From an uncultured Eubacterium sp. (GTDB lineage Bacteria; Bacillota; Clostridia; Peptostreptococcales; Anaerovoracaceae): 64,000 nucleotides of DNA. The notes beneath the pieces are model-generated. The model saw only the letters and a list, made by a program, of their open reading frames with translations. It was not told where the DNA came from and made no database searches. The first letter of the stretch is position 1, and the number at the start of each line of letters is the position of its first letter. The translations under genes were made by a program, and so were the position numbers. The DNA is taken from contig CAMNSS010000011.1 in the NCBI GenBank assembly GCA_946555345.1, forward strand, positions 48,741-112,740, in the 5' to 3' direction. Shown in pieces: positions 1-64,000 of the stretch.

Positions 1-1720
1 AGAGATTGTGGAGCAATGGTGCCTTTCAACATCAAGTTTTTCCCCTGTGGGGGCATGGGGTTATGAACAGGCTGAATGGAAGCCGGGAAATTATCTGTGG
101 ACGCGGAATGAAGTCCGTTATACGGACGGGCATATAAAATACACGACGCCGGGAATTGCCGGCGCCTTAAACAAGGCTTATGAGGCGGCGTATGCGGCAG
201 GTGCGTGGCAAGGCGAGATTGAAGGCGTTGTTTCCACCATCGAAAAAACGGTTGAATCGATTAAAGGTTTAGCGGATGAAACGAAAGCGCTTGCTGAATT
301 TGCAAACGAAAGCGCTGAAAGTGCAAAGTTGCAAGCTGGGCAGGCGGCGTCGGAAATCAATGTTGCGAACCAGCAGATCGAAACGCTTGCGCAAGAACTT
401 GAAACATTGGATAGCGCCATGAAAGCCGATTATGCAACAAAGGGGGAATTGACGGAGGTGGATACTGCGCTTGGCACGCAGATTTCACAAAATGCGGCGC
501 AGATTTCTTTGGCGGCTGAAAAAGTGCAGCAGGTGGAGATCGATGCGGGAAAGGCCATATCGGATGCGGAAGCTGCCAGAAATGCAGCGGATGCGGCAAG
601 GGAAGCGGCTTGCAAGGCGCAGGATGATTATGAGGCATTGCAGCAGCAGGCAGACGCCACGGACGCACAGCTTGCAGCGGCAAAACAGGCAGTATCAAAA
701 GCGCAGGCAGACGCCACGGCTGCGGGTGATGCAGCGGCGGCGGCACAGGAAGCGGCAAGCTCCCTTGCGGACAGGGTAAGCGTAGCGGAGACACACATCG
801 ACCAGAACGCAGAAAGCATTTCGCTTGTGGCAGCTTCCGTTTCTGATATGCGGGTTGGCGGCAGGAATTATATTTTGGAATCCAGGGATGCCCGTGATGG
901 AGAAGGTTCTAAGATCGCAGAGTTCGCACTTTCGGAGCAGTGGGAAGAAGGCAAGTCCTATGCGCTTTCTTTTGAAGGGGGGAAAGCATCGGGCGCCTTT
1001 GCGGCATACCGTGATGATGGCATCACGTTAGTTAAAAGCGGCATATCGCTTAACGAGGCAACAGGAAGGTATGAATGCACGTTTATCTGTCCTGCCCAGG
1101 CTGCGGCAGATGTGGAGGGAAATACGTTAACGATATACAATTTACCTTCTGATGCATCAGCGGGCGGGAGCGTGGGGTTCGTGAAGCTTGAGAAAGGAAA
1201 CAGGGCGACGGACTGGACGCCTGCGCCCGAGGATGGCGTCAATTATACAAATGATACGGTAGCCAGCGCTACGACTAAAATCTTGCAGACTGCGGAAGAA
1301 GTGACGATAGGAATCATGTCTGGATATACGTCCGGCAGCGATTTTGAAAAATACAAGCAGGAAATAGAAAACCTGTTCAAGGCAAATGAAGATGGCTTCG
1401 CTTTTGAGTTTTCGCAGCTTGAAGAGCGGATTGCGGCTGTGGGGGATGAAATCGTGCAAAGAAACCAGTTTATCCGGCTTGAGGCAGGCAATATCATCAT
1501 TGGGCGGTCTGATAGTCCGGTGCAAGCAAGGTTTACCAACGATGCACTTGAATTTACATATAATGGGCAGGTGGTGGCGAAATTCACCAACGAGGTTCTG
1601 GAAGTGCGGAACATCGCCGTGGAAAACCAGGTGCAGTTCGGCATGGGCTGGGCAATAAGGCCGGGCGGATACCTTGAAGGAAAAGGCTACAACCTGGATG
1701 ACGTGTGGATAGGGGGTTAA
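1..1720 (+). CDS. Tail-tip or needle protein with coiled coil, 5'-truncated
   Basis: The frame is open from base 2 and equals codons 50-621 of the complete gene at 40015-41880, where details are given. What remains is the Ala/Gln/Glu-rich coiled coil and the C-terminal structural domain. It is cut by the window edge, not by mutation, and ends four bases before the next tail gene. Confidence 0.8.
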   Translation, partial: EIVEQWCLSTSSFSPVGAWGYEQAEWKPGNYLWTRNEVRYTDGHIKYTTPGIAGALNKAYEAAYAAGAWQGEIEGVVSTIEKTVESIKGLADETKALAEFANESAESAKLQAGQAASEINVANQQIETLAQELETLDSAMKADYATKGELTEVDTALGTQISQNAAQISLAAEKVQQVEIDAGKAISDAEAARNAADAAREAACKAQDDYEALQQQADATDAQLAAAKQAVSKAQADATAAGDAAAAAQEAASSLADRVSVAETHIDQNAESISLVAASVSDMRVGGRNYILESRDARDGEGSKIAEFALSEQWEEGKSYALSFEGGKASGAFAAYRDDGITLVKSGISLNEATGRYECTFICPAQAAADVEGNTLTIYNLPSDASAGGSVGFVKLEKGNRATDWTPAPEDGVNYTNDTVASATTKILQTAEEVTIGIMSGYTSGSDFEKYKQEIENLFKANEDGFAFEFSQLEERIAAVGDEIVQRNQFIRLEAGNIIIGRSDSPVQARFTNDALEFTYNGQVVAKFTNEVLEVRNIAVENQVQFGMGWAIRPGGYLEGKGYNLDDVWIGG

Positions 1721-1723
1721 AGC

Positions 1724-3109
1724 ATGGCAGTATCTTTATCGCTTACGATTGCGCAGGGGTCGCAGAGCGTAGCTAATAACCAGACGTATGTCACGGTGTC
1801 GGTTTATGCGCATTCGACAAATGGTTCGTATAACAACAACAGCAAGCCGGGGTCCGTGGTGATTGATGGCACGTCGTACAGTTTCTCTTCCTCTTTTGCA
1901 AAGAATACGACGACCTGCGTGGCTACGGCGTCAAAATGGGTCAGCCATGCGGCAAACGGGACAAAGACTGTTTCTGCCAGTGCATCGTATGTGACCGGGG
2001 TGTCATCGGGGACGGTCTATGCATCCGGCTCGAAGGTGTTGTCCACGATCCCGCGCGTATCGGATTTGTCGGTAAGCAAGTCCAGCGTCCCCGCTGACGG
2101 GCAGGCCACGGTCACTGCGATGGCAGCCAAGAAGAGCAGCAGTTTTACGGACACCATCACGGTGAAGCTGGGCAGCTACAGCAAAACAGTGGCATCCGGG
2201 GCGGCGTTTGTGATCCCTGCGGAGTGGATGAATGCCATTTCCGGCACGTCTGCCGTGGCCACGGTGACGGTTGTCACGAAGTCTGGCAGCGCCACGATAG
2301 GAAGCAAGTCTGTTAACCTTACGGTGACTGTGCCTGCGGACGTTGTGCCGTCTATAAGCGGGATCACGGCGACGGAAGCGGTCGCAGCGGTTACAAGCAA
2401 ATTCGGCAGCAGGTTCGTGAGGACATTGTCACGGATTAATGTGAAAGTCAGCGCTGGCGGGGCATATGGTTCTACGGTTAAGTCATGTTCTGTGGTGATT
2501 GATGGCGTTACATACCAGCAGGCGGAATTTCAGTCAAATGTTTTGAATACGGCAGGGAACGTGGAAATCAAGGCAACGGTAACGGATAGCAGGGGAAGGA
2601 CGGCAACGTATGCGAAGGCGATTGCCGTGGCCGATTACTCGCCTCCCGTTATCACGTCCCTGGTGCAGTATCCGTGCAATGCGGATGGCACAAGGAATGC
2701 TAGCGGGACGCATACGAAAGTGACGATCAAGGGGAAGGTCTCCCCGGTGGAGGAGCAGAACATAAAATCCCTGGTTTTAAAATATAAGGCGCTGAATGCG
2801 GATAGCTATACGGTACGGACACTCACGGCGGAGGGATGGGATTTTGAAACCTCGGTAGTCGTGTCTGGGACTGACCCCACATCGACGTGGGAGTTCATCG
2901 CTGAAATAACGGATAAAGTGTCGATGGCAAGCCTTAGCGTGGTGACGGGCGTCCCGGTGATCTCCCGTCTTGCGGGCGGCAGGGGCGTGCGGCTGTTCGG
3001 GGAGGCGGAAAACGAGGGATTCTGGGTCGGAAATGTGGACTACACCATCACGGATGCGGAATTTGATGAACTCGTTAATTTGCTGGGGGGTGAAAAAAAT
3101 AGCATTTAA
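1724..3109 (+). CDS. DUF859-like phage tail protein
   Basis: A 461-residue Ser/Thr/Val-rich beta protein of the DUF859 kind, probably part of the tail tip or fibre. It is identical to the gene at 41884-43269, described there. It starts three bases after the previous stop, so the two are translationally coupled. Confidence 0.75.
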   Translation: MAVSLSLTIAQGSQSVANNQTYVTVSVYAHSTNGSYNNNSKPGSVVIDGTSYSFSSSFAKNTTTCVATASKWVSHAANGTKTVSASASYVTGVSSGTVYASGSKVLSTIPRVSDLSVSKSSVPADGQATVTAMAAKKSSSFTDTITVKLGSYSKTVASGAAFVIPAEWMNAISGTSAVATVTVVTKSGSATIGSKSVNLTVTVPADVVPSISGITATEAVAAVTSKFGSRFVRTLSRINVKVSAGGAYGSTVKSCSVVIDGVTYQQAEFQSNVLNTAGNVEIKATVTDSRGRTATYAKAIAVADYSPPVITSLVQYPCNADGTRNASGTHTKVTIKGKVSPVEEQNIKSLVLKYKALNADSYTVRTLTAEGWDFETSVVVSGTDPTSTWEFIAEITDKVSMASLSVVTGVPVISRLAGGRGVRLFGEAENEGFWVGNVDYTITDAEFDELVNLLGGEKNSI

Positions 3110-3496
3110 ATTGATTGATTTTATTTACCCTATTGGCAGCGTGATCGCATCCGTGAACGGAGCGTTTGATCCCAACAGGCTGTACAGCAGCCAGACATGG
3201 GTACGGTTTGCAAACGGGCGGGTGCTGGCCGGCGTGGACGAAGAGGACACAGCGTTCTCTACGGCGGAAAAAACGGGCGGGAGAAGGCGCATAAGCTGGA
3301 GGTAAATGAAATGCCAAGGCATACCCATAGTATGGTTTATTTGACAAATTGGGATGGCACAAAGGGCAGCGGGTATATCATATCAAGCACAGCAAGCGGA
3401 AGTAGTAACCAAACTGTAAATTATGTGGGCGGAAATGCCGCACACAACAACCTACAGCCGTACATTGCAGTGTATTACTGGAAACGTACGGCATGA
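3090..3496 (+). pseudogene. Tail collar-type protein, frameshifted
   Basis: Copy A of the broken collar gene at 43250-43656. The N-terminal half is in frame with the GTG at 3090 and the His-rich C-terminal half is one frame back. The break lies at the G run around 3279-3281, as in the other copy, so it is either a property of the phage or an artefact shared by both assembled copies. Confidence 0.65.
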
Positions 3497-3528
3497 TATG
3501 CGCCCTGCGGGGCGGGAAAGAAGGAGCG

Positions 3529-4002
3529 ATGGAAGAAAGGCAGGCTTTGGATGAAAGGAAAATCAGGGAGCTGTTCAAACAGACGGGAGACAGCATCCAG
3601 GCGATACTGGATTATTTCAGGCTGAAAAACAAGGTGCTGTGGGAAGGGGATGCCTGGACGTCCGGGACAAAGACAATCCTTGGCATAAGCAAATACCAGA
3701 GGATAAAGGTTTACCCGTGGAATAATCATGAAGGGGTAGAACTGGAACGGTACAATGCTGATAATTTTGGTGGGGAAGGGTTTGTCCAAGGGGTGAGCAG
3801 TGCCAGCCATTATCATACTGAAATAGCGGTTAGGTTAAAATTGAGCGGAGAGACGGTTGCTATTTCACGTGGCAATTACATACAGCATATAGGCGGCGGT
3901 AACCATGCAGCATTGGAGAACATAGGAGGCATAATAAAGGTTGTTGGTACAGAACCCCTGCTCCCGGAATCCCTCAAAAAAATCACAGAGGGGAGAGGGT
4001 AG
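3529..4002 (+). CDS. Small tail-associated protein (157 aa)
   Basis: Identical to 43689-44162, described there. The ATG at 3529 follows a GAAGGAG ribosome site and is preferred to the longer frame beginning at 3493. Its place between collar and tail-tip genes suggests a receptor-binding role. Confidence 0.65.
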   Translation: MEERQALDERKIRELFKQTGDSIQAILDYFRLKNKVLWEGDAWTSGTKTILGISKYQRIKVYPWNNHEGVELERYNADNFGGEGFVQGVSSASHYHTEIAVRLKLSGETVAISRGNYIQHIGGGNHAALENIGGIIKVVGTEPLLPESLKKITEGRG

Positions 4003-4045
4003 CTCTTAGAAGCGTTAAATCCTTCTTTGGAAAGGGGTGTGCAAC

Positions 4046-4459
4046 GTGAAGATATTCACAATCCTGAAGAAAATGGCACAGAAGCTGGGAATGGTATCGG
4101 ATTACGTCGTAGAATCCGGTAAAAGCGGGATGTGGGCTTACCAAAAATGGGATTCCAGGATTGTACGGCTCTGGGGGACGTACACGGGGAGTATTGCGGC
4201 CTATGCGCAAAGTACCTTCCTTGTACCTGTGCAGAAGTATCCATTTAAGGTATACGATGCCCATGACGTTGCTTGTGCAAGGGTGGACACTGGCAGTGGG
4301 ATATTCATTTATGGATATGACGATAAGATAGCAGGCTGGAGCGGCGTAATTGCTACAATGAATACATACCCTGCGGGGACAAAGGCAAGAATTGTCGCTA
4401 AAATCCAGGTAACCGGGTGGTGGAAGGAGTTTACCGCTGGGGAAGAGGGTAGTACATAG
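4046..4459 (+). CDS. Tail-tip protein, first tandem paralogue (137 aa)
   Basis: Identical to 44206-44619, described there. A GTG start is chosen because the leader matches that of the next gene, which has ATG at the same place. It shares about 35 N-terminal residues with the 4491-4889 product and then diverges. Confidence 0.65.
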   Translation: MKIFTILKKMAQKLGMVSDYVVESGKSGMWAYQKWDSRIVRLWGTYTGSIAAYAQSTFLVPVQKYPFKVYDAHDVACARVDTGSGIFIYGYDDKIAGWSGVIATMNTYPAGTKARIVAKIQVTGWWKEFTAGEEGST

Positions 4460-4490
4460 ATTTATTAACATTTTCAAGGGGGTGTGCAGT

Positions 4491-4889
4491 ATGAGAATAT
4501 TCACAATACTAAAGAAAATGGCGCAAAAGCTGGGGCTGATATCGGACTACGTAGTGGAAACCGGCACGTCCGGCATCTGGGCGTACAGGAAGTGGGCGTC
4601 AGGGACGGCGGAGTGCTGGGGGAGGTGGAGCGGGAACTTAAACCATTATGCAGGTCCATATGGAATGGATTTTTTCGGATATAAAACCGGGACACTGGCA
4701 TTCCCTTTTGCGTTTCAGGAAGTGCCAATCTGCATACAGTATTCCTGCAACATTGGAAACGGGTTTTCCATCGGCGCACAGGGCAGGCTTAGCACGACTA
4801 AAAGTAGCATGGTATGCTATATGCTGGCAAACATTTCGGGCAGGCAACCGGTATATGCAGATATATGCGCCATAGGCAGGTGGAAATAA
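4491..4889 (+). CDS. Tail-tip protein, second tandem paralogue (132 aa)
   Basis: Identical to 44651-45049, described there. It is the last gene before a strong intrinsic terminator at 4894-4920. Confidence 0.65.
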   Translation: MRIFTILKKMAQKLGLISDYVVETGTSGIWAYRKWASGTAECWGRWSGNLNHYAGPYGMDFFGYKTGTLAFPFAFQEVPICIQYSCNIGNGFSIGAQGRLSTTKSSMVCYMLANISGRQPVYADICAIGRWK

Positions 4890-4893
4890 CATG

Positions 4894-4920
4894 GGGGCGA
4901 AAAAACGCCCCTGTTTTTTT
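4894..4920 (+). terminator. Intrinsic terminator after the tail-tip genes
   Basis: GGGGCG and CGCCCC form a perfect 6-bp stem closed by six A, followed by TG and seven T. Large virion genes continue downstream, so late transcription must read through or restart. Confidence 0.85.
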
Positions 4921-4956
4921 ATACTTTTTTCAGAGTTTTAAAGGAGGAAACGGCAT

Positions 4957-5784
4957 ATGGCAGAAAAACCAAAATATGAACAGCCCACAGAATACAAGAG
5001 CGATTACCAGGGGCAGATAGATAATACGTTAAAAAATATAACCAACAAGGAAGCCTTTACATATGACCCTTTGAAGGACGCCAGCTACCAGGGGCTGGCG
5101 AAGCTGTACCAGAGGCAGGGGGAGCAGGCGGCAAAGAACACGATGGGGGATGCGGCTGCCCTCAACGGGGGCTATGGGTCGTCTTATGCGGTGACGGCAA
5201 GCCAGCAGGCGAGGAATGATTATAACCAGCAGCTTGCATCACAGATCCCGGCGCTCCAGGAGGCGGCGTATAACCGTTATCTGAATGATTATAACATGAA
5301 CCTCTCGGCGTTCAATGCTTTGCAGGCGGCGGATGATTCAGCATATGGGAGGCACAGGGACACCGTAGCGGACTCCCAGTGGAAATACGGGATGGACTAT
5401 CAAGGATACAGGGATGATGTGTCGGATTCCCAGTGGCAGAAGTCATATGATCGGGGCGTGTATGAGTCAGACCGGAATTACGAATATCAAAAATCCAGGG
5501 ATGCCGTCACGGATAGCCAGTGGGCGCAGGAGTTTGCACTACAAAAAAAAGCAGCGGCCTCTAGCGGGAGGGGTTCTTCTTCTAGGGGCGGGTATGGTTC
5601 TGTGAGATCTGGCCGTTCAGGCAGTGATGTTGACAGGCTGGTTGCGGCTGCGACTGATGCTGTTGGAAAAGGAATAAATGCATTAAGCTCGGCGGTTAAT
5701 TCTGGAGCGTTAAGATCGAATAAGAAACCGAAAAAAGGGCTTGCGGTTCCAATCGGCACGAGTCCAAGAGCTTTGCTTAGATAG
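4957..5784 (+). CDS. Virion protein with DSQW repeats
   Basis: Identical to 45117-45944, described there: 275 residues with three RDxVxDSQW repeats, probably an internal or ejected virion protein. It has a strong AAAGGAGG site and begins nine bases upstream of the giant gene's intergenic gap. Confidence 0.7.
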   Translation: MAEKPKYEQPTEYKSDYQGQIDNTLKNITNKEAFTYDPLKDASYQGLAKLYQRQGEQAAKNTMGDAAALNGGYGSSYAVTASQQARNDYNQQLASQIPALQEAAYNRYLNDYNMNLSAFNALQAADDSAYGRHRDTVADSQWKYGMDYQGYRDDVSDSQWQKSYDRGVYESDRNYEYQKSRDAVTDSQWAQEFALQKKAAASSGRGSSSRGGYGSVRSGRSGSDVDRLVAAATDAVGKGINALSSAVNSGALRSNKKPKKGLAVPIGTSPRALLR

Positions 5785-5793
5785 GAGATCATA

Positions 5794-8700
5794 ATGGCAG
5801 GGAAAAGGAACATAGGCAGATTAAGGAAGGCAGTGCGGAAGGAAAATACAGCCGAAGCAATCAAAAATGCGGGGCAGGCAGCAGTACGCGCAGGGAAAAG
5901 CGCAGTCGTGGCTAATACGGTAAAGCAAGGATCTTCTGCTGTACGGCAGGTTGCACAAAACGAAGGGAAAAAATATGCAGGAACAGGGCGTTCTGGCAAA
6001 CAGAGCATCCCTGAAGACAGTGCAAACAGAGTGCGGAATCCCAGGCTGGATGCTCTCTTGGAGAAATATGAGAAAACAAAGAAGGATCAAGGTTTTCTGT
6101 CCGCAATGGAAAAGTATAGGAACAAGGATTTCCTTTTTATGAGAAACGGAGAGAATGGTTCAGAACGGAATAAGCCCATCAGTATAGCGGAAATCCGGGA
6201 AACTACTAAAAAAATGCGGGAGGAGATGGCAAAGGCACAGACAAGTACGGATTCGGAAGAAGGCAGGCTCAGGAATCTGACGGAGGGAAACCTGCGCCAA
6301 ATTGCAGGAAGCCATGTCAAAACGCTGGGTGCGATTGTCGAAGGCAGCGAAACGAACATCGTCCCTGCTTCGGCTGGGAGTATCGCTTCTCCCCTTGTCG
6401 GGTTAAAGTATAGCCAGGTGGAAGAGTCGAGGAAAAATGCCCAGAAGGAAAGCGGCAAGGCAATGTCCGAATTTGGGTCAAGCCAGATTGACAAAGGCGC
6501 AGAAAAAATCAAGAAAGGCAAGGAAGGACTAAACTGGGCGGAAGCGTTTTTGGCAGATCTTTATGGTGAAGCGCTTGGGCTTGGCGCTGATGCGCTTGCA
6601 GGTCCGCTTTCAGGGGCAGCGATGTTTTCGCGTTCATTTGGCTCTGCGTATGATAGGGCTGAAAAGGAAGGCGCAACCCCTTTGCAGGCGGGGATTTATG
6701 GCATATCAATGGGTGGGGTGGATGCAGGACTGGGGAAATTGACTAAAGTGGCAAAACCCTTGCGGAAGCTTTATGGCAAAGACGCTGGCGATGATGTCAT
6801 TGATACGCTTTTGAACAAAGTGTCAGGGAAGATGGTATCGCAGAAGGGAAAGGACATCGTTTGGCATGGGGGCAAGGCGGGGGTTTCAGCGCTTACCGAA
6901 GCGCTTGAGGAAATGGTTGCGGAGGGACTTGAGCCTTCGATCGCAAACCAGATTTATGCAGAGGCGGCGGGAATCCCGCATGAGACAAGCGCAAAGGACA
7001 TCCTTTATGCAGGGCTTCTTGGCAGCGCACTGGGAGGAAGCCACAGCGGCGTCACGCAGGCCTGGGGATATTCCCAGGGACGGAAAGTGCGGGACGTGTT
7101 CGGCGAGGAAGGAACAAAAGAGCTTGCAAAAAAAGCGGCCGCAGCGGATGAAGACTCTGGCACGGGGCTTGTTGCAACAGCGATGGAAAAGATGATCGAA
7201 ACTGGGCAGGGGATCGCCGCCGGGCAGGCCAAGGAATTGTACAAGGCGGCATACCAGCAGGAGGTGAAAGACCTTGAGCGGGCGGAGCTTGCAAGAAGAT
7301 CATCTGAACGCATTATTCGCGGTGAAAACCTTGTGCCGCCAACCATAACAGACAGGGAGACGGGAAAGGAAATACTTAACGTGAATACCGCCCGCCTTTT
7401 TGATGAAAAAAAGATGCAGGCGGCCGAAGCGGTGAAAGCGATGCAGCTGCCGGGAGCAAAGGCAGGACAGATTGTGGAATCCGTGGCGCGGATTGAGACG
7501 GGCGTTGCGGGCGTAGATGACGTGAATCTTTTTACGGTGCCAAATCAGGAGGCGAGGGAGGCTTATACCGCTGTGACGGGAAAAACGCTTCCAGGGACGA
7601 ATAAGGGAACGAGGGAGGCGTTATATGAAACAATCGCTGTTAACCGCGTCAATTCGGCAAGAATGGAAACGGAAAACCATATTGACCGTATGCGCGGGGT
7701 GATCGAGCAGAACATGACGCAGGATTATGAATCCGCCGGGCAGGAAACATTTGCGCAGGTGTTTGGCAAAGTGGACGTAAGGGACGTGCCGCAGGTGGAG
7801 GATGCAGCGGTCACCTTTGATGGCTTTTACCGTGCGGGAAGGAACGGCATTGATTACGTGGATGTAGCATCAATAGAAAATCCGGCATATCAGAACGTGT
7901 CTCCAGGGGTAAAGCAGGCGGCATGGGATGCCGGGCGGCAGGATGCATTCATTGCTTCCGACACGGCGAAAGGACTTCAATTAAAGCTTGGGCAGTCCCT
8001 TCGGGAAAACCGTGTACAAACGGGGACACAAGGCACACAGGGCAGGGTTACGGCGGAACTGCCCCCGGAAGGCAAGGCATTGTTAAAGGCAAGCGACCAA
8101 GGAATGTTCCGCGCACTGGCAAGGACTTTTGGCCTCGACATCCACATTGTGGAGGAGGAAGGGGTCGACGGGGTTTACCGTGACGGGGAAGCCTGGCTGT
8201 CCGTCGATGCTGACAGAGGTCTTTCTTCTGTGCTTGCACATGAGATTACTCGTCAGATGGAAGTTTACGCACCGGAGGAATACGATAAACTGAAAGATCT
8301 TGTGCAGGCGGATTGGGCTAAGAGGGACGACATGGACGAAACCGCAGGCGAAAAGAAAAGCCAGTATGCGGAAAGTGGCGTGGAGCAGCCCCATAAGGGG
8401 GATTTTGATGATATCATCGCTAATTCCGTATATGAGATGATTCAGGATAAAGCGTTTGCTAATGAGATGTGCAGGCATCACAGGGATATTGCACAGCCTG
8501 TCTTAGATGCTGTTAAGACCGTCCAAAAAAAGCTCCGCATAGTGCTGGCAGAAGGAGAAAGATTCACGCAGAAGCAGAATGCGGCGCTCTTTTCAAATCT
8601 TGATATTCTAAAAGATTCTGAAAGCATATGGGCTGACGGGCTTATGCGGACGGCACAGAATTGGGATGCGGCAGGGCAGGCCGGTGTTTTCGGCAATGTG

Positions 8701-11700
8701 AAAAGATACCCTGCGAATATGAGCAAGGACAGCCCAATCAAAAGACAGATACAAGAAAATTTGGAAAAAATCAATGCCATCGGCGTTGTTGCAGACATAA
8801 AGAGCGATAGATTTAAAGGCATGACAGATGAACAAATTATTGATGAAGTTATGCCGGAGTTTAGAAAAAGAGGAGCAGGCGTTGACAGAACGGGGCTTGG
8901 ATTTATCAGTTTGAAGGAAACGTTCGTTAATAACAGCCTGAATTATTTAGGCGGAGAGGCAGAGTATGCCGCATTTGCTGCAATTCCAAACGTTTTAAAA
9001 AAAGGTATGGAGATTAGGGATGCAGGATATGAAGCCAGCGGGCATAATGCTGCACTTGCTGCACCAGTGGTGATAGATGGTAAAACGGGGATTATCGGGG
9101 CCGCAGTAAAAGAAACAAAAGAAAATGAATATAAGGTCCACAGGATTCTTATGCCGGATGGCACGGAATATGTTTTTCATGATAGTATATTCGATCCCGA
9201 TGGAAATGACAGGGAACAGTTTTCCCTCCCAGCTCCCGACGCCGTGAACGACTACATCAATGCACATGAAACGGAATTCGTGGAAGCGCCGCCGGTGAGG
9301 GATTATGAGCGGGAAGGCGCAGAGCTGAGGGAGCAGTCCATAGGGGAGCTGCAGGAGCAGGTGAAGAAGCTGCGGCAGGGTAAGCGCTTAACGCACGGCA
9401 AGGTTTTTGACAAGGCTTCCGTGGAAGAGGAACTGAACAGCCTGGTGCGTACGCTCATGAGCCACAGCGAAGGGACGGCGAACAAAACAGACCACAGGCT
9501 GGTGAAGATGCTTGCCGAAAACGCTTCCTCCGTTTATACGGCGATGAAGGACGGGGACATTGCGGGGGCGGCGAATACCGCATGGTATGCGGCACGGGAT
9601 GCAGTGGAAAACCTGCGGCTCGTGGATGATTGGGCTTTCCGTGAATACAAGGAACTGCGGGACGTGATGCGGACGACCGCTGTCACGGTATCGGAAGCAG
9701 GCAGGGGCGATATTCCGGACTTTGCGGATTTCAGGCGCAAGAACATGGGGCGGCTGCGGCTCGTCGACCGGGGAGGGATTCCCGTGGACACGCTTTACAT
9801 GGAGCTTTGTGAGGCGTACCCGGAATTATTTTCAAAAGACGTTACCCATTCGGCAAGCCAGCTCGTGGCAATGGCAGACATAAGGGCGCAGCTAGAGCCT
9901 TATGACATCATGCTCTCTGCGGAGGAGACAGGACAACTTGTGAAGGAAGCCGCACACGATCTCCTGGACATAGCTGCCAGGGGAAAGCCGTGGAAGTCAT
10001 GGGCGGACAGGAAAACGGAATGCTATGACGGGAAACTGAAAGCCATGAAAGTGCGGCAGGCAGAGGCATTGCGGAACGTGAAAATCAGGGAACGCATGGG
10101 GGCGGTGCGCATGGTGGACAGGCAGAACCTAAAGCATCGGGAATGCAAGCAGAAGGACAGGAAGGAGCATATCAGGCAGTTTGGGAGCATACAGGAAAAT
10201 TATGAGTGGCTTTCGGGAAGGCTCTTGAATCCTGCGGACGACAAGCACATCCCGGAGGGGTTCAGGACAACTGTGGCACGTCTTTTGCAGCAGACCGGCC
10301 TCCGGACGGAATGGTCGAAGAGCCTTGAAAAAAAGTACGGGAAAGCACAGAAAACGCTGCAGATGGGCGAGCTAAAGCGGCAGTTTGCCGAAATTGCCAA
10401 AGAGGACGGCAGCGGGATATTTGAGTACGACAGGCAAATATTTGAGCTGATGGACGTTCTTTCCGAAAAACTGGAAGGGAAGCCCATTGAACAGGCGACA
10501 AATGAAGAACTGGCATCCATTGACACGCTGCTAAAGGCAATCGCAAGCAATGTGAGGAATTATAACCGTGCATTCACTGATGGGATCAAGGAGGAAATTT
10601 CAGGGCTTGCGGGCAGGTCGATTGACGCTGCAAAGAAACATATTGAAAAACATGGAAACCGCAGTGAACGTTCCGGCGCGATGGGAGGGATGGACATATT
10701 CCCGAATGAATCGATGGTCACGCCGAGGGACTTCTTTGAGCAGATCGGCGGGATGGAGGAGATCTTTCTTGCCATGAGGAAGGGCATGGACAAGCACGTT
10801 GACAACCTCACGAAAGCGAGGGGTTTTTTCGATGAAATTTTCACGCCATACCATAAAGGAACAGCGTTAAGGAAACAGGCAAAGCCGGGGAGCAGGATAG
10901 AGGGATGGCGGGATGGCTCGCAGATGCACAGAATCGAACTTGCATCCGGGCGGAGCATCAGCCTAAGCCCAGCGCAGGTGATGTCGTTTTACTGCCTTTC
11001 CAAAAGGGAACAGGCGCAGGGTCATATCCTGGGTTCGGGCGTGGTGGCAAGCCGGGTGGACAATGCATCAAAATTAAAGCAGTTCTTCGGCGCAAAAGTG
11101 CAAACCGCGGGTTCTGCCGTGATGGTAAGCCCTGCTGATGTGGAGAAAATCATCGCCCTTCTGACGCCGGAACAGCGGCAAATGGCGGACAGGCTGCAAG
11201 GCTACCTGGACAGCGAGTGCGCAGGGTGGGGCAACGAAGCATCCATGAGGCTTTACGGGTACAGGAAGTTCACGGAAAAGGACTGCTTCCCGCTCAAGTC
11301 CGCTGACCAGTACCTTGACAGCAGTTTTGAGGGAAGGCGGGCCGCAGAACGGATAAAGGATTTTGGGTTTACGAAGGGGACTGCCGTAAATGCGAATAAC
11401 CCGGTTGTAATCGATGACATATTCTGCGTGGTTTCCGATCACATAAATAAAATGAGCCTGTATAATGCCTTTGCCGCCCCGATATCTGATTTCACAAGGG
11501 TATACAATCATAAAACAAGGGATGGCGAGGGGCATATGACGGGGTCTGTCAAATCATCCATTGAAGACGCTTACGGAAGGAAGGCGGTAAGCTACATCGA
11601 CAACTTTTTAGCTGATGTCAATGGTATTGCGCAGATGAGGACGGAAGATATGATGCGGTTTGCCAGTAAGCCGCTGGCAAACAACAAGAAGGCAACCATC

Positions 11701-13767
11701 GGCGGAAACATTTGGGCCGCTTCACAGCAGCCTGCGGCAATCATGCGGGCGTTCATGCTGATCAGCCCGCGCTATTTTGCCAATGGGAAAATAAACACTG
11801 CAAAGAACCTCCAGGACATGAAGGCGCATTGCCAGATCGCCCGCTGGAAGTCATGGGGACACAACCAGGCGGATATGGCAAGGGACATTGGCGACATTAT
11901 GATGAACAATGCGTGGATGCGCCTTGATGCGTTGGCGATGGAGCTTTACGGGAAACTGGATGACCTTACCTGGCCGGCCATTTGGGCGGCAGTCAGGAGT
12001 GAGACGGAAGCCAAGCATCCAGATGTCGCAGTTGATTCGGAAGAATTTTATGCGATTTGCAATGACAGGGCTTCTGAGATTTTCGACAAAACGCAGGCCG
12101 TCGATTCAGTTTTTCACCGCTCGCAGGCAATGCGGAACACGGATACCATGAACGGGGCAATGGCCTCTTTTATGGCAGAACCGATGCGCACTTTTAATAT
12201 GGTGCGTATGGAATTTGTCCAGGCAAGGGAGCTGTGGAAAGATGGCGAGGCGGGGAAAGCTGCGCAGAAAGCCAGCAGGGCGATGACGGTATTCACGATG
12301 AATGTTGCGTTATGCGCTGTCGCTGCTGCCATTGTGGATGCGCTCCGCAGCAGGACTGCGGGCGATGATGGGAAAGAAGACGGCTGTCTTGAAAATTTCA
12401 TCGAAAACTTCGAGGACAGCATGAACCCGCTGAATATGATTCCGCTGGCAGAGAAATTTTCGGGGGTTACCGGCGGGTGGGATTCACAGAACATGGAGCT
12501 GGAAGGGTATGCATCTCTCGTACAGTCGGCAATCGGGCTTGTCAAGGCGGACGACCCGGCGAAAGCCTTTCGGGAGCTTGCGGAAAGCATGGGGCTGGTG
12601 TTCGGCATTCCTGTAAAGAACGTCCTGCGGGATGCGAAAGCGGTCTTCAATGCGTTTGGGCTCAATGCCTTTGCCGCAGAAGCAGGCTGCGGGGAAACGC
12701 TTTCCAGGGAGAAAGAACCGCTCATGGATAAATGGGCTGCTTTGTTTGGCGGGAAGGCTTCCGGAAGGGACGGGGAAACTGGCGGGGAAAACAGGGATGA
12801 ATCAGATTCGGAATACTATGGGATTTATGCTGGCAGCAAAGAAAGCTTGTGGGATAAAATCACTGACAAGACTTATTCAGAACGGAAACAGGAGGACAGG
12901 GAAAAACGGGTTTCGGATATTGAAAAGAACGTCAAAGGGCTTTCCGGCGGTGAGCGGGATGAGGCCATATGGAAGGCGGTCACGAAAAATTACATCCGCT
13001 ATGTGGAGGATGGCGAAATGGATGTCTTGCGGGAGATGCGATGGACGCTCGATAGATTAGGCGGGAACGTGGACAAGTTTGACGAGAGCATCCTTAGCAA
13101 AGTGAAAACAGCGTACAAGAAGAACATCGGGGGCGACCTTGGGATGCTGGCCATGTATGCTGAATACCTTCTTGGGCAGGGATTTACGGAGGAGAAGATC
13201 AGTAGCGGGATCATTGCCAACAGCGAGACGGCGAAGAAGTTCCAGAAACAGGTGTGCTTAAATGACTGTAATGCCGCCGCAGATGCGTTGGCGGATTTGA
13301 TTTCTGCCGGGATTATGGAAAACGACATCTATGCGTTGTATGATAACAGGACCAAGGCTATTGATGCTTCGGATTATTCCAGCGGAACGTTCCTTGCGCC
13401 CGTGTCGGGCAGGATTTCGTCGGGGTACGGATACCGGGATGCGCCGTCGGCCAGGGCTTCTTCTTTGCGTCAGGCAATCGATATTGCCGCACCTGCTGGA
13501 GCGGATGTCGTTGCTGCGGATGGCGGTCAGGTGACGAAGGCAGGCTGGAGCAGCGGGTATGGCTGGACGGTGGAAATCCTCCACGGCAACGGTCGTTACA
13601 CCAAGTACAGCCATTTGCAGGGTTACGCCGTGCAGAAGGGTGATGTTGTCAGACGAGGGCAGCTCATCGGCTATGTGGGAAGCACCGGGGTTTCAATGGA
13701 GCCGCATCTCGATTTCAAGGTCAAGGAAGGCGGGCAGTGGGTGAATCCGATGGATTATTTGCAGTAA
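5794..13767 (+). CDS. Giant polyvalent virion protein (2657 aa)
   Basis: Identical to 45954-53927, described there. It is a very large protein with an internal HEXXH-type peptidase module and a C-terminal M23-like peptidase module. In this copy the altered zinc ligands are coded at 8251-8253 (Arg820) and 13468-13470 (Arg2559). Confidence 0.8.
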   Translation: MAGKRNIGRLRKAVRKENTAEAIKNAGQAAVRAGKSAVVANTVKQGSSAVRQVAQNEGKKYAGTGRSGKQSIPEDSANRVRNPRLDALLEKYEKTKKDQGFLSAMEKYRNKDFLFMRNGENGSERNKPISIAEIRETTKKMREEMAKAQTSTDSEEGRLRNLTEGNLRQIAGSHVKTLGAIVEGSETNIVPASAGSIASPLVGLKYSQVEESRKNAQKESGKAMSEFGSSQIDKGAEKIKKGKEGLNWAEAFLADLYGEALGLGADALAGPLSGAAMFSRSFGSAYDRAEKEGATPLQAGIYGISMGGVDAGLGKLTKVAKPLRKLYGKDAGDDVIDTLLNKVSGKMVSQKGKDIVWHGGKAGVSALTEALEEMVAEGLEPSIANQIYAEAAGIPHETSAKDILYAGLLGSALGGSHSGVTQAWGYSQGRKVRDVFGEEGTKELAKKAAAADEDSGTGLVATAMEKMIETGQGIAAGQAKELYKAAYQQEVKDLERAELARRSSERIIRGENLVPPTITDRETGKEILNVNTARLFDEKKMQAAEAVKAMQLPGAKAGQIVESVARIETGVAGVDDVNLFTVPNQEAREAYTAVTGKTLPGTNKGTREALYETIAVNRVNSARMETENHIDRMRGVIEQNMTQDYESAGQETFAQVFGKVDVRDVPQVEDAAVTFDGFYRAGRNGIDYVDVASIENPAYQNVSPGVKQAAWDAGRQDAFIASDTAKGLQLKLGQSLRENRVQTGTQGTQGRVTAELPPEGKALLKASDQGMFRALARTFGLDIHIVEEEGVDGVYRDGEAWLSVDADRGLSSVLAHEITRQMEVYAPEEYDKLKDLVQADWAKRDDMDETAGEKKSQYAESGVEQPHKGDFDDIIANSVYEMIQDKAFANEMCRHHRDIAQPVLDAVKTVQKKLRIVLAEGERFTQKQNAALFSNLDILKDSESIWADGLMRTAQNWDAAGQAGVFGNVKRYPANMSKDSPIKRQIQENLEKINAIGVVADIKSDRFKGMTDEQIIDEVMPEFRKRGAGVDRTGLGFISLKETFVNNSLNYLGGEAEYAAFAAIPNVLKKGMEIRDAGYEASGHNAALAAPVVIDGKTGIIGAAVKETKENEYKVHRILMPDGTEYVFHDSIFDPDGNDREQFSLPAPDAVNDYINAHETEFVEAPPVRDYEREGAELREQSIGELQEQVKKLRQGKRLTHGKVFDKASVEEELNSLVRTLMSHSEGTANKTDHRLVKMLAENASSVYTAMKDGDIAGAANTAWYAARDAVENLRLVDDWAFREYKELRDVMRTTAVTVSEAGRGDIPDFADFRRKNMGRLRLVDRGGIPVDTLYMELCEAYPELFSKDVTHSASQLVAMADIRAQLEPYDIMLSAEETGQLVKEAAHDLLDIAARGKPWKSWADRKTECYDGKLKAMKVRQAEALRNVKIRERMGAVRMVDRQNLKHRECKQKDRKEHIRQFGSIQENYEWLSGRLLNPADDKHIPEGFRTTVARLLQQTGLRTEWSKSLEKKYGKAQKTLQMGELKRQFAEIAKEDGSGIFEYDRQIFELMDVLSEKLEGKPIEQATNEELASIDTLLKAIASNVRNYNRAFTDGIKEEISGLAGRSIDAAKKHIEKHGNRSERSGAMGGMDIFPNESMVTPRDFFEQIGGMEEIFLAMRKGMDKHVDNLTKARGFFDEIFTPYHKGTALRKQAKPGSRIEGWRDGSQMHRIELASGRSISLSPAQVMSFYCLSKREQAQGHILGSGVVASRVDNASKLKQFFGAKVQTAGSAVMVSPADVEKIIALLTPEQRQMADRLQGYLDSECAGWGNEASMRLYGYRKFTEKDCFPLKSADQYLDSSFEGRRAAERIKDFGFTKGTAVNANNPVVIDDIFCVVSDHINKMSLYNAFAAPISDFTRVYNHKTRDGEGHMTGSVKSSIEDAYGRKAVSYIDNFLADVNGIAQMRTEDMMRFASKPLANNKKATIGGNIWAASQQPAAIMRAFMLISPRYFANGKINTAKNLQDMKAHCQIARWKSWGHNQADMARDIGDIMMNNAWMRLDALAMELYGKLDDLTWPAIWAAVRSETEAKHPDVAVDSEEFYAICNDRASEIFDKTQAVDSVFHRSQAMRNTDTMNGAMASFMAEPMRTFNMVRMEFVQARELWKDGEAGKAAQKASRAMTVFTMNVALCAVAAAIVDALRSRTAGDDGKEDGCLENFIENFEDSMNPLNMIPLAEKFSGVTGGWDSQNMELEGYASLVQSAIGLVKADDPAKAFRELAESMGLVFGIPVKNVLRDAKAVFNAFGLNAFAAEAGCGETLSREKEPLMDKWAALFGGKASGRDGETGGENRDESDSEYYGIYAGSKESLWDKITDKTYSERKQEDREKRVSDIEKNVKGLSGGERDEAIWKAVTKNYIRYVEDGEMDVLREMRWTLDRLGGNVDKFDESILSKVKTAYKKNIGGDLGMLAMYAEYLLGQGFTEEKISSGIIANSETAKKFQKQVCLNDCNAAADALADLISAGIMENDIYALYDNRTKAIDASDYSSGTFLAPVSGRISSGYGYRDAPSARASSLRQAIDIAAPAGADVVAADGGQVTKAGWSSGYGWTVEILHGNGRYTKYSHLQGYAVQKGDVVRRGQLIGYVGSTGVSMEPHLDFKVKEGGQWVNPMDYLQ

Positions 13768-13871
13768 GGGCTGGCATATGGGGGCGGATGATAATATCAT
13801 GAGCGAGCGAAAGCGGCTTGCCGCGGACTTCCTAAAGGCTCTGTTGGGGTTAGCGGAAAGGCGTGGTGCGC

Positions 13872-13940
13872 ATGGCGGAATACATATTTGGTGTAATCTG
13901 CCTTGTAATTCTTTACAGGATTGTGAAGGAAATAAAATAG
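13872..13940 (+). CDS. Candidate type I toxin-like membrane peptide (22 aa)
   Basis: Identical to 54032-54100, described there. A short hydrophobic peptide with a basic tail whose stop codon sits in a hairpin shared with an antisense transcript. Confidence 0.35.
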   Translation: MAEYIFGVICLVILYRIVKEIK

Positions 13941-14012
13941 CCGCCCTTGCTTGATGCCCATCGGCGGCTATATGCTTATGATGTGGAAGCCGTTCTCACC
14001 GGCTTTCCTCTT
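13931..14012 (-). ncRNA. Candidate antisense RNA, type I antitoxin-like
   Basis: Copy A of the antisense unit at 54091-54172. Its promoter is at 14019-14047 on the minus strand (TTGAAC, 17 bases, TATAAT), and its 3' hairpin with T-rich tail overlaps the end of the 22-codon frame. Confidence 0.45.
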
Positions 14013-14070
14013 GATGCCATTATAGCAGACAAGGGGATAGCGTTCAACGTGAACTATAATAAGAAAATGC

Positions 14071-14098
14071 CTTGGGGGCGAAAGCTCCCAGGTTTTTT
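14071..14098 (+). terminator. Intrinsic terminator after the small-peptide unit
   Basis: A GC-rich stem with GAAA loop followed by six T. It ends the plus-strand transcript that faces the antisense RNA. Confidence 0.7.
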
Positions 14099-14133
14099 GT
14101 TATTGTGGGGGAAATGGAAAGGAGGGGCAAGGG

Positions 14134-14250
14134 ATGTTTAAATTTGCTGAAAAAATGGTGGAAGACCGCATCAGTGCGGGCAGCCAGGACAGTTGCATAG
14201 GCGGCGAAAGTATGGATTGGCATATCCATGCCGCAGACAGGCAGAAGTAA
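14134..14250 (+). CDS. Small phage protein (38 aa)
   Basis: Identical to 54294-54410. A perfect AAAGGAGG site lies about ten bases before the ATG. No recognised domain. Confidence 0.5.
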   Translation: MFKFAEKMVEDRISAGSQDSCIGGESMDWHIHAADRQK

Positions 14251-14369
14251 TGCAGGACGTTAGATATCAACTTTACAATTTGTAAAAGGCTGAGCCAAAA
14301 CATAACCGGCTAAAAGGGCGGATGGCTTTGCCAAAATGCGATGGAGGAAATGAAAACAGGAGGTAAGGA

Positions 14370-15572
14370 ATGGTAATAGATTTTAAGGTAAGAAATCAGG
14401 CGATATATTGCGACAGCCACCGTTTCGTGGCGGCGGATTCCGTGGGGTTCTTGAAAGCGAGGTTTGCTTTTGATGGGGACTGGACGGGGTATACGATAAC
14501 CGCAACGTTTACAAACCTGGACACAAAGGTAAGCAAAAGAACATTGCTTGATGAAACATATGCCTGCGAAGTCCCGCATGAAGTGCTGGCAGGGAAAGGA
14601 AGGCTGAACGTCTATGCCGAGGGGACGCGCGGCGGATCGGTAGCCACCACGGCAATGATGAAGCGCCCGCTCCCGATTAAAGAAAGCGGGAGGCGGGAAG
14701 CGGGGGGAAGCATCCCGCCGACGTCGGACATTTACCAACAGGTCATGGACAAGCTGAACGGCTTTGAGGAGGGCGAAGGGCTGAAGGGGAAAATCGCGGA
14801 AGCCGTAGAACTGTATTTCATGGAGCATCCCCCTTCAGGCGGCGGCACGGGGATACAGTCCGTCGGGATAGATGAAGGCGGGCATTTAATCGTAACGCTG
14901 GCCAGCGGCGAAACAATCGACGCAGGGATTCTGCCGAAAGGCGAACCGGGAGCAGACGGGTACACGCCGTCCATAGAAGTGGAAACCGACACGGATGTGG
15001 AATACAGGCTGAACATCGTGAACAAAGACGAAACAATCACCACGCCGAACCTGCGGAATGACAGCACGCCGGTGGGGACTATCATAAGCTATATGGGAAT
15101 GACCGCTCCTTCTGGGTATCTGGCCTGCGACGGCGCACAGCATCCGATGGCGGACTATCCCGTTTTGGCGGAACACTTCAAGGCGCAGTTTGGTTCTGCG
15201 AACTATTTTGGCGGTGACGGCGCTGAAACGTTTGCCGTCCCTGACCTGCGCGGCGAGTTCCTGCGGGGAACGGGAACGGCTGCAAGGAATACCGGGACAG
15301 GAAGTGAAGTTGGGGCGCATCAGCACCCGAGCGAGATCCCTTACACGGCAGTTTCTGGCAATTTTGACTCCTTGATTGTATATTATGATGCAAACCAGAA
15401 GAATCCTGATGACTACAACATCGTTATGTATGCAGACAAAACGATCAATACGGCGAACCTGGCGGGGGTTACAATCAGCAAGGACGCTGCCTTTGTGCCA
15501 TCCCATACAGTTATGCGGTACACAGCGCGGCCGACAAACACGTCGGTGCTTTACTGTATCAAATGCCGTTAA
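14370..15572 (+). CDS. Tail fibre with collar domain (400 aa)
   Basis: Identical to 54530-55732, described there. An N-terminal attachment domain, a short collagen-like GEPGADG patch and an intact tail-collar domain. Likely host-range determinant. Confidence 0.75.
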   Translation: MVIDFKVRNQAIYCDSHRFVAADSVGFLKARFAFDGDWTGYTITATFTNLDTKVSKRTLLDETYACEVPHEVLAGKGRLNVYAEGTRGGSVATTAMMKRPLPIKESGRREAGGSIPPTSDIYQQVMDKLNGFEEGEGLKGKIAEAVELYFMEHPPSGGGTGIQSVGIDEGGHLIVTLASGETIDAGILPKGEPGADGYTPSIEVETDTDVEYRLNIVNKDETITTPNLRNDSTPVGTIISYMGMTAPSGYLACDGAQHPMADYPVLAEHFKAQFGSANYFGGDGAETFAVPDLRGEFLRGTGTAARNTGTGSEVGAHQHPSEIPYTAVSGNFDSLIVYYDANQKNPDDYNIVMYADKTINTANLAGVTISKDAAFVPSHTVMRYTARPTNTSVLYCIKCR

Positions 15573-15691
15573 CATCATGCAGGCAGCAAAAGACAACTGT
15601 TTTTTGCTGTCTCTTGCTGAAACCCTGCCATTGCAACCCTGGAACTATTACATAGATGAAAGGAAACAATGCTGGAAAGGAAGGAAAAGGA

Positions 15692-16018
15692 ATGAACAAG
15701 GAAACATCAATGGCAGTCACGAGGCTGGCTGTGGCAATTATCCTGATGGCAAATGCCATGCTGACGGCGGCGGGGAAGAACCCGGTTCCGTTTGATGAGG
15801 CGGCATTTACCGAATGGCTGGCATACGCCGCTTCGGGACTGTCCGCATTCTGGGCGTGGTGGAAGAACAACAACGTGACCGTGCAGGCACAGGAAGCACA
15901 GAAGAGCTTGAAGGAACGCAAGCAGGATGGTGACGGCAGCGACGGGGCTGTATTCGGGGAAACAGAAGAAAGCGGGGTGAAATCGTGTTGTCTAATTCGC
16001 AGCAGCAATATTTCTTAA
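15692..16018 (+). CDS. SPP1-family holin
   Basis: Identical to 55852-56178, described there. Two short membrane segments and a charged tail; its end overlaps the endolysin start by 34 bases. Confidence 0.75.
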   Translation: MNKETSMAVTRLAVAIILMANAMLTAAGKNPVPFDEAAFTEWLAYAASGLSAFWAWWKNNNVTVQAQEAQKSLKERKQDGDGSDGAVFGETEESGVKSCCLIRSSNIS

Positions 16019-16722
16019 AATATGTGTATGGCTATTATGCTGGAAAGCTAGATGGAGTTAAGGGTGCGAAACATAAAGCAGCCACAAGGAGGTTTCAGAA
16101 AGGCTTCGGGCTAAAGGATGATGGCGTTTGGGGGGCTAAGACCGATGCCAAGGCCATTGCAGTTGCCAAGGATTTGCAAGCGTTGCTCAATCAGCATGGC
16201 GCCGGCCTTGCGGTTGACGGCGTCGTAGGCTTAAAAACCGTGGCCGCAGTCGAGGCGTTCCAGAAAAGGGAAGGCCTCAAAGCTGACGGGATTGCCGGCG
16301 CAAAAACATGGGCGGCATTGAGGGGTTCGTCGGGGTCATCCGGCGGCCTGCCTTCTGGCGGCAGTTCCCAGCATTTTGCAAAACATGAGTTTAAATGCAC
16401 ATGCGGCGGGAGATACTGCAACGGTTATCCGGCAGGCAATATGTCGGCAAGCCTGCTGAACATACTGGAACGGCTGCGCAGTTACTACGGCAAGCCAATT
16501 ACGGTCACATCTGGCCAGCGGTGCAAGACGCGTAACAGCCAGGTGGGCGGCGCAAGGAATTCTGCACATACCAAAGGGAAGGCAGCGGATATTTACATCC
16601 CCGGGGTGACGAATACAGCAGACGGAAGGCGCAAGGTGGTAAGCCTGGCGTATCAGTACGGGGCGTCGTATTCTTATGCTAACACAGCGCAGATGGGCAA
16701 TGCTGTCCATATTAATGTGTAG
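15985..16722 (+). CDS. Endolysin: PG-binding repeats plus M15 peptidase
   Basis: Identical to 56145-56882, described there. GTG start; zinc ligands His195, Asp202 and His242 are present, so this copy should be active. Confidence 0.85.
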   Translation: MLSNSQQQYFLKYVYGYYAGKLDGVKGAKHKAATRRFQKGFGLKDDGVWGAKTDAKAIAVAKDLQALLNQHGAGLAVDGVVGLKTVAAVEAFQKREGLKADGIAGAKTWAALRGSSGSSGGLPSGGSSQHFAKHEFKCTCGGRYCNGYPAGNMSASLLNILERLRSYYGKPITVTSGQRCKTRNSQVGGARNSAHTKGKAADIYIPGVTNTADGRRKVVSLAYQYGASYSYANTAQMGNAVHINV

Positions 16723-16732
16723 GGGGCGGGTA

Positions 16733-16975
16733 ATGAACACGGAAATCATCGTTGCCGTCATTGCGGCGGCAGGAGGTCTTTTGGGTTCGCTGTTCGGCGT
16801 GATGGCATCAAGCAGGTTGACGAACTACAGGATAGAACAGCTTGAAAAGAAGGTGGACAAGCACAATAACCTCGTGGAACGCACTTACCAGCTTGAACAG
16901 GCAGTTGGGATCAACCAAGAAAAGATTAAGGTGGCAAATCATCGGATTGAAGACCTTGAGGGCTTCCATAAATAG
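16733..16975 (+). CDS. XhlA-like membrane/coiled-coil lysis protein (80 aa)
   Basis: Identical to 56893-57135, described there. One N-terminal membrane segment followed by a coiled coil; last gene of the lysis cluster before its terminator. Confidence 0.65.
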   Translation: MNTEIIVAVIAAAGGLLGSLFGVMASSRLTNYRIEQLEKKVDKHNNLVERTYQLEQAVGINQEKIKVANHRIEDLEGFHK

Positions 16976-16978
16976 GAA

Positions 16979-17016
16979 TAATTCCCCGGATCGCTTCGGC
17001 GTGACGGGGGATTTTT
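16979..17016 (+). terminator. Terminator of the lysis operon
   Basis: CCCCG/CGGGG outer stem, a GAT/TGA internal loop, CGC/GCG inner stem capped by TTCG, then a T run. Its core (16989-17010) recurs exactly at 18579-18600. Confidence 0.7.
16989..17010 (+). repeat. 22-bp repeat, left side of moron cassette (copy A)
   Basis: Core of the lysis terminator. The same 22 bases occur at 18579-18600, on the other side of the AT-rich two-gene cassette. Confidence 0.9.
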
Positions 17017-17065
17017 CATTGCAATATTATTTTTCCTTGTGAAACGTAGAAAAAAATCAAATTGA

Positions 17066-17074
17066 TGATATAAT
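17066..17074 (+). promoter_or_regulatory. Extended -10 promoter of the moron
   Basis: TG-A-TATAAT, an extended -10 element with no clear -35. Transcription would begin near 17081, upstream of the TTG start at 17106 and downstream of the ATG at 17073, which lies inside the -10 box. Confidence 0.5.
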
Positions 17075-17105
17075 GTATTTTAATGAATTTAAAGGGAGAA
17101 AAATT

Positions 17106-17798
17106 TTGGAGTATAATATTTATTGTGACGAGAGTTGCCATTTGGAACATGACAATAGTGATGTAATGGTAATTGGCTCCGTTTGGTGTGAAAAACAGCA
17201 TATTAAAAAAGTTAATAAGGATATTAGAAGCATTAAAACCAAGCATAACCTGAGCAGTTGGCTTGAAGTTAAATGGACTAAGGTATCTCCTGGAAAACTT
17301 GGCTTCTATTTGGATGTATTGGATTATTTCCAAAACAATGATAACCTTCATTATAGAGCCATAGTGGCAAGCGGGAAAAAAAAATTAGACCATAAAACAT
17401 ATAATAACGATGATTATGATCTGTGGTATTACAAAATGTATTTTTTAATGTTGGATTGGATCATAAAACCATTAAATCAATATAATATTTTTATGGACAT
17501 AAAGGATACAAGAGGTGGAAAAAGAGTAAGAAAACTTAAAGAAGTTTTATCGAATAATAGATACGATTTTAATGGGGAGTGCATTCGACAAGTTGTCCAA
17601 ATCAATTCAAGAGAATCTGAACTGCTTCAAGTGGGCGATTTAATTAGCGGGGCCATAACGCATTATAATAGATTTGGCGTTGGTGAATCTGCAAAGGGGA
17701 ACGTTATAAAAAAACTCAGGAGCATATACAATCTCGATATTAGCTCTCCTTATTCCGACGACAAGTTTAATGTGTTCCATTGGGAGGGCAGAAAATAA
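17106..17798 (+). CDS. DUF3800 family protein (230 aa)
   Basis: Identical to 57266-57958, described there. First gene of the AT-rich moron; it carries the N-terminal CDES motif typical of DUF3800 proteins. Confidence 0.7.
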   Translation: MEYNIYCDESCHLEHDNSDVMVIGSVWCEKQHIKKVNKDIRSIKTKHNLSSWLEVKWTKVSPGKLGFYLDVLDYFQNNDNLHYRAIVASGKKKLDHKTYNNDDYDLWYYKMYFLMLDWIIKPLNQYNIFMDIKDTRGGKRVRKLKEVLSNNRYDFNGECIRQVVQINSRESELLQVGDLISGAITHYNRFGVGESAKGNVIKKLRSIYNLDISSPYSDDKFNVFHWEGRK

Positions 17799-17800
17799 TT

Positions 17801-18376
17801 ATGTCACAATTAAATTGCATGAATATAAGTGAAAATGAACCCAAAGAGGCATTTCTTGATAGATGCTATGATGTTTTTGAAAATAATTTTTACAATCGAA
17901 ATGAATCGTTGGTATATAATAATAAAATCATTTCGCTCCAGGCAGGGTTCACGGGAGGAAAGTCCAATCTTTTTTTACATATATCATCTTTAGAAAGAGG
18001 TGAAGCGTTTGATATTTTGCCCTGCAATAATACTCTTTATAATAGCATTTGTAAATTGAATTGTATAGATGGCGATTGGACATATACTGATCATACGGGG
18101 ATTAGGGATATATGTATATATCGGGCCGGTTTTGTTGGGCTTATAAAGGGCATCATACATTTAGCAAACGATAATGATAATAAGGTAAAACAATGGCAGG
18201 AATACAATAAAAAAACAGGGAAAAAGAAAAGTTTTGTTAGATATACTGACGGAACAATAGACTATATAATCATACTCAGCGAAGGAAAATATAAGTATTA
18301 TGTGATTTCGGCATACCCCGTATTTTATTATAAAGCGAAAAAAGAATTTGAACGATCTTATTTAAAAAACAAATAA
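17801..18376 (+). CDS. Moron protein, possible BECR-fold nuclease (191 aa)
   Basis: Identical to 57961-58536, described there. It follows the DUF3800 gene with two bases between stop and start and shares its low G+C. Confidence 0.5.
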   Translation: MSQLNCMNISENEPKEAFLDRCYDVFENNFYNRNESLVYNNKIISLQAGFTGGKSNLFLHISSLERGEAFDILPCNNTLYNSICKLNCIDGDWTYTDHTGIRDICIYRAGFVGLIKGIIHLANDNDNKVKQWQEYNKKTGKKKSFVRYTDGTIDYIIILSEGKYKYYVISAYPVFYYKAKKEFERSYLKNK

Positions 18377-18381
18377 AAAAT

Positions 18382-18409
18382 CCGGAGATCGCATTGCGAA
18401 ACCCGGTTT
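18382..18409 (+). terminator. Weak terminator-like hairpin after the moron
   Basis: CCGG and TCGC arms pair with GCGA and CCGG around an ATT loop, with a short T stretch after. It would end the moron transcript. Confidence 0.45.
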
Positions 18410-18440
18410 CTCCTTCTGCACATGGCAGATGAGCTATTAT

Positions 18441-18493
18441 CAGTATACCAAATTCTTGACAAATGTCAAGTGTGCACTTTATTCGGTATACTG
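18441..18493. repeat. Nested inverted repeat in the attP P arm (copy A)
   Basis: Outer arms CAGTATACC and GGTATACTG (9 bp, perfect) enclose inner arms CTTGACA and TGTCAAG (7 bp, two-base loop). The stretch 18377-18700 has no gene; this element, a weak hairpin, the second 22-bp repeat and the arm sites fill it. Confidence 0.75.
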
Positions 18494-18578
18494 TTTTATT
18501 ATATGCGCATAGCGATTAATGAATGCATATGAATCAGATATTTTTTGAGATATTTGGAAAATATGTGGCGGCTTCCCT

Positions 18579-18600
18579 GATCGCTTCGGCGTGACGGGGG
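18579..18600 (+). repeat. 22-bp repeat, right side of moron cassette (copy A)
   Basis: Exact copy of 16989-17010. The hairpin is poorer here because the outer stem lacks one pair, and the tail is TTGTTT, so it is a degraded terminator. Confidence 0.9.
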
Positions 18601-18643
18601 TTGTTTAAGGCGCAACGGGAGGTCAAGGCATATCATGAAAAGC

Positions 18644-18665
18644 AGTTGTAAAAAAGTTGTAAAAA
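18644..18665 (+). promoter_or_regulatory. Arm-type integrase sites, P arm
   Basis: Two direct copies of AGTTGTAAAAA spaced 11 bp, one helical turn. The same pair recurs at 18864-18885 beyond the core, as expected of arm sites bound by the integrase N-terminal domain. Confidence 0.6.
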
Positions 18666-18708
18666 GAGATTGAAAATAGCTAAAAGCGTTGAAAACACTG
18701 CATTAGCG

Positions 18709-18747
18709 ATAACCCGGAGGCCGCAGGTTCGAATCCTGTCCCCGCAA
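18709..18747 (+). other. attP core: 3' half of initiator tRNA-fMet
   Basis: About 39 bases match the tRNA 3' half: end of the anticodon loop, the three C of stem positions 39-41, variable loop, T arm with GGTTCGAATCC, and acceptor 3' strand CCCCGCA plus discriminator A. The CCC run and A at position 72 are initiator hallmarks. The right limit is fixed by divergence from attR. The left limit is set by comparison with known fMet sequences and is approximate. The phage continues with CCA. Confidence 0.8.
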
Positions 18748-18760
18748 CCAAAGAAAACGA

Positions 18761-18798
18761 AAGACCCTTTGAAATTTAAATGTTTCAGAGGGTCTTTT
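18761..18798 (+). terminator. Phage-supplied terminator beside attP
   Basis: AAGACCCT-TTGAAA pairs over 14 positions (one G-T) with TTTCAGAGGGTCTT across an 8-base loop, followed by TTTT. In attL it would sit just after the restored tRNA and end its transcript. Confidence 0.8.
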
Positions 18799-18863
18799 CA
18801 TGCGTTGCCTTATTGTCGGTTCATGTTAACTGATGCCCATTTTCTCCTATACTTTTGTGCAAA

Positions 18864-18885
18864 AGTTGTAAAAAAGTTGTAAAAA
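18864..18885 (+). promoter_or_regulatory. Arm-type integrase sites, P' arm
   Basis: Two direct AGTTGTAAAAA copies 11 bp apart, in the same orientation as the pair at 18644-18665. They lie just beyond the int stop codon, so they stay with int in attL. Confidence 0.6.
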
Positions 18886-18888
18886 ATT

Positions 18889-20085
18889 TTATCGCTTGAT
18901 TTTTTTTAACCGCTTTGCTGTGCGGACCGGGTGGAATTTGTTTGCAGGTTCGAGGCTGATCCCAGGCAGTTTATTGATCGCTTCAATTTGCACATCCTGT
19001 TTTATGAGCGCATAATGCCTGGCTGTGACTTCGACGGATTTATGCCCCATGAGCTTGGATGCCACTTCCAGGGGGACTCCCGCCCGGCAAAGTTCCGTGC
19101 AGAACGTAGCCCTGTATGCGTGGGGATTTTTTTCAGGGATTTCATTTCTTTTATAGAACCGGGTAAGTGACCGTCGGACATTCCCATATTCCAGGAGCTT
19201 CCCTGTAGAAGATGTGAATACAAAATCCGTCTTATATTTATTCCGCTGTGCTTCCGCAGTGAATCTTTCCCTGTGAGCGTTAAATGCTTTCTGGAGTTCC
19301 GGGTGGATGGGGATTTTGCGGAACGACTTATGTTTTGGCGGTGACAGCTCGCCTTGGTAGTACTGCCTGTTCACATGGACAAACCCGTTGGATATGTCCA
19401 TGTATTTTATCCCCAGGCACTCGGAAATCCGCAGCCCTGCATAATTCATCAGGAACATCATAAAACGCAGCCTGTGGGAAGATGCGTTGGCGAGGATGGA
19501 GGTTATTTCCCCGGGTTCCCATACTACGATGCCCGTGTGCCGTTTATTGTCTGGCTTGTCCGGCAGGGTGACGGCGGAAAGCACGTTATTTGAATATTCG
19601 TTTAATGAAAGCCATTTATAGAATGCGGACATCCATTTGCTGATTGCTTTGAGCGATTGGCGGGATACGTCAAGGGAAATGTAAAAGTCCTGTATCGTGC
19701 GGGCTTTTACGTCACCGAGCGGGATGCTTGCGAGCAATGAATCTTTGACGTGAACGCGGTAGCTTTGCTCATAACGCCGCTTTGTGCCATGTGCATAACT
19801 GCTTTTCATCAGAATGCCATATGTGTATTCTTCTGCATAATCGCCGAATGCTCTGCGCTGCTGTGAAGATTGCAGATGTTCTTTTTCATATTTTATGCGT
19901 ATCTGCTCTTCTTGGTATTTTTTGAATTTCTGTTCTGCATTCCCTTTGGAAGCGCCTACAAACTGTTTCTTGACAGGTACTTTTTTCCCATCCTTCCATT
20001 CATGCCCTATGGTTCTGGTGATCCGGTAATAAGCGTATTCTTTTCCGCCTTTGGCAGTGACGGTGGTATTCTTTTTTGCCGCCAT
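18889..20085 (-). CDS. int: Tyrosine recombinase integrase
   Basis: A 398-residue site-specific recombinase that joins attP to the host tRNA-fMet. The start at 20085 is chosen over one at 20145 because GGAGGAGG lies nine bases upstream. The N-terminus is an arm-binding-like region, the middle (about 80-180) a SAM-like core-binding domain, and the C-terminal half the catalytic domain. The catalytic set is complete: Arg219 in YAGLRIS, Lys about 253, His322 and Arg325 in HAYR, His348 in MGHKS and Tyr358 in RHYA. The gene points at attP and ends 141 bases from the core, the usual arrangement of Tn916-type and Gram-positive phage integrases. Confidence 0.93.
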   Translation of the reverse strand: MAAKKNTTVTAKGGKEYAYYRITRTIGHEWKDGKKVPVKKQFVGASKGNAEQKFKKYQEEQIRIKYEKEHLQSSQQRRAFGDYAEEYTYGILMKSSYAHGTKRRYEQSYRVHVKDSLLASIPLGDVKARTIQDFYISLDVSRQSLKAISKWMSAFYKWLSLNEYSNNVLSAVTLPDKPDNKRHTGIVVWEPGEITSILANASSHRLRFMMFLMNYAGLRISECLGIKYMDISNGFVHVNRQYYQGELSPPKHKSFRKIPIHPELQKAFNAHRERFTAEAQRNKYKTDFVFTSSTGKLLEYGNVRRSLTRFYKRNEIPEKNPHAYRATFCTELCRAGVPLEVASKLMGHKSVEVTARHYALIKQDVQIEAINKLPGISLEPANKFHPVRTAKRLKKIKR

Positions 20086-20110
20086 ACAGTCCTCCTCCCT
20101 GGTTTTGGGC

Positions 20111-20139
20111 ATAAAAATACCCGCTTGAAAAATCACGGG
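20111..20139 (-). terminator. Terminator-like hairpin upstream of int
   Basis: On the minus strand CCCGTGA pairs with TCA-AG-CGGG around TTTT and is followed by TATTTTTA. It would end the leftward immunity transcript before int and limit int expression in the lysogen. Confidence 0.5.
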
Positions 20140-20196
20140 CTGCATGGTAAACTTAATTTGTCAAAACAGAGAACCGCATGACCCGTGGTTCGAAAG

Positions 20197-20225
20197 CAGC
20201 CTTGTTGGCGCAGGGCTGTTTTTTT
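20197..20225 (+). terminator. Plus-strand terminator antisense to the int leader
   Basis: CAGCC and GGCTG stem with a 12-base loop and seven T. No plus-strand gene precedes it, so it may block transcription entering from the tRNA side. Confidence 0.5.
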
Positions 20226-20246
20226 ATTGGTTGTTTTTTGCAATCG

Positions 20247-21170
20247 TTAAAAATTCTCGATGATATATGTATCGATGTCATCCTGAAAACATATAGGGCA
20301 TTTTGAATAGTTTTCGCTTTCAGCTGTTATATCATTGGTCGTGATGTATGAGTATTCATCATCGAAAGTTGGGCAATTTATACGATGATAGTACGTTTTA
20401 TCATTATCTGCATCTATGATAACGGTAGCTTCATCGTAATATGCGGCAGCTTCTTTATATGACGCTAGGTTTGAATCATTTTCATGCGCTAATTCATATA
20501 TATGGATGAGTGATGCAGTCGTTATAAAAAGAAGGATTACGCATAAACAGCCTAAGATAACGGTTATTTTATCTGTGCTTTTTCTTTTGGGGTTATCGGT
20601 AATGTTTTTATCAGGGCGTACATTGCCAGCAACCGTATTTTTGCCAGCAATGATGGCTTCGTTTGTGGTGTTCATGGCTGGATCTTGCGCATTTTTTTCT
20701 GTCTGTTCTTCTTCCTGTTGGTTCGTGTCGTTGTTTCCAGTGTCTTTGTGTAAAGCGCTGCTTGCTGTTTGATTGGCGCCTGGCGCAGCGTTTGAAGCCG
20801 GGTTGTTGTTATAAACACGGACATAATTAGGGGCTTGCTTTGCTGTGGGATTATGGTATTTATTATTGCCGGATGATAGTATCCAGTAATTCACGAAAGC
20901 ATATAGCAGCATGGGCGTAGCAGAATTATTGTCATCAGAAGAAGGTCCGTATATTATAAAATCGGCGGTAAAAATAGCTAGAAATACGATAATTGAGTTT
21001 GTAATTGCGATTCCTATTAATGCTCTCTTGGATAATTTTTTTCTTTTTATCAAAGTGAATCGGAGAATAACAGGGACGGTGCAATAACACAAAATGGCTA
21101 AAAGGAGCGCTGTGGCAATGACAAAAATAAGTTCACCAGCACTCATGCTTGAAAATTCGCTATAACTCAT
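20247..21170 (-). CDS. Membrane protein with C-terminal Cys/His motif (307 aa)
   Basis: No family is recognised with confidence. Two membrane segments lie near residues 14-38 and 47-71. An Asn/Gln/Glu-rich hydrophilic linker follows (about 105-195), then a third membrane segment (about 203-225) and a C-terminal domain with His-x3-Cys and, about 30 residues on, Cys-x2-Cys (YYHRINC and KCPIC). That spacing resembles Ada-like or other small zinc-binding modules that sense or bind at the surface. It lies between int and the repressor genes and is transcribed with them, so it should be expressed in the lysogen. A superinfection-exclusion or lysogenic-conversion role is plausible but inferred. Confidence 0.6.
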   Translation of the reverse strand: MSYSEFSSMSAGELIFVIATALLLAILCYCTVPVILRFTLIKRKKLSKRALIGIAITNSIIVFLAIFTADFIIYGPSSDDNNSATPMLLYAFVNYWILSSGNNKYHNPTAKQAPNYVRVYNNNPASNAAPGANQTASSALHKDTGNNDTNQQEEEQTEKNAQDPAMNTTNEAIIAGKNTVAGNVRPDKNITDNPKRKSTDKITVILGCLCVILLFITTASLIHIYELAHENDSNLASYKEAAAYYDEATVIIDADNDKTYYHRINCPTFDDEYSYITTNDITAESENYSKCPICFQDDIDTYIIENF

Positions 21171-21205
21171 AACTTCTTCTCCTTCTCAAATGAAAACCAC
21201 TAAAC

Positions 21206-21589
21206 TTATATATCCAAAATTCTATAATAAATAAGCGCTTCCTTTAAAAATGCTTCATCCACGTCCAGGTATTCCGCCATTTCCCAGAGCTGGGTATATC
21301 CGTCGGATGCGGCAAAATGGATGTTTTCTATGGGAATCAGTTTTTCGTATGCCCATTGCCTTGCAAGGCGTTCCTGTTTTCGGTTGCTGGCATCGCTCTG
21401 GTCGAGGATATCGCCGCAGCTCGTCTCATAATGCCCGATTTCCTCTGCCAGCGTGCAATATTTCCTGCTCGATGTCATGTTCTTATTTATCCATACGCAG
21501 TCATCGGCATAAAGGCCGTCGTTTTTCATCGGGCGTTCTTCTATATGCAGATGTTCATATTCCGCCATAAGCTCTTCGTACTTTGTCAT
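21206..21589 (-). CDS. ImmA/IrrE-like metallopeptidase
   Basis: A 127-residue protein of the ImmA/IrrE family, which in Gram-positive phages and ICEs cleaves the cI-like repressor to trigger induction. The motif is LAEEIGHYET (about residues 58-67). The first position of the HEXXH motif is Glu, as in many phage members of this family, so peptidase activity is not certain. The start at 21589 follows a GAGGTGG site; the longer frame to 21619 adds ten residues without one. It is downstream of the repressor in the same leftward transcript, matching the ImmR-ImmA layout. Confidence 0.75.
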   Translation of the reverse strand: MTKYEELMAEYEHLHIEERPMKNDGLYADDCVWINKNMTSSRKYCTLAEEIGHYETSCGDILDQSDASNRKQERLARQWAYEKLIPIENIHFAASDGYTQLWEMAEYLDVDEAFLKEALIYYRILDI

Positions 21590-21661
21590 GGTGCCACCTC
21601 GCTTTATAAAGGTTTTCATGGACAGTATACTGGGTTCAGTGTCCTAAAATCTGGACAGTGC

Positions 21662-21985
21662 TTATTTGTTCCGCTTTGACAGCACGAATTTTTTGAACTC
21701 CTCTATTTCGTCAAGCTCCTCGTCAGTCCATTCCTCGCCTTCGTGGTGGGCGGCGATGGTCTCTATGGTCTGGGTGCGTTCTGGAATATCGTCGTCTGCA
21801 AGATAATCCAAAGAACACCCGAAGTATTGCGCCAGCTTTTTGAGCGTTGAAAGCTTGATGTTTTCAGTTCCTTTTTTGTAGAAGCCATCAATGGTGGTAT
21901 AAGGAACACCGGACTCTTTAGAAAGTTGGCTTTTATTGATATTTCTATCGTTCATCAGCCCGTCTAGTTTTGTAAGGAAACTCAT
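21662..21985 (-). CDS. cI-like XRE-family repressor
   Basis: 107 residues. The N-terminal HTH of the XRE/lambda-cI class spans about 5-65 (NKSQLSKESGVPYTTIDGFY), followed by a short acidic tail in place of an autocleavage domain. It therefore cannot self-cleave like lambda cI, and induction probably needs the adjacent ImmA-like protein. An AAAGGAGG site precedes the ATG. It is transcribed leftward from a promoter at 22016-22044, divergent from cro, and very probably binds the operators at 22075-22152. Confidence 0.85.
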   Translation of the reverse strand: MSFLTKLDGLMNDRNINKSQLSKESGVPYTTIDGFYKKGTENIKLSTLKKLAQYFGCSLDYLADDDIPERTQTIETIAAHHEGEEWTDEELDEIEEFKKFVLSKRNK

Positions 21986-22015
21986 ATAAAAACCTCCTTT
22001 GTTTTCTATGTTTAT

Positions 22016-22044
22016 ATTCTAACGCAAAATAATTCTTCTGTAAA
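22016..22044 (-). promoter_or_regulatory. Leftward immunity promoter
   Basis: On the minus strand TTTACA (22044-22039), 17 bases, TAGAAT (22021-22016). It drives repressor, ImmA-like and membrane-protein genes. Confidence 0.7.
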
Positions 22045-22074
22045 GTAAAAAAAATACCCTGCACAAAAATAATT

Positions 22075-22088
22075 TACGCCATAAAGTA
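22075..22088. promoter_or_regulatory. Operator O3 (weaker)
   Basis: TACGCCATAAAGTA differs at two positions from TACCCCATAAGGTA at 22139. It lies between the two divergent promoters. Confidence 0.5.
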
Positions 22089-22097
22089 AAAATAGGG

Positions 22098-22126
22098 TTG
22101 ACAAATACCTTATAGGGTAGTATGAT
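22098..22126 (+). promoter_or_regulatory. Rightward early promoter
   Basis: TTGACA at 22098-22103, a 17-base spacer, and TATGAT at 22121-22126: near-consensus. It drives cro and the early operon. An operator fills the spacer. Confidence 0.85.
22106..22119. promoter_or_regulatory. Operator O1
   Basis: TACCTTATAGGGTA, an inverted repeat between -35 and -10 of the rightward promoter. Repressor bound here would exclude RNA polymerase. Confidence 0.7.
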
Positions 22127-22138
22127 GACAACATAAAA

Positions 22139-22152
22139 TACCCCATAAGGTA
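22139..22152. promoter_or_regulatory. Operator O2
   Basis: TACCCCATAAGGTA, just downstream of the transcription start and ending before the cro ribosome site. It is 33 bp (three turns) from O1. Confidence 0.7.
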
Positions 22153-22166
22153 GAAAGGAGGGAATG

Positions 22167-22367
22167 ATGCTTAAAAATTTGGTTGCTGAAATGGCACGGG
22201 AAGGGGTTCTTTATAAAGATCTGGCAGAAATGCTTGGGCGGGATGAAAAATCTATTTCAAATAAGATTTCCTGTAAGACAGAATTTACAAGAAAGGAGAT
22301 GGTGCAAATCAGAAAACAGCTTTTCCCGGAGTGTTCGTTAGATTACCTGTTTGAGCAGGCAGAATAG
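22167..22367 (+). CDS. Cro-like small HTH regulator (66 aa)
   Basis: First gene of the rightward early operon. The sequence is a bare helix-turn-helix: YKDLAEMLGRDEKSISNKI is a typical XRE recognition region, and the end LDYLF is shared with many XRE proteins. The second ATG (22167) is chosen because AGGAGG at 22156-22161 is only two bases from the first. It should act as the lytic-side counterpart of the cI-like repressor on the same operators. Confidence 0.75.
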   Translation: MLKNLVAEMAREGVLYKDLAEMLGRDEKSISNKISCKTEFTRKEMVQIRKQLFPECSLDYLFEQAE

Positions 22368-22453
22368 GGGAAGCGGCAGTAATGCAAGAAACAGATGTTG
22401 TCCGATATTGTGCCGGGAGGGCGGCAAATCAGTGAACAAAGGAGGAACGCAAC

Positions 22454-22633
22454 ATGAAGTATGCAGTAGAAGCAAGGATTTTTAGCAACGGGAAAATCGT
22501 GGCAAAGGTAAGGGAAGCAGAGGAATGGGAAAAGGATGCCCATAAGGAAACGAGGTCATGTGACATCTATGTAGACATCTTTGGTTCGGAGGAAGAAGCC
22601 AGGGCATTCCTGCGGGATTACAGGAATGCATAG
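22454..22633 (+). CDS. Small early protein (59 aa)
   Basis: A short frame beginning MKYAVEARIFSNGK with a clear AAAGGAGG site. It is mixed alpha/beta and acidic, with an EEEARAFL segment near the end. No family is recognised. It lies between cro and a DNA-binding early gene in the same orientation, so it is probably an early phage accessory protein. Confidence 0.6.
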   Translation: MKYAVEARIFSNGKIVAKVREAEEWEKDAHKETRSCDIYVDIFGSEEEARAFLRDYRNA

Positions 22634-22660
22634 GGACGCCAGGAGGGAAAGGGAGGAAAG

Positions 22661-22969
22661 ATGGAAAAGGAAGCATTATTGCGGATGCTGGAAAATGCCA
22701 GCAGGGACAGGCCCGTCACCAGGCTGCGGATACGGGCGGCGTTCCGCGTGGGCGACCGGGGTGCGCGGAGGCTCGTGGAGGAGCTGCGGGACGCAGGCTA
22801 CCCGGTAGTCGGCACGTCAGACCACAAGGGGTATTGGATTGCGGGTTCAGAGGAAGAATTGAAGCTGTTCATGCGGAATTATACCGCAAAGGCAAGGACG
22901 ATACAGAGAAGGGCTTTGCGGATGTGCGGCAGGTTTTACGAGCAGTACCAGGAAAGGCGGGTTCAATAA
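22661..22969 (+). CDS. Early winged-helix-like protein (102 aa)
   Basis: Residues about 18-65 (RPVTRLRIRAAF ... GARRLVEELRDAGYPV ... GYWIA) read as a winged-helix DNA-binding domain of the HTH_11 kind, common in early regions of Clostridia phages. The rest is a basic helix. A GGGAGG-type site precedes the ATG. The stop overlaps the next start (TAATG), so the pair is coupled. Likely a regulator or replication accessory factor; the exact role is unknown. Confidence 0.6.
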   Translation: MEKEALLRMLENASRDRPVTRLRIRAAFRVGDRGARRLVEELRDAGYPVVGTSDHKGYWIAGSEEELKLFMRNYTAKARTIQRRALRMCGRFYEQYQERRVQ

Positions 22970-23190
22970 TGGATGTTTTGATTTATTCGGCGAACGAAGC
23001 GGCAAAAGCATTGCGGACAGATCCAAGCACGATTTACAAAAAGCTGGAACGAGGGGACATCCCGGCGTATAGAGAGGGCGCAAACTGGAAAATCCCAAAG
23101 GCTCTTCTCGCCGCTTACATTGAGAATATGGCATTGGCGGAGGCGAAGGGAAGGAGGGAAATCCATGAAATGGGATTTGAGAAAGGTTAA
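22969..23190 (+). CDS. Excisionase-like HTH_17 protein (73 aa)
   Basis: SANEAAKALRTDPSTIYKKL followed by GDIPAYREGANWKIPKALL is the MerR-like HTH_17 fold of excisionase-type DNA-binding proteins. It may act as Xis together with int, or as a small early regulator; the sequence alone cannot separate these. The ATG at 22969 overlaps the previous stop. It is far from int but under early lytic control, as excision requires. Confidence 0.6.
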   Translation: MDVLIYSANEAAKALRTDPSTIYKKLERGDIPAYREGANWKIPKALLAAYIENMALAEAKGRREIHEMGFEKG

Positions 23191-23257
23191 AGAGACTATC
23201 ATAGAGCCGATAGGCGGGATGTTGTTTTTCATTAGCATGGGAATCGTATGGTTTTAA
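23165..23257 (+). CDS. Small membrane peptide (30 aa)
   Basis: A frame with GGAGG about seven bases before ATG codes a basic N-terminus and one C-terminal membrane segment (GGMLFFISMGIVWF). It overlaps the previous gene's end by 26 bases and ends just before the next ribosome site. Small peptides of this type are common in early phage operons; no function is assigned. Confidence 0.45.
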   Translation: MKWDLRKVKETIIEPIGGMLFFISMGIVWF

Positions 23258-23268
23258 GGGAGGGGAAA

Positions 23269-23583
23269 ATGTACAAATGCAAATGCGGATGCCGTTTCGC
23301 CGAACCGGACGGGATTTACCACGATGAATGGGGATGGGAATATGCCTGCCCTGAATGCGGCGGCGATGAATATGAGGAAACTGGCACGTGCGGGCTGTGC
23401 TATGGCGAAATGGAAGGGGATGGCATGATCTGCGGGGTATGCATGGATAATATCAAACATGGGTTAAAAGAGGCGATCAAGCCCTTGACTGAAAAGAAGT
23501 TTCCTGCTGTTGATATTGACGAACTGGCAGGCGGGATGCTGGAAAAGATCCTGGATGAATACGAAGGGAAGCCGCCAGCATAA
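23269..23583 (+). CDS. Zinc-ribbon early protein (104 aa)
   Basis: Four Cys pairs are visible: CKCGC near the start, CPEC (about 29-32), CGLC (about 45-48) and CGVC (about 58-61), consistent with two zinc ribbons, followed by a helical tail. The start at 23269 follows GGGAGGGG; the frame from 23248 is rejected for lack of a site. Probably a nucleic-acid or protein-binding accessory factor encoded ahead of the recombination genes. Confidence 0.6.
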   Translation: MYKCKCGCRFAEPDGIYHDEWGWEYACPECGGDEYEETGTCGLCYGEMEGDGMICGVCMDNIKHGLKEAIKPLTEKKFPAVDIDELAGGMLEKILDEYEGKPPA

Positions 23584-23643
23584 AGCGAGACAGCTTCCAA
23601 AAACAATCAAATTAATTATAACACGGAGAGGAAGGAAAAAGCA

Positions 23644-24303
23644 ATGCTGAAACCGTATGGGGAACTGCGGAAAGTGGACGTGCTGCCTTACTGCGAGAAG
23701 CGGGCGGCAAAGGATGAGGCAGGGAGGAAAATGGAAGTGCCGTACCTGAACTGGGCGAAATGCAAGGATCTCCTGCATGAGCATGGCGCAGGGGAAGTGT
23801 ACTTCGAGCCGCTGCTGGCGGCAAACGGTTCGTCGGTGTTCATGACGCAGGAAGCGTTCGTGGACGGTAAGGGAAACCGCAATCGCTGTTTTGAGGTGCG
23901 GGTGAAAATCGTCATTGACGAGCTGGAGTTTACCCAGAACTACCCATTGCTCAACGGCGTGTACGTGGTCAGGGAGGACACGATCAACCAACTGCGGGTG
24001 TCCAATGCGCAGGCAAGGGCATTCGTCAAGGGGGTCGCAATCCGCACGGGGCTGGGATTTGGACTGTGGATCAAGGATGATGAGACGGCGCGGCCTCTGG
24101 CGGCGGAAGACGACCTGGCGGCGCATGACCTGGGCAAGTGCCGCCAGAGGCTGTCGGAGCTGATTACCATGAAAATGCAGGACGGCGTGACGATGGAGCA
24201 GATGGCGGATGCCGTCGGCATGGAAATGGCGGAGTTCCGGGCGGTCTTCACGTATTACGGGAAATTGGAAAAGATTGAGAACATAATCAAGGGGATGCAA
24301 TGA
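23644..24303 (+). CDS. Single-strand annealing protein, DUF1071 (Sak-like)
   Basis: A 219-residue recombinase of the DUF1071 group, regarded as Rad52/Sak-like single-strand annealing proteins. Typical features are KVDVLPYCEKR, YLNWAKC, YFEPLLAANGSS, the VRVKIVIDELEF strand and RAFVKGVAIRTGLGFGLW. It anneals complementary strands exposed by the exonuclease encoded next, with which it overlaps by ATGA. The C-terminal 60 residues form a helical tail. This pair and the later NinB, SSB and resolvase give the phage its own recombination system. Confidence 0.8.
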   Translation: MLKPYGELRKVDVLPYCEKRAAKDEAGRKMEVPYLNWAKCKDLLHEHGAGEVYFEPLLAANGSSVFMTQEAFVDGKGNRNRCFEVRVKIVIDELEFTQNYPLLNGVYVVREDTINQLRVSNAQARAFVKGVAIRTGLGFGLWIKDDETARPLAAEDDLAAHDLGKCRQRLSELITMKMQDGVTMEQMADAVGMEMAEFRAVFTYYGKLEKIENIIKGMQ

Positions 24304-24920
24304 TAAGGAGCAGGGACAGGAGCGGGTGGTTCGGCGCATCGGATACAAGCCATGTCGTGGGGGACTGGGGGACGGCCACGTTCCGCTGCTGGTGGATGGA
24401 AAAGCTGGGCATAAGCTACAAGCCGAAGTTCCAAAACAAGTACACCCTGGCGGGGACATATTACGAACACGCTATACTGGACACGGTTCCGTCCTGTGAA
24501 AAGGACAGGCAGATCTGTATTCCGGAACTGGGGCTGCGGGTCAATTACGACGGCATGGCAGGGAAATCAATCAAGGAAGTGAAGACCTACAAGGAAGGAA
24601 ACGGGTTCAGGGTAACGAAAGCATACTGGCGGCAGGCGCAGGCAGAGATGTTCGCGGCGGGATCGCGCGATCTGGAAATACTGGCGTACCCGTTCACGGA
24701 GGAGCATTACAAAAATTATTTTATCCCGGTGGACAAGGACAAGGTCAGGCATTTCCCAGTTGAATACGACGGGGAATTTGTTGAATGCGAATGGCTGCCG
24801 AGGCTTGCGTACCTGAAACACTGCCTCGACGCGGGCGCATGGCCGGGGAAGGAGGACTTTGAAAGATGGGAAAATACAAAAGCAGGCGGGCGAAGGCAAC
24901 GGACATACCCCGGAAAGTAA
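24300..24920 (+). CDS. YqaJ/lambda-Exo-like PD-(D/E)XK exonuclease
   Basis: A 206-residue exonuclease partner of the annealing protein. The N-terminal GASDTSHVVGDWGTATF resembles the YqaJ/RecB-type entry motif. The catalytic PD-(D/E)XK site appears as Asp in LRVNYDGM (about residue 84) and EVK in IKEVKTYK (about 93-95). It should resect duplex ends 5' to 3' to expose single strands. The HNH gene starts inside its 3' end. Confidence 0.75.
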   Translation: MIRSRDRSGWFGASDTSHVVGDWGTATFRCWWMEKLGISYKPKFQNKYTLAGTYYEHAILDTVPSCEKDRQICIPELGLRVNYDGMAGKSIKEVKTYKEGNGFRVTKAYWRQAQAEMFAAGSRDLEILAYPFTEEHYKNYFIPVDKDKVRHFPVEYDGEFVECEWLPRLAYLKHCLDAGAWPGKEDFERWENTKAGGRRQRTYPGK

Positions 24921-25216
24921 AGCAGGAGGTGTGGGAACGCGACGGCGGCAGGTGCGTTGTCTGCGGCAATGCTGTGAACGTGATGCCCAATGCGCACATC
25001 GTGCCGCGGTCACGGGGCGGGCTGGGGGTTGCGGCAAACGTCGTCACCCTCTGCACGAATTTCACGGAGAACAAATGCCATTTTAAATACGATTTTGGGA
25101 CGAAGGAAGAAAAAGCGGCAATCGATAAAATAATCGTGGCATACATGAAATCGGTTTACGGCGAGGGGTGGCGCAAGAAAGACCAGGTATACAGGAAAGG
25201 CGGGAAAACATCATGA
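24866..25216 (+). CDS. HNH endonuclease (116 aa)
   Basis: The core reads CVVCG, then AHIVPRSRGGLG, then NVVTLC with a following CHF, which is the HNH/McrA fold with zinc-binding Cys pairs. It overlaps the exonuclease gene by 55 bases in another frame, and the start is supported by a GGAGGA site. In the recombination block it may nick or cleave DNA for recombination. It is distinct from the packaging HNH that usually sits beside terminase. Confidence 0.8.
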   Translation: MGKYKSRRAKATDIPRKVKQEVWERDGGRCVVCGNAVNVMPNAHIVPRSRGGLGVAANVVTLCTNFTENKCHFKYDFGTKEEKAAIDKIIVAYMKSVYGEGWRKKDQVYRKGGKTS

Positions 25217-25482
25217 GGGTACGGCTGGGCAAGGCGCATATCATGTGCGGCGATGAGCATTGCTGCTGGATCATGCAGGCAGCGAAGCCAAAGGAAGGAA
25301 AACCCGATGGGAGGCGCATGGGCGGCTATGTGCCGGTTTTTCGGATGGCGGCAGGGGGTTATGCCAGCAAAGAAATAAACCCGCCAGGGGTAAAAGGAAT
25401 AAGCCGTCTGGCAGGCGGGGCTGCCGGGCCGGTGGAGGAGGTGAGGCCGTGGAAGCCAGGATTTCCAGGTGCAAAGCAGTGA
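25213..25482 (+). CDS. Unknown early protein (89 aa)
   Basis: Starts by ATGA overlap with the HNH stop. The N-terminal 45 residues (LGKAHIMCGDEHCCWIM ... GGYVPVFRMAAGGYASKEI) look folded, with Cys/His residues that could bind metal; the rest is Gly/Pro-rich. Not recognised. It overlaps the next gene by 34 bases. Confidence 0.5.
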   Translation: MRVRLGKAHIMCGDEHCCWIMQAAKPKEGKPDGRRMGGYVPVFRMAAGGYASKEINPPGVKGISRLAGGAAGPVEEVRPWKPGFPGAKQ

Positions 25483-25988
25483 ACCGGCCAGGGAAACTGC
25501 CCGCCGTGTGGTTTGAGCTTCCGGGGCGCGAACTCCTGGACAGGTTCAGGGGGCTGGAAGGAAAAAGCCTTGAAGGATATGTCATGACAATCAAAAAGCC
25601 CCGCGCAAAGTCGCTTAATGCCAATGCGTACATGTGGCTGCTCTGTGATAAAATCGCAAGGAAAACAGGAGCGGCAAAAGAGGACGTGTACAGGAAGGCA
25701 GTGCGGGAGGCGGGCGCTTTTACGGACGCCGTCGTGAAGAAGGAAGACGCAGGGCGGATCTGCGCCGCATGGGAAAGCAATGGCGTGGGATGGTTTGCGG
25801 AAACGCATGGAAGCCAGGGCGCAGCCGCCCTCATCAGGCTTTACCAGGGATCTTCGATATATGACGGGGAGCAGATGGGGCGGCTGGTTGATTACATTGT
25901 CGATGAGGCGAAATATTTGAACATAGAAACGATGACGTCAAAGGAAACGGAAAGGCTGAAACAATTATGGGGCGGAAAGGATACATAA
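25449..25988 (+). CDS. NinB/Orf-type recombination protein
   Basis: 179 residues from a GTG after GGAGGAGGTGAGG. Family features are KKPRAKSLNANAYMWLLCDKIA, GVGWFAE, YQGSSIYDGEQMGRLVDYIVDEA and the IETMTSKETERLKQLW end, which match lambda NinB (Orf). NinB proteins bind single-stranded DNA and help load the annealing protein, replacing host RecFOR. It overlaps the replication initiator by 22 bases. Confidence 0.8.
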   Translation: MEARISRCKAVNRPGKLPAVWFELPGRELLDRFRGLEGKSLEGYVMTIKKPRAKSLNANAYMWLLCDKIARKTGAAKEDVYRKAVREAGAFTDAVVKKEDAGRICAAWESNGVGWFAETHGSQGAAALIRLYQGSSIYDGEQMGRLVDYIVDEAKYLNIETMTSKETERLKQLWGGKDT

Positions 25989-26620
25989 AACTGTTCCGCA
26001 AGTTTGAGGAATGGGAATGGTACAAAAATCCTGACACAAAATCTGTCTTCCTGCACTTGCTCATCAAAGCCGAGTGGCGGGATGCGCCAAGGTATGGGCT
26101 GGACATAAAAAGGGGACAGATGATTACAACGGAAAGCATGCTCATGGATGAGCTGGGAATGACCAGGCAGAGGGTCAGGACTGCGCTTGCGCATTTGGTG
26201 TCAACCAACGAGATAACCAAGGCGGCAACCAACATTAAAACCAATGGGAGAACCAGCCGCATGACGCTGATAACGCTTGAAAAATACGAAATATACCAGT
26301 CTGAAAACCACAGGGCAGCCAAGGCGGCAGCCAGGCAGGCCGCCAGCAATGCAACCGGCGTGCAACCAAGCATTAACCAGCCTGCCATTATTAAAAAAAA
26401 GATAAAAAACATTAATAATAATATAAATAATATACGCGCGCATGCGCGCAGGGACCTGCCGACTGTGGATAAAAACGAACAGGCATTTGATTTTATCGGG
26501 TGGCTGAAAACCCTGCCAGCGGACAAGCGCCGGGAGGCACAGCAGCTGAGGCTTGCGGGTCGTCATAGCTGGGAAGAGATCGCCCGTGCGATTGGGAAAG
26601 GAGGAGGCGATGAGGGCTAA
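25967..26620 (+). CDS. Replication initiator, DnaD-like N-terminal domain
   Basis: A 217-residue replisome organiser. Residues 1-115 form a winged helix like the DnaD N-terminus (KLFRKFEEWEWYKNPDTKSVFLHLLIKAEW ... ELGMTRQRVRTALAHL). The middle is Ala/Asn/Lys-rich linker and the C-terminus is a short helical domain (about 165-205) that probably contacts helicase or host loader proteins. Its own coding sequence holds five 12-bp iterons and an AT-rich stretch, as in lambda O, so the origin is inside the gene. No phage helicase or loader gene is seen, so host DnaC/DnaI-type functions are presumably recruited. Confidence 0.75.
   Translation: MGRKGYIKLFRKFEEWEWYKNPDTKSVFLHLLIKAEWRDAPRYGLDIKRGQMITTESMLMDELGMTRQRVRTALAHLVSTNEITKAATNIKTNGRTSRMTLITLEKYEIYQSENHRAAKAAARQAASNATGVQPSINQPAIIKKKIKNINNNINNIRAHARRDLPTVDKNEQAFDFIGWLKTLPADKRREAQQLRLAGRHSWEEIARAIGKGGGDEG
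26203..26256 (+). other. Origin iterons, five at 12-bp spacing
   Basis: AACCAA occurs at 26203, 26215, 26227 and 26239, and AACCAG at 26251: exactly 12 bp apart, a little over one helical turn. They code the tetrapeptide series STNE-ITKA-ATNI-KTNG-RTSR in the initiator's winged helix. Likely binding sites of the initiator. Confidence 0.7.
26388..26449. other. Candidate DNA-unwinding element and 14-bp palindrome
   Basis: Almost pure A/T from 26388 to 26434, then GCGCGCATGCGCGC, a perfect palindrome (26436-26449). About 130 bp after the iterons, it suits strand opening at the phage origin. Confidence 0.55.
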
Positions 26621-26873
26621 ACTGCTGGCAAAGCCTGAACGGGTCAGGCTGGCCGGGATTGCCGGGTATGCGGAAAGCTGCGGGATTTACACCGTGGAAA
26701 GCGAAAGGCGCGGGATCATGTATTTCTACAGCGATGGGGAATATGCCATAGTGACTGCAAGTAAAGGGGTATTGCGGATGAGCGCCGATGAAGCAGAGGC
26801 CATCTTGTCGGAGCTTGCGGGGATTAAAGATGACATTGAGGACATCAGGAGGACAGGGAGGCAGAAAAAATGA
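26610..26873 (+). CDS. Unknown early protein (87 aa)
   Basis: Start at 26610 after GGAGGAGG, overlapping the initiator end by 11 bases. The frame reads a small alpha/beta N-terminus (ESERRGIMYFYSDGEYAIVT) and a C-terminal helix with repeated acidic residues. No family recognised. Position after the initiator suggests a replication accessory role. Confidence 0.55.
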   Translation: MRAKLLAKPERVRLAGIAGYAESCGIYTVESERRGIMYFYSDGEYAIVTASKGVLRMSADEAEAILSELAGIKDDIEDIRRTGRQKK

Positions 26874-26975
26874 TGGCAGGCAGGTATTGCAAAGGATGCA
26901 GGAGAAGATCCCCCGAATGCCATCACGTTAGCGGGGGTCATCCTGGCAGAATGATGAGGCATGGAGGGGGAATTG

Positions 26976-27656
26976 ATGCCGAACAACGGAAGGATTGCGG
27001 TATGCCCGTATTACCGGGACGAAAAAAACCTCAGCATATCATGCGAGGATACGTACAGGCGTTTCAGGTGGCCGGTGCAGAAATCAAGGTGGATGGATGC
27101 ATATTGCGATAAAGGCTGGGAAGGATGCCCGTTTGCACAGGCATTGAACAGGCTTTACGAAAGGATGGGGGAAGGATCAATGGATGGCAGGGAACTTGAG
27201 ATGGAACACAGGCTGAAAGCATCCGAAAGAGAAAAGCGGAAGCTGTCGTCGCTCCTTGGGAAAGCGGAAAAGCGCGAGAAGGAAAAAGATGCGGAGATCC
27301 GAAAGCTGCGGAAACGCAACCGCGCCCTGGAGGCATTTTATGTCAAAAATAGGGCGGCAATGGATGGTATCAGGGAGCAGAAAGAGCGGATGCGGGCCGA
27401 GCTGGAGCTGCTGGCTGAAATCTACGAGGGCAGGATTGCGTACCTGATGGCAAATTTTGCTGGCGGGCGGCTGGATGAGGCGGCAATGAAAACATGGCTT
27501 GCGGAATTTGAGTACAGGATAGAGATGGAATGTATTGCGGACGGTTTGCAGGGGGAAAGCGTGGCTTGCGTGTGGAGCGTCCGCACGAAGGCAAAGGACA
27601 AGGAGGATGGGAATGAATCATGTGGCGCTGATCGGGCGGCTGACAAAGAAACCTGA
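26976..27656 (+). CDS. Coiled-coil early protein with Cys/His head (226 aa)
   Basis: ATG at 26976 is preferred to 26961 because GAGGGGG precedes it. The N-terminal 60 residues hold Cys/Tyr-rich segments (CPYYRDEKNLSISCED ... CDKGWEGCPFA) that may bind a metal. Residues about 70-160 are a long Lys/Glu/Arg coiled coil, and the end is helical. Proteins with this head plus coiled coil recur in Clostridia phages next to ssb, but their function is unknown. It overlaps ssb by 44 bases. Confidence 0.6.
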   Translation: MPNNGRIAVCPYYRDEKNLSISCEDTYRRFRWPVQKSRWMDAYCDKGWEGCPFAQALNRLYERMGEGSMDGRELEMEHRLKASEREKRKLSSLLGKAEKREKEKDAEIRKLRKRNRALEAFYVKNRAAMDGIREQKERMRAELELLAEIYEGRIAYLMANFAGGRLDEAAMKTWLAEFEYRIEMECIADGLQGESVACVWSVRTKAKDKEDGNESCGADRAADKET

Positions 27657-28008
27657 AATAAGGTACATAGCGGAGAGCCAGACGGCTGTGGCAAGCTTTG
27701 CGCTGGCAATCGACAGGCCGGCGAGGGCAGGGGAGGAAAAGAAGGCAGACTTCCCCAGGGTGGCCGTTTTCGGCAGGCAGGCGGAAAATTGCGAAAGGTT
27801 CCTGGAAAAAGGGATGCGCATTGCAGTCCAGGGGCGGATACAGACGGGCAGCTACAGGGACAAGGACGGCAGGACGGTTTATACGACGGACGTAATTGCC
27901 GACAGGGTGGAGTTCCTGGAATGGGGGAGCAGGAAGAAAGAAGGACTGCAAGACCTCGGCATACCATCGGGGTTCCAGGCGGCAAGCGATGATGAAATAC
28001 CGTTTTAG
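27613..28008 (+). CDS. ssb: Single-stranded DNA-binding protein
   Basis: 131 residues with an OB fold (MNHVALIGRLTKKPEIRY ... VASFALAIDRP ... DFPRVAVFGRQAENCERFLEKGMRIAVQGRIQTGSY) and the acidic C-terminal tip DDEIPF that recruits partner proteins. The ATG at 27613 is correctly spaced from AGGAGG. It is shorter than host SSB, with a minimal linker, as in phage SSBs. It serves replication and the annealing-protein pathway. Confidence 0.93.
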   Translation: MNHVALIGRLTKKPEIRYIAESQTAVASFALAIDRPARAGEEKKADFPRVAVFGRQAENCERFLEKGMRIAVQGRIQTGSYRDKDGRTVYTTDVIADRVEFLEWGSRKKEGLQDLGIPSGFQAASDDEIPF

Positions 28009-28021
28009 GGGGCGGCGGGAA

Positions 28022-28243
28022 ATGGCAGGCAGGACAATATCATGCCGCTACTGTGATGAGCCTATGGCACGTTCCAAGGGGATTATCGGCAGGAAGCGGA
28101 CAAGCCTCCCGAGGTGCGGGAAGGAATGCCGGAACTGCATCGCCTGCATGGAGGTGGATGCGGATGGGAAGAAGGAGCATATGAACGTTGAAAGGGGCAG
28201 GATGAATGGACAGCAGGGAAAAGGGAAAAAGGGGCGAGCGTGA
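28022..28243 (+). CDS. Small Cys-rich protein (73 aa)
   Basis: CRYC near the start and C-G-K-E-C-x2-C-x2-C later form a probable zinc site (about residues 8-42); the tail is Gly/Lys-rich. The ribosome site is weak and it overlaps the resolvase start by 38 bases, so the gene is less certain than its neighbours. Confidence 0.5.
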   Translation: MAGRTISCRYCDEPMARSKGIIGRKRTSLPRCGKECRNCIACMEVDADGKKEHMNVERGRMNGQQGKGKKGRA

Positions 28244-28532
28244 GCTTGCCCGCAAGCTGAAAGAACTGGGTTTTGAAGCAAGGAGGGGGCAGCAGTACTG
28301 CGGGGCGGCCGGGGATGCGGACGTCGTGGGCATACCGGGCGTCCACATTGAGTGCAAGCGCGTCGAAAACCTCAACATACATAAGGCGATGGCACAGGCA
28401 CAAAGTGACGCAAGGGAGGGGGAAGCGCCGATGGTATTCCACAGGAAAAACGGCGGGGAATGGCTGGTCACGGTGCGCCTTGCCGACTGGGCGGTGCGGG
28501 AGCGGTGTTACAGAAAGGAGTGGGAGGAATAG
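28206..28532 (+). CDS. Hjc-like PD-(D/E)XK Holliday junction resolvase
   Basis: 108 residues. KGKRGERELARKLKELGFEARRG at the N-terminus, then GDADVVG (about 37-43) and HIECKRVENL (about 48-57) give the E...D...ExK arrangement of archaeal-type Hjc/VRR nucleases. It would resolve branched DNA before packaging, and is the last gene of the replication and recombination block before terminase. Confidence 0.75.
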   Translation: MDSREKGKRGERELARKLKELGFEARRGQQYCGAAGDADVVGIPGVHIECKRVENLNIHKAMAQAQSDAREGEAPMVFHRKNGGEWLVTVRLADWAVRERCYRKEWEE

Positions 28533-28598
28533 CCTGGGGGGAGAACCAAAAGGTCTTTCTTTTGTATCATTAGGGTATGGAAGGGAGGCCGTTTTTTT

Positions 28599-29231
28599 AT
28601 GGCTGAATCGAAACGGAAAACAGGATATGGGATGGCGGAAGGACTCAGCTTATTGGAACTGGCAAAAAAACACGGAGGCAGGCGGCCAACGCCAAAGCAG
28701 CAGAGGTTCTGTGATGAATATTTGATTGATTTCAATGGAACCCAGGCGGCAATCAGGGCAGGATATTCGAAAAAGTCTGCGCGGGCGATTGCATCAGAAA
28801 CCTTGACAAAACCATACATCCAGGAATATATACAATTCCGGCTGGAACAGAAGGAAAAAGACCTGATTGCAGACCAGGATGAAGTGATGAAATATTTGAC
28901 TGCCGTCATGCGGCGGGAGAAGATGGAATATGTGGTCGTCACGGTCATGGAGGAGCAGTCGTGTTACAAGCCGGATGAGAAGGGCATGATGAGGAAGGTC
29001 TCCGTGAAGAAGGAAACCCCGCAGGTTGTCGAAATACCGGCGATGCTGCGGGATGCAAACAAAGCGGCGGAACTGCTTGGCAAAGCGTATGGGGCATATA
29101 CGGACAAACAGAAACTTGCCATCGACGAAAAGCGCCTGGAACTGGAAGAGAAGAAAACGATGGCATCCGTCCATTATGATAAGGACATACGGGTGACAAT
29201 CACAGGCTATGAAAAGGAGTGGAGCGAATGA
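28599..29231 (+). CDS. terS: Terminase small subunit
   Basis: 210 residues, Terminase_2 type: TPKQQRFCDEYLIDFNGTQAAIRAGYSKKSARAIASETLTKPYIQEYI (about 30-80) is the characteristic DNA-binding helical domain. The middle contains a strand-rich insertion and the end a long charged helix for oligomerisation. It recognises the packaging site, probably in or near the gene. The 66 bases before it hold no gene. Overlaps terL by ATGA. Confidence 0.9.
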   Translation: MAESKRKTGYGMAEGLSLLELAKKHGGRRPTPKQQRFCDEYLIDFNGTQAAIRAGYSKKSARAIASETLTKPYIQEYIQFRLEQKEKDLIADQDEVMKYLTAVMRREKMEYVVVTVMEEQSCYKPDEKGMMRKVSVKKETPQVVEIPAMLRDANKAAELLGKAYGAYTDKQKLAIDEKRLELEEKKTMASVHYDKDIRVTITGYEKEWSE

Positions 29232-30637
29232 TACATCTGCATATTCCAGAGCCAAACAGCAAGCAGAAACGGTTTCTTTCTGCAAAGGCAAAGCATATAG
29301 GCTATGGCGGCGCAAGGGGCGGAGGAAAATCATGGGGAATCAGGACGAAAGCCAAGCTCCTGGCTGTGAACTATGCCGGAATCAAAATCCTGGTTGTAAG
29401 GCGGACCTACAAAGAATTGACGGGAAACCACATCAATATACTTAGGGCGGAGACACAGAAAATCGCTGCCTATAACAGCACTGATAAAATCCTTAAATTT
29501 GTAAATGGAAGCGCTATTGAGTTTATGTACTGTGCGAGGGATGCAGACCTTGACAGCCTGCAAGGGCAGGAGTACGACGTGATTTTCCTGGATGAAGCAA
29601 CCCAGCTATCCGAATACCAGATGAAAGCAATCGCTGCGTGTTGCAGGGGCGTCAATGCTTTTCCCAAGAGGATTTATTACACGTGCAATCCCGGAGGGCA
29701 GGGGCATGCGTACATTAAAAGGGTTTTTATTGACAGGCAGTTCACCAGCAAGGAAACCCCGGAGGATTATGTGTTTATCCAGGCTCTGGTGGATGACAAT
29801 GTGGCGCTGATGGAAGCACAGCCGGAATATGTGGATTTTTTGGAAGCGCTTCCCGAAAAGCTGCGGGAGGCATGGAGGCACGGAAGGTGGGATGTATTTG
29901 AAGGACAGGTATTTGGCGAGTTTGTGGATGACCCGCAGCACTATTATGACAGGAAGGGTTCCCATGTGACCGAGCCGTTCGACATTCCTGCTGGCTGGAT
30001 GGTTTACCGAAGTTTTGACTGGGGTTATGCGAAGCCTTTTTCGGTAGGATGGTATGCGATTAATAAGGATGGCACGATGTTCCGCTTCCGGGAACTGTAT
30101 GGATGCACGGGGGAGGCCGACCGGGGCGTTGAGTGGACTGTGGAGCGTGTCGCGGAGGCGATACGGGAAGTTGAGGCGACAGATCCGCAGCTGCGGGGCA
30201 GGAAGGTGATCGGGGTTGCAGACCCTGCAATATGGCAGGAAAACGGCGGCCCGTCCATTGCGGAAACCATGAGCAGGTACAGAATCTATTTTGATAAAGC
30301 GGACCATAAGCGGATTCCGGGAAAGATGCAGTGCCATTACAGGCTGGCAATGGATGATGACGGAAGGAGCATGTTTTATGTGTTCAAAACGTGCAGGCAT
30401 TTTATCAGGACGATTCCGGCGCTGGTTTATTCGGAAACCGACGTGGAAGACGTGGATACCAAAATGGAAGACCATATTTACGATGAATGGCGGTATGTGT
30501 GCATGGCAAGGCCGATCAAGCCAAGGATGAGGGTGCAGAAGAAGGCGGTTGATTACAGGAATGCAGGCGACCCGCTGAATATGCTGAAAGATATGTACGG
30601 CTCACGACAGGGGAGCGGGTACAGGAACGTATTGTAG
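29228..30637 (+). CDS. terL: Terminase large subunit
   Basis: 469 residues; the ATPase motor and nuclease that packages DNA. Walker A is GGARGGGKS (27-35) and Walker B VIFLDE (118-123); a coupling motif YTCNPGG follows near 151. The RNase H-type nuclease half shows Asp264 in SFDWGY and Asp332 in GVADPAIW. Both halves look intact. The ATG at 29228 is used; the frame extends to a GTG at 29219. Confidence 0.93.
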   Translation: MIHLHIPEPNSKQKRFLSAKAKHIGYGGARGGGKSWGIRTKAKLLAVNYAGIKILVVRRTYKELTGNHINILRAETQKIAAYNSTDKILKFVNGSAIEFMYCARDADLDSLQGQEYDVIFLDEATQLSEYQMKAIAACCRGVNAFPKRIYYTCNPGGQGHAYIKRVFIDRQFTSKETPEDYVFIQALVDDNVALMEAQPEYVDFLEALPEKLREAWRHGRWDVFEGQVFGEFVDDPQHYYDRKGSHVTEPFDIPAGWMVYRSFDWGYAKPFSVGWYAINKDGTMFRFRELYGCTGEADRGVEWTVERVAEAIREVEATDPQLRGRKVIGVADPAIWQENGGPSIAETMSRYRIYFDKADHKRIPGKMQCHYRLAMDDDGRSMFYVFKTCRHFIRTIPALVYSETDVEDVDTKMEDHIYDEWRYVCMARPIKPRMRVQKKAVDYRNAGDPLNMLKDMYGSRQGSGYRNVL

Positions 30638-30647
30638 GAGGATTTGA

Positions 30648-32528
30648 ATGGATAACGGCATGAGGAAAACGAGGACGGATACGGAAGCTGCGATAACCAA
30701 CGAGGATGTGCAGGGGTTTGAAACATTGCTCAGGGAGTATCAGCAAGGAAAGCAAGTCATTGACCAGAAAGCCACGGCAAACTGGGAGTGGTGGAGGATG
30801 CGGCACTGGGAACAGATGGGATCTAAAGATGCTGGCGATGAGGAGAATGCAACGTCCGCATGGCTGTTCAATTCCATCATCAATAAGCACGCCGATATCA
30901 TGGATAATTTTCCGAAACCGAACGTGTTGCCAAGGGAGCAGCAGGACGAAGCGGAAGCAAAAGCCTTGTCGCAAATCCTCCCCGTCATCTCTGAACGCAA
31001 TGATTATGAGCAGGTGTACAGCGATAAGTCGCTGGATCTTCTCGTCGATGGGGGATGCGTCACGAGCGTGCTTTGGGATAACACGCTGAATAACGGTTTG
31101 GGTGATATTTCCATAAAACGGGTTGATGTGCATAATATCTTTTGGCAGCCGGGCATAGAGGACATACAGGAATCGGAAGCGGTCTTTGTATCGAGGCTGG
31201 TGGACAATGATAAGCTGGCCGCAATGTACCCGCAGATGAAAGGAAAGGAAGGCGGGGGCAGGACGACGCAGGAATACGTCAACCGGGACGAGCAGGCAGA
31301 TGAACAGAAGAAGAGCGAAGTGTGGGATATGTACTATAAGACCACCGTCCAGGAAGAAGTGGCGTCCGATCCCAGGACGGGGGATGCCGTGAAGCGGCCG
31401 AGAACTGTGCTGCATTTTGTAAAGTTCTGCAATGGAGAGCTGCTTTATGCATCGGAAAATGATCCCGGCATGGAAGGTGGCTGGTATCAGCATGGGCAGT
31501 ACCCGTTTGTGGTGGCTTCCCTTTTTCAGATCAAGGACAGCCCTTGGGGATTCGGTTACGTGGACGTTATGAAATCCCCGCAAGCCCAGATCGACAAGCT
31601 GGATCAGATGATCTTAAAAAATGCGTCTATGGTAGGAACGAAACGGTGGGCTGTGCGGGAAAATGCGGAAATAAATGCAGATGATTTCGCAGATTGGGGC
31701 AAGGTCATGGTGAGGGTTTCCGGTTCTGCGCCGCTCGACGACATCATGAAGGAAATTTCTGCAAGCCCTATTCCTGCGTTTGTGGTGCAACATAAGGCGA
31801 ACATGATCGAACAGCTCAAGGAAACCTCCGGCAACCGTGATGTTTCGCAGGGAAGCGCGCAGGGCGGGGTCACGGCGGCAACGGCGATCGCTGCATTGCA
31901 GGAAGCGGGCAGCAAGCTGTCAAGGAGCGTCAACAGGACGCTTTACCGGGCAAAGCGGCAGGAAGATTACCTTCAAGTGGAATTAATCAGGCAGTTTTAC
32001 ACAGAACCCCGTTCGTTTCGGATAGACAACGAAGACGGGTCGTGGGATTTCATAGAATATGGCGGCGATGCCGCAATGCGGCGCAGGGAGGCGCGCGGAG
32101 CTGTGTTTGACATTCAGATCACGGCGGAAAAACAGTCTCCGTTCAGCAGGGCAGCCCAGAATGAGACGATGAAGGAAATGTATGGGCTTGGACTGTTTGC
32201 CCCGAATAATGCGGAACCAGCCCTTGTGTGCATAGAGGGAATGGAGTTCGAGGGCAAGGAAAAAATCAAGCAGCAGATTCAGCAGAATAGTGTTTTCATG
32301 CAACAGTTCCAAGCGATGCAGCAAGCGATCATGTCGGCGGAAACGCAGTATCCTGGGCTTGGCATTGCAGCGATGGCAGGGCTTGCGCCGATGCCGGCGC
32401 CAGATAGCGGGCGGGCAATGCAGGCGGAGGAAGGAACGCCGGAGGAACGCGCGGCTAAGACGGAAACCGACAGCACAAGGACGGCAAAGGCCAGGGTAAG
32501 CGCAGCAAAACAGGCAAGGATCGGATAG
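30648..32528 (+). CDS. Portal protein, P22-like
   Basis: 626 residues after GTAGGAGG. Features of podovirus portals are ATSAWLFNSIINKHADIMDNFPKP, DLLVDGGCVTSVLWD, ISIKRVDVHNIFWQPGIEDIQES and QVELIRQFYTEPRSF; size and order resemble P22 gp1-type portals. It forms the dodecameric gate that docks terminase and later the short tail. The last 60 residues are an Ala/Glu/Lys-rich tail. Family assignment is from remembered motifs. Confidence 0.85.
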   Translation: MDNGMRKTRTDTEAAITNEDVQGFETLLREYQQGKQVIDQKATANWEWWRMRHWEQMGSKDAGDEENATSAWLFNSIINKHADIMDNFPKPNVLPREQQDEAEAKALSQILPVISERNDYEQVYSDKSLDLLVDGGCVTSVLWDNTLNNGLGDISIKRVDVHNIFWQPGIEDIQESEAVFVSRLVDNDKLAAMYPQMKGKEGGGRTTQEYVNRDEQADEQKKSEVWDMYYKTTVQEEVASDPRTGDAVKRPRTVLHFVKFCNGELLYASENDPGMEGGWYQHGQYPFVVASLFQIKDSPWGFGYVDVMKSPQAQIDKLDQMILKNASMVGTKRWAVRENAEINADDFADWGKVMVRVSGSAPLDDIMKEISASPIPAFVVQHKANMIEQLKETSGNRDVSQGSAQGGVTAATAIAALQEAGSKLSRSVNRTLYRAKRQEDYLQVELIRQFYTEPRSFRIDNEDGSWDFIEYGGDAAMRRREARGAVFDIQITAEKQSPFSRAAQNETMKEMYGLGLFAPNNAEPALVCIEGMEFEGKEKIKQQIQQNSVFMQQFQAMQQAIMSAETQYPGLGIAAMAGLAPMPAPDSGRAMQAEEGTPEERAAKTETDSTRTAKARVSAAKQARIG

Positions 32529-32538
32529 GGGGGGCAGC

Positions 32539-32862
32539 ATGACAAGGGTAGTATGTTCAATAGCAGGATATGGCGCTCCGCTTTCCTTTGAATGTGCAGG
32601 CCATGCGGGCAGCAGGGCGGTATGCGCGGAATGTTCGGCTTTATGCGCAATGCTCGTCAGGTATGCGGATGAAAAGGGTCATGCCCCGGCGGTGTGCGAA
32701 GATGGGCATATAAAGATTGAAATAAGCCGTTCCAGCACGGAAATAAATGCGGTGTTTCATGCTGCGATGCTTGAATTTAAGGCGCTTGCGCAGCGGTTTG
32801 GGGAACATATAGAAGTTTGCTGGTTACGTGGGGGGAGAAATGATTTTTGGCATTCCCTATAA
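32539..32862 (+). CDS. Prp-like cysteine protease, capsid maturation candidate
   Basis: 107 residues of the Prp (YsxB-type) family. The His/Cys pair is visible: FECAGHA (His22) and AVCAECSAL (Cys29), and the end carries the usual helix-strand finish. The loop between the two is shorter than I expect from chromosomal Prp. Host Prp removes an N-terminal peptide from ribosomal protein L27, and in staphylococcal phage 80alpha it also trims scaffold and capsid. Here the gene sits between portal and scaffold, and both following proteins start with a shared Prp-like motif, so it probably matures the capsid. Confidence 0.75.
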   Translation: MTRVVCSIAGYGAPLSFECAGHAGSRAVCAECSALCAMLVRYADEKGHAPAVCEDGHIKIEISRSSTEINAVFHAAMLEFKALAQRFGEHIEVCWLRGGRNDFWHSL

Positions 32863-32912
32863 TTTAAACAGAAAATACGGGGTCGTGTCCCAAACCACAG
32901 GAAGGAAGCAAA

Positions 32913-33815
32913 ATGAACAAAGAGTATTTAAAAAGGCTGCATACATTCATGTTTGATGAGGGTGCGGCAGATGCCAGTTCCCCCGGAGAAGGGGATTCCG
33001 GTTCGGATGCAGAGCCAGCCGTCGTTTACGGGAAAGCCGAGGCAGGGGAAGCGGAAGGTCAGATCGGCGCTGACACAGAAGGGGAAGGCTTGCAGGACGA
33101 GCCAGACCCAGAGGCAGAGTTTGAGGAACTTATCAAAGGGCAATATGCAGACCAGTTCAACAGCCGTGTCCGGGGAATCATGCAGCAAAGGTTTAAAAAT
33201 GCGGAAAATTACCAGGACAAGATCGCAAGCTATGACAAGGCGGTATCCCCGCTTTACATGATTTATGGTTTAAAGCCCGGAGATGTCCAGGGACTCGAAG
33301 ATGCGATTAAAAATGACGAGGGTTTGTATGCGGCACGGGCTGACGAAGCCGGGATTACCGCAAAGCAGTACAAAGAAAACCTGCGTCTCAGGATGGAAGC
33401 CGCGCAGGGGCGCAGCATGAGGGAGGAAATGCAGCGCCAGGCGGAACGGCAGCGGACATTTAACAGGTGGGAGCAAGAAGCGCGGGAGCTACAGGAAACG
33501 TTTCCGGCATTTGACTTCACGATGGAGCTGGAGAATCCTGATTTTGCACAGAGGCTTAATACCGGGTATTCCGTGCGGGATGCGTTTATGGCAACGCATA
33601 TGAGCGAGATATTAAACGGGATGAAAGGCGAGGTAAAAACGGATACGGCAAGGCAAATGGTGGATAATTTCCGTTTGCGGCAGTCGAGGCCTGCGGAAAA
33701 CGCAGCATCGTATGCCCCGGCAGTAGTACGCAAGGCAGACCCGTCGAAATGGACAGATGAAGATTTTGACGAGGTGGAAAGGCGGGTTGAGGCGGGAGAA
33801 ATCATCCGGCTGTAA
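32913..33815 (+). CDS. Capsid scaffold protein
   Basis: 300 residues, acidic and helical: a disordered Gly/Glu/Asp-rich segment (about 15-70), then coiled coil (about 75-200) and a basic/acidic C-terminal helix that would bind coat protein. Placement directly before the major capsid gene is standard. Its N-terminus (YLKRLHTFMF) closely parallels that of the capsid protein, a likely protease site. No protease domain is seen in the scaffold itself. Confidence 0.8.
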   Translation: MNKEYLKRLHTFMFDEGAADASSPGEGDSGSDAEPAVVYGKAEAGEAEGQIGADTEGEGLQDEPDPEAEFEELIKGQYADQFNSRVRGIMQQRFKNAENYQDKIASYDKAVSPLYMIYGLKPGDVQGLEDAIKNDEGLYAARADEAGITAKQYKENLRLRMEAAQGRSMREEMQRQAERQRTFNRWEQEARELQETFPAFDFTMELENPDFAQRLNTGYSVRDAFMATHMSEILNGMKGEVKTDTARQMVDNFRLRQSRPAENAASYAPAVVRKADPSKWTDEDFDEVERRVEAGEIIRL

Positions 33816-33854
33816 CATGGCTTTCACCCGTCATATGAGAAGGGAGAAAGAGAA

Positions 33855-34841
33855 ATGTCAAAAGATTACCTAAAGAAACTGCATCCATATATGTTTTTTG
33901 CGGAATTGAATACCAATACGACGATGCAGGCGGGGGAAGGAAAAGACCTGTCTCCTGAAATGAAAACATATTATGATAGGATGCTCGTAAGATATGCAGA
34001 GCCGGAGCTGGTGCATGACCAGTTCGGGCAGAAGAGGCCGATTCCTTTACGGGCAGGAAAGACCATCGAGTTTAGAAGGTTTCCGGCGCTGGCCAAGCAG
34101 ATGACGCCGCTTACGGAAGGCGTTACGCCTGACGGGCAGAGCTTGTCTGCGGTATCCATGACGGCCACGCTGGCGCAGTATGGCGGTTACATCGTATCTT
34201 CTGATATGCTGGAGCTGACCGCCATCGATAACGTGTTGCAGGAAACCACGAAGATCCTGGGGTCGCAGGCAGGAAGGACTTCCGACGGAATTACCAGGGA
34301 GGTATTGGCCGGCGGCACGAACGTAAGGTACGCTGGAGGGAAAAGCTCCAGGGAGAACCTTGCGGATACGGATGTGCTTACCGTTAAGGACATCAAGAAG
34401 GCTGTCAGGGATTTAAAGGCAAAAAATGCGCCGAGAATTAACGGCTATTATATTGCGATCGTGCATCCCGATACTGTTTATGACCTGTGGGAGGATGCAG
34501 AATGGATTGAAGCGTCCAAATATGCTGGATCCGAACAGATTTTTAAAGGCGAGGTTGGAAAGCTCTACGGCGTGCGGTTCGTGGAATCCACGGAAGCCAA
34601 GATCTGGGATGGCGAGGTTTACGGTACGCTCGTGTTGGGCGCAAATGCGTTTGGCATAACGACCCTTGCAGGGAGGGGGATCGAGCATATCGTGAAGCAG
34701 AAAGGGTCGGCAGGCACGGGCGATCCGCTGAACCAGAGATCGTCGGTAGGGTGGAAGCTGACTAAGACGGCAAGGATTCTCGTCGATGAGTACATGGTGA
34801 GGATTGAGCATAAGGTTACGCTGCCATCCGCCGCAAACTAA
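33855..34841 (+). CDS. Major capsid protein, N4-gp56 family
   Basis: 328 residues, HK97-fold coat protein of the N4-gp56 family: YYDRMLVRYAEPELVHDQFG, KTIEFRRFPALAKQMTPLTEGVTPDG, YGGYIVSSDMLELTAIDNVL and GITREVLAGGTNV are characteristic. The N-terminal YLKKLHPYMFFAE resembles the L27/80alpha Prp cleavage site, with cleavage expected after FFA. An AGAAGGGAGAAAGAG site precedes the ATG. Confidence 0.92.
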   Translation: MSKDYLKKLHPYMFFAELNTNTTMQAGEGKDLSPEMKTYYDRMLVRYAEPELVHDQFGQKRPIPLRAGKTIEFRRFPALAKQMTPLTEGVTPDGQSLSAVSMTATLAQYGGYIVSSDMLELTAIDNVLQETTKILGSQAGRTSDGITREVLAGGTNVRYAGGKSSRENLADTDVLTVKDIKKAVRDLKAKNAPRINGYYIAIVHPDTVYDLWEDAEWIEASKYAGSEQIFKGEVGKLYGVRFVESTEAKIWDGEVYGTLVLGANAFGITTLAGRGIEHIVKQKGSAGTGDPLNQRSSVGWKLTKTARILVDEYMVRIEHKVTLPSAAN

Positions 34842-34855
34842 GGAAGGAGACAGGA

Positions 34856-35266
34856 ATGGCAAGCAAAAAGAATGAACAGGCAGGGATACCGGCAGAAGAG
34901 AGGGAAATGCTCAAAGCCGAATTAAAAGCAGAAATCGAAGCGGAAGCAAGGGCTGAAATCGAAGCGGAGACAAGGGCGGAAATGAAAGCGCGGCTTGAAG
35001 CGGAAGCTTCTGCGCCGTCTTCGGGGGAGACCGGGGAACAGAAAAAGCGGGCGGAGGAAAAAATCCCCTATATGCTGCCGCTCATCGAAGGAGAGCCGGA
35101 AGAAGTCAACGTAACGGTTAATGGAAGGACCATCCAAATCCTCCGGGGCGAGCAGGTGAAGATTCCGAGGATGTTTGCGGAGGTTTTGGACAACCAGGCC
35201 ATGCAGATGAAGTATCTGCGGAAATACCAGCAAGAAAAGAAAGAGCAGGTAACGATAGTCGAATGA
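34856..35266 (+). CDS. Capsid-associated protein (136 aa)
   Basis: Residues about 14-50 are a repetitive Glu/Ala/Lys/Arg helix (EAEARAEIEAETRAEMKARL). The C-terminal 60 residues are a compact domain (VNVTVNGRTIQILRGEQVKIPRMFAEVL). Proteins of this kind follow N4-gp56 capsid genes in many Bacillota prophages; it may be a head decoration or connector-binding protein. The role is inferred from position only. Confidence 0.6.
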   Translation: MASKKNEQAGIPAEEREMLKAELKAEIEAEARAEIEAETRAEMKARLEAEASAPSSGETGEQKKRAEEKIPYMLPLIEGEPEEVNVTVNGRTIQILRGEQVKIPRMFAEVLDNQAMQMKYLRKYQQEKKEQVTIVE

Positions 35267-35309
35267 TGTATGTCAAGAACTACTAACCATACGATCAATT
35301 TCACGGAGG

Positions 35310-35333
35310 GAGCGGCGGATTGCCTGCTCTTTT
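35310..35333 (+). terminator. Possible terminator between head and tail genes
   Basis: GAGC-GGC pairs with GCC-T-GCTC around GGATT, then TTTT. The single bulge and short T run make it moderate. Confidence 0.45.
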
Positions 35334-35351
35334 CGTATTCAGGAGGGAAGC

Positions 35352-36410
35352 ATGAACTATAAGGAATTTAATATATCATTGCCGGTCAACACGAACAACG
35401 TAGCCGTGGTGGATGGAATCGTGCAGTATGATACGGCAAATATCGTAAATATACGCCTTATGGACGGCGTGAAGCCGTTTGACTTTACAGGGTATACGGA
35501 GGTTTTTATCGAGATATGCAAGCCTGATGGAAACCATATCCAGGCCTGCGTTACGGACGATCCGAAGGTGAATGGGGACAATAACCCATATACGATTCAT
35601 GTGGCAGATCCAAAGGAGGGCAGGATATCTTTTAACCTGCATGGGCAGGCGACGGTTCTTGCTGGCACGCATTTCGGTCAGATCATGATTGCTTCCGGCG
35701 GCAAGGTTCTCACGACGGCGAGGGTAAATTATTATGTCGGGGACACGTTGCAGAGCGACGCTGATCCGGGCGGCATTACATCTTCCGGGGAATATTCATC
35801 CCTGCGGACGCTGATTGCCAGAAACTCTGCCATCGCTACGGCGGAAAGAGACCGGGTAGATGCGGAAACTTTGCGGAAGCTGGCGGAGCTGGCAAGGGAA
35901 AACCGGATTGATGCGCTTGCGGATGAAATAAGGGATTACCTTAACAATGCCGTGGGGTATGTAGAGCAGACGGAGGATTATATGGAGCGGGCGCAGCGGT
36001 TCGCTGAATTGGCGCAGAATCCTTCGGCAGAAATCATGGAAAGCTTGATCGCAGAACTTAACCTTGCATCGGAAACTTACGTGGATGGCTCGATTGCCAC
36101 GGCTACGAAGAATTTTGATGCAGGGAATTATACGGATAATGCGGAGGCAAAGAAGCTGCTCAAGGTCCGCAGGGGAAACGAAGCGGATTTGCCGCCGCTT
36201 GAGGCTGGCGAGCTTGGCTTTTCCGTGGATGCAGGGACGGCATACATCGGGGGGAGTTCCGGGAATATACCGCTTAACGGTGCATATGCGGCGGGAACGA
36301 CAGCCCCGCAGAGGAAAGATTTGCTCTGGATAGACACGTCGGCTGGCGGCGCGGTTAAATATTGGGATGGAAGCGCATGGCAGCCTGCGGCAACGGCTGT
36401 GTTCGCATAG
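35352..36410 (+). CDS. BppU-like tail/baseplate fibre protein
   Basis: 352 residues. Residues 1-130 resemble the BppU N-terminal domain that anchors fibres to the tail (FNISLPVNTNNVAVVDGIVQYDTANIVNIRL). Then comes a helical stalk (about 150-250), and a C-terminal piece (RRGNEADLPPLEAGELGFSV ... AYIGGSSGNIPL) typical of phage fibre heads. Likely an adhesin carrier. Clear AGGAGGG site. Confidence 0.75.
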   Translation: MNYKEFNISLPVNTNNVAVVDGIVQYDTANIVNIRLMDGVKPFDFTGYTEVFIEICKPDGNHIQACVTDDPKVNGDNNPYTIHVADPKEGRISFNLHGQATVLAGTHFGQIMIASGGKVLTTARVNYYVGDTLQSDADPGGITSSGEYSSLRTLIARNSAIATAERDRVDAETLRKLAELARENRIDALADEIRDYLNNAVGYVEQTEDYMERAQRFAELAQNPSAEIMESLIAELNLASETYVDGSIATATKNFDAGNYTDNAEAKKLLKVRRGNEADLPPLEAGELGFSVDAGTAYIGGSSGNIPLNGAYAAGTTAPQRKDLLWIDTSAGGAVKYWDGSAWQPAATAVFA

Positions 36411-36420
36411 GAGGAATGTG

Positions 36421-37983
36421 ATGGGAAGGTTATTGACGGCGAAAAAATCCACGTATGGAAGCCCGTACGCATATTATACGGTGGACGTATCGGTAGAGCG
36501 CAGGACTCCTGCGGCAGTGAAGCTTTTGGTAACGGTAACAGCGAGGCTTCAATATTCCAACAGTTGGCTCGGCACAGGCAGGGGATATGGCCTTGTAGCT
36601 AGTATTTATGCAGGCGGATCATGGCATTCGTTTACGATTAAGAGCGAAAGTGTTACGTGGAGGGGGACGGCAGGCCATGTGGCGAGCGCAAGGATAACGA
36701 TTCCTGCCAGCGTGTCAGCAGCATCGCTTTCAGGAGTTTATTTCATGGTGGAGCGGACGCCAGGCGGAGGAAATGCGGCGCGGCTTTTGCAGGTGGGCGT
36801 GGGCGGCATTAGCATCGGCAGCGTGTCGGCGGCATATGGCAATGTGAAGCTTACGGCCGAAAACATAGACCAGGCGAAATCGATGCTGCGGCTTTCCGGG
36901 ATTCCTGTGTCCGCAGGGTATGCAAGGACGATTCAATGGTACAACGGGGGTTCTTTGATCGGCACGACGTCCATAAGCGCTTCATCGGCTGCTGCCTCTT
37001 TTTCCTATCCGCTTACAGGTCTGTTGCCGAATACGGATTACACGGTGAAGGCTGTCGTTTACAGCGGGAGTACGAAGCTTGCGGAAAGGTCTGTGGTGGT
37101 ATCAACGCCACAGGAGACGGGATCGCTTTCTCTTTCGGCGGCGGCTACATACCTTATCGCCGATGTGAGCGGTATGTTTCATCTGCCGAATTATGCGAGG
37201 GATGTAGAATTTTATATTAAAAAATCCACGGATGATGATTATGTGCTGGCCAGCATGAAGAAGACGCAGGCAGAGGGCGTGGGTGCAAGCCTTACAGGGT
37301 TGATTTCTAATGTAAAGTATGACGTGATGGTCCGCATCAAGAATGGAAGCATGACGCTAAAAACGCTGTATGGCACGATGCTGACTGAAAAGGATACATC
37401 CCTGCTTCCGACGGCGAGAATTGAAAACATCACGCAGAGGCTGGGGACAAGGAACTGTACCATTTCATGGATTGCGGATAAGGCGGTAGCCGGGACTGCG
37501 TATGCGGTACAGGCGAAGATGGATGGGGCGTCTGATTGGGTTACGCTGAAAAACTTAACGAACGTGGATTCCCCTGTGGTTGTTACAGCCAAGGCGGGGA
37601 ATGCAGACACGTTGTTCCGAATCTCTTCCGCGAATGATTTGGTTGTGGCGGGCGCAGTAAATTACAGCAATGTGTTTGCGCTGTATGTGCGGGATGATTT
37701 TGCGTGGGATGTTGCCAAAACGGAAGGTGTGCCGCTTGTCATTACGGCGGGCGAGTGGAACCGGCTGCGCGAGTATGCCATATCACGAAACCGTGAGCTG
37801 GGCAATACGGTGAACCTGCCCTTAGTGAAGCAGGGCGACGCCATAACGGCAGGGCTTTACAACATCATGAAGGATGCGGTATCGCAGGTGGCCGTTGTCG
37901 GTGTTTCGGATAAGGCGCGGGGCGATATTATAACTGCTGCGGATATCGACAGCCTTAGGATTGCGATCAATAAAACAGCATAG
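36421..37983 (+). CDS. Tail structural protein with FN3-like domains
   Basis: 520 residues from the ATG at 36421 (GGAGGAATGTG before it). N-terminal beta domain (about 1-135), then repeated Ig/fibronectin-III-like segments around 140-230, 240-330 and 340-430 (LTGLLPNTDYTVKAVVYSG is a clear FN3 strand pattern). The C-terminal 90 residues are helical. Such Ig/FN3 arrays in tails contribute to cell-surface binding. Confidence 0.65.
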   Translation: MGRLLTAKKSTYGSPYAYYTVDVSVERRTPAAVKLLVTVTARLQYSNSWLGTGRGYGLVASIYAGGSWHSFTIKSESVTWRGTAGHVASARITIPASVSAASLSGVYFMVERTPGGGNAARLLQVGVGGISIGSVSAAYGNVKLTAENIDQAKSMLRLSGIPVSAGYARTIQWYNGGSLIGTTSISASSAAASFSYPLTGLLPNTDYTVKAVVYSGSTKLAERSVVVSTPQETGSLSLSAAATYLIADVSGMFHLPNYARDVEFYIKKSTDDDYVLASMKKTQAEGVGASLTGLISNVKYDVMVRIKNGSMTLKTLYGTMLTEKDTSLLPTARIENITQRLGTRNCTISWIADKAVAGTAYAVQAKMDGASDWVTLKNLTNVDSPVVVTAKAGNADTLFRISSANDLVVAGAVNYSNVFALYVRDDFAWDVAKTEGVPLVITAGEWNRLREYAISRNRELGNTVNLPLVKQGDAITAGLYNIMKDAVSQVAVVGVSDKARGDIITAADIDSLRIAINKTA

Positions 37984-38043
37984 GGGAGAAACTTTGCCGT
38001 TCTTTTTTTTATACTTATGATAAAAGCAGGGAGGAGGCAGGGC

Positions 38044-38412
38044 ATGAGGCTGTCAGAGGCGATAGAGCAGGTTAAGAAGGAAAAACCGCATTCGTTCAGC
38101 ATGGATCACTGCACGTTATTCATAAATGAGGCGGAAGCATCCGTGCAGGAATATCTGGGCGTGCCAGCGGGCGAGTGGACGAAGTATGACTGGAAAGAGG
38201 ATGGCAATAAAGCCCTTATTGCGCCAGAGCCGTACAGTGCGCTGTATCTTTCGTGGCTCAAGGCGAAGATTGATTATGTCAATGAAGAATATGAGTCTTA
38301 TGCCACGAACCAGGCGCAATTTGAGTCTGATTTTGCGGCGTTTGCGGCATGGGCTGTGCGGGAGAAGAAGGTGCGCAAAGCGCTTCCAACGGAAGTTAAG
38401 AATTGGTGGTGA
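38044..38412 (+). CDS. Small head-tail completion candidate (122 aa)
   Basis: Start at 38044 after GGGAGGAGGCAGGG rather than 38017. The protein is helical and acidic (SEAIEQVKKEKPHSFS ... LSWLKAKIDYVNEEYESYATNQAQFESDF). Size, composition and place just before the gp10-like gene fit a head-tail adaptor such as P22 gp4 or a gp6-type connector, but no sequence signature proves it. Confidence 0.55.
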   Translation: MRLSEAIEQVKKEKPHSFSMDHCTLFINEAEASVQEYLGVPAGEWTKYDWKEDGNKALIAPEPYSALYLSWLKAKIDYVNEEYESYATNQAQFESDFAAFAAWAVREKKVRKALPTEVKNWW

Positions 38413-38416
38413 TGTG

Positions 38417-40015
38417 ATGAGGCTTGTAGCGCCAGTATACAAATTTAACCCGCGGCAGGAGCGGATCTTGGAATTTAAAGGATATAATAAAAAGTCCGTG
38501 ATCGAGGATGGGGAGATGCGGGATATGTACAACCTTTCCTCGGACGAATATCCCTGCCTTGCGCAGAGGAGGCCGAGGGTGGTATACACTGAAAGTTTTG
38601 AACGGCCAACGGCGATGATCACGAAGAATAAGAAACTCGCCGTGATATCGGACGGGCAGTTTTGTTATGACGGAATTATATATCCGTCCCTTAAACTTGG
38701 GGATGCGGCCAGGATGGTGGCGATCAACTCGAAGATATGCTTTTTCCCGGAAAAGAAATATTTTGACGTGGTAATCGAAGACATTGGGGACATGGAGGCG
38801 GAAACAAGGCTGGAAGATGTTGAAGTCGTTGTTACCGCATCAACGGTTACGTTTTCGTCAGGCGGCTTTGCGGCGAAGTTTTCCGTCGGGGACGCCGTGC
38901 AGGTAAAGGCGGAAGGGGAAGGCGCGGAAGCCCTGAACCTGTCGGCCGTCATCCAGGCGGTAACGGATACGGCAATTACATTTCCGGAGGAGACGTTTAT
39001 TTCCCTTATTGCAGAGGGAGAGACGGAAAAGCGGATTACTGTTGCGGAAATATCCGTTACAAGGAGCTGTCCTGACCTGGATTTTGTCATGGAATCCAAC
39101 AACAGGCTATGGGGCGTATCGAATAAGGACAACACGATCTATGCCTGCAAGCTGGGCGATCCCACGAACTGGGCGTATTACCAGAACACTTCGTTGGATT
39201 CTTATTACGCCCAGCAGGGAACGGACGGGGAATGGACGGGTTGTGCTGCTTACAGCAAGCACCTTCTCTTTTTTAAAGAGGATTATATACACAAGGTATA
39301 CGGCTCTAGCCCGGCCAGCTACCAGATCGAGACAGCGCAGTGCCACGCTTTGGAAAAGGGGAGCAGCAAGTCCGTGGCGATTATCAATGAAACCGTGCTG
39401 TATAAGTCACAGCTTGGGATCATGGCGTATTCCGGCGGCGTGCCGATGTTGATATCGGAAAATTTCGGAACGGACAGGTATACGGATGCTATTGCTGGCA
39501 CGGACGGGATCAAGTATGTCGTTTCTGTTCTTGAAGGCGGCAGGCCGAGGCTTCTCGTTTACGATATGGAGCGGTTTCTCTGGCATAAGGAAGACCATAT
39601 GCGGGTAAGGGATTTTTGCTATCATGACGGGCGGCTTCTTGCGATCAATGAGGATGACAATAAGATATATGACATGATGCCCACGGGCGTGGCGGAAGAA
39701 AAGATGCCGATCGAGTGGATGGCGGAGCTGGGACCGTTTGATGAATTTATCGAAGATAAGAAGGTTTATTCGAGGCTCAAGATGCGGCTTAGCCTGGCAG
39801 ACTTGGCGGAGCTTACGGTCATGGTTAGCGCCGATGGCGGGGATTGGGAGCGGATTGAGCATCTCAATGCGGAATATGACAGGGCAATCGTGCTTCCCAT
39901 CGTGCCGCGCAGGTGCGATAAGTTTGCGATAAGGCTTGAGGGCAAAGGCAGATGCCGAATCGAGTCCCTTGTGCGGGAGTACAGGCAGGGGACGATAAAC
40001 GGAAGTGTAAAATAA
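38417..40015 (+). CDS. P22 gp10-like tail hub / DNA stabilisation protein
   Basis: 532 residues, predicted beta propeller: repeated strand blades include MVAINSKICFFPEKKYFDVV, ESNNRLWGVSNKDNTIYACKLGDP, GCAAYSKHLLFFKEDYIHKVYG, NETVLYKSQLGIMAYSGG and FCYHDGRLLAINEDDNKIYDM. These resemble packaged-DNA stabilisation proteins of podoviruses. It would close the portal and carry the tail needle. The ATG at 38417 is used; the frame upstream only overlaps the previous gene. The stop overlaps the next ATG by one base. Confidence 0.7.
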   Translation: MRLVAPVYKFNPRQERILEFKGYNKKSVIEDGEMRDMYNLSSDEYPCLAQRRPRVVYTESFERPTAMITKNKKLAVISDGQFCYDGIIYPSLKLGDAARMVAINSKICFFPEKKYFDVVIEDIGDMEAETRLEDVEVVVTASTVTFSSGGFAAKFSVGDAVQVKAEGEGAEALNLSAVIQAVTDTAITFPEETFISLIAEGETEKRITVAEISVTRSCPDLDFVMESNNRLWGVSNKDNTIYACKLGDPTNWAYYQNTSLDSYYAQQGTDGEWTGCAAYSKHLLFFKEDYIHKVYGSSPASYQIETAQCHALEKGSSKSVAIINETVLYKSQLGIMAYSGGVPMLISENFGTDRYTDAIAGTDGIKYVVSVLEGGRPRLLVYDMERFLWHKEDHMRVRDFCYHDGRLLAINEDDNKIYDMMPTGVAEEKMPIEWMAELGPFDEFIEDKKVYSRLKMRLSLADLAELTVMVSADGGDWERIEHLNAEYDRAIVLPIVPRRCDKFAIRLEGKGRCRIESLVREYRQGTINGSVK

Positions 40016-41880
40016 TGGGAATGATTCTCGAATATGACCAAAGCCCGAACGCAACGGTCGACCAGAAGGTAGGGACGCTCAAAGATTCCGTTCAAAGGGC
40101 TTTGGAGGATGTCGAACAAAATACCGAGGGGAAACCGGGAACTCCGGGTGTGGGAATCGAAGAGATTGTGGAGCAATGGTGCCTTTCAACATCAAGTTTT
40201 TCCCCTGTGGGGGCATGGGGTTATGAACAGGCTGAATGGAAGCCGGGAAATTATCTGTGGACGCGGAATGAAGTCCGTTATACGGACGGGCATATAAAAT
40301 ACACGACGCCGGGAATTGCCGGCGCCTTAAACAAGGCTTATGAGGCGGCGTATGCGGCAGGTGCGTGGCAAGGCGAGATTGAAGGCGTTGTTTCCACCAT
40401 CGAAAAAACGGTTGAATCGATTAAAGGTTTAGCGGATGAAACGAAAGCGCTTGCTGAATTTGCAAACGAAAGCGCTGAAAGTGCAAAGTTGCAAGCTGGG
40501 CAGGCGGCGTCGGAAATCAATGTTGCGAACCAGCAGATCGAAACGCTTGCGCAAGAACTTGAAACATTGGATAGCGCCATGAAAGCCGATTATGCAACAA
40601 AGGGGGAATTGACGGAGGTGGATACTGCGCTTGGCACGCAGATTTCACAAAATGCGGCGCAGATTTCTTTGGCGGCTGAAAAAGTGCAGCAGGTGGAGAT
40701 CGATGCGGGAAAGGCCATATCGGATGCGGAAGCTGCCAGAAATGCAGCGGATGCGGCAAGGGAAGCGGCTTGCAAGGCGCAGGATGATTATGAGGCATTG
40801 CAGCAGCAGGCAGACGCCACGGACGCACAGCTTGCAGCGGCAAAACAGGCAGTATCAAAAGCGCAGGCAGACGCCACGGCTGCGGGTGATGCAGCGGCGG
40901 CGGCACAGGAAGCGGCAAGCTCCCTTGCGGACAGGGTAAGCGTAGCGGAGACACACATCGACCAGAACGCAGAAAGCATTTCGCTTGTGGCAGCTTCCGT
41001 TTCTGATATGCGGGTTGGCGGCAGGAATTATATTTTGGAATCCAGGGATGCCCGTGATGGAGAAGGTTCTAAGATCGCAGAGTTCGCACTTTCGGAGCAG
41101 TGGGAAGAAGGCAAGTCCTATGCGCTTTCTTTTGAAGGGGGGAAAGCATCGGGCGCCTTTGCGGCATACCGTGATGATGGCATCACGTTAGTTAAAAGCG
41201 GCATATCGCTTAACGAGGCAACAGGAAGGTATGAATGCACGTTTATCTGTCCTGCCCAGGCTGCGGCAGATGTGGAGGGAAATACGTTAACGATATACAA
41301 TTTACCTTCTGATGCATCAGCGGGCGGGAGCGTGGGGTTCGTGAAGCTTGAGAAAGGAAACAGGGCGACGGACTGGACGCCTGCGCCCGAGGATGGCGTC
41401 AATTATACAAATGATACGGTAGCCAGCGCTACGACTAAAATCTTGCAGACTGCGGAAGAAGTGACGATAGGAATCATGTCTGGATATACGTCCGGCAGCG
41501 ATTTTGAAAAATACAAGCAGGAAATAGAAAACCTGTTCAAGGCAAATGAAGATGGCTTCGCTTTTGAGTTTTCGCAGCTTGAAGAGCGGATTGCGGCTGT
41601 GGGGGATGAAATCGTGCAAAGAAACCAGTTTATCCGGCTTGAGGCAGGCAATATCATCATTGGGCGGTCTGATAGTCCGGTGCAAGCAAGGTTTACCAAC
41701 GATGCACTTGAATTTACATATAATGGGCAGGTGGTGGCGAAATTCACCAACGAGGTTCTGGAAGTGCGGAACATCGCCGTGGAAAACCAGGTGCAGTTCG
41801 GCATGGGCTGGGCAATAAGGCCGGGCGGATACCTTGAAGGAAAAGGCTACAACCTGGATGACGTGTGGATAGGGGGTTAA
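40015..41880 (+). CDS. Tail-tip or needle protein with long coiled coil (621 aa)
   Basis: Complete version of the gene truncated at the window start. Residues about 30-110 form a small N-terminal domain (including a collagen-like GKPGTPG), about 110-300 an Ala/Gln/Glu/Lys-rich coiled coil, about 310-440 a beta sandwich resembling a carbohydrate-binding module (GGRNYILESRD ... YECTFICPAQAAA ... NRATDWTPAPED), and the C-terminus a structural knob (GNIIIGRSDSPVQARFTNDALEF). This matches phage tail-tip or minor structural proteins. The long parallel coil in a short-tailed phage could be a needle. Confidence 0.75.
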   Translation: MGMILEYDQSPNATVDQKVGTLKDSVQRALEDVEQNTEGKPGTPGVGIEEIVEQWCLSTSSFSPVGAWGYEQAEWKPGNYLWTRNEVRYTDGHIKYTTPGIAGALNKAYEAAYAAGAWQGEIEGVVSTIEKTVESIKGLADETKALAEFANESAESAKLQAGQAASEINVANQQIETLAQELETLDSAMKADYATKGELTEVDTALGTQISQNAAQISLAAEKVQQVEIDAGKAISDAEAARNAADAAREAACKAQDDYEALQQQADATDAQLAAAKQAVSKAQADATAAGDAAAAAQEAASSLADRVSVAETHIDQNAESISLVAASVSDMRVGGRNYILESRDARDGEGSKIAEFALSEQWEEGKSYALSFEGGKASGAFAAYRDDGITLVKSGISLNEATGRYECTFICPAQAAADVEGNTLTIYNLPSDASAGGSVGFVKLEKGNRATDWTPAPEDGVNYTNDTVASATTKILQTAEEVTIGIMSGYTSGSDFEKYKQEIENLFKANEDGFAFEFSQLEERIAAVGDEIVQRNQFIRLEAGNIIIGRSDSPVQARFTNDALEFTYNGQVVAKFTNEVLEVRNIAVENQVQFGMGWAIRPGGYLEGKGYNLDDVWIGG

Positions 41881-41883
41881 AGC

Positions 41884-43269
41884 ATGGCAGTATCTTTATC
41901 GCTTACGATTGCGCAGGGGTCGCAGAGCGTAGCTAATAACCAGACGTATGTCACGGTGTCGGTTTATGCGCATTCGACAAATGGTTCGTATAACAACAAC
42001 AGCAAGCCGGGGTCCGTGGTGATTGATGGCACGTCGTACAGTTTCTCTTCCTCTTTTGCAAAGAATACGACGACCTGCGTGGCTACGGCGTCAAAATGGG
42101 TCAGCCATGCGGCAAACGGGACAAAGACTGTTTCTGCCAGTGCATCGTATGTGACCGGGGTGTCATCGGGGACGGTCTATGCATCCGGCTCGAAGGTGTT
42201 GTCCACGATCCCGCGCGTATCGGATTTGTCGGTAAGCAAGTCCAGCGTCCCCGCTGACGGGCAGGCCACGGTCACTGCGATGGCAGCCAAGAAGAGCAGC
42301 AGTTTTACGGACACCATCACGGTGAAGCTGGGCAGCTACAGCAAAACAGTGGCATCCGGGGCGGCGTTTGTGATCCCTGCGGAGTGGATGAATGCCATTT
42401 CCGGCACGTCTGCCGTGGCCACGGTGACGGTTGTCACGAAGTCTGGCAGCGCCACGATAGGAAGCAAGTCTGTTAACCTTACGGTGACTGTGCCTGCGGA
42501 CGTTGTGCCGTCTATAAGCGGGATCACGGCGACGGAAGCGGTCGCAGCGGTTACAAGCAAATTCGGCAGCAGGTTCGTGAGGACATTGTCACGGATTAAT
42601 GTGAAAGTCAGCGCTGGCGGGGCATATGGTTCTACGGTTAAGTCATGTTCTGTGGTGATTGATGGCGTTACATACCAGCAGGCGGAATTTCAGTCAAATG
42701 TTTTGAATACGGCAGGGAACGTGGAAATCAAGGCAACGGTAACGGATAGCAGGGGAAGGACGGCAACGTATGCGAAGGCGATTGCCGTGGCCGATTACTC
42801 GCCTCCCGTTATCACGTCCCTGGTGCAGTATCCGTGCAATGCGGATGGCACAAGGAATGCTAGCGGGACGCATACGAAAGTGACGATCAAGGGGAAGGTC
42901 TCCCCGGTGGAGGAGCAGAACATAAAATCCCTGGTTTTAAAATATAAGGCGCTGAATGCGGATAGCTATACGGTACGGACACTCACGGCGGAGGGATGGG
43001 ATTTTGAAACCTCGGTAGTCGTGTCTGGGACTGACCCCACATCGACGTGGGAGTTCATCGCTGAAATAACGGATAAAGTGTCGATGGCAAGCCTTAGCGT
43101 GGTGACGGGCGTCCCGGTGATCTCCCGTCTTGCGGGCGGCAGGGGCGTGCGGCTGTTCGGGGAGGCGGAAAACGAGGGATTCTGGGTCGGAAATGTGGAC
43201 TACACCATCACGGATGCGGAATTTGATGAACTCGTTAATTTGCTGGGGGGTGAAAAAAATAGCATTTAA
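41884..43269 (+). CDS. DUF859-like phage tail protein (461 aa)
   Basis: An all-beta, Ser/Thr/Val/Gly-rich protein. The N-terminal domain (TIAQGSQSVANNQTYVTVSVY ... GSVVIDGTSYSFSSSF) and the IPRVSDLSVS linker are typical of DUF859 phage structural proteins. Ig-like strand repeats follow (about 110-330), and the end (RLFGEAENEGFWVGN) resembles tail-tip C-termini. Likely part of the receptor-contact apparatus. It is coupled to the previous gene by a 3-base gap; the collar reading frame begins inside its last 20 bases. Confidence 0.75.
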   Translation: MAVSLSLTIAQGSQSVANNQTYVTVSVYAHSTNGSYNNNSKPGSVVIDGTSYSFSSSFAKNTTTCVATASKWVSHAANGTKTVSASASYVTGVSSGTVYASGSKVLSTIPRVSDLSVSKSSVPADGQATVTAMAAKKSSSFTDTITVKLGSYSKTVASGAAFVIPAEWMNAISGTSAVATVTVVTKSGSATIGSKSVNLTVTVPADVVPSISGITATEAVAAVTSKFGSRFVRTLSRINVKVSAGGAYGSTVKSCSVVIDGVTYQQAEFQSNVLNTAGNVEIKATVTDSRGRTATYAKAIAVADYSPPVITSLVQYPCNADGTRNASGTHTKVTIKGKVSPVEEQNIKSLVLKYKALNADSYTVRTLTAEGWDFETSVVVSGTDPTSTWEFIAEITDKVSMASLSVVTGVPVISRLAGGRGVRLFGEAENEGFWVGNVDYTITDAEFDELVNLLGGEKNSI

Positions 43270-43656
43270 ATTGATTGATTTTATTTACCCTATTGGCAGC
43301 GTGATCGCATCCGTGAACGGAGCGTTTGATCCCAACAGGCTGTACAGCAGCCAGACATGGGTACGGTTTGCAAACGGGCGGGTGCTGGCCGGCGTGGACG
43401 AAGAGGACACAGCGTTCTCTACGGCGGAAAAAACGGGCGGGAGAAGGCGCATAAGCTGGAGGTAAATGAAATGCCAAGGCATACCCATAGTATGGTTTAT
43501 TTGACAAATTGGGATGGCACAAAGGGCAGCGGGTATATCATATCAAGCACAGCAAGCGGAAGTAGTAACCAAACTGTAAATTATGTGGGCGGAAATGCCG
43601 CACACAACAACCTACAGCCGTACATTGCAGTGTATTACTGGAAACGTACGGCATGA
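43250..43656 (+). pseudogene. Tail collar-type protein, frameshifted
   Basis: The N-terminal part in frame with GTG 43250 reads DFIYPIGSVIASVNG ... GRVLAGVDEEDTAFSTAEKTGG, and the C-terminal part one frame back reads EKAHKLEVNEMPRHTHS ... GGNAAHNNLQPYIAVYYWKRTA. Joined, they make a standard collar/receptor-binding protein of about 135 residues. One extra G in the run at 43439-43441 would restore it. The same break is in copy A. A programmed slip is unlikely because no good slippery heptamer is in frame. It is a real mutation or a homopolymer error. Confidence 0.7.
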
Positions 43657-43688
43657 TATGCGCCCTGCGGGGCGGGAAAGAAGGAGCG

Positions 43689-44162
43689 ATGGAAGAAAGG
43701 CAGGCTTTGGATGAAAGGAAAATCAGGGAGCTGTTCAAACAGACGGGAGACAGCATCCAGGCGATACTGGATTATTTCAGGCTGAAAAACAAGGTGCTGT
43801 GGGAAGGGGATGCCTGGACGTCCGGGACAAAGACAATCCTTGGCATAAGCAAATACCAGAGGATAAAGGTTTACCCGTGGAATAATCATGAAGGGGTAGA
43901 ACTGGAACGGTACAATGCTGATAATTTTGGTGGGGAAGGGTTTGTCCAAGGGGTGAGCAGTGCCAGCCATTATCATACTGAAATAGCGGTTAGGTTAAAA
44001 TTGAGCGGAGAGACGGTTGCTATTTCACGTGGCAATTACATACAGCATATAGGCGGCGGTAACCATGCAGCATTGGAGAACATAGGAGGCATAATAAAGG
44101 TTGTTGGTACAGAACCCCTGCTCCCGGAATCCCTCAAAAAAATCACAGAGGGGAGAGGGTAG
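43689..44162 (+). CDS. Small tail-associated protein (157 aa)
   Basis: ATG 43689 follows GAAGGAG. An N-terminal helix (DERKIRELFKQTGDSIQAILDYFR) could anchor it to the tail. The rest is beta-rich, with WEGDAWTSGTKTILGISKYQRIKVYPW and several His residues (ASHYHTEIAVRL), like a small jelly-roll tip. No family is recognised. Its place among the tail-tip genes supports a receptor-binding role. Confidence 0.6.
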   Translation: MEERQALDERKIRELFKQTGDSIQAILDYFRLKNKVLWEGDAWTSGTKTILGISKYQRIKVYPWNNHEGVELERYNADNFGGEGFVQGVSSASHYHTEIAVRLKLSGETVAISRGNYIQHIGGGNHAALENIGGIIKVVGTEPLLPESLKKITEGRG

Positions 44163-44205
44163 CTCTTAGAAGCGTTAAATCCTTCTTTGGAAAGGGGTGT
44201 GCAAC

Positions 44206-44619
44206 GTGAAGATATTCACAATCCTGAAGAAAATGGCACAGAAGCTGGGAATGGTATCGGATTACGTCGTAGAATCCGGTAAAAGCGGGATGTGGGCTTA
44301 CCAAAAATGGGATTCCAGGATTGTACGGCTCTGGGGGACGTACACGGGGAGTATTGCGGCCTATGCGCAAAGTACCTTCCTTGTACCTGTGCAGAAGTAT
44401 CCATTTAAGGTATACGATGCCCATGACGTTGCTTGTGCAAGGGTGGACACTGGCAGTGGGATATTCATTTATGGATATGACGATAAGATAGCAGGCTGGA
44501 GCGGCGTAATTGCTACAATGAATACATACCCTGCGGGGACAAAGGCAAGAATTGTCGCTAAAATCCAGGTAACCGGGTGGTGGAAGGAGTTTACCGCTGG
44601 GGAAGAGGGTAGTACATAG
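44206..44619 (+). CDS. Tail-tip protein, first tandem paralogue (137 aa)
   Basis: GTG start at 44206, aligned with the ATG of the next gene: both follow GGGGTGTGCA. Residues 1-35 (KIFTILKKMAQKLG ... SDYVVESGKSGMWAYQKW) match the next protein almost residue for residue. The C-terminal 100 residues are an unrelated beta domain (LWGTYTGSIAAYAQS). WxYxKW followed by LWG is common in phage tail-fibre tips. The shared N-terminus probably plugs into one site on the tail while the tips differ. Confidence 0.65.
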   Translation: MKIFTILKKMAQKLGMVSDYVVESGKSGMWAYQKWDSRIVRLWGTYTGSIAAYAQSTFLVPVQKYPFKVYDAHDVACARVDTGSGIFIYGYDDKIAGWSGVIATMNTYPAGTKARIVAKIQVTGWWKEFTAGEEGST

Positions 44620-44650
44620 ATTTATTAACATTTTCAAGGGGGTGTGCAGT

Positions 44651-45049
44651 ATGAGAATATTCACAATACTAAAGAAAATGGCGCAAAAGCTGGGGCTGAT
44701 ATCGGACTACGTAGTGGAAACCGGCACGTCCGGCATCTGGGCGTACAGGAAGTGGGCGTCAGGGACGGCGGAGTGCTGGGGGAGGTGGAGCGGGAACTTA
44801 AACCATTATGCAGGTCCATATGGAATGGATTTTTTCGGATATAAAACCGGGACACTGGCATTCCCTTTTGCGTTTCAGGAAGTGCCAATCTGCATACAGT
44901 ATTCCTGCAACATTGGAAACGGGTTTTCCATCGGCGCACAGGGCAGGCTTAGCACGACTAAAAGTAGCATGGTATGCTATATGCTGGCAAACATTTCGGG
45001 CAGGCAACCGGTATATGCAGATATATGCGCCATAGGCAGGTGGAAATAA
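44651..45049 (+). CDS. Tail-tip protein, second tandem paralogue (132 aa)
   Basis: ATG at 44651. It shares the N-terminal module with the previous gene (RIFTILKKMAQKLG ... SDYVVETGTSGIWAYRKW), then TAECWGRWSG and a different beta-rich tip ending AICAIGRWK-like (ADICAIGRWK). Likely an alternative or additional receptor-binding tip. It is followed directly by the intrinsic terminator at 45054-45080. Confidence 0.65.
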   Translation: MRIFTILKKMAQKLGLISDYVVETGTSGIWAYRKWASGTAECWGRWSGNLNHYAGPYGMDFFGYKTGTLAFPFAFQEVPICIQYSCNIGNGFSIGAQGRLSTTKSSMVCYMLANISGRQPVYADICAIGRWK

Positions 45050-45053
45050 CATG

Positions 45054-45080
45054 GGGGCGAAAAAACGCCCCTGTTTTTTT
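45054..45080 (+). terminator. Intrinsic terminator after the tail-tip genes
   Basis: Perfect 6-bp GGGGCG/CGCCCC stem, six-A loop and T-rich tail, in the middle of the late region. No clear promoter is visible in the 36 bases before the next gene. Confidence 0.85.
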
Positions 45081-45116
45081 ATACTTTTTTCAGAGTTTTA
45101 AAGGAGGAAACGGCAT

Positions 45117-45944
45117 ATGGCAGAAAAACCAAAATATGAACAGCCCACAGAATACAAGAGCGATTACCAGGGGCAGATAGATAATACGTTAAAAAATATA
45201 ACCAACAAGGAAGCCTTTACATATGACCCTTTGAAGGACGCCAGCTACCAGGGGCTGGCGAAGCTGTACCAGAGGCAGGGGGAGCAGGCGGCAAAGAACA
45301 CGATGGGGGATGCGGCTGCCCTCAACGGGGGCTATGGGTCGTCTTATGCGGTGACGGCAAGCCAGCAGGCGAGGAATGATTATAACCAGCAGCTTGCATC
45401 ACAGATCCCGGCGCTCCAGGAGGCGGCGTATAACCGTTATCTGAATGATTATAACATGAACCTCTCGGCGTTCAATGCTTTGCAGGCGGCGGATGATTCA
45501 GCATATGGGAGGCACAGGGACACCGTAGCGGACTCCCAGTGGAAATACGGGATGGACTATCAAGGATACAGGGATGATGTGTCGGATTCCCAGTGGCAGA
45601 AGTCATATGATCGGGGCGTGTATGAGTCAGACCGGAATTACGAATATCAAAAATCCAGGGATGCCGTCACGGATAGCCAGTGGGCGCAGGAGTTTGCACT
45701 ACAAAAAAAAGCAGCGGCCTCTAGCGGGAGGGGTTCTTCTTCTAGGGGCGGGTATGGTTCTGTGAGATCTGGCCGTTCAGGCAGTGATGTTGACAGGCTG
45801 GTTGCGGCTGCGACTGATGCTGTTGGAAAAGGAATAAATGCATTAAGCTCGGCGGTTAATTCTGGAGCGTTAAGATCGAATAAGAAACCGAAAAAAGGGC
45901 TTGCGGTTCCAATCGGCACGAGTCCAAGAGCTTTGCTTAGATAG
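45117..45944 (+). CDS. Virion protein with DSQW repeats (275 aa)
   Basis: Gln/Asn/Tyr/Ala-rich protein with three copies of RDxVxDSQW at about residues 134-142, 152-160 and 181-189, and a basic Gly/Ser/Arg tail (about 203-225). The N-terminal half contains YNxxLNDYN-type helical repeats. No enzyme motif. Placed directly before the giant polyvalent protein in a podovirus-like genome, it is probably an internal virion protein that is ejected or lines the ejection channel; this is inferred from context. Strong AAAGGAGG site. Confidence 0.65.
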   Translation: MAEKPKYEQPTEYKSDYQGQIDNTLKNITNKEAFTYDPLKDASYQGLAKLYQRQGEQAAKNTMGDAAALNGGYGSSYAVTASQQARNDYNQQLASQIPALQEAAYNRYLNDYNMNLSAFNALQAADDSAYGRHRDTVADSQWKYGMDYQGYRDDVSDSQWQKSYDRGVYESDRNYEYQKSRDAVTDSQWAQEFALQKKAAASSGRGSSSRGGYGSVRSGRSGSDVDRLVAAATDAVGKGINALSSAVNSGALRSNKKPKKGLAVPIGTSPRALLR

Positions 45945-45953
45945 GAGATCATA

Positions 45954-48900
45954 ATGGCAGGGAAAAGGAACATAGGCAGATTAAGGAAGGCAGTGCGGAA
46001 GGAAAATACAGCCGAAGCAATCAAAAATGCGGGGCAGGCAGCAGTACGCGCAGGGAAAAGCGCAGTCGTGGCTAATACGGTAAAGCAAGGATCTTCTGCT
46101 GTACGGCAGGTTGCACAAAACGAAGGGAAAAAATATGCAGGAACAGGGCGTTCTGGCAAACAGAGCATCCCTGAAGACAGTGCAAACAGAGTGCGGAATC
46201 CCAGGCTGGATGCTCTCTTGGAGAAATATGAGAAAACAAAGAAGGATCAAGGTTTTCTGTCCGCAATGGAAAAGTATAGGAACAAGGATTTCCTTTTTAT
46301 GAGAAACGGAGAGAATGGTTCAGAACGGAATAAGCCCATCAGTATAGCGGAAATCCGGGAAACTACTAAAAAAATGCGGGAGGAGATGGCAAAGGCACAG
46401 ACAAGTACGGATTCGGAAGAAGGCAGGCTCAGGAATCTGACGGAGGGAAACCTGCGCCAAATTGCAGGAAGCCATGTCAAAACGCTGGGTGCGATTGTCG
46501 AAGGCAGCGAAACGAACATCGTCCCTGCTTCGGCTGGGAGTATCGCTTCTCCCCTTGTCGGGTTAAAGTATAGCCAGGTGGAAGAGTCGAGGAAAAATGC
46601 CCAGAAGGAAAGCGGCAAGGCAATGTCCGAATTTGGGTCAAGCCAGATTGACAAAGGCGCAGAAAAAATCAAGAAAGGCAAGGAAGGACTAAACTGGGCG
46701 GAAGCGTTTTTGGCAGATCTTTATGGTGAAGCGCTTGGGCTTGGCGCTGATGCGCTTGCAGGTCCGCTTTCAGGGGCAGCGATGTTTTCGCGTTCATTTG
46801 GCTCTGCGTATGATAGGGCTGAAAAGGAAGGCGCAACCCCTTTGCAGGCGGGGATTTATGGCATATCAATGGGTGGGGTGGATGCAGGACTGGGGAAATT
46901 GACTAAAGTGGCAAAACCCTTGCGGAAGCTTTATGGCAAAGACGCTGGCGATGATGTCATTGATACGCTTTTGAACAAAGTGTCAGGGAAGATGGTATCG
47001 CAGAAGGGAAAGGACATCGTTTGGCATGGGGGCAAGGCGGGGGTTTCAGCGCTTACCGAAGCGCTTGAGGAAATGGTTGCGGAGGGACTTGAGCCTTCGA
47101 TCGCAAACCAGATTTATGCAGAGGCGGCGGGAATCCCGCATGAGACAAGCGCAAAGGACATCCTTTATGCAGGGCTTCTTGGCAGCGCACTGGGAGGAAG
47201 CCACAGCGGCGTCACGCAGGCCTGGGGATATTCCCAGGGACGGAAAGTGCGGGACGTGTTCGGCGAGGAAGGAACAAAAGAGCTTGCAAAAAAAGCGGCC
47301 GCAGCGGATGAAGACTCTGGCACGGGGCTTGTTGCAACAGCGATGGAAAAGATGATCGAAACTGGGCAGGGGATCGCCGCCGGGCAGGCCAAGGAATTGT
47401 ACAAGGCGGCATACCAGCAGGAGGTGAAAGACCTTGAGCGGGCGGAGCTTGCAAGAAGATCATCTGAACGCATTATTCGCGGTGAAAACCTTGTGCCGCC
47501 AACCATAACAGACAGGGAGACGGGAAAGGAAATACTTAACGTGAATACCGCCCGCCTTTTTGATGAAAAAAAGATGCAGGCGGCCGAAGCGGTGAAAGCG
47601 ATGCAGCTGCCGGGAGCAAAGGCAGGACAGATTGTGGAATCCGTGGCGCGGATTGAGACGGGCGTTGCGGGCGTAGATGACGTGAATCTTTTTACGGTGC
47701 CAAATCAGGAGGCGAGGGAGGCTTATACCGCTGTGACGGGAAAAACGCTTCCAGGGACGAATAAGGGAACGAGGGAGGCGTTATATGAAACAATCGCTGT
47801 TAACCGCGTCAATTCGGCAAGAATGGAAACGGAAAACCATATTGACCGTATGCGCGGGGTGATCGAGCAGAACATGACGCAGGATTATGAATCCGCCGGG
47901 CAGGAAACATTTGCGCAGGTGTTTGGCAAAGTGGACGTAAGGGACGTGCCGCAGGTGGAGGATGCAGCGGTCACCTTTGATGGCTTTTACCGTGCGGGAA
48001 GGAACGGCATTGATTACGTGGATGTAGCATCAATAGAAAATCCGGCATATCAGAACGTGTCTCCAGGGGTAAAGCAGGCGGCATGGGATGCCGGGCGGCA
48101 GGATGCATTCATTGCTTCCGACACGGCGAAAGGACTTCAATTAAAGCTTGGGCAGTCCCTTCGGGAAAACCGTGTACAAACGGGGACACAAGGCACACAG
48201 GGCAGGGTTACGGCGGAACTGCCCCCGGAAGGCAAGGCATTGTTAAAGGCAAGCGACCAAGGAATGTTCCGCGCACTGGCAAGGACTTTTGGCCTCGACA
48301 TCCACATTGTGGAGGAGGAAGGGGTCGACGGGGTTTACCGTGACGGGGAAGCCTGGCTGTCCGTCGATGCTGACAGAGGTCTTTCTTCTGTGCTTGCACA
48401 TGAGATTACTCGTCAGATGGAAGTTTACGCACCGGAGGAATACGATAAACTGAAAGATCTTGTGCAGGCGGATTGGGCTAAGAGGGACGACATGGACGAA
48501 ACCGCAGGCGAAAAGAAAAGCCAGTATGCGGAAAGTGGCGTGGAGCAGCCCCATAAGGGGGATTTTGATGATATCATCGCTAATTCCGTATATGAGATGA
48601 TTCAGGATAAAGCGTTTGCTAATGAGATGTGCAGGCATCACAGGGATATTGCACAGCCTGTCTTAGATGCTGTTAAGACCGTCCAAAAAAAGCTCCGCAT
48701 AGTGCTGGCAGAAGGAGAAAGATTCACGCAGAAGCAGAATGCGGCGCTCTTTTCAAATCTTGATATTCTAAAAGATTCTGAAAGCATATGGGCTGACGGG
48801 CTTATGCGGACGGCACAGAATTGGGATGCGGCAGGGCAGGCCGGTGTTTTCGGCAATGTGAAAAGATACCCTGCGAATATGAGCAAGGACAGCCCAATCA

Positions 48901-51900
48901 AAAGACAGATACAAGAAAATTTGGAAAAAATCAATGCCATCGGCGTTGTTGCAGACATAAAGAGCGATAGATTTAAAGGCATGACAGATGAACAAATTAT
49001 TGATGAAGTTATGCCGGAGTTTAGAAAAAGAGGAGCAGGCGTTGACAGAACGGGGCTTGGATTTATCAGTTTGAAGGAAACGTTCGTTAATAACAGCCTG
49101 AATTATTTAGGCGGAGAGGCAGAGTATGCCGCATTTGCTGCAATTCCAAACGTTTTAAAAAAAGGTATGGAGATTAGGGATGCAGGATATGAAGCCAGCG
49201 GGCATAATGCTGCACTTGCTGCACCAGTGGTGATAGATGGTAAAACGGGGATTATCGGGGCCGCAGTAAAAGAAACAAAAGAAAATGAATATAAGGTCCA
49301 CAGGATTCTTATGCCGGATGGCACGGAATATGTTTTTCATGATAGTATATTCGATCCCGATGGAAATGACAGGGAACAGTTTTCCCTCCCAGCTCCCGAC
49401 GCCGTGAACGACTACATCAATGCACATGAAACGGAATTCGTGGAAGCGCCGCCGGTGAGGGATTATGAGCGGGAAGGCGCAGAGCTGAGGGAGCAGTCCA
49501 TAGGGGAGCTGCAGGAGCAGGTGAAGAAGCTGCGGCAGGGTAAGCGCTTAACGCACGGCAAGGTTTTTGACAAGGCTTCCGTGGAAGAGGAACTGAACAG
49601 CCTGGTGCGTACGCTCATGAGCCACAGCGAAGGGACGGCGAACAAAACAGACCACAGGCTGGTGAAGATGCTTGCCGAAAACGCTTCCTCCGTTTATACG
49701 GCGATGAAGGACGGGGACATTGCGGGGGCGGCGAATACCGCATGGTATGCGGCACGGGATGCAGTGGAAAACCTGCGGCTCGTGGATGATTGGGCTTTCC
49801 GTGAATACAAGGAACTGCGGGACGTGATGCGGACGACCGCTGTCACGGTATCGGAAGCAGGCAGGGGCGATATTCCGGACTTTGCGGATTTCAGGCGCAA
49901 GAACATGGGGCGGCTGCGGCTCGTCGACCGGGGAGGGATTCCCGTGGACACGCTTTACATGGAGCTTTGTGAGGCGTACCCGGAATTATTTTCAAAAGAC
50001 GTTACCCATTCGGCAAGCCAGCTCGTGGCAATGGCAGACATAAGGGCGCAGCTAGAGCCTTATGACATCATGCTCTCTGCGGAGGAGACAGGACAACTTG
50101 TGAAGGAAGCCGCACACGATCTCCTGGACATAGCTGCCAGGGGAAAGCCGTGGAAGTCATGGGCGGACAGGAAAACGGAATGCTATGACGGGAAACTGAA
50201 AGCCATGAAAGTGCGGCAGGCAGAGGCATTGCGGAACGTGAAAATCAGGGAACGCATGGGGGCGGTGCGCATGGTGGACAGGCAGAACCTAAAGCATCGG
50301 GAATGCAAGCAGAAGGACAGGAAGGAGCATATCAGGCAGTTTGGGAGCATACAGGAAAATTATGAGTGGCTTTCGGGAAGGCTCTTGAATCCTGCGGACG
50401 ACAAGCACATCCCGGAGGGGTTCAGGACAACTGTGGCACGTCTTTTGCAGCAGACCGGCCTCCGGACGGAATGGTCGAAGAGCCTTGAAAAAAAGTACGG
50501 GAAAGCACAGAAAACGCTGCAGATGGGCGAGCTAAAGCGGCAGTTTGCCGAAATTGCCAAAGAGGACGGCAGCGGGATATTTGAGTACGACAGGCAAATA
50601 TTTGAGCTGATGGACGTTCTTTCCGAAAAACTGGAAGGGAAGCCCATTGAACAGGCGACAAATGAAGAACTGGCATCCATTGACACGCTGCTAAAGGCAA
50701 TCGCAAGCAATGTGAGGAATTATAACCGTGCATTCACTGATGGGATCAAGGAGGAAATTTCAGGGCTTGCGGGCAGGTCGATTGACGCTGCAAAGAAACA
50801 TATTGAAAAACATGGAAACCGCAGTGAACGTTCCGGCGCGATGGGAGGGATGGACATATTCCCGAATGAATCGATGGTCACGCCGAGGGACTTCTTTGAG
50901 CAGATCGGCGGGATGGAGGAGATCTTTCTTGCCATGAGGAAGGGCATGGACAAGCACGTTGACAACCTCACGAAAGCGAGGGGTTTTTTCGATGAAATTT
51001 TCACGCCATACCATAAAGGAACAGCGTTAAGGAAACAGGCAAAGCCGGGGAGCAGGATAGAGGGATGGCGGGATGGCTCGCAGATGCACAGAATCGAACT
51101 TGCATCCGGGCGGAGCATCAGCCTAAGCCCAGCGCAGGTGATGTCGTTTTACTGCCTTTCCAAAAGGGAACAGGCGCAGGGTCATATCCTGGGTTCGGGC
51201 GTGGTGGCAAGCCGGGTGGACAATGCATCAAAATTAAAGCAGTTCTTCGGCGCAAAAGTGCAAACCGCGGGTTCTGCCGTGATGGTAAGCCCTGCTGATG
51301 TGGAGAAAATCATCGCCCTTCTGACGCCGGAACAGCGGCAAATGGCGGACAGGCTGCAAGGCTACCTGGACAGCGAGTGCGCAGGGTGGGGCAACGAAGC
51401 ATCCATGAGGCTTTACGGGTACAGGAAGTTCACGGAAAAGGACTGCTTCCCGCTCAAGTCCGCTGACCAGTACCTTGACAGCAGTTTTGAGGGAAGGCGG
51501 GCCGCAGAACGGATAAAGGATTTTGGGTTTACGAAGGGGACTGCCGTAAATGCGAATAACCCGGTTGTAATCGATGACATATTCTGCGTGGTTTCCGATC
51601 ACATAAATAAAATGAGCCTGTATAATGCCTTTGCCGCCCCGATATCTGATTTCACAAGGGTATACAATCATAAAACAAGGGATGGCGAGGGGCATATGAC
51701 GGGGTCTGTCAAATCATCCATTGAAGACGCTTACGGAAGGAAGGCGGTAAGCTACATCGACAACTTTTTAGCTGATGTCAATGGTATTGCGCAGATGAGG
51801 ACGGAAGATATGATGCGGTTTGCCAGTAAGCCGCTGGCAAACAACAAGAAGGCAACCATCGGCGGAAACATTTGGGCCGCTTCACAGCAGCCTGCGGCAA

Positions 51901-53927
51901 TCATGCGGGCGTTCATGCTGATCAGCCCGCGCTATTTTGCCAATGGGAAAATAAACACTGCAAAGAACCTCCAGGACATGAAGGCGCATTGCCAGATCGC
52001 CCGCTGGAAGTCATGGGGACACAACCAGGCGGATATGGCAAGGGACATTGGCGACATTATGATGAACAATGCGTGGATGCGCCTTGATGCGTTGGCGATG
52101 GAGCTTTACGGGAAACTGGATGACCTTACCTGGCCGGCCATTTGGGCGGCAGTCAGGAGTGAGACGGAAGCCAAGCATCCAGATGTCGCAGTTGATTCGG
52201 AAGAATTTTATGCGATTTGCAATGACAGGGCTTCTGAGATTTTCGACAAAACGCAGGCCGTCGATTCAGTTTTTCACCGCTCGCAGGCAATGCGGAACAC
52301 GGATACCATGAACGGGGCAATGGCCTCTTTTATGGCAGAACCGATGCGCACTTTTAATATGGTGCGTATGGAATTTGTCCAGGCAAGGGAGCTGTGGAAA
52401 GATGGCGAGGCGGGGAAAGCTGCGCAGAAAGCCAGCAGGGCGATGACGGTATTCACGATGAATGTTGCGTTATGCGCTGTCGCTGCTGCCATTGTGGATG
52501 CGCTCCGCAGCAGGACTGCGGGCGATGATGGGAAAGAAGACGGCTGTCTTGAAAATTTCATCGAAAACTTCGAGGACAGCATGAACCCGCTGAATATGAT
52601 TCCGCTGGCAGAGAAATTTTCGGGGGTTACCGGCGGGTGGGATTCACAGAACATGGAGCTGGAAGGGTATGCATCTCTCGTACAGTCGGCAATCGGGCTT
52701 GTCAAGGCGGACGACCCGGCGAAAGCCTTTCGGGAGCTTGCGGAAAGCATGGGGCTGGTGTTCGGCATTCCTGTAAAGAACGTCCTGCGGGATGCGAAAG
52801 CGGTCTTCAATGCGTTTGGGCTCAATGCCTTTGCCGCAGAAGCAGGCTGCGGGGAAACGCTTTCCAGGGAGAAAGAACCGCTCATGGATAAATGGGCTGC
52901 TTTGTTTGGCGGGAAGGCTTCCGGAAGGGACGGGGAAACTGGCGGGGAAAACAGGGATGAATCAGATTCGGAATACTATGGGATTTATGCTGGCAGCAAA
53001 GAAAGCTTGTGGGATAAAATCACTGACAAGACTTATTCAGAACGGAAACAGGAGGACAGGGAAAAACGGGTTTCGGATATTGAAAAGAACGTCAAAGGGC
53101 TTTCCGGCGGTGAGCGGGATGAGGCCATATGGAAGGCGGTCACGAAAAATTACATCCGCTATGTGGAGGATGGCGAAATGGATGTCTTGCGGGAGATGCG
53201 ATGGACGCTCGATAGATTAGGCGGGAACGTGGACAAGTTTGACGAGAGCATCCTTAGCAAAGTGAAAACAGCGTACAAGAAGAACATCGGGGGCGACCTT
53301 GGGATGCTGGCCATGTATGCTGAATACCTTCTTGGGCAGGGATTTACGGAGGAGAAGATCAGTAGCGGGATCATTGCCAACAGCGAGACGGCGAAGAAGT
53401 TCCAGAAACAGGTGTGCTTAAATGACTGTAATGCCGCCGCAGATGCGTTGGCGGATTTGATTTCTGCCGGGATTATGGAAAACGACATCTATGCGTTGTA
53501 TGATAACAGGACCAAGGCTATTGATGCTTCGGATTATTCCAGCGGAACGTTCCTTGCGCCCGTGTCGGGCAGGATTTCGTCGGGGTACGGATACCGGGAT
53601 GCGCCGTCGGCCAGGGCTTCTTCTTTGCGTCAGGCAATCGATATTGCCGCACCTGCTGGAGCGGATGTCGTTGCTGCGGATGGCGGTCAGGTGACGAAGG
53701 CAGGCTGGAGCAGCGGGTATGGCTGGACGGTGGAAATCCTCCACGGCAACGGTCGTTACACCAAGTACAGCCATTTGCAGGGTTACGCCGTGCAGAAGGG
53801 TGATGTTGTCAGACGAGGGCAGCTCATCGGCTATGTGGGAAGCACCGGGGTTTCAATGGAGCCGCATCTCGATTTCAAGGTCAAGGAAGGCGGGCAGTGG
53901 GTGAATCCGATGGATTATTTGCAGTAA
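45954..53927 (+). CDS. Giant polyvalent virion protein (2657 aa)
   Basis: The largest gene. The N-terminal 250 residues are basic and helical. A module near 760-850 (MFRALARTFGLDIHIVEEEG ... SVLAHEITRQMEVYAPEEY) resembles the zincin domains of polyvalent phage proteins, but the motif is HEITR (816-820) instead of HEXXH. Near 1000-1140 lies a module with VVIDGKTGIIGAAV and YKVHRILMPDGTEYVF, like the nuclease-type modules of such proteins. Long helical stretches follow, with a hydrophobic segment near 2170-2190. The C-terminus (about 2530-2657) is M23-like: Arg2559 replaces the first zinc His, Asp2563 and His2607 are kept, and the last motif is HLD (2638-2640). It is probably packaged and ejected into the host cell. 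Confidence 0.8.
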   Translation: MAGKRNIGRLRKAVRKENTAEAIKNAGQAAVRAGKSAVVANTVKQGSSAVRQVAQNEGKKYAGTGRSGKQSIPEDSANRVRNPRLDALLEKYEKTKKDQGFLSAMEKYRNKDFLFMRNGENGSERNKPISIAEIRETTKKMREEMAKAQTSTDSEEGRLRNLTEGNLRQIAGSHVKTLGAIVEGSETNIVPASAGSIASPLVGLKYSQVEESRKNAQKESGKAMSEFGSSQIDKGAEKIKKGKEGLNWAEAFLADLYGEALGLGADALAGPLSGAAMFSRSFGSAYDRAEKEGATPLQAGIYGISMGGVDAGLGKLTKVAKPLRKLYGKDAGDDVIDTLLNKVSGKMVSQKGKDIVWHGGKAGVSALTEALEEMVAEGLEPSIANQIYAEAAGIPHETSAKDILYAGLLGSALGGSHSGVTQAWGYSQGRKVRDVFGEEGTKELAKKAAAADEDSGTGLVATAMEKMIETGQGIAAGQAKELYKAAYQQEVKDLERAELARRSSERIIRGENLVPPTITDRETGKEILNVNTARLFDEKKMQAAEAVKAMQLPGAKAGQIVESVARIETGVAGVDDVNLFTVPNQEAREAYTAVTGKTLPGTNKGTREALYETIAVNRVNSARMETENHIDRMRGVIEQNMTQDYESAGQETFAQVFGKVDVRDVPQVEDAAVTFDGFYRAGRNGIDYVDVASIENPAYQNVSPGVKQAAWDAGRQDAFIASDTAKGLQLKLGQSLRENRVQTGTQGTQGRVTAELPPEGKALLKASDQGMFRALARTFGLDIHIVEEEGVDGVYRDGEAWLSVDADRGLSSVLAHEITRQMEVYAPEEYDKLKDLVQADWAKRDDMDETAGEKKSQYAESGVEQPHKGDFDDIIANSVYEMIQDKAFANEMCRHHRDIAQPVLDAVKTVQKKLRIVLAEGERFTQKQNAALFSNLDILKDSESIWADGLMRTAQNWDAAGQAGVFGNVKRYPANMSKDSPIKRQIQENLEKINAIGVVADIKSDRFKGMTDEQIIDEVMPEFRKRGAGVDRTGLGFISLKETFVNNSLNYLGGEAEYAAFAAIPNVLKKGMEIRDAGYEASGHNAALAAPVVIDGKTGIIGAAVKETKENEYKVHRILMPDGTEYVFHDSIFDPDGNDREQFSLPAPDAVNDYINAHETEFVEAPPVRDYEREGAELREQSIGELQEQVKKLRQGKRLTHGKVFDKASVEEELNSLVRTLMSHSEGTANKTDHRLVKMLAENASSVYTAMKDGDIAGAANTAWYAARDAVENLRLVDDWAFREYKELRDVMRTTAVTVSEAGRGDIPDFADFRRKNMGRLRLVDRGGIPVDTLYMELCEAYPELFSKDVTHSASQLVAMADIRAQLEPYDIMLSAEETGQLVKEAAHDLLDIAARGKPWKSWADRKTECYDGKLKAMKVRQAEALRNVKIRERMGAVRMVDRQNLKHRECKQKDRKEHIRQFGSIQENYEWLSGRLLNPADDKHIPEGFRTTVARLLQQTGLRTEWSKSLEKKYGKAQKTLQMGELKRQFAEIAKEDGSGIFEYDRQIFELMDVLSEKLEGKPIEQATNEELASIDTLLKAIASNVRNYNRAFTDGIKEEISGLAGRSIDAAKKHIEKHGNRSERSGAMGGMDIFPNESMVTPRDFFEQIGGMEEIFLAMRKGMDKHVDNLTKARGFFDEIFTPYHKGTALRKQAKPGSRIEGWRDGSQMHRIELASGRSISLSPAQVMSFYCLSKREQAQGHILGSGVVASRVDNASKLKQFFGAKVQTAGSAVMVSPADVEKIIALLTPEQRQMADRLQGYLDSECAGWGNEASMRLYGYRKFTEKDCFPLKSADQYLDSSFEGRRAAERIKDFGFTKGTAVNANNPVVIDDIFCVVSDHINKMSLYNAFAAPISDFTRVYNHKTRDGEGHMTGSVKSSIEDAYGRKAVSYIDNFLADVNGIAQMRTEDMMRFASKPLANNKKATIGGNIWAASQQPAAIMRAFMLISPRYFANGKINTAKNLQDMKAHCQIARWKSWGHNQADMARDIGDIMMNNAWMRLDALAMELYGKLDDLTWPAIWAAVRSETEAKHPDVAVDSEEFYAICNDRASEIFDKTQAVDSVFHRSQAMRNTDTMNGAMASFMAEPMRTFNMVRMEFVQARELWKDGEAGKAAQKASRAMTVFTMNVALCAVAAAIVDALRSRTAGDDGKEDGCLENFIENFEDSMNPLNMIPLAEKFSGVTGGWDSQNMELEGYASLVQSAIGLVKADDPAKAFRELAESMGLVFGIPVKNVLRDAKAVFNAFGLNAFAAEAGCGETLSREKEPLMDKWAALFGGKASGRDGETGGENRDESDSEYYGIYAGSKESLWDKITDKTYSERKQEDREKRVSDIEKNVKGLSGGERDEAIWKAVTKNYIRYVEDGEMDVLREMRWTLDRLGGNVDKFDESILSKVKTAYKKNIGGDLGMLAMYAEYLLGQGFTEEKISSGIIANSETAKKFQKQVCLNDCNAAADALADLISAGIMENDIYALYDNRTKAIDASDYSSGTFLAPVSGRISSGYGYRDAPSARASSLRQAIDIAAPAGADVVAADGGQVTKAGWSSGYGWTVEILHGNGRYTKYSHLQGYAVQKGDVVRRGQLIGYVGSTGVSMEPHLDFKVKEGGQWVNPMDYLQ

Positions 53928-54031
53928 GGGCTGGCATATGGGGGCGGATGATAATATCATGAGCGAGCGAAAGCGGCTTGCCGCGGACTTCCTAAAGGCT
54001 CTGTTGGGGTTAGCGGAAAGGCGTGGTGCGC

Positions 54032-54100
54032 ATGGCGGAATACATATTTGGTGTAATCTGCCTTGTAATTCTTTACAGGATTGTGAAGGAAATAAAATAG
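54032..54100 (+). CDS. Candidate type I toxin-like membrane peptide (22 aa)
   Basis: The frame reads MAEYIFGVICLVILYRIVKEIK: one membrane segment and a basic tail, the usual form of type I toxins. The stop codon lies in the stem TAGCCGCC/GGCGGCTA (54098-54130), which on the other strand terminates an antisense RNA. The ribosome site is weak (GGAAAGG), and a 58-codon frame (53938-54114) overlaps it, so coding is uncertain. The 600 bases between the giant gene and the collar fibre hold only this unit and one 38-codon gene. Confidence 0.4.
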   Translation: MAEYIFGVICLVILYRIVKEIK

Positions 54101-54172
54101 CCGCCCTTGCTTGATGCCCATCGGCGGCTATATGCTTATGATGTGGAAGCCGTTCTCACCGGCTTTCCTCTT
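54091..54172 (-). ncRNA. Candidate antisense RNA, type I antitoxin-like
   Basis: A leftward transcript of about 80 bases is predicted from a near-consensus promoter to a hairpin with TTTTATTT tail. It contains a second hairpin (AGCCG/CGGCT, 54149-54165) and is complementary to the end and 3' untranslated part of the small-peptide mRNA. This matches TxpA/RatA-style 3' overlap. Boundaries are estimates. Confidence 0.5.
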
Positions 54173-54178
54173 GATGCC

Positions 54179-54207
54179 ATTATAGCAGACAAGGGGATAG
54201 CGTTCAA
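54179..54207 (-). promoter_or_regulatory. Promoter of the antisense RNA
   Basis: Minus strand: TTGAAC (54207-54202), 17 bases, TATAAT (54184-54179). It is one of the best promoter matches in the prophage and has no protein gene behind it. Copy A has it at 14019-14047. Confidence 0.7.
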
Positions 54208-54230
54208 CGTGAACTATAATAAGAAAATGC

Positions 54231-54258
54231 CTTGGGGGCGAAAGCTCCCAGGTTTTTT
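54231..54258 (+). terminator. Intrinsic terminator after the small-peptide unit
   Basis: TGGGGGC/GCTCCCA stem with GAAA loop and six T after it. It closes the plus-strand transcript opposite the antisense RNA. Confidence 0.75.
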
Positions 54259-54293
54259 GTTATTGTGGGGGAAATGGAAAGGAGGGGCAAGGG

Positions 54294-54410
54294 ATGTTTA
54301 AATTTGCTGAAAAAATGGTGGAAGACCGCATCAGTGCGGGCAGCCAGGACAGTTGCATAGGCGGCGAAAGTATGGATTGGCATATCCATGCCGCAGACAG
54401 GCAGAAGTAA
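54294..54410 (+). CDS. Small phage protein (38 aa)
   Basis: ATG about ten bases after AAAGGAGGGG. The product begins MFKFAEKMVEDRISAG and is short, helical and then polar with His/Trp (DWHIHAADRQK). No domain. The good ribosome site is the main support; it precedes the collar fibre gene by 119 bases. Confidence 0.5.
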   Translation: MFKFAEKMVEDRISAGSQDSCIGGESMDWHIHAADRQK

Positions 54411-54529
54411 TGCAGGACGTTAGATATCAACTTTACAATTTGTAAAAGGCTGAGCCAAAACATAACCGGCTAAAAGGGCGGATGGCTTTGCCAAAATGCG
54501 ATGGAGGAAATGAAAACAGGAGGTAAGGA

Positions 54530-55732
54530 ATGGTAATAGATTTTAAGGTAAGAAATCAGGCGATATATTGCGACAGCCACCGTTTCGTGGCGGCGGATTC
54601 CGTGGGGTTCTTGAAAGCGAGGTTTGCTTTTGATGGGGACTGGACGGGGTATACGATAACCGCAACGTTTACAAACCTGGACACAAAGGTAAGCAAAAGA
54701 ACATTGCTTGATGAAACATATGCCTGCGAAGTCCCGCATGAAGTGCTGGCAGGGAAAGGAAGGCTGAACGTCTATGCCGAGGGGACGCGCGGCGGATCGG
54801 TAGCCACCACGGCAATGATGAAGCGCCCGCTCCCGATTAAAGAAAGCGGGAGGCGGGAAGCGGGGGGAAGCATCCCGCCGACGTCGGACATTTACCAACA
54901 GGTCATGGACAAGCTGAACGGCTTTGAGGAGGGCGAAGGGCTGAAGGGGAAAATCGCGGAAGCCGTAGAACTGTATTTCATGGAGCATCCCCCTTCAGGC
55001 GGCGGCACGGGGATACAGTCCGTCGGGATAGATGAAGGCGGGCATTTAATCGTAACGCTGGCCAGCGGCGAAACAATCGACGCAGGGATTCTGCCGAAAG
55101 GCGAACCGGGAGCAGACGGGTACACGCCGTCCATAGAAGTGGAAACCGACACGGATGTGGAATACAGGCTGAACATCGTGAACAAAGACGAAACAATCAC
55201 CACGCCGAACCTGCGGAATGACAGCACGCCGGTGGGGACTATCATAAGCTATATGGGAATGACCGCTCCTTCTGGGTATCTGGCCTGCGACGGCGCACAG
55301 CATCCGATGGCGGACTATCCCGTTTTGGCGGAACACTTCAAGGCGCAGTTTGGTTCTGCGAACTATTTTGGCGGTGACGGCGCTGAAACGTTTGCCGTCC
55401 CTGACCTGCGCGGCGAGTTCCTGCGGGGAACGGGAACGGCTGCAAGGAATACCGGGACAGGAAGTGAAGTTGGGGCGCATCAGCACCCGAGCGAGATCCC
55501 TTACACGGCAGTTTCTGGCAATTTTGACTCCTTGATTGTATATTATGATGCAAACCAGAAGAATCCTGATGACTACAACATCGTTATGTATGCAGACAAA
55601 ACGATCAATACGGCGAACCTGGCGGGGGTTACAATCAGCAAGGACGCTGCCTTTGTGCCATCCCATACAGTTATGCGGTACACAGCGCGGCCGACAAACA
55701 CGTCGGTGCTTTACTGTATCAAATGCCGTTAA
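54530..55732 (+). CDS. Tail fibre with intact collar domain (400 aa)
   Basis: Residues 1-110 are a beta attachment domain (VIDFKVRNQAIYCDS ... ATFTNLDTKVSKRTLL), and about 130-210 a linker with a collagen-like GEPGADGYTPS. Residues about 235-315 are the tail-collar domain (PVGTIISYMGMTAPSGYLACDGA ... FAVPDLRGEFLRG), and the end (HTVMRYTARPTNTSVLYCIK) is the usual collar C-terminus. Likely receptor-binding fibre. ACAGGAGGTAAGGA precedes the ATG. Because the collar gene at 43250 is broken, this may be the only complete collar protein. Confidence 0.8.
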   Translation: MVIDFKVRNQAIYCDSHRFVAADSVGFLKARFAFDGDWTGYTITATFTNLDTKVSKRTLLDETYACEVPHEVLAGKGRLNVYAEGTRGGSVATTAMMKRPLPIKESGRREAGGSIPPTSDIYQQVMDKLNGFEEGEGLKGKIAEAVELYFMEHPPSGGGTGIQSVGIDEGGHLIVTLASGETIDAGILPKGEPGADGYTPSIEVETDTDVEYRLNIVNKDETITTPNLRNDSTPVGTIISYMGMTAPSGYLACDGAQHPMADYPVLAEHFKAQFGSANYFGGDGAETFAVPDLRGEFLRGTGTAARNTGTGSEVGAHQHPSEIPYTAVSGNFDSLIVYYDANQKNPDDYNIVMYADKTINTANLAGVTISKDAAFVPSHTVMRYTARPTNTSVLYCIKCR

Positions 55733-55743
55733 CATCATGCAGG

Positions 55744-55769
55744 CAGCAAAAGACAACTGTTTTTTGCTG
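55744..55769. repeat. Inverted repeat between fibre and holin genes
   Basis: CAGCAAAA and TTTTGCTG, 8 bp perfect, ten-base loop. No T run follows beyond the arm, so it is a weak terminator or an RNA-processing hairpin. It is also at 15584-15609. Confidence 0.4.
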
Positions 55770-55851
55770 TCTCTTGCTGAAACCCTGCCATTGCAACCCT
55801 GGAACTATTACATAGATGAAAGGAAACAATGCTGGAAAGGAAGGAAAAGGA

Positions 55852-56178
55852 ATGAACAAGGAAACATCAATGGCAGTCACGAGGCTGGCTGTGGCAATTA
55901 TCCTGATGGCAAATGCCATGCTGACGGCGGCGGGGAAGAACCCGGTTCCGTTTGATGAGGCGGCATTTACCGAATGGCTGGCATACGCCGCTTCGGGACT
56001 GTCCGCATTCTGGGCGTGGTGGAAGAACAACAACGTGACCGTGCAGGCACAGGAAGCACAGAAGAGCTTGAAGGAACGCAAGCAGGATGGTGACGGCAGC
56101 GACGGGGCTGTATTCGGGGAAACAGAAGAAAGCGGGGTGAAATCGTGTTGTCTAATTCGCAGCAGCAATATTTCTTAA
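55852..56178 (+). CDS. SPP1-family holin (108 aa)
   Basis: Start at 55852 after GGAAGGAAAAGG. Two hydrophobic stretches, TRLAVAIILMANAMLTAAG (about 8-26) and FTEWLAYAASGLSAFWAWW (about 37-55), are followed by KNNNVT and a charged tail. AGKNPVPFDE between the helices and WAWWKNNNVT are typical of the SPP1 holin family. It permeabilises the membrane for the endolysin encoded in the overlapping next gene. The last 10 residues are read from sequence overlapping the endolysin start. Confidence 0.8.
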   Translation: MNKETSMAVTRLAVAIILMANAMLTAAGKNPVPFDEAAFTEWLAYAASGLSAFWAWWKNNNVTVQAQEAQKSLKERKQDGDGSDGAVFGETEESGVKSCCLIRSSNIS

Positions 56179-56882
56179 AATATGTGTATGGCTATTATGC
56201 TGGAAAGCTAGATGGAGTTAAGGGTGCGAAACATAAAGCAGCCACAAGGAGGTTTCAGAAAGGCTTCGGGCTAAAGGATGATGGCGTTTGGGGGGCTAAG
56301 ACCGATGCCAAGGCCATTGCAGTTGCCAAGGATTTGCAAGCGTTGCTCAATCAGCATGGCGCCGGCCTTGCGGTTGACGGCGTCGTAGGCTTAAAAACCG
56401 TGGCCGCAGTCGAGGCGTTCCAGAAAAGGGAAGGCCTCAAAGCTGACGGGATTGCCGGCGCAAAAACATGGGCGGCATTGAGGGGTTCGTCGGGGTCATC
56501 CGGCGGCCTGCCTTCTGGCGGCAGTTCCCAGCATTTTGCAAAACATGAGTTTAAATGCACATGCGGCGGGAGATACTGCAACGGTTATCCGGCAGGCAAT
56601 ATGTCGGCAAGCCTGCTGAACATACTGGAACGGCTGCGCAGTTACTACGGCAAGCCAATTACGGTCACATCTGGCCAGCGGTGCAAGACGCGTAACAGCC
56701 AGGTGGGCGGCGCAAGGAATTCTGCACATACCAAAGGGAAGGCAGCGGATATTTACATCCCCGGGGTGACGAATACAGCAGACGGAAGGCGCAAGGTGGT
56801 AAGCCTGGCGTATCAGTACGGGGCGTCGTATTCTTATGCTAACACAGCGCAGATGGGCAATGCTGTCCATATTAATGTGTAG
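56145..56882 (+). CDS. Endolysin: PG-binding repeats plus M15 peptidase (245 aa)
   Basis: GTG start. The N-terminal 112 residues hold two peptidoglycan-binding repeats (AATRRFQKGFGLKDDGVWGAKT and AAVEAFQKREGLKADGIAGAKTW). A Gly/Ser linker follows, then an M15_3 domain (about 130-245) with the SxHxxGxAxD motif giving His195 and Asp202, and His242 in VHINV: a complete zinc site. It should cut peptide cross-links or stems in the wall. No signal peptide, so it depends on the holin. Confidence 0.88.
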   Translation: MLSNSQQQYFLKYVYGYYAGKLDGVKGAKHKAATRRFQKGFGLKDDGVWGAKTDAKAIAVAKDLQALLNQHGAGLAVDGVVGLKTVAAVEAFQKREGLKADGIAGAKTWAALRGSSGSSGGLPSGGSSQHFAKHEFKCTCGGRYCNGYPAGNMSASLLNILERLRSYYGKPITVTSGQRCKTRNSQVGGARNSAHTKGKAADIYIPGVTNTADGRRKVVSLAYQYGASYSYANTAQMGNAVHINV

Positions 56883-56892
56883 GGGGCGGGTA

Positions 56893-57135
56893 ATGAACAC
56901 GGAAATCATCGTTGCCGTCATTGCGGCGGCAGGAGGTCTTTTGGGTTCGCTGTTCGGCGTGATGGCATCAAGCAGGTTGACGAACTACAGGATAGAACAG
57001 CTTGAAAAGAAGGTGGACAAGCACAATAACCTCGTGGAACGCACTTACCAGCTTGAACAGGCAGTTGGGATCAACCAAGAAAAGATTAAGGTGGCAAATC
57101 ATCGGATTGAAGACCTTGAGGGCTTCCATAAATAG
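56893..57135 (+). CDS. XhlA-like membrane/coiled-coil lysis protein (80 aa)
   Basis: Start at 56893 after GGGGGCGGG. The N-terminal membrane segment (IIVAVIAAAGGLLGSLFGVM) and a following coiled coil (TNYRIEQLEKKVDKHNNLVERTYQLEQAVG) are typical of small XhlA/holin-associated proteins next to endolysin genes. It may assist or time lysis. Last gene before the lysis terminator. Confidence 0.7.
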   Translation: MNTEIIVAVIAAAGGLLGSLFGVMASSRLTNYRIEQLEKKVDKHNNLVERTYQLEQAVGINQEKIKVANHRIEDLEGFHK

Positions 57136-57138
57136 GAA

Positions 57139-57176
57139 TAATTCCCCGGATCGCTTCGGCGTGACGGGGGATTTTT
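57139..57176 (+). terminator. Terminator of the lysis operon
   Basis: TTCG-capped hairpin with outer CCCCG/CGGGG stem and GAT/TGA internal loop, then ATTTTT. It marks the end of ordinary late genes and the left edge of the moron. Confidence 0.7.
57149..57170 (+). repeat. 22-bp repeat, left side of moron cassette (copy B)
   Basis: Same 22 bases as 58739-58760, 1,590 bp apart. The two AT-rich genes lie between. Confidence 0.9.
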
Positions 57177-57225
57177 CATTGCAATATTATTTTTCCTTGT
57201 GAAACGTAGAAAAAAATCAAATTGA

Positions 57226-57234
57226 TGATATAAT
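57226..57234 (+). promoter_or_regulatory. Extended -10 promoter of the moron
   Basis: TG-A-TATAAT without a clear -35 box. It sits after the lysis terminator, so the moron can be expressed from its own promoter in the lysogen. Confidence 0.5.
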
Positions 57235-57265
57235 GTATTTTAATGAATTTAAAGGGAGAAAAATT

Positions 57266-57958
57266 TTGGAGTATAATATTTATTGTGACGAGAGTTGCCA
57301 TTTGGAACATGACAATAGTGATGTAATGGTAATTGGCTCCGTTTGGTGTGAAAAACAGCATATTAAAAAAGTTAATAAGGATATTAGAAGCATTAAAACC
57401 AAGCATAACCTGAGCAGTTGGCTTGAAGTTAAATGGACTAAGGTATCTCCTGGAAAACTTGGCTTCTATTTGGATGTATTGGATTATTTCCAAAACAATG
57501 ATAACCTTCATTATAGAGCCATAGTGGCAAGCGGGAAAAAAAAATTAGACCATAAAACATATAATAACGATGATTATGATCTGTGGTATTACAAAATGTA
57601 TTTTTTAATGTTGGATTGGATCATAAAACCATTAAATCAATATAATATTTTTATGGACATAAAGGATACAAGAGGTGGAAAAAGAGTAAGAAAACTTAAA
57701 GAAGTTTTATCGAATAATAGATACGATTTTAATGGGGAGTGCATTCGACAAGTTGTCCAAATCAATTCAAGAGAATCTGAACTGCTTCAAGTGGGCGATT
57801 TAATTAGCGGGGCCATAACGCATTATAATAGATTTGGCGTTGGTGAATCTGCAAAGGGGAACGTTATAAAAAAACTCAGGAGCATATACAATCTCGATAT
57901 TAGCTCTCCTTATTCCGACGACAAGTTTAATGTGTTCCATTGGGAGGGCAGAAAATAA
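57266..57958 (+). CDS. DUF3800 family protein (230 aa)
   Basis: The TTG at 57266 is chosen: AAAGGGAG lies before it, and the ATG at 57233 falls in the promoter's -10 box. From there the protein begins EYNIYCDESCH, the standard DUF3800 start. Other conserved acidic positions are Asp131 in IFMDIKD and Gln175/Asp178 in ESELLQVGDLISGA. DUF3800 proteins are predicted RNase H-like and occur on mobile elements and in defence islands, with unproven activity. By eye the gene is far more AT-rich than the phage around it, a sign of transfer. Confidence 0.75.
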   Translation: MEYNIYCDESCHLEHDNSDVMVIGSVWCEKQHIKKVNKDIRSIKTKHNLSSWLEVKWTKVSPGKLGFYLDVLDYFQNNDNLHYRAIVASGKKKLDHKTYNNDDYDLWYYKMYFLMLDWIIKPLNQYNIFMDIKDTRGGKRVRKLKEVLSNNRYDFNGECIRQVVQINSRESELLQVGDLISGAITHYNRFGVGESAKGNVIKKLRSIYNLDISSPYSDDKFNVFHWEGRK

Positions 57959-57960
57959 TT

Positions 57961-58536
57961 ATGTCACAATTAAATTGCATGAATATAAGTGAAAATGAAC
58001 CCAAAGAGGCATTTCTTGATAGATGCTATGATGTTTTTGAAAATAATTTTTACAATCGAAATGAATCGTTGGTATATAATAATAAAATCATTTCGCTCCA
58101 GGCAGGGTTCACGGGAGGAAAGTCCAATCTTTTTTTACATATATCATCTTTAGAAAGAGGTGAAGCGTTTGATATTTTGCCCTGCAATAATACTCTTTAT
58201 AATAGCATTTGTAAATTGAATTGTATAGATGGCGATTGGACATATACTGATCATACGGGGATTAGGGATATATGTATATATCGGGCCGGTTTTGTTGGGC
58301 TTATAAAGGGCATCATACATTTAGCAAACGATAATGATAATAAGGTAAAACAATGGCAGGAATACAATAAAAAAACAGGGAAAAAGAAAAGTTTTGTTAG
58401 ATATACTGACGGAACAATAGACTATATAATCATACTCAGCGAAGGAAAATATAAGTATTATGTGATTTCGGCATACCCCGTATTTTATTATAAAGCGAAA
58501 AAAGAATTTGAACGATCTTATTTAAAAAACAAATAA
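57961..58536 (+). CDS. Moron protein, possible BECR-fold nuclease (191 aa)
   Basis: Two bases after the DUF3800 stop. The N-terminal half is not recognised. The C-terminal 85 residues (RDICIYRAGFVGLIKGIIHLA ... SFVRYTDGTIDYIIILSEG ... YYVISAYPVFYYKAKKEFERSY) resemble the Arg-rich, AYPV-ending domain of small BECR-type (barnase/EndoU/colicin/RelE-like) RNase toxins; this is a resemblance from memory. AT-rich like its partner. If it is a toxin, the DUF3800 protein could be its regulator or co-effector. Nothing in the sequence shows it to be an antitoxin. Confidence 0.5.
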   Translation: MSQLNCMNISENEPKEAFLDRCYDVFENNFYNRNESLVYNNKIISLQAGFTGGKSNLFLHISSLERGEAFDILPCNNTLYNSICKLNCIDGDWTYTDHTGIRDICIYRAGFVGLIKGIIHLANDNDNKVKQWQEYNKKTGKKKSFVRYTDGTIDYIIILSEGKYKYYVISAYPVFYYKAKKEFERSYLKNK

Positions 58537-58541
58537 AAAAT

Positions 58542-58569
58542 CCGGAGATCGCATTGCGAAACCCGGTTT
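58542..58569 (+). terminator. Weak terminator-like hairpin after the moron
   Basis: CCGG/CCGG and TCGC/GCGA arms with an ATT loop, then TTT. It is the only termination signal before attR. Confidence 0.45.
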
Positions 58570-58600
58570 CTCCTTCTGCACATGGCAGATGAGCTATTAT

Positions 58601-58653
58601 CAGTATACCAAATTCTTGACAAATGTCAAGTGTGCACTTTATTCGGTATACTG
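58601..58653. repeat. Nested inverted repeat in the attR P arm
   Basis: Outer 9-bp arms (58601-58609 and 58645-58653) around inner 7-bp arms (58615-58621 and 58624-58630). Candidate site for a recombination or regulatory protein. Confidence 0.75.
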
Positions 58654-58738
58654 TTTTATTATATGCGCATAGCGATTAATGAATGCATATGAATCAGATA
58701 TTTTTTGAGATATTTGGAAAATATGTGGCGGCTTCCCT

Positions 58739-58760
58739 GATCGCTTCGGCGTGACGGGGG
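58739..58760 (+). repeat. 22-bp repeat, right side of moron cassette (copy B)
   Basis: Exact duplicate of 57149-57170, on the att side of the moron. Confidence 0.9.
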
Positions 58761-58803
58761 TTGTTTAAGGCGCAACGGGAGGTCAAGGCATATCATGAAA
58801 AGC

Positions 58804-58825
58804 AGTTGTAAAAAAGTTGTAAAAA
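58804..58825 (+). promoter_or_regulatory. Arm-type integrase sites in attR
   Basis: Two AGTTGTAAAAA copies 11 bp apart. Only this arm is present at attR; the other stays beside int. Confidence 0.6.
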
Positions 58826-58868
58826 GAGATTGAAAATAGCTAAAAGCGTTGAAAACACTGCATTAGCG

Positions 58869-58907
58869 ATAACCCGGAGGCCGCAGGTTCGAATCCTGTC
58901 CCCGCAA
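58869..58907 (+). other. attR core: orphan 3' half of tRNA-fMet
   Basis: Identical to the attP core at 18709-18747. Upstream is phage DNA, so this is not a functional tRNA. Host sequence follows directly without CCA, which suggests that the original host gene does not encode the CCA end. Confidence 0.8.
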
Positions 58908-58916
58908 TGATGAATG

Positions 58917-58943
58917 AAAATCGTTCCGAAAGGAGCGGTTTTT
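58917..58943 (+). terminator. Host tRNA terminator, orphaned by integration
   Basis: AATCGTTCC/GGAGCGGTT stem with GAAA loop and T run, ten bases after the core. It would be the original terminator of the host tRNA-fMet gene. Confidence 0.75.
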
Positions 58944-59443
58944 CGTTAATGTACGTAACTTTCAGGAAAACGAGCATATTGAGATAAATTATGGTGATAG
59001 AAAAGCGTACGATGCTGCGGCTGCACAGAAGCATACGCAATCACTGGATGTGTTCGCTGCTGTTGCTATTTTTAAAAGGGCAATAGTTATTTATCAAATA
59101 ATGATATAAAATCCCTGATTAAATGGTGAAAGTTTACGATTCTATGGATTGTTTTGTAACGATGCTTGCGGCCTTTATGCGGTTAAACATCCCTTCTCTG
59201 CCAGGTGTCGATTCGGCGCAGTTTTTCCAATCAATTAAAAGGCGGAATAATAGAATCACTTCTGGACTTGGCTATTTTTCGTATGCACTTTTCTGCGTGC
59301 TGTATCACAAAAGCTGTGATAAATTGCCGCTTTCGACCTTAGTCTGCAGTTTGTTTTGCTCTGGCTGTTTGGCATGGTTTTGTCCCTGTCATTTTAATTT
59401 AGCGGGGGGCGGCATGGCATTGCGAACCTGGCAAATGCCGCCG
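58944..59443. other. Host intergenic stretch without clear genes
   Basis: Frames on both strands lack ribosome sites and recognisable products. It separates the tRNA site from the AraC-type regulator, whose 3' end is at 59444. Nothing else is seen here. Confidence 0.5.
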
Positions 59444-61999
59444 CTACGCCAGTTCAATGAGCGTTACCGTATGCGGCGGGGAAGACAGGAACAGGTTGTA
59501 TTCAGGCGATGCGCTGATGGATGCGATTTTCGTGTCAGGATACGCCTTAATTTGAATCCTGCGGAGAATTTCGTGGTGATGGGCGTCATCCAATGAAAGC
59601 AAGTCCGGCGCAGGAGCGTCTACTGTCAGCGAAGCGAAAATTTTCGCTTCGCTTTCGTAGTTTTCATCCAGCGTGAGGCATTGATATGTCAGGGTCTTGC
59701 TGATATGCTTCAAATTGAACATATATTTTTTGATGCTGGCATCGTTCGTTTTTTCATTGCGGCTCTCACCTTCATTGGATTTGCTGCTTTCCTCGCCGGC
59801 ATCGTTTTTTGTACAGTCGCTATTTTGCGCATGAGGGAAATTTGCAGTATCGGTATCATTTTCTGTGTGTTTTTCTTTTGCTGTACGCCCATCATTGTAT
59901 AAGAGAATTACTGTTTTGCCCTTTGCGTGCGTGACACAGCATCCGTCGTCACAATACAGGCTGTGCGGCTGAAGCTTATTCAGGAAATAATATGCGTAAA
60001 ATGCTTTGGTTTTCAGGTTATTTGCATCCAATAAACATGGCCTCCCTTTTTTGTCTTTAAAGAGGGAAGGATATTGCGGCATCCCGTTGAGGGCGCTGGC
60101 AATGAGAGCGGCTGGTTCATGGCGGCCGGCATCGGCTGGATTCGCCTGCGCTTTTGCATTTGCGGGCGCATCCAAATTAATTGATTTTTCCGGCAGTTTT
60201 GGTGTGCTCGAGCGAGGGGGATTTTTCAGATTTATCGCCGCATTTGAATTTTCCAAGTTTCCCGATGGTTCTGGGATTTTTGCATCCGCTGGGGAGGCTG
60301 ACGCACTCGGAGCTATTGGAGTTTTTTGATTTTCTGGGGTGTTTGCGCCTGCCATGGTGGCAGACACATTTGAAGCCGTTGCAATTTTCCGGTTTGCTGG
60401 CGCATCCTGCATGAACTGGATTTTCGCCCCGCCGATTTCCTGTGAAAAGCGAATCAGCTCTGCGAAACAGTCCGGAACACGGAAAATGCTGTTTTTGCAT
60501 TCTATGTTTTTTATGCTAGCTCCGTTCCCTGTGCCTTCCGTGTTAGCTGTGTTTTTCATGCCGTTTATGGTTTTTTTGTCTCTGCCCGTTCCGTTTTCCG
60601 TGCTTTTTGTGCTGGTTTTGCTTTCCCTGCTCCCTGCATCGTTTTTTCCGTCTTTTTCTGCCGTTTCTCCTTGTGTTTTTTCCTGCGGCGTGTTTCCTTC
60701 TGCCGGTGCGTCTGTGCAAATATCCTCCGTCTCCCTTGAATCTTCCTCAATCAGCAGCGTAAAGCCTTCGCGCTCCAGCGTTTTCAAGAATGTACCCATA
60801 AAGCTCCAGCCTCCCAGGGATTCGTGCAGCGATGCGAGCGTCCTTGCTTTTACATGAAGCTTGGAAAAACAGCCGTATTCCCGCAGAATCGAAAGCGCTT
60901 CCAGCGTTTTGTGGGACAGCAATCGCAGTGGATCACCGATGGTGACGGTATCCCAGGTGCGAACCAGGCTTTCCTCGGATGGATGGGCGAGATCGATGGG
61001 GACGTTCGTTACGGGGCAGGAATTGGCTGGAAGCGCGTTTACCGCAGGCTTGCGGGATGTTTTTATGTGCATCATGGCGGCGGCTTCCCATATGCTGCCC
61101 GTGGCGAGAAAATCTTCATCGAGAAAAGGGATATCGGCGGCAGTATGCCCGGCAATCCGTTTGCGGTCGTCGGCAGGCGTTGCCCCGGCGTATTTTCGGT
61201 ATGCTTTCCGAAAAGCGTCTGCGCTGGAAAAACCGCATTGATCCGCGATTTCCGCTAGGGACATATCGGTTCCATAGAGGTAATCTTGTGCGTATACTGC
61301 GCGGGTCATGATGAGGTAATCCCGGAACGACATACTCAAAAATTCGGACAATAGGTGAGAAAGGTAATATTTGCTGACATATTCCGAAGCGGCGATCTCT
61401 TCCAGTGAAATTTTATTTCCCAGATTGTCGTAGATGTACCGCATAACGCGTTTGATGCGCCCGGCTTGCGCCGGCCTTTGCTTCATGGTGTTTTCCGCTT
61501 TGATTGCAATGCCTTCGTGGCGGAGGAAGTTAAAATGATTGTATAATACGGAGAGGAAGCTGACGCAGCTATCCATCAGTTCATCGTGCGCAGGGGCGCT
61601 GATGTCAAAATAGTAAACGAATACATCGGCGAGCGCTTTCCGAAGCAGTCCGTAATGCTTGTCGTATTCGTCGGCCGCAGCAGAGTTGCAGATGATGAGC
61701 GTATTTTCGATATCGGATATGATGGAACTAAAATAGGACAGGTCGATATGGCAGACCAGCACGGTGTTATCCGCATCGCTTTTGTAGGAATGGAGCGTTT
61801 CGCTGTTTACGACGGCGATATCCCCTTGTTTCATCACGGATGGATAGATGGAAATCCCGACCGAGAGCGTTCCTTTCAGGACGTAGATGATTTCCAAGGT
61901 GTTTTGGCTGTGCATATGCCAGGGATGCTCTTTGATGTTCCGTATTTCGATATGGAAGGGGTTGTGTATGCTGCATTTAGTTGGTTGGTATAGTATCAT
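59444..61999 (-). CDS. AraC-family regulator with long C-terminal extension
   Basis: 851 residues from the ATG at 61999, which has GGAG eight bases upstream; the frame extends to 62011. Residues about 10-100 are a cupin sensor domain (HPWHMHSQNTLEIIYVLKGTLSVGI), and about 180-280 the double HTH (IYDNLGNKISLEEIAASEYVSKYYLSHLL ... LAEIADQCGFSSADAFRKAYRKYAGATP). The C-terminal 570 residues look like a degraded GH39-type domain cut by Ala/Thr/Asn/Lys-rich low-complexity stretches (about 425-515, 540-640, 735-780). It is divergent from the transporter gene and probably controls it in response to a sugar. Confidence 0.75.
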   Translation of the reverse strand: MILYQPTKCSIHNPFHIEIRNIKEHPWHMHSQNTLEIIYVLKGTLSVGISIYPSVMKQGDIAVVNSETLHSYKSDADNTVLVCHIDLSYFSSIISDIENTLIICNSAAADEYDKHYGLLRKALADVFVYYFDISAPAHDELMDSCVSFLSVLYNHFNFLRHEGIAIKAENTMKQRPAQAGRIKRVMRYIYDNLGNKISLEEIAASEYVSKYYLSHLLSEFLSMSFRDYLIMTRAVYAQDYLYGTDMSLAEIADQCGFSSADAFRKAYRKYAGATPADDRKRIAGHTAADIPFLDEDFLATGSIWEAAAMMHIKTSRKPAVNALPANSCPVTNVPIDLAHPSEESLVRTWDTVTIGDPLRLLSHKTLEALSILREYGCFSKLHVKARTLASLHESLGGWSFMGTFLKTLEREGFTLLIEEDSRETEDICTDAPAEGNTPQEKTQGETAEKDGKNDAGSRESKTSTKSTENGTGRDKKTINGMKNTANTEGTGNGASIKNIECKNSIFRVPDCFAELIRFSQEIGGAKIQFMQDAPANRKIATASNVSATMAGANTPENQKTPIAPSASASPADAKIPEPSGNLENSNAAINLKNPPRSSTPKLPEKSINLDAPANAKAQANPADAGRHEPAALIASALNGMPQYPSLFKDKKGRPCLLDANNLKTKAFYAYYFLNKLQPHSLYCDDGCCVTHAKGKTVILLYNDGRTAKEKHTENDTDTANFPHAQNSDCTKNDAGEESSKSNEGESRNEKTNDASIKKYMFNLKHISKTLTYQCLTLDENYESEAKIFASLTVDAPAPDLLSLDDAHHHEILRRIQIKAYPDTKIASISASPEYNLFLSSPPHTVTLIELA

Positions 62000-62271
62000 G
62001 GCCATCTCCATTGCGGGGCGTGACCGGATGCCCTGCGATTGTGTCTCGTGGCTTAACCCAAATTTTAATCCACACGCCCGTTAAGTTGTTATAATTACCG
62101 TTATAAGTTGCGATTTGATTATATTATAAAAATGGAAAAAAAGCAAGCAAAGGGAAACAAATCACAAGAAAGAAGGTTGAATTATCTGGCAAATCAAATA
62201 AAATGAAATATATTAAAAATTGTACGATTATTTTATTTGCGGCACGGACTCCGGGAGAAAGGAAGCGCATC
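62000..62271. promoter_or_regulatory. Divergent control region of regulator and transporter
   Basis: A 260-base, AT-rich gap between divergent genes with several TATAAT-like boxes near 62087-62130. The -35 boxes are not clear enough to assign. It is the likely binding region of the AraC-type protein. Confidence 0.45.
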
Positions 62272-63702
62272 ATGACACAGCAGAATCTTATGACTGGGAA
62301 AAAAGTCCCGCTGCCTGTTAAGATCGGTTACGGCTTTGGCACGGCGGCAGATTCCATTCCTTACAACTTATTTTTTACTTATTTCTTGTTTTTCCTCACG
62401 GATATTGCAGGCGTAAACCCTGCCGTGGCAGGAACGATTTCGTTCCTGGCTGTTATGTGGGACGCTGTAACAGATCCGATTGTCGGCTTTCTGTCCGATA
62501 ATTCCAGAAATCCGAACGGCAGGAGAAGGCCTTGGATGTTCCGCAGCATCTGGCCGTTGGCAATCGTCATATTTCTCTTATTCATTCCAAACGAATTTGC
62601 AGGGCTGGCACAGACGGTTTATTATGTGCTGATGGCTGTATTGCTGTGGACGTTCTACACGACATATTGTGTTCCTTATGCGGCATTGGGCGCTGAAATC
62701 ACGCGTGATTACAATGAAAGGAATACGATCAGGATGATCGTCGGCTTGATCGCATACCCATTCGTTGCCCTGTGCAATTCCGGCCCGATGTGGGTCATTG
62801 CGGCGCTTAGCCCGCATGGCGTATCCGTTAAGGCGTGCTGGGGCATCACGGGAGCAGTTGCCGGCGCAGTTCTCATCATTTGCGGCCTGATTGCGCATTT
62901 TGCGACAAAGGGCAGGGAAGACATGGAGTATTTGAGCCACGTCGAAGAAGAAAAGCCGAAGGAAAGCATCCTCAAGACTTATAAAGAGCTGTTTAAAATC
63001 AGGGCGTACAGGAACTTGATCTTTACGGGAATTTTCTATATCATCGGCTATACGCTGTTCAGCGGCGTCGGCGTATACATGATGACATATTGCGCAAGCC
63101 TGGGTCCTGTTCAGCAAGCGTCATTCTGGAGTATTTATACGATCATCGCCATTTGCTGCACGCCGGTTTCCATCATCGTGGCAAATAAAATCGGCAGCAA
63201 GAAGATTACCTTATTTGCGTTCAGCATGATTTTCATCGCAAATGCCATCGTCATGTATTTCCTGGGGATGACGTGCTTTGCCCATGTCATGGTCAACGGG
63301 TTCATGGTTGCGTTGTCCACGAGCGCATTCTGGGGTCTTTATTATGCGACCGTATACGATGTCTGCGAGCTGGATGAATTTATCAATGGCAAACAGAGGG
63401 AAGGAAGCATCGTCGCAGTGGCGCAGTTCTTCCAGAAAGCTGGCGGTGCGGTGGCAACCTCTGCGATGGGCTGGATGCTGACGGGGTTTGGCTACACGGG
63501 GACTGGTGCGGAATCCGAATTTACGGTCAACGGCATCTTGATGATGAACACGATCATCCCTGCGGCATTCATTCTGGTAAGTATGTTGATCTTTATCAGG
63601 TATCCGATTAACAGAAAGGAATTTGATAAGATCAAAGAAGCATTGCAGAAAAAGAAAGCAGGAGAGGAATATTCGACGGAAGGTTTTGAAAAAGCATTAT
63701 AA
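62272..63702 (+). CDS. GPH-family sugar/uronide:cation symporter
   Basis: 476 residues from ATG 62272 (GGGAGAAAGGAAGCG before it). GYGFGTAADSIPYNLFFTYFLFFLTDIAGV at the N-terminus, DAVTDPIVGFLSDNSRNPNGRRRPWM in the first cytoplasmic loop, and about 12 membrane segments identify the glycoside-pentoside-hexuronide group of the major facilitator superfamily (MelB/UidB/XynB-like). Substrate cannot be read from sequence. It is followed by an amidohydrolase gene and faces an AraC-type regulator, which suggests an inducible catabolic locus. Confidence 0.85.
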   Translation: MTQQNLMTGKKVPLPVKIGYGFGTAADSIPYNLFFTYFLFFLTDIAGVNPAVAGTISFLAVMWDAVTDPIVGFLSDNSRNPNGRRRPWMFRSIWPLAIVIFLLFIPNEFAGLAQTVYYVLMAVLLWTFYTTYCVPYAALGAEITRDYNERNTIRMIVGLIAYPFVALCNSGPMWVIAALSPHGVSVKACWGITGAVAGAVLIICGLIAHFATKGREDMEYLSHVEEEKPKESILKTYKELFKIRAYRNLIFTGIFYIIGYTLFSGVGVYMMTYCASLGPVQQASFWSIYTIIAICCTPVSIIVANKIGSKKITLFAFSMIFIANAIVMYFLGMTCFAHVMVNGFMVALSTSAFWGLYYATVYDVCELDEFINGKQREGSIVAVAQFFQKAGGAVATSAMGWMLTGFGYTGTGAESEFTVNGILMMNTIIPAAFILVSMLIFIRYPINRKEFDKIKEALQKKKAGEEYSTEGFEKAL

Positions 63703-63789
63703 TAATAACATTATCGTATTATTGCATGGCAAGCGGCAATGTCCGAAAAGCGGCTTATGGATTTGAAAGCATCAGGGGAAGGAAAGGCT

Positions 63790-63984
63790 ATGAAAGCTGA
63801 TTTAATCATCAAAAATGGAAAGGTATTTCAAAAGGACCGGCCATGGGAGGCTGCGTCCGTGGCGGTAGCGGATGGGAAGATCATCGCAGTGGGGGGGGGG
63901 GTAGCGGGTGCTAACGCAGCCGGGCCGCGGTCGGCGGGGTTAGCATGGGGGGGGGGGGGGCTCCTGCCGGGGGTTATGGATTAA
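63790..63984 (+). CDS. Amidohydrolase, N-terminal fragment in damaged sequence
   Basis: MKADLIIKNGKVFQKDRPWEAASVAVADGKIIAVGG is the N-terminal strand region of amidohydrolase-superfamily enzymes (dihydroorotase/D-aminoacylase-like). After about 34 codons the sequence enters G runs (63891-63901, 63947-63960), and LLPGVMD, the usual start of the PGxxDxHxH metal motif, appears just before a stop. The frame there is unreliable, so the real gene surely continues. ATG 63790 follows GGGGAAGGAAAGG. Confidence 0.6.
   Translation: MKADLIIKNGKVFQKDRPWEAASVAVADGKIIAVGGGVAGANAAGPRSAGLAWGGGGLLPGVMD
63891..63960. other. Low-quality poly-G segment
   Basis: Runs of 11 and 14 G flank a GC-rich stretch with the inverted pair TGCTAAC/GTTAGCA. 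It interrupts a conserved protein family and looks like a sequencing or contig-end artefact. Confidence 0.65.
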
Positions 63985-64000
63985 CCACAGCAAGCGCCCA

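Follow-up and report, generated by a model that had tools for sequence, protein, structure and literature searches.

The locus considered here raises the question of whether a contig that carries the same phage twice, head to tail, describes a cell with two prophages or one prophage that the assembler wrote out twice. The window (the whole stretch of 64,000 bases that was analysed, C11:48741-112740) is the right-hand end of contig C11 (112,740 bp), which belongs to a genome of 2.85 Mb in 36 contigs (G000). As originally predicted, bases 1-18747 are identical to 40161-58907 at a constant offset of 40,160, and divergence begins at 18748, the first mismatch at that offset. Comparison of the whole contig gave an exact repeat of 40,199 bp with 0 mismatches (C11 27289-67487 = 67449-107647), which bears out the predicted phage unit of 40,160 bp and rules out a chance or diverged repeat. 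Every 56-base word that recurs on the forward strand of C11 lies inside this repeat and has two occurrences at most. The first unit as written starts at C11 27289, outside the window, and its right-hand part, including the attP core, occupies positions 1-18747 on the forward strand. The second, also forward and 40,160 bp long, spans 18748-58907 and ends with the attR core. The remainder to the contig end (58908-64000) is non-phage flank, where Pfam matches indicate an AraC-type regulator and an MFS sugar transporter. The predicted order of phage, attP, phage, attR and host also holds, and is completed leftward by attL on the same contig, so that C11 reads host, attL (in the initiator-tRNA gene), phage, attP, phage, attR, host flank. 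Non-phage DNA bounds the array at both ends; with attL and non-phage DNA lying further left on C11, an artefact of the window edge is ruled out.

The core of 39 bp is present three times on C11: in attL (27289-27327), in the internal attP (67449-67487; window 18709-18747, forward strand) and in attR (107609-107647; window 58869-58907, forward strand), where no CCA follows it. Its proposed derivation from a tRNA was correct. attL lies inside a tRNA-Met(CAT) gene (C11 27255-27330), the last of an Asn-Leu-Met cluster, which its C1/A72 ends and GGG/CCC anticodon stem identify as the initiator tRNA, and the core is the 3' part of this tRNA-fMet. The two prophage ends thus share a direct-repeat core, and the tRNA gene is completed at one of them (attL). 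Two direct copies of AGTTGTAAAAA lie to the left of the attP core (18644-18665) and two to its right (18864-18885), all on the forward strand. The motif was found six times in the window, where 0.02 occurrences are expected, and away from attP it is seen solely at the corresponding place left of attR. The copies flanking the attP core are predicted, from this motif search, to be integrase arm sites. The gene for a tyrosine integrase of 418 aa (18889-20145, reverse strand; PF00589, 6.8e-23; phrog_1, 4.8e-47) is located 141 bp from the core, and we infer that the phage would integrate by means of this enzyme, which would recombine attP with the 3' part of tRNA-fMet. The genome was searched with 701 bases spanning attP for a fourth full core, which would mark an attB junction, and none was present among the assembled contigs. 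The pattern of the right side of attR had 0 matches in viral contigs, and an Rfam search of 18600-64000 yielded none at the gathering threshold.

Genes for integration, regulation, recombination, replication, packaging, virion, tail and lysis are all represented in the 40,160-bp unit. The reverse strand encodes an IrrE/ImmA-like M78 peptidase (21206-21619; PF06114, phrog_87) and a Cro/C1-type regulator, the likely repressor (21662-21985; PF13443, phrog_8, phrog_9425). On the forward strand are a DnaD-like helicase loader (25967-26620; phrog_2514, 1.8e-20), a single-strand DNA binding protein (27535-28008; phrog_44, 3.9e-45), the small terminase subunit (28599-29231; phrog_51, 5.7e-45) and the large one (29219-30637; phrog_979, 7.2e-40, with PF04466 above cut-off at C11 78037-78558). 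These are followed by the portal protein (30648-32528; phrog_156, 3.1e-85), the major head protein (33855-34841; phrog_1357, 6.8e-85), an internal virion protein (38126-40015; phrog_511, 3.6e-61), a protein of 2,657 aa with a C-terminal M23 peptidase (45954-53927; PF01551, 1.2e-28; phrog_22978), a holin (55816-56178; phrog_263, 1.1e-21) and an endolysin (56145-56882; phrog_894, 1.9e-28), all on the same strand. Judged by its sequence, the gene set looks complete and the phage is likely to be active.

The phage is new, though of a well-known kind (temperate and tRNA-integrating). When the first 21,253 bases of the unit were compared with the phage collection, a single record was recovered, and it is not close (3% covered at 73.7% identity). 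Relatives of the head protein are common in viral contigs, where 152 stretches were confirmed and the best 80 of the 152 retained. In genomes they were found at 77 loci, mainly in Clostridia MAGs from gut and rumen, and the nearest three named genomes are two Bacillota MAGs and Gallibacter intestinalis. One viral contig (L012) matches the attP junction exactly over 66 bp, carries the integrase at 99% and is 98% identical at the DNA level across 4,078 bp; beyond the left arm it continues into about 350 bp of different DNA. This contig is independent of our genome and carries the same integrase-attP module in other DNA surroundings. It is short and comes from a short-read collection, and its attP could itself derive from a dimer. 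A congener (G026) has a collinear sister prophage with a unit of 42,347 bp and 65-73% DNA identity in blocks; it is present as a single copy in a tRNA-Ala gene, with one head-protein match.

How the genome was assembled bears closely on whether the two copies on C11 are two prophages. Comparison of all 72 contig ends revealed seven end-to-start overlaps and six shared ends, each of exactly 55 bp, and a single other overlap of at least 20 bp (25 bp). Thirteen pairs with exactly 55 shared bases are very probably the mark of a de Bruijn graph with k=55, as built by SPAdes on short reads; with reads of up to about 150 bases, SPAdes by default ends at k=55. The title of the matching named record is in SPAdes style. 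The genome also looks like a metagenome bin, which fits the lack of any 16S rRNA gene found in it and of any contig below 5,909 bp. A long-read assembly would prove a dimer, and the 55-bp end overlaps make it unlikely that this is such an assembly. Because short reads cannot link points 40 kb apart, the assembler itself must have inferred the order of phage, attP and phage across a span of more than 40 kb. The attP junction, on the other hand, is real sequence: since k exceeds the 39 bp of the core, attL, attP and attR each required k-mers of their own.

When the contig was set against a one-copy version with one circle added, the k-mers agreed in both sets and multiplicities for all eight k tested, from 31 to 500. 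With identical k-mer multisets, a dimer and a lysogen plus circle at 1:1 look the same in the contig, in read depth and in att-site PCR. The depth ratio and the PCR of attL, attP and attR that the original prediction offered as checks give the same answer for the two. A difference between the copies, also put forward there as an argument against an artefact, does not occur, and perfect identity fits dimer and artefact alike. That prediction had named both a dimer and an assembly running round a circle; both readings stand, and in view of the 55-bp overlaps the dimer is now the less favoured.

We consider it probable that a single copy is integrated, that the temperate phage is active and provides free attP DNA, and that the assembler unrolled the resulting graph loop once. 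Under this explanation one temperate phage unit of 40,160 bp would reside in the initiator-tRNA gene, and excision, replication or virions would yield circular or concatemeric phage DNA, amounting to about one extra copy per chromosome in the sample. A short-read assembler meeting the integrated copy along with free attP-bearing DNA would then walk the graph loop twice. SPAdes would treat a simple loop under the guidance of coverage. Two of the things that an assembly loop calls for, letter-identical copies and a short-read de Bruijn signature, are found here. Also in its favour are the gene set that looks complete, the attP module of L012 in other surroundings, the sister prophage of G026 with its single copy and the SPAdes-style title of the matching named record. 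The number of copies, exactly two, is also what a dimer would give, and this counts against the loop, as does the lack of an attB junction among the assembled contigs.

A true tandem double lysogen, that is, a pair of identical prophages with an intact attP linking them, is what the contig depicts as written, with two units and attP between them. All k-mers fit such an array, two full copies would also follow from a unit depth of twice, and an attP depth equal to, that of the flank, and other tandem prophages at a single att site have been described (PMC9934374, PMC8112680). However, no read could bridge the 40-kb span if the assembly is a short-read one, as its 55-bp overlaps indicate, and one would expect an array that has an intact attP inside it, both arms included, to be unstable. 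We regard a double lysogen as possible but rather unlikely, and the same tentative standing applies to its origin, either by a second copy integrating at attL or attR or by integration of a dimeric circle. A mixed population, with cells that have one, two or more copies, or with different strains, merged into one consensus, would suit a genome that resembles a metagenome bin, and k-mers would not set this case apart. Nevertheless, it is more elaborate than needed and no observation calls for it; the copies differ nowhere, although a consensus would hide minor variants. We hold it to be very improbable. The weights given to these three readings are judgements.

How often do identical prophage pairs appear on one contig? 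The head protein had a match in 9 of 394 relatives, and two full copies were seen only in our genome; a double match in another (G075) consists of two pieces of one gene. In three further surveys, which sampled the phylum alike, with largely repeated genomes and mixed assembly types, Terminase_3 matched 52 of 398 genomes, and the sole equal-score pair was again ours, 40,160 bp apart. Phage_capsid (90 of 398 genomes with a match) and TerL_nuclease (72 of 398) showed no equal-score pair on one contig, as judged by eye, and our genome itself has no match to either. Identical same-contig prophage pairs are uncommon, whichever event makes them. Their absence from the 8, 51, 90 and 72 further genomes that had a match speaks against a dimer, but the frequency of the artefact is affected equally.

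Within the genus, the initiator-tRNA gene is used repeatedly for integration. A match to it of at least 67 bases at no less than 89% identity was found in our genome and in 25 relatives (49 genomes searched), and in four of these 25 (G001, G012, G017, G030) an integrase match follows no more than about 1.1 kb downstream. A second piece of the tRNA 3' part lies 6.8-8.9 kb away at 89% identity in two relatives (G014, G039), and a weaker one, at 83%, was seen in two more (G020, G038). The T-loop of the initiator tRNA on C11 reads TTCGA, as does that in the attP of the viral contig L012. All 24 relatives that could be sliced have TTCAA and an encoded CCA, and one more is cut by a contig edge. By this comparison, the G of the T-loop and the CCA at attL both come from the phage side, and no other full-length initiator-tRNA gene was found in the genome. 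With no CCA after the attR core, joining the two flanks would give a gene that lacks it. An earlier element at the site is a possible source of this phage-like, CCA-less attR core. The flank right of attR had no blastn match to the downstream stretch of any relative (up to 1.5 kb each), and two relatives match it weakly by tblastx, with 28.6% over 105 residues.

It might be supposed that the prophage holds its host through the CCA. This is weakened by two PolyA_pol (tRNA nucleotidyltransferase-like) domain matches in the genome, with which an initiator gene lacking CCA need not be lethal. If the dimer were true, loss of one unit through attL x attP or attP x attR would free phage while the remaining copy kept the tRNA gene whole, and an initiator-tRNA prophage holding a copy in reserve would be an uncommon arrangement, and one open to testing. 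We think it improbable, well below the dimer as such, that C11 carries a genuine identical dimer in the only full-length initiator-tRNA gene, where the phage would provide the 3' half and CCA of an essential tRNA and excise without exposing a CCA-less gene.

The tandem dimer is not established as fact, and the doubling is probably a product of assembly. In a short-read assembly, a perfect tandem of prophages tells us that attP DNA was present and is no proof of two prophages in a row. In public genomes this is a trap, as neither depth nor att-site PCR decides at 1:1, and only once single long molecules have shown it should the doubling be taken as biological.

Titles and abstract openings in the literature gave no account of this phage or of such a short-read loop. 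Related work includes path extension in SPAdes and chimeric loops in RNA data (PMC6736328), as well as a tandem of rRNA, not of prophages (PMC9176272). In semi-induced prophages, integrated and circular forms are described as coexisting, and excision shows up in attP reads, which also produce graph cycles (PMC9104695, PMC8682789); the methods outlined there use reads or graphs, whereas the present case was read from a finished contig alone. The tandem prophiT36-2 of Mycobacterium abscessus consists of two different phages, each detected as a virion by PCR (PMC9934374). It resembles C11 in that its units share one attachment site, follow each other head to tail and are separated by an att site; in contrast, the copies on C11 are letter-identical and known from a contig. 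With the temperate tailed phages of Clostridia that integrate into tRNA genes by a tyrosine integrase, the C11 phage shares the integrase beside attP, a core formed by the 3' part of the tRNA and a full structural and lysis set, and it differs from them in using the initiator-tRNA gene.

Across the genus, the initiator-tRNA gene is a repeated target of integration: four relatives have an integrase match a short way downstream of it, and another four carry a second 3′ tRNA piece at a distance of 6.6-8.9 kb, a weak one in two of the latter. Loci representing this recurrent site are L303 (G039:C15), L304 (G014:C48), L305 (G012:C19) and L274 (G001:C141).

At the attR core (within window 58869-58930), the T-loop has the phage-like sequence TTCGA and the core is not followed by CCA, whereas all 24 relatives sliced at the initiator-tRNA gene carry TTCAA and CCA. 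Phage excision would leave behind an initiator-tRNA gene lacking CCA (the attL tRNA gene, C11 27255-27330, outside the window).

The independent viral contig L012 (IMGVR_UViG_3300006217_002562) carries an integrase-attP module nearly identical to that of the C11 phage (98% over 4,078 bp); beyond the left arm of predicted integrase sites its DNA is unrelated to this phage. This comparison points to module exchange among phages with a common attachment site.

One fifth of the phage unit is occupied by the gene for a 2,657-residue protein (window 45954-53927), the C-terminal part of which is an M23 peptidase and the long middle stretch of which matches a PHROG of unknown function. The DUF3800 protein gene (window 57233-57958), located after the lysis genes and before attR, is likely a cargo gene.

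A sister prophage (L306-L308) with a unit of 42,347 bp is present in the congener genome G026 (G026:C2 2413-44799). It shares its backbone with the C11 phage but differs in attachment site, residing with a 40-bp core in tRNA-Ala(GGC) rather than in the initiator tRNA.
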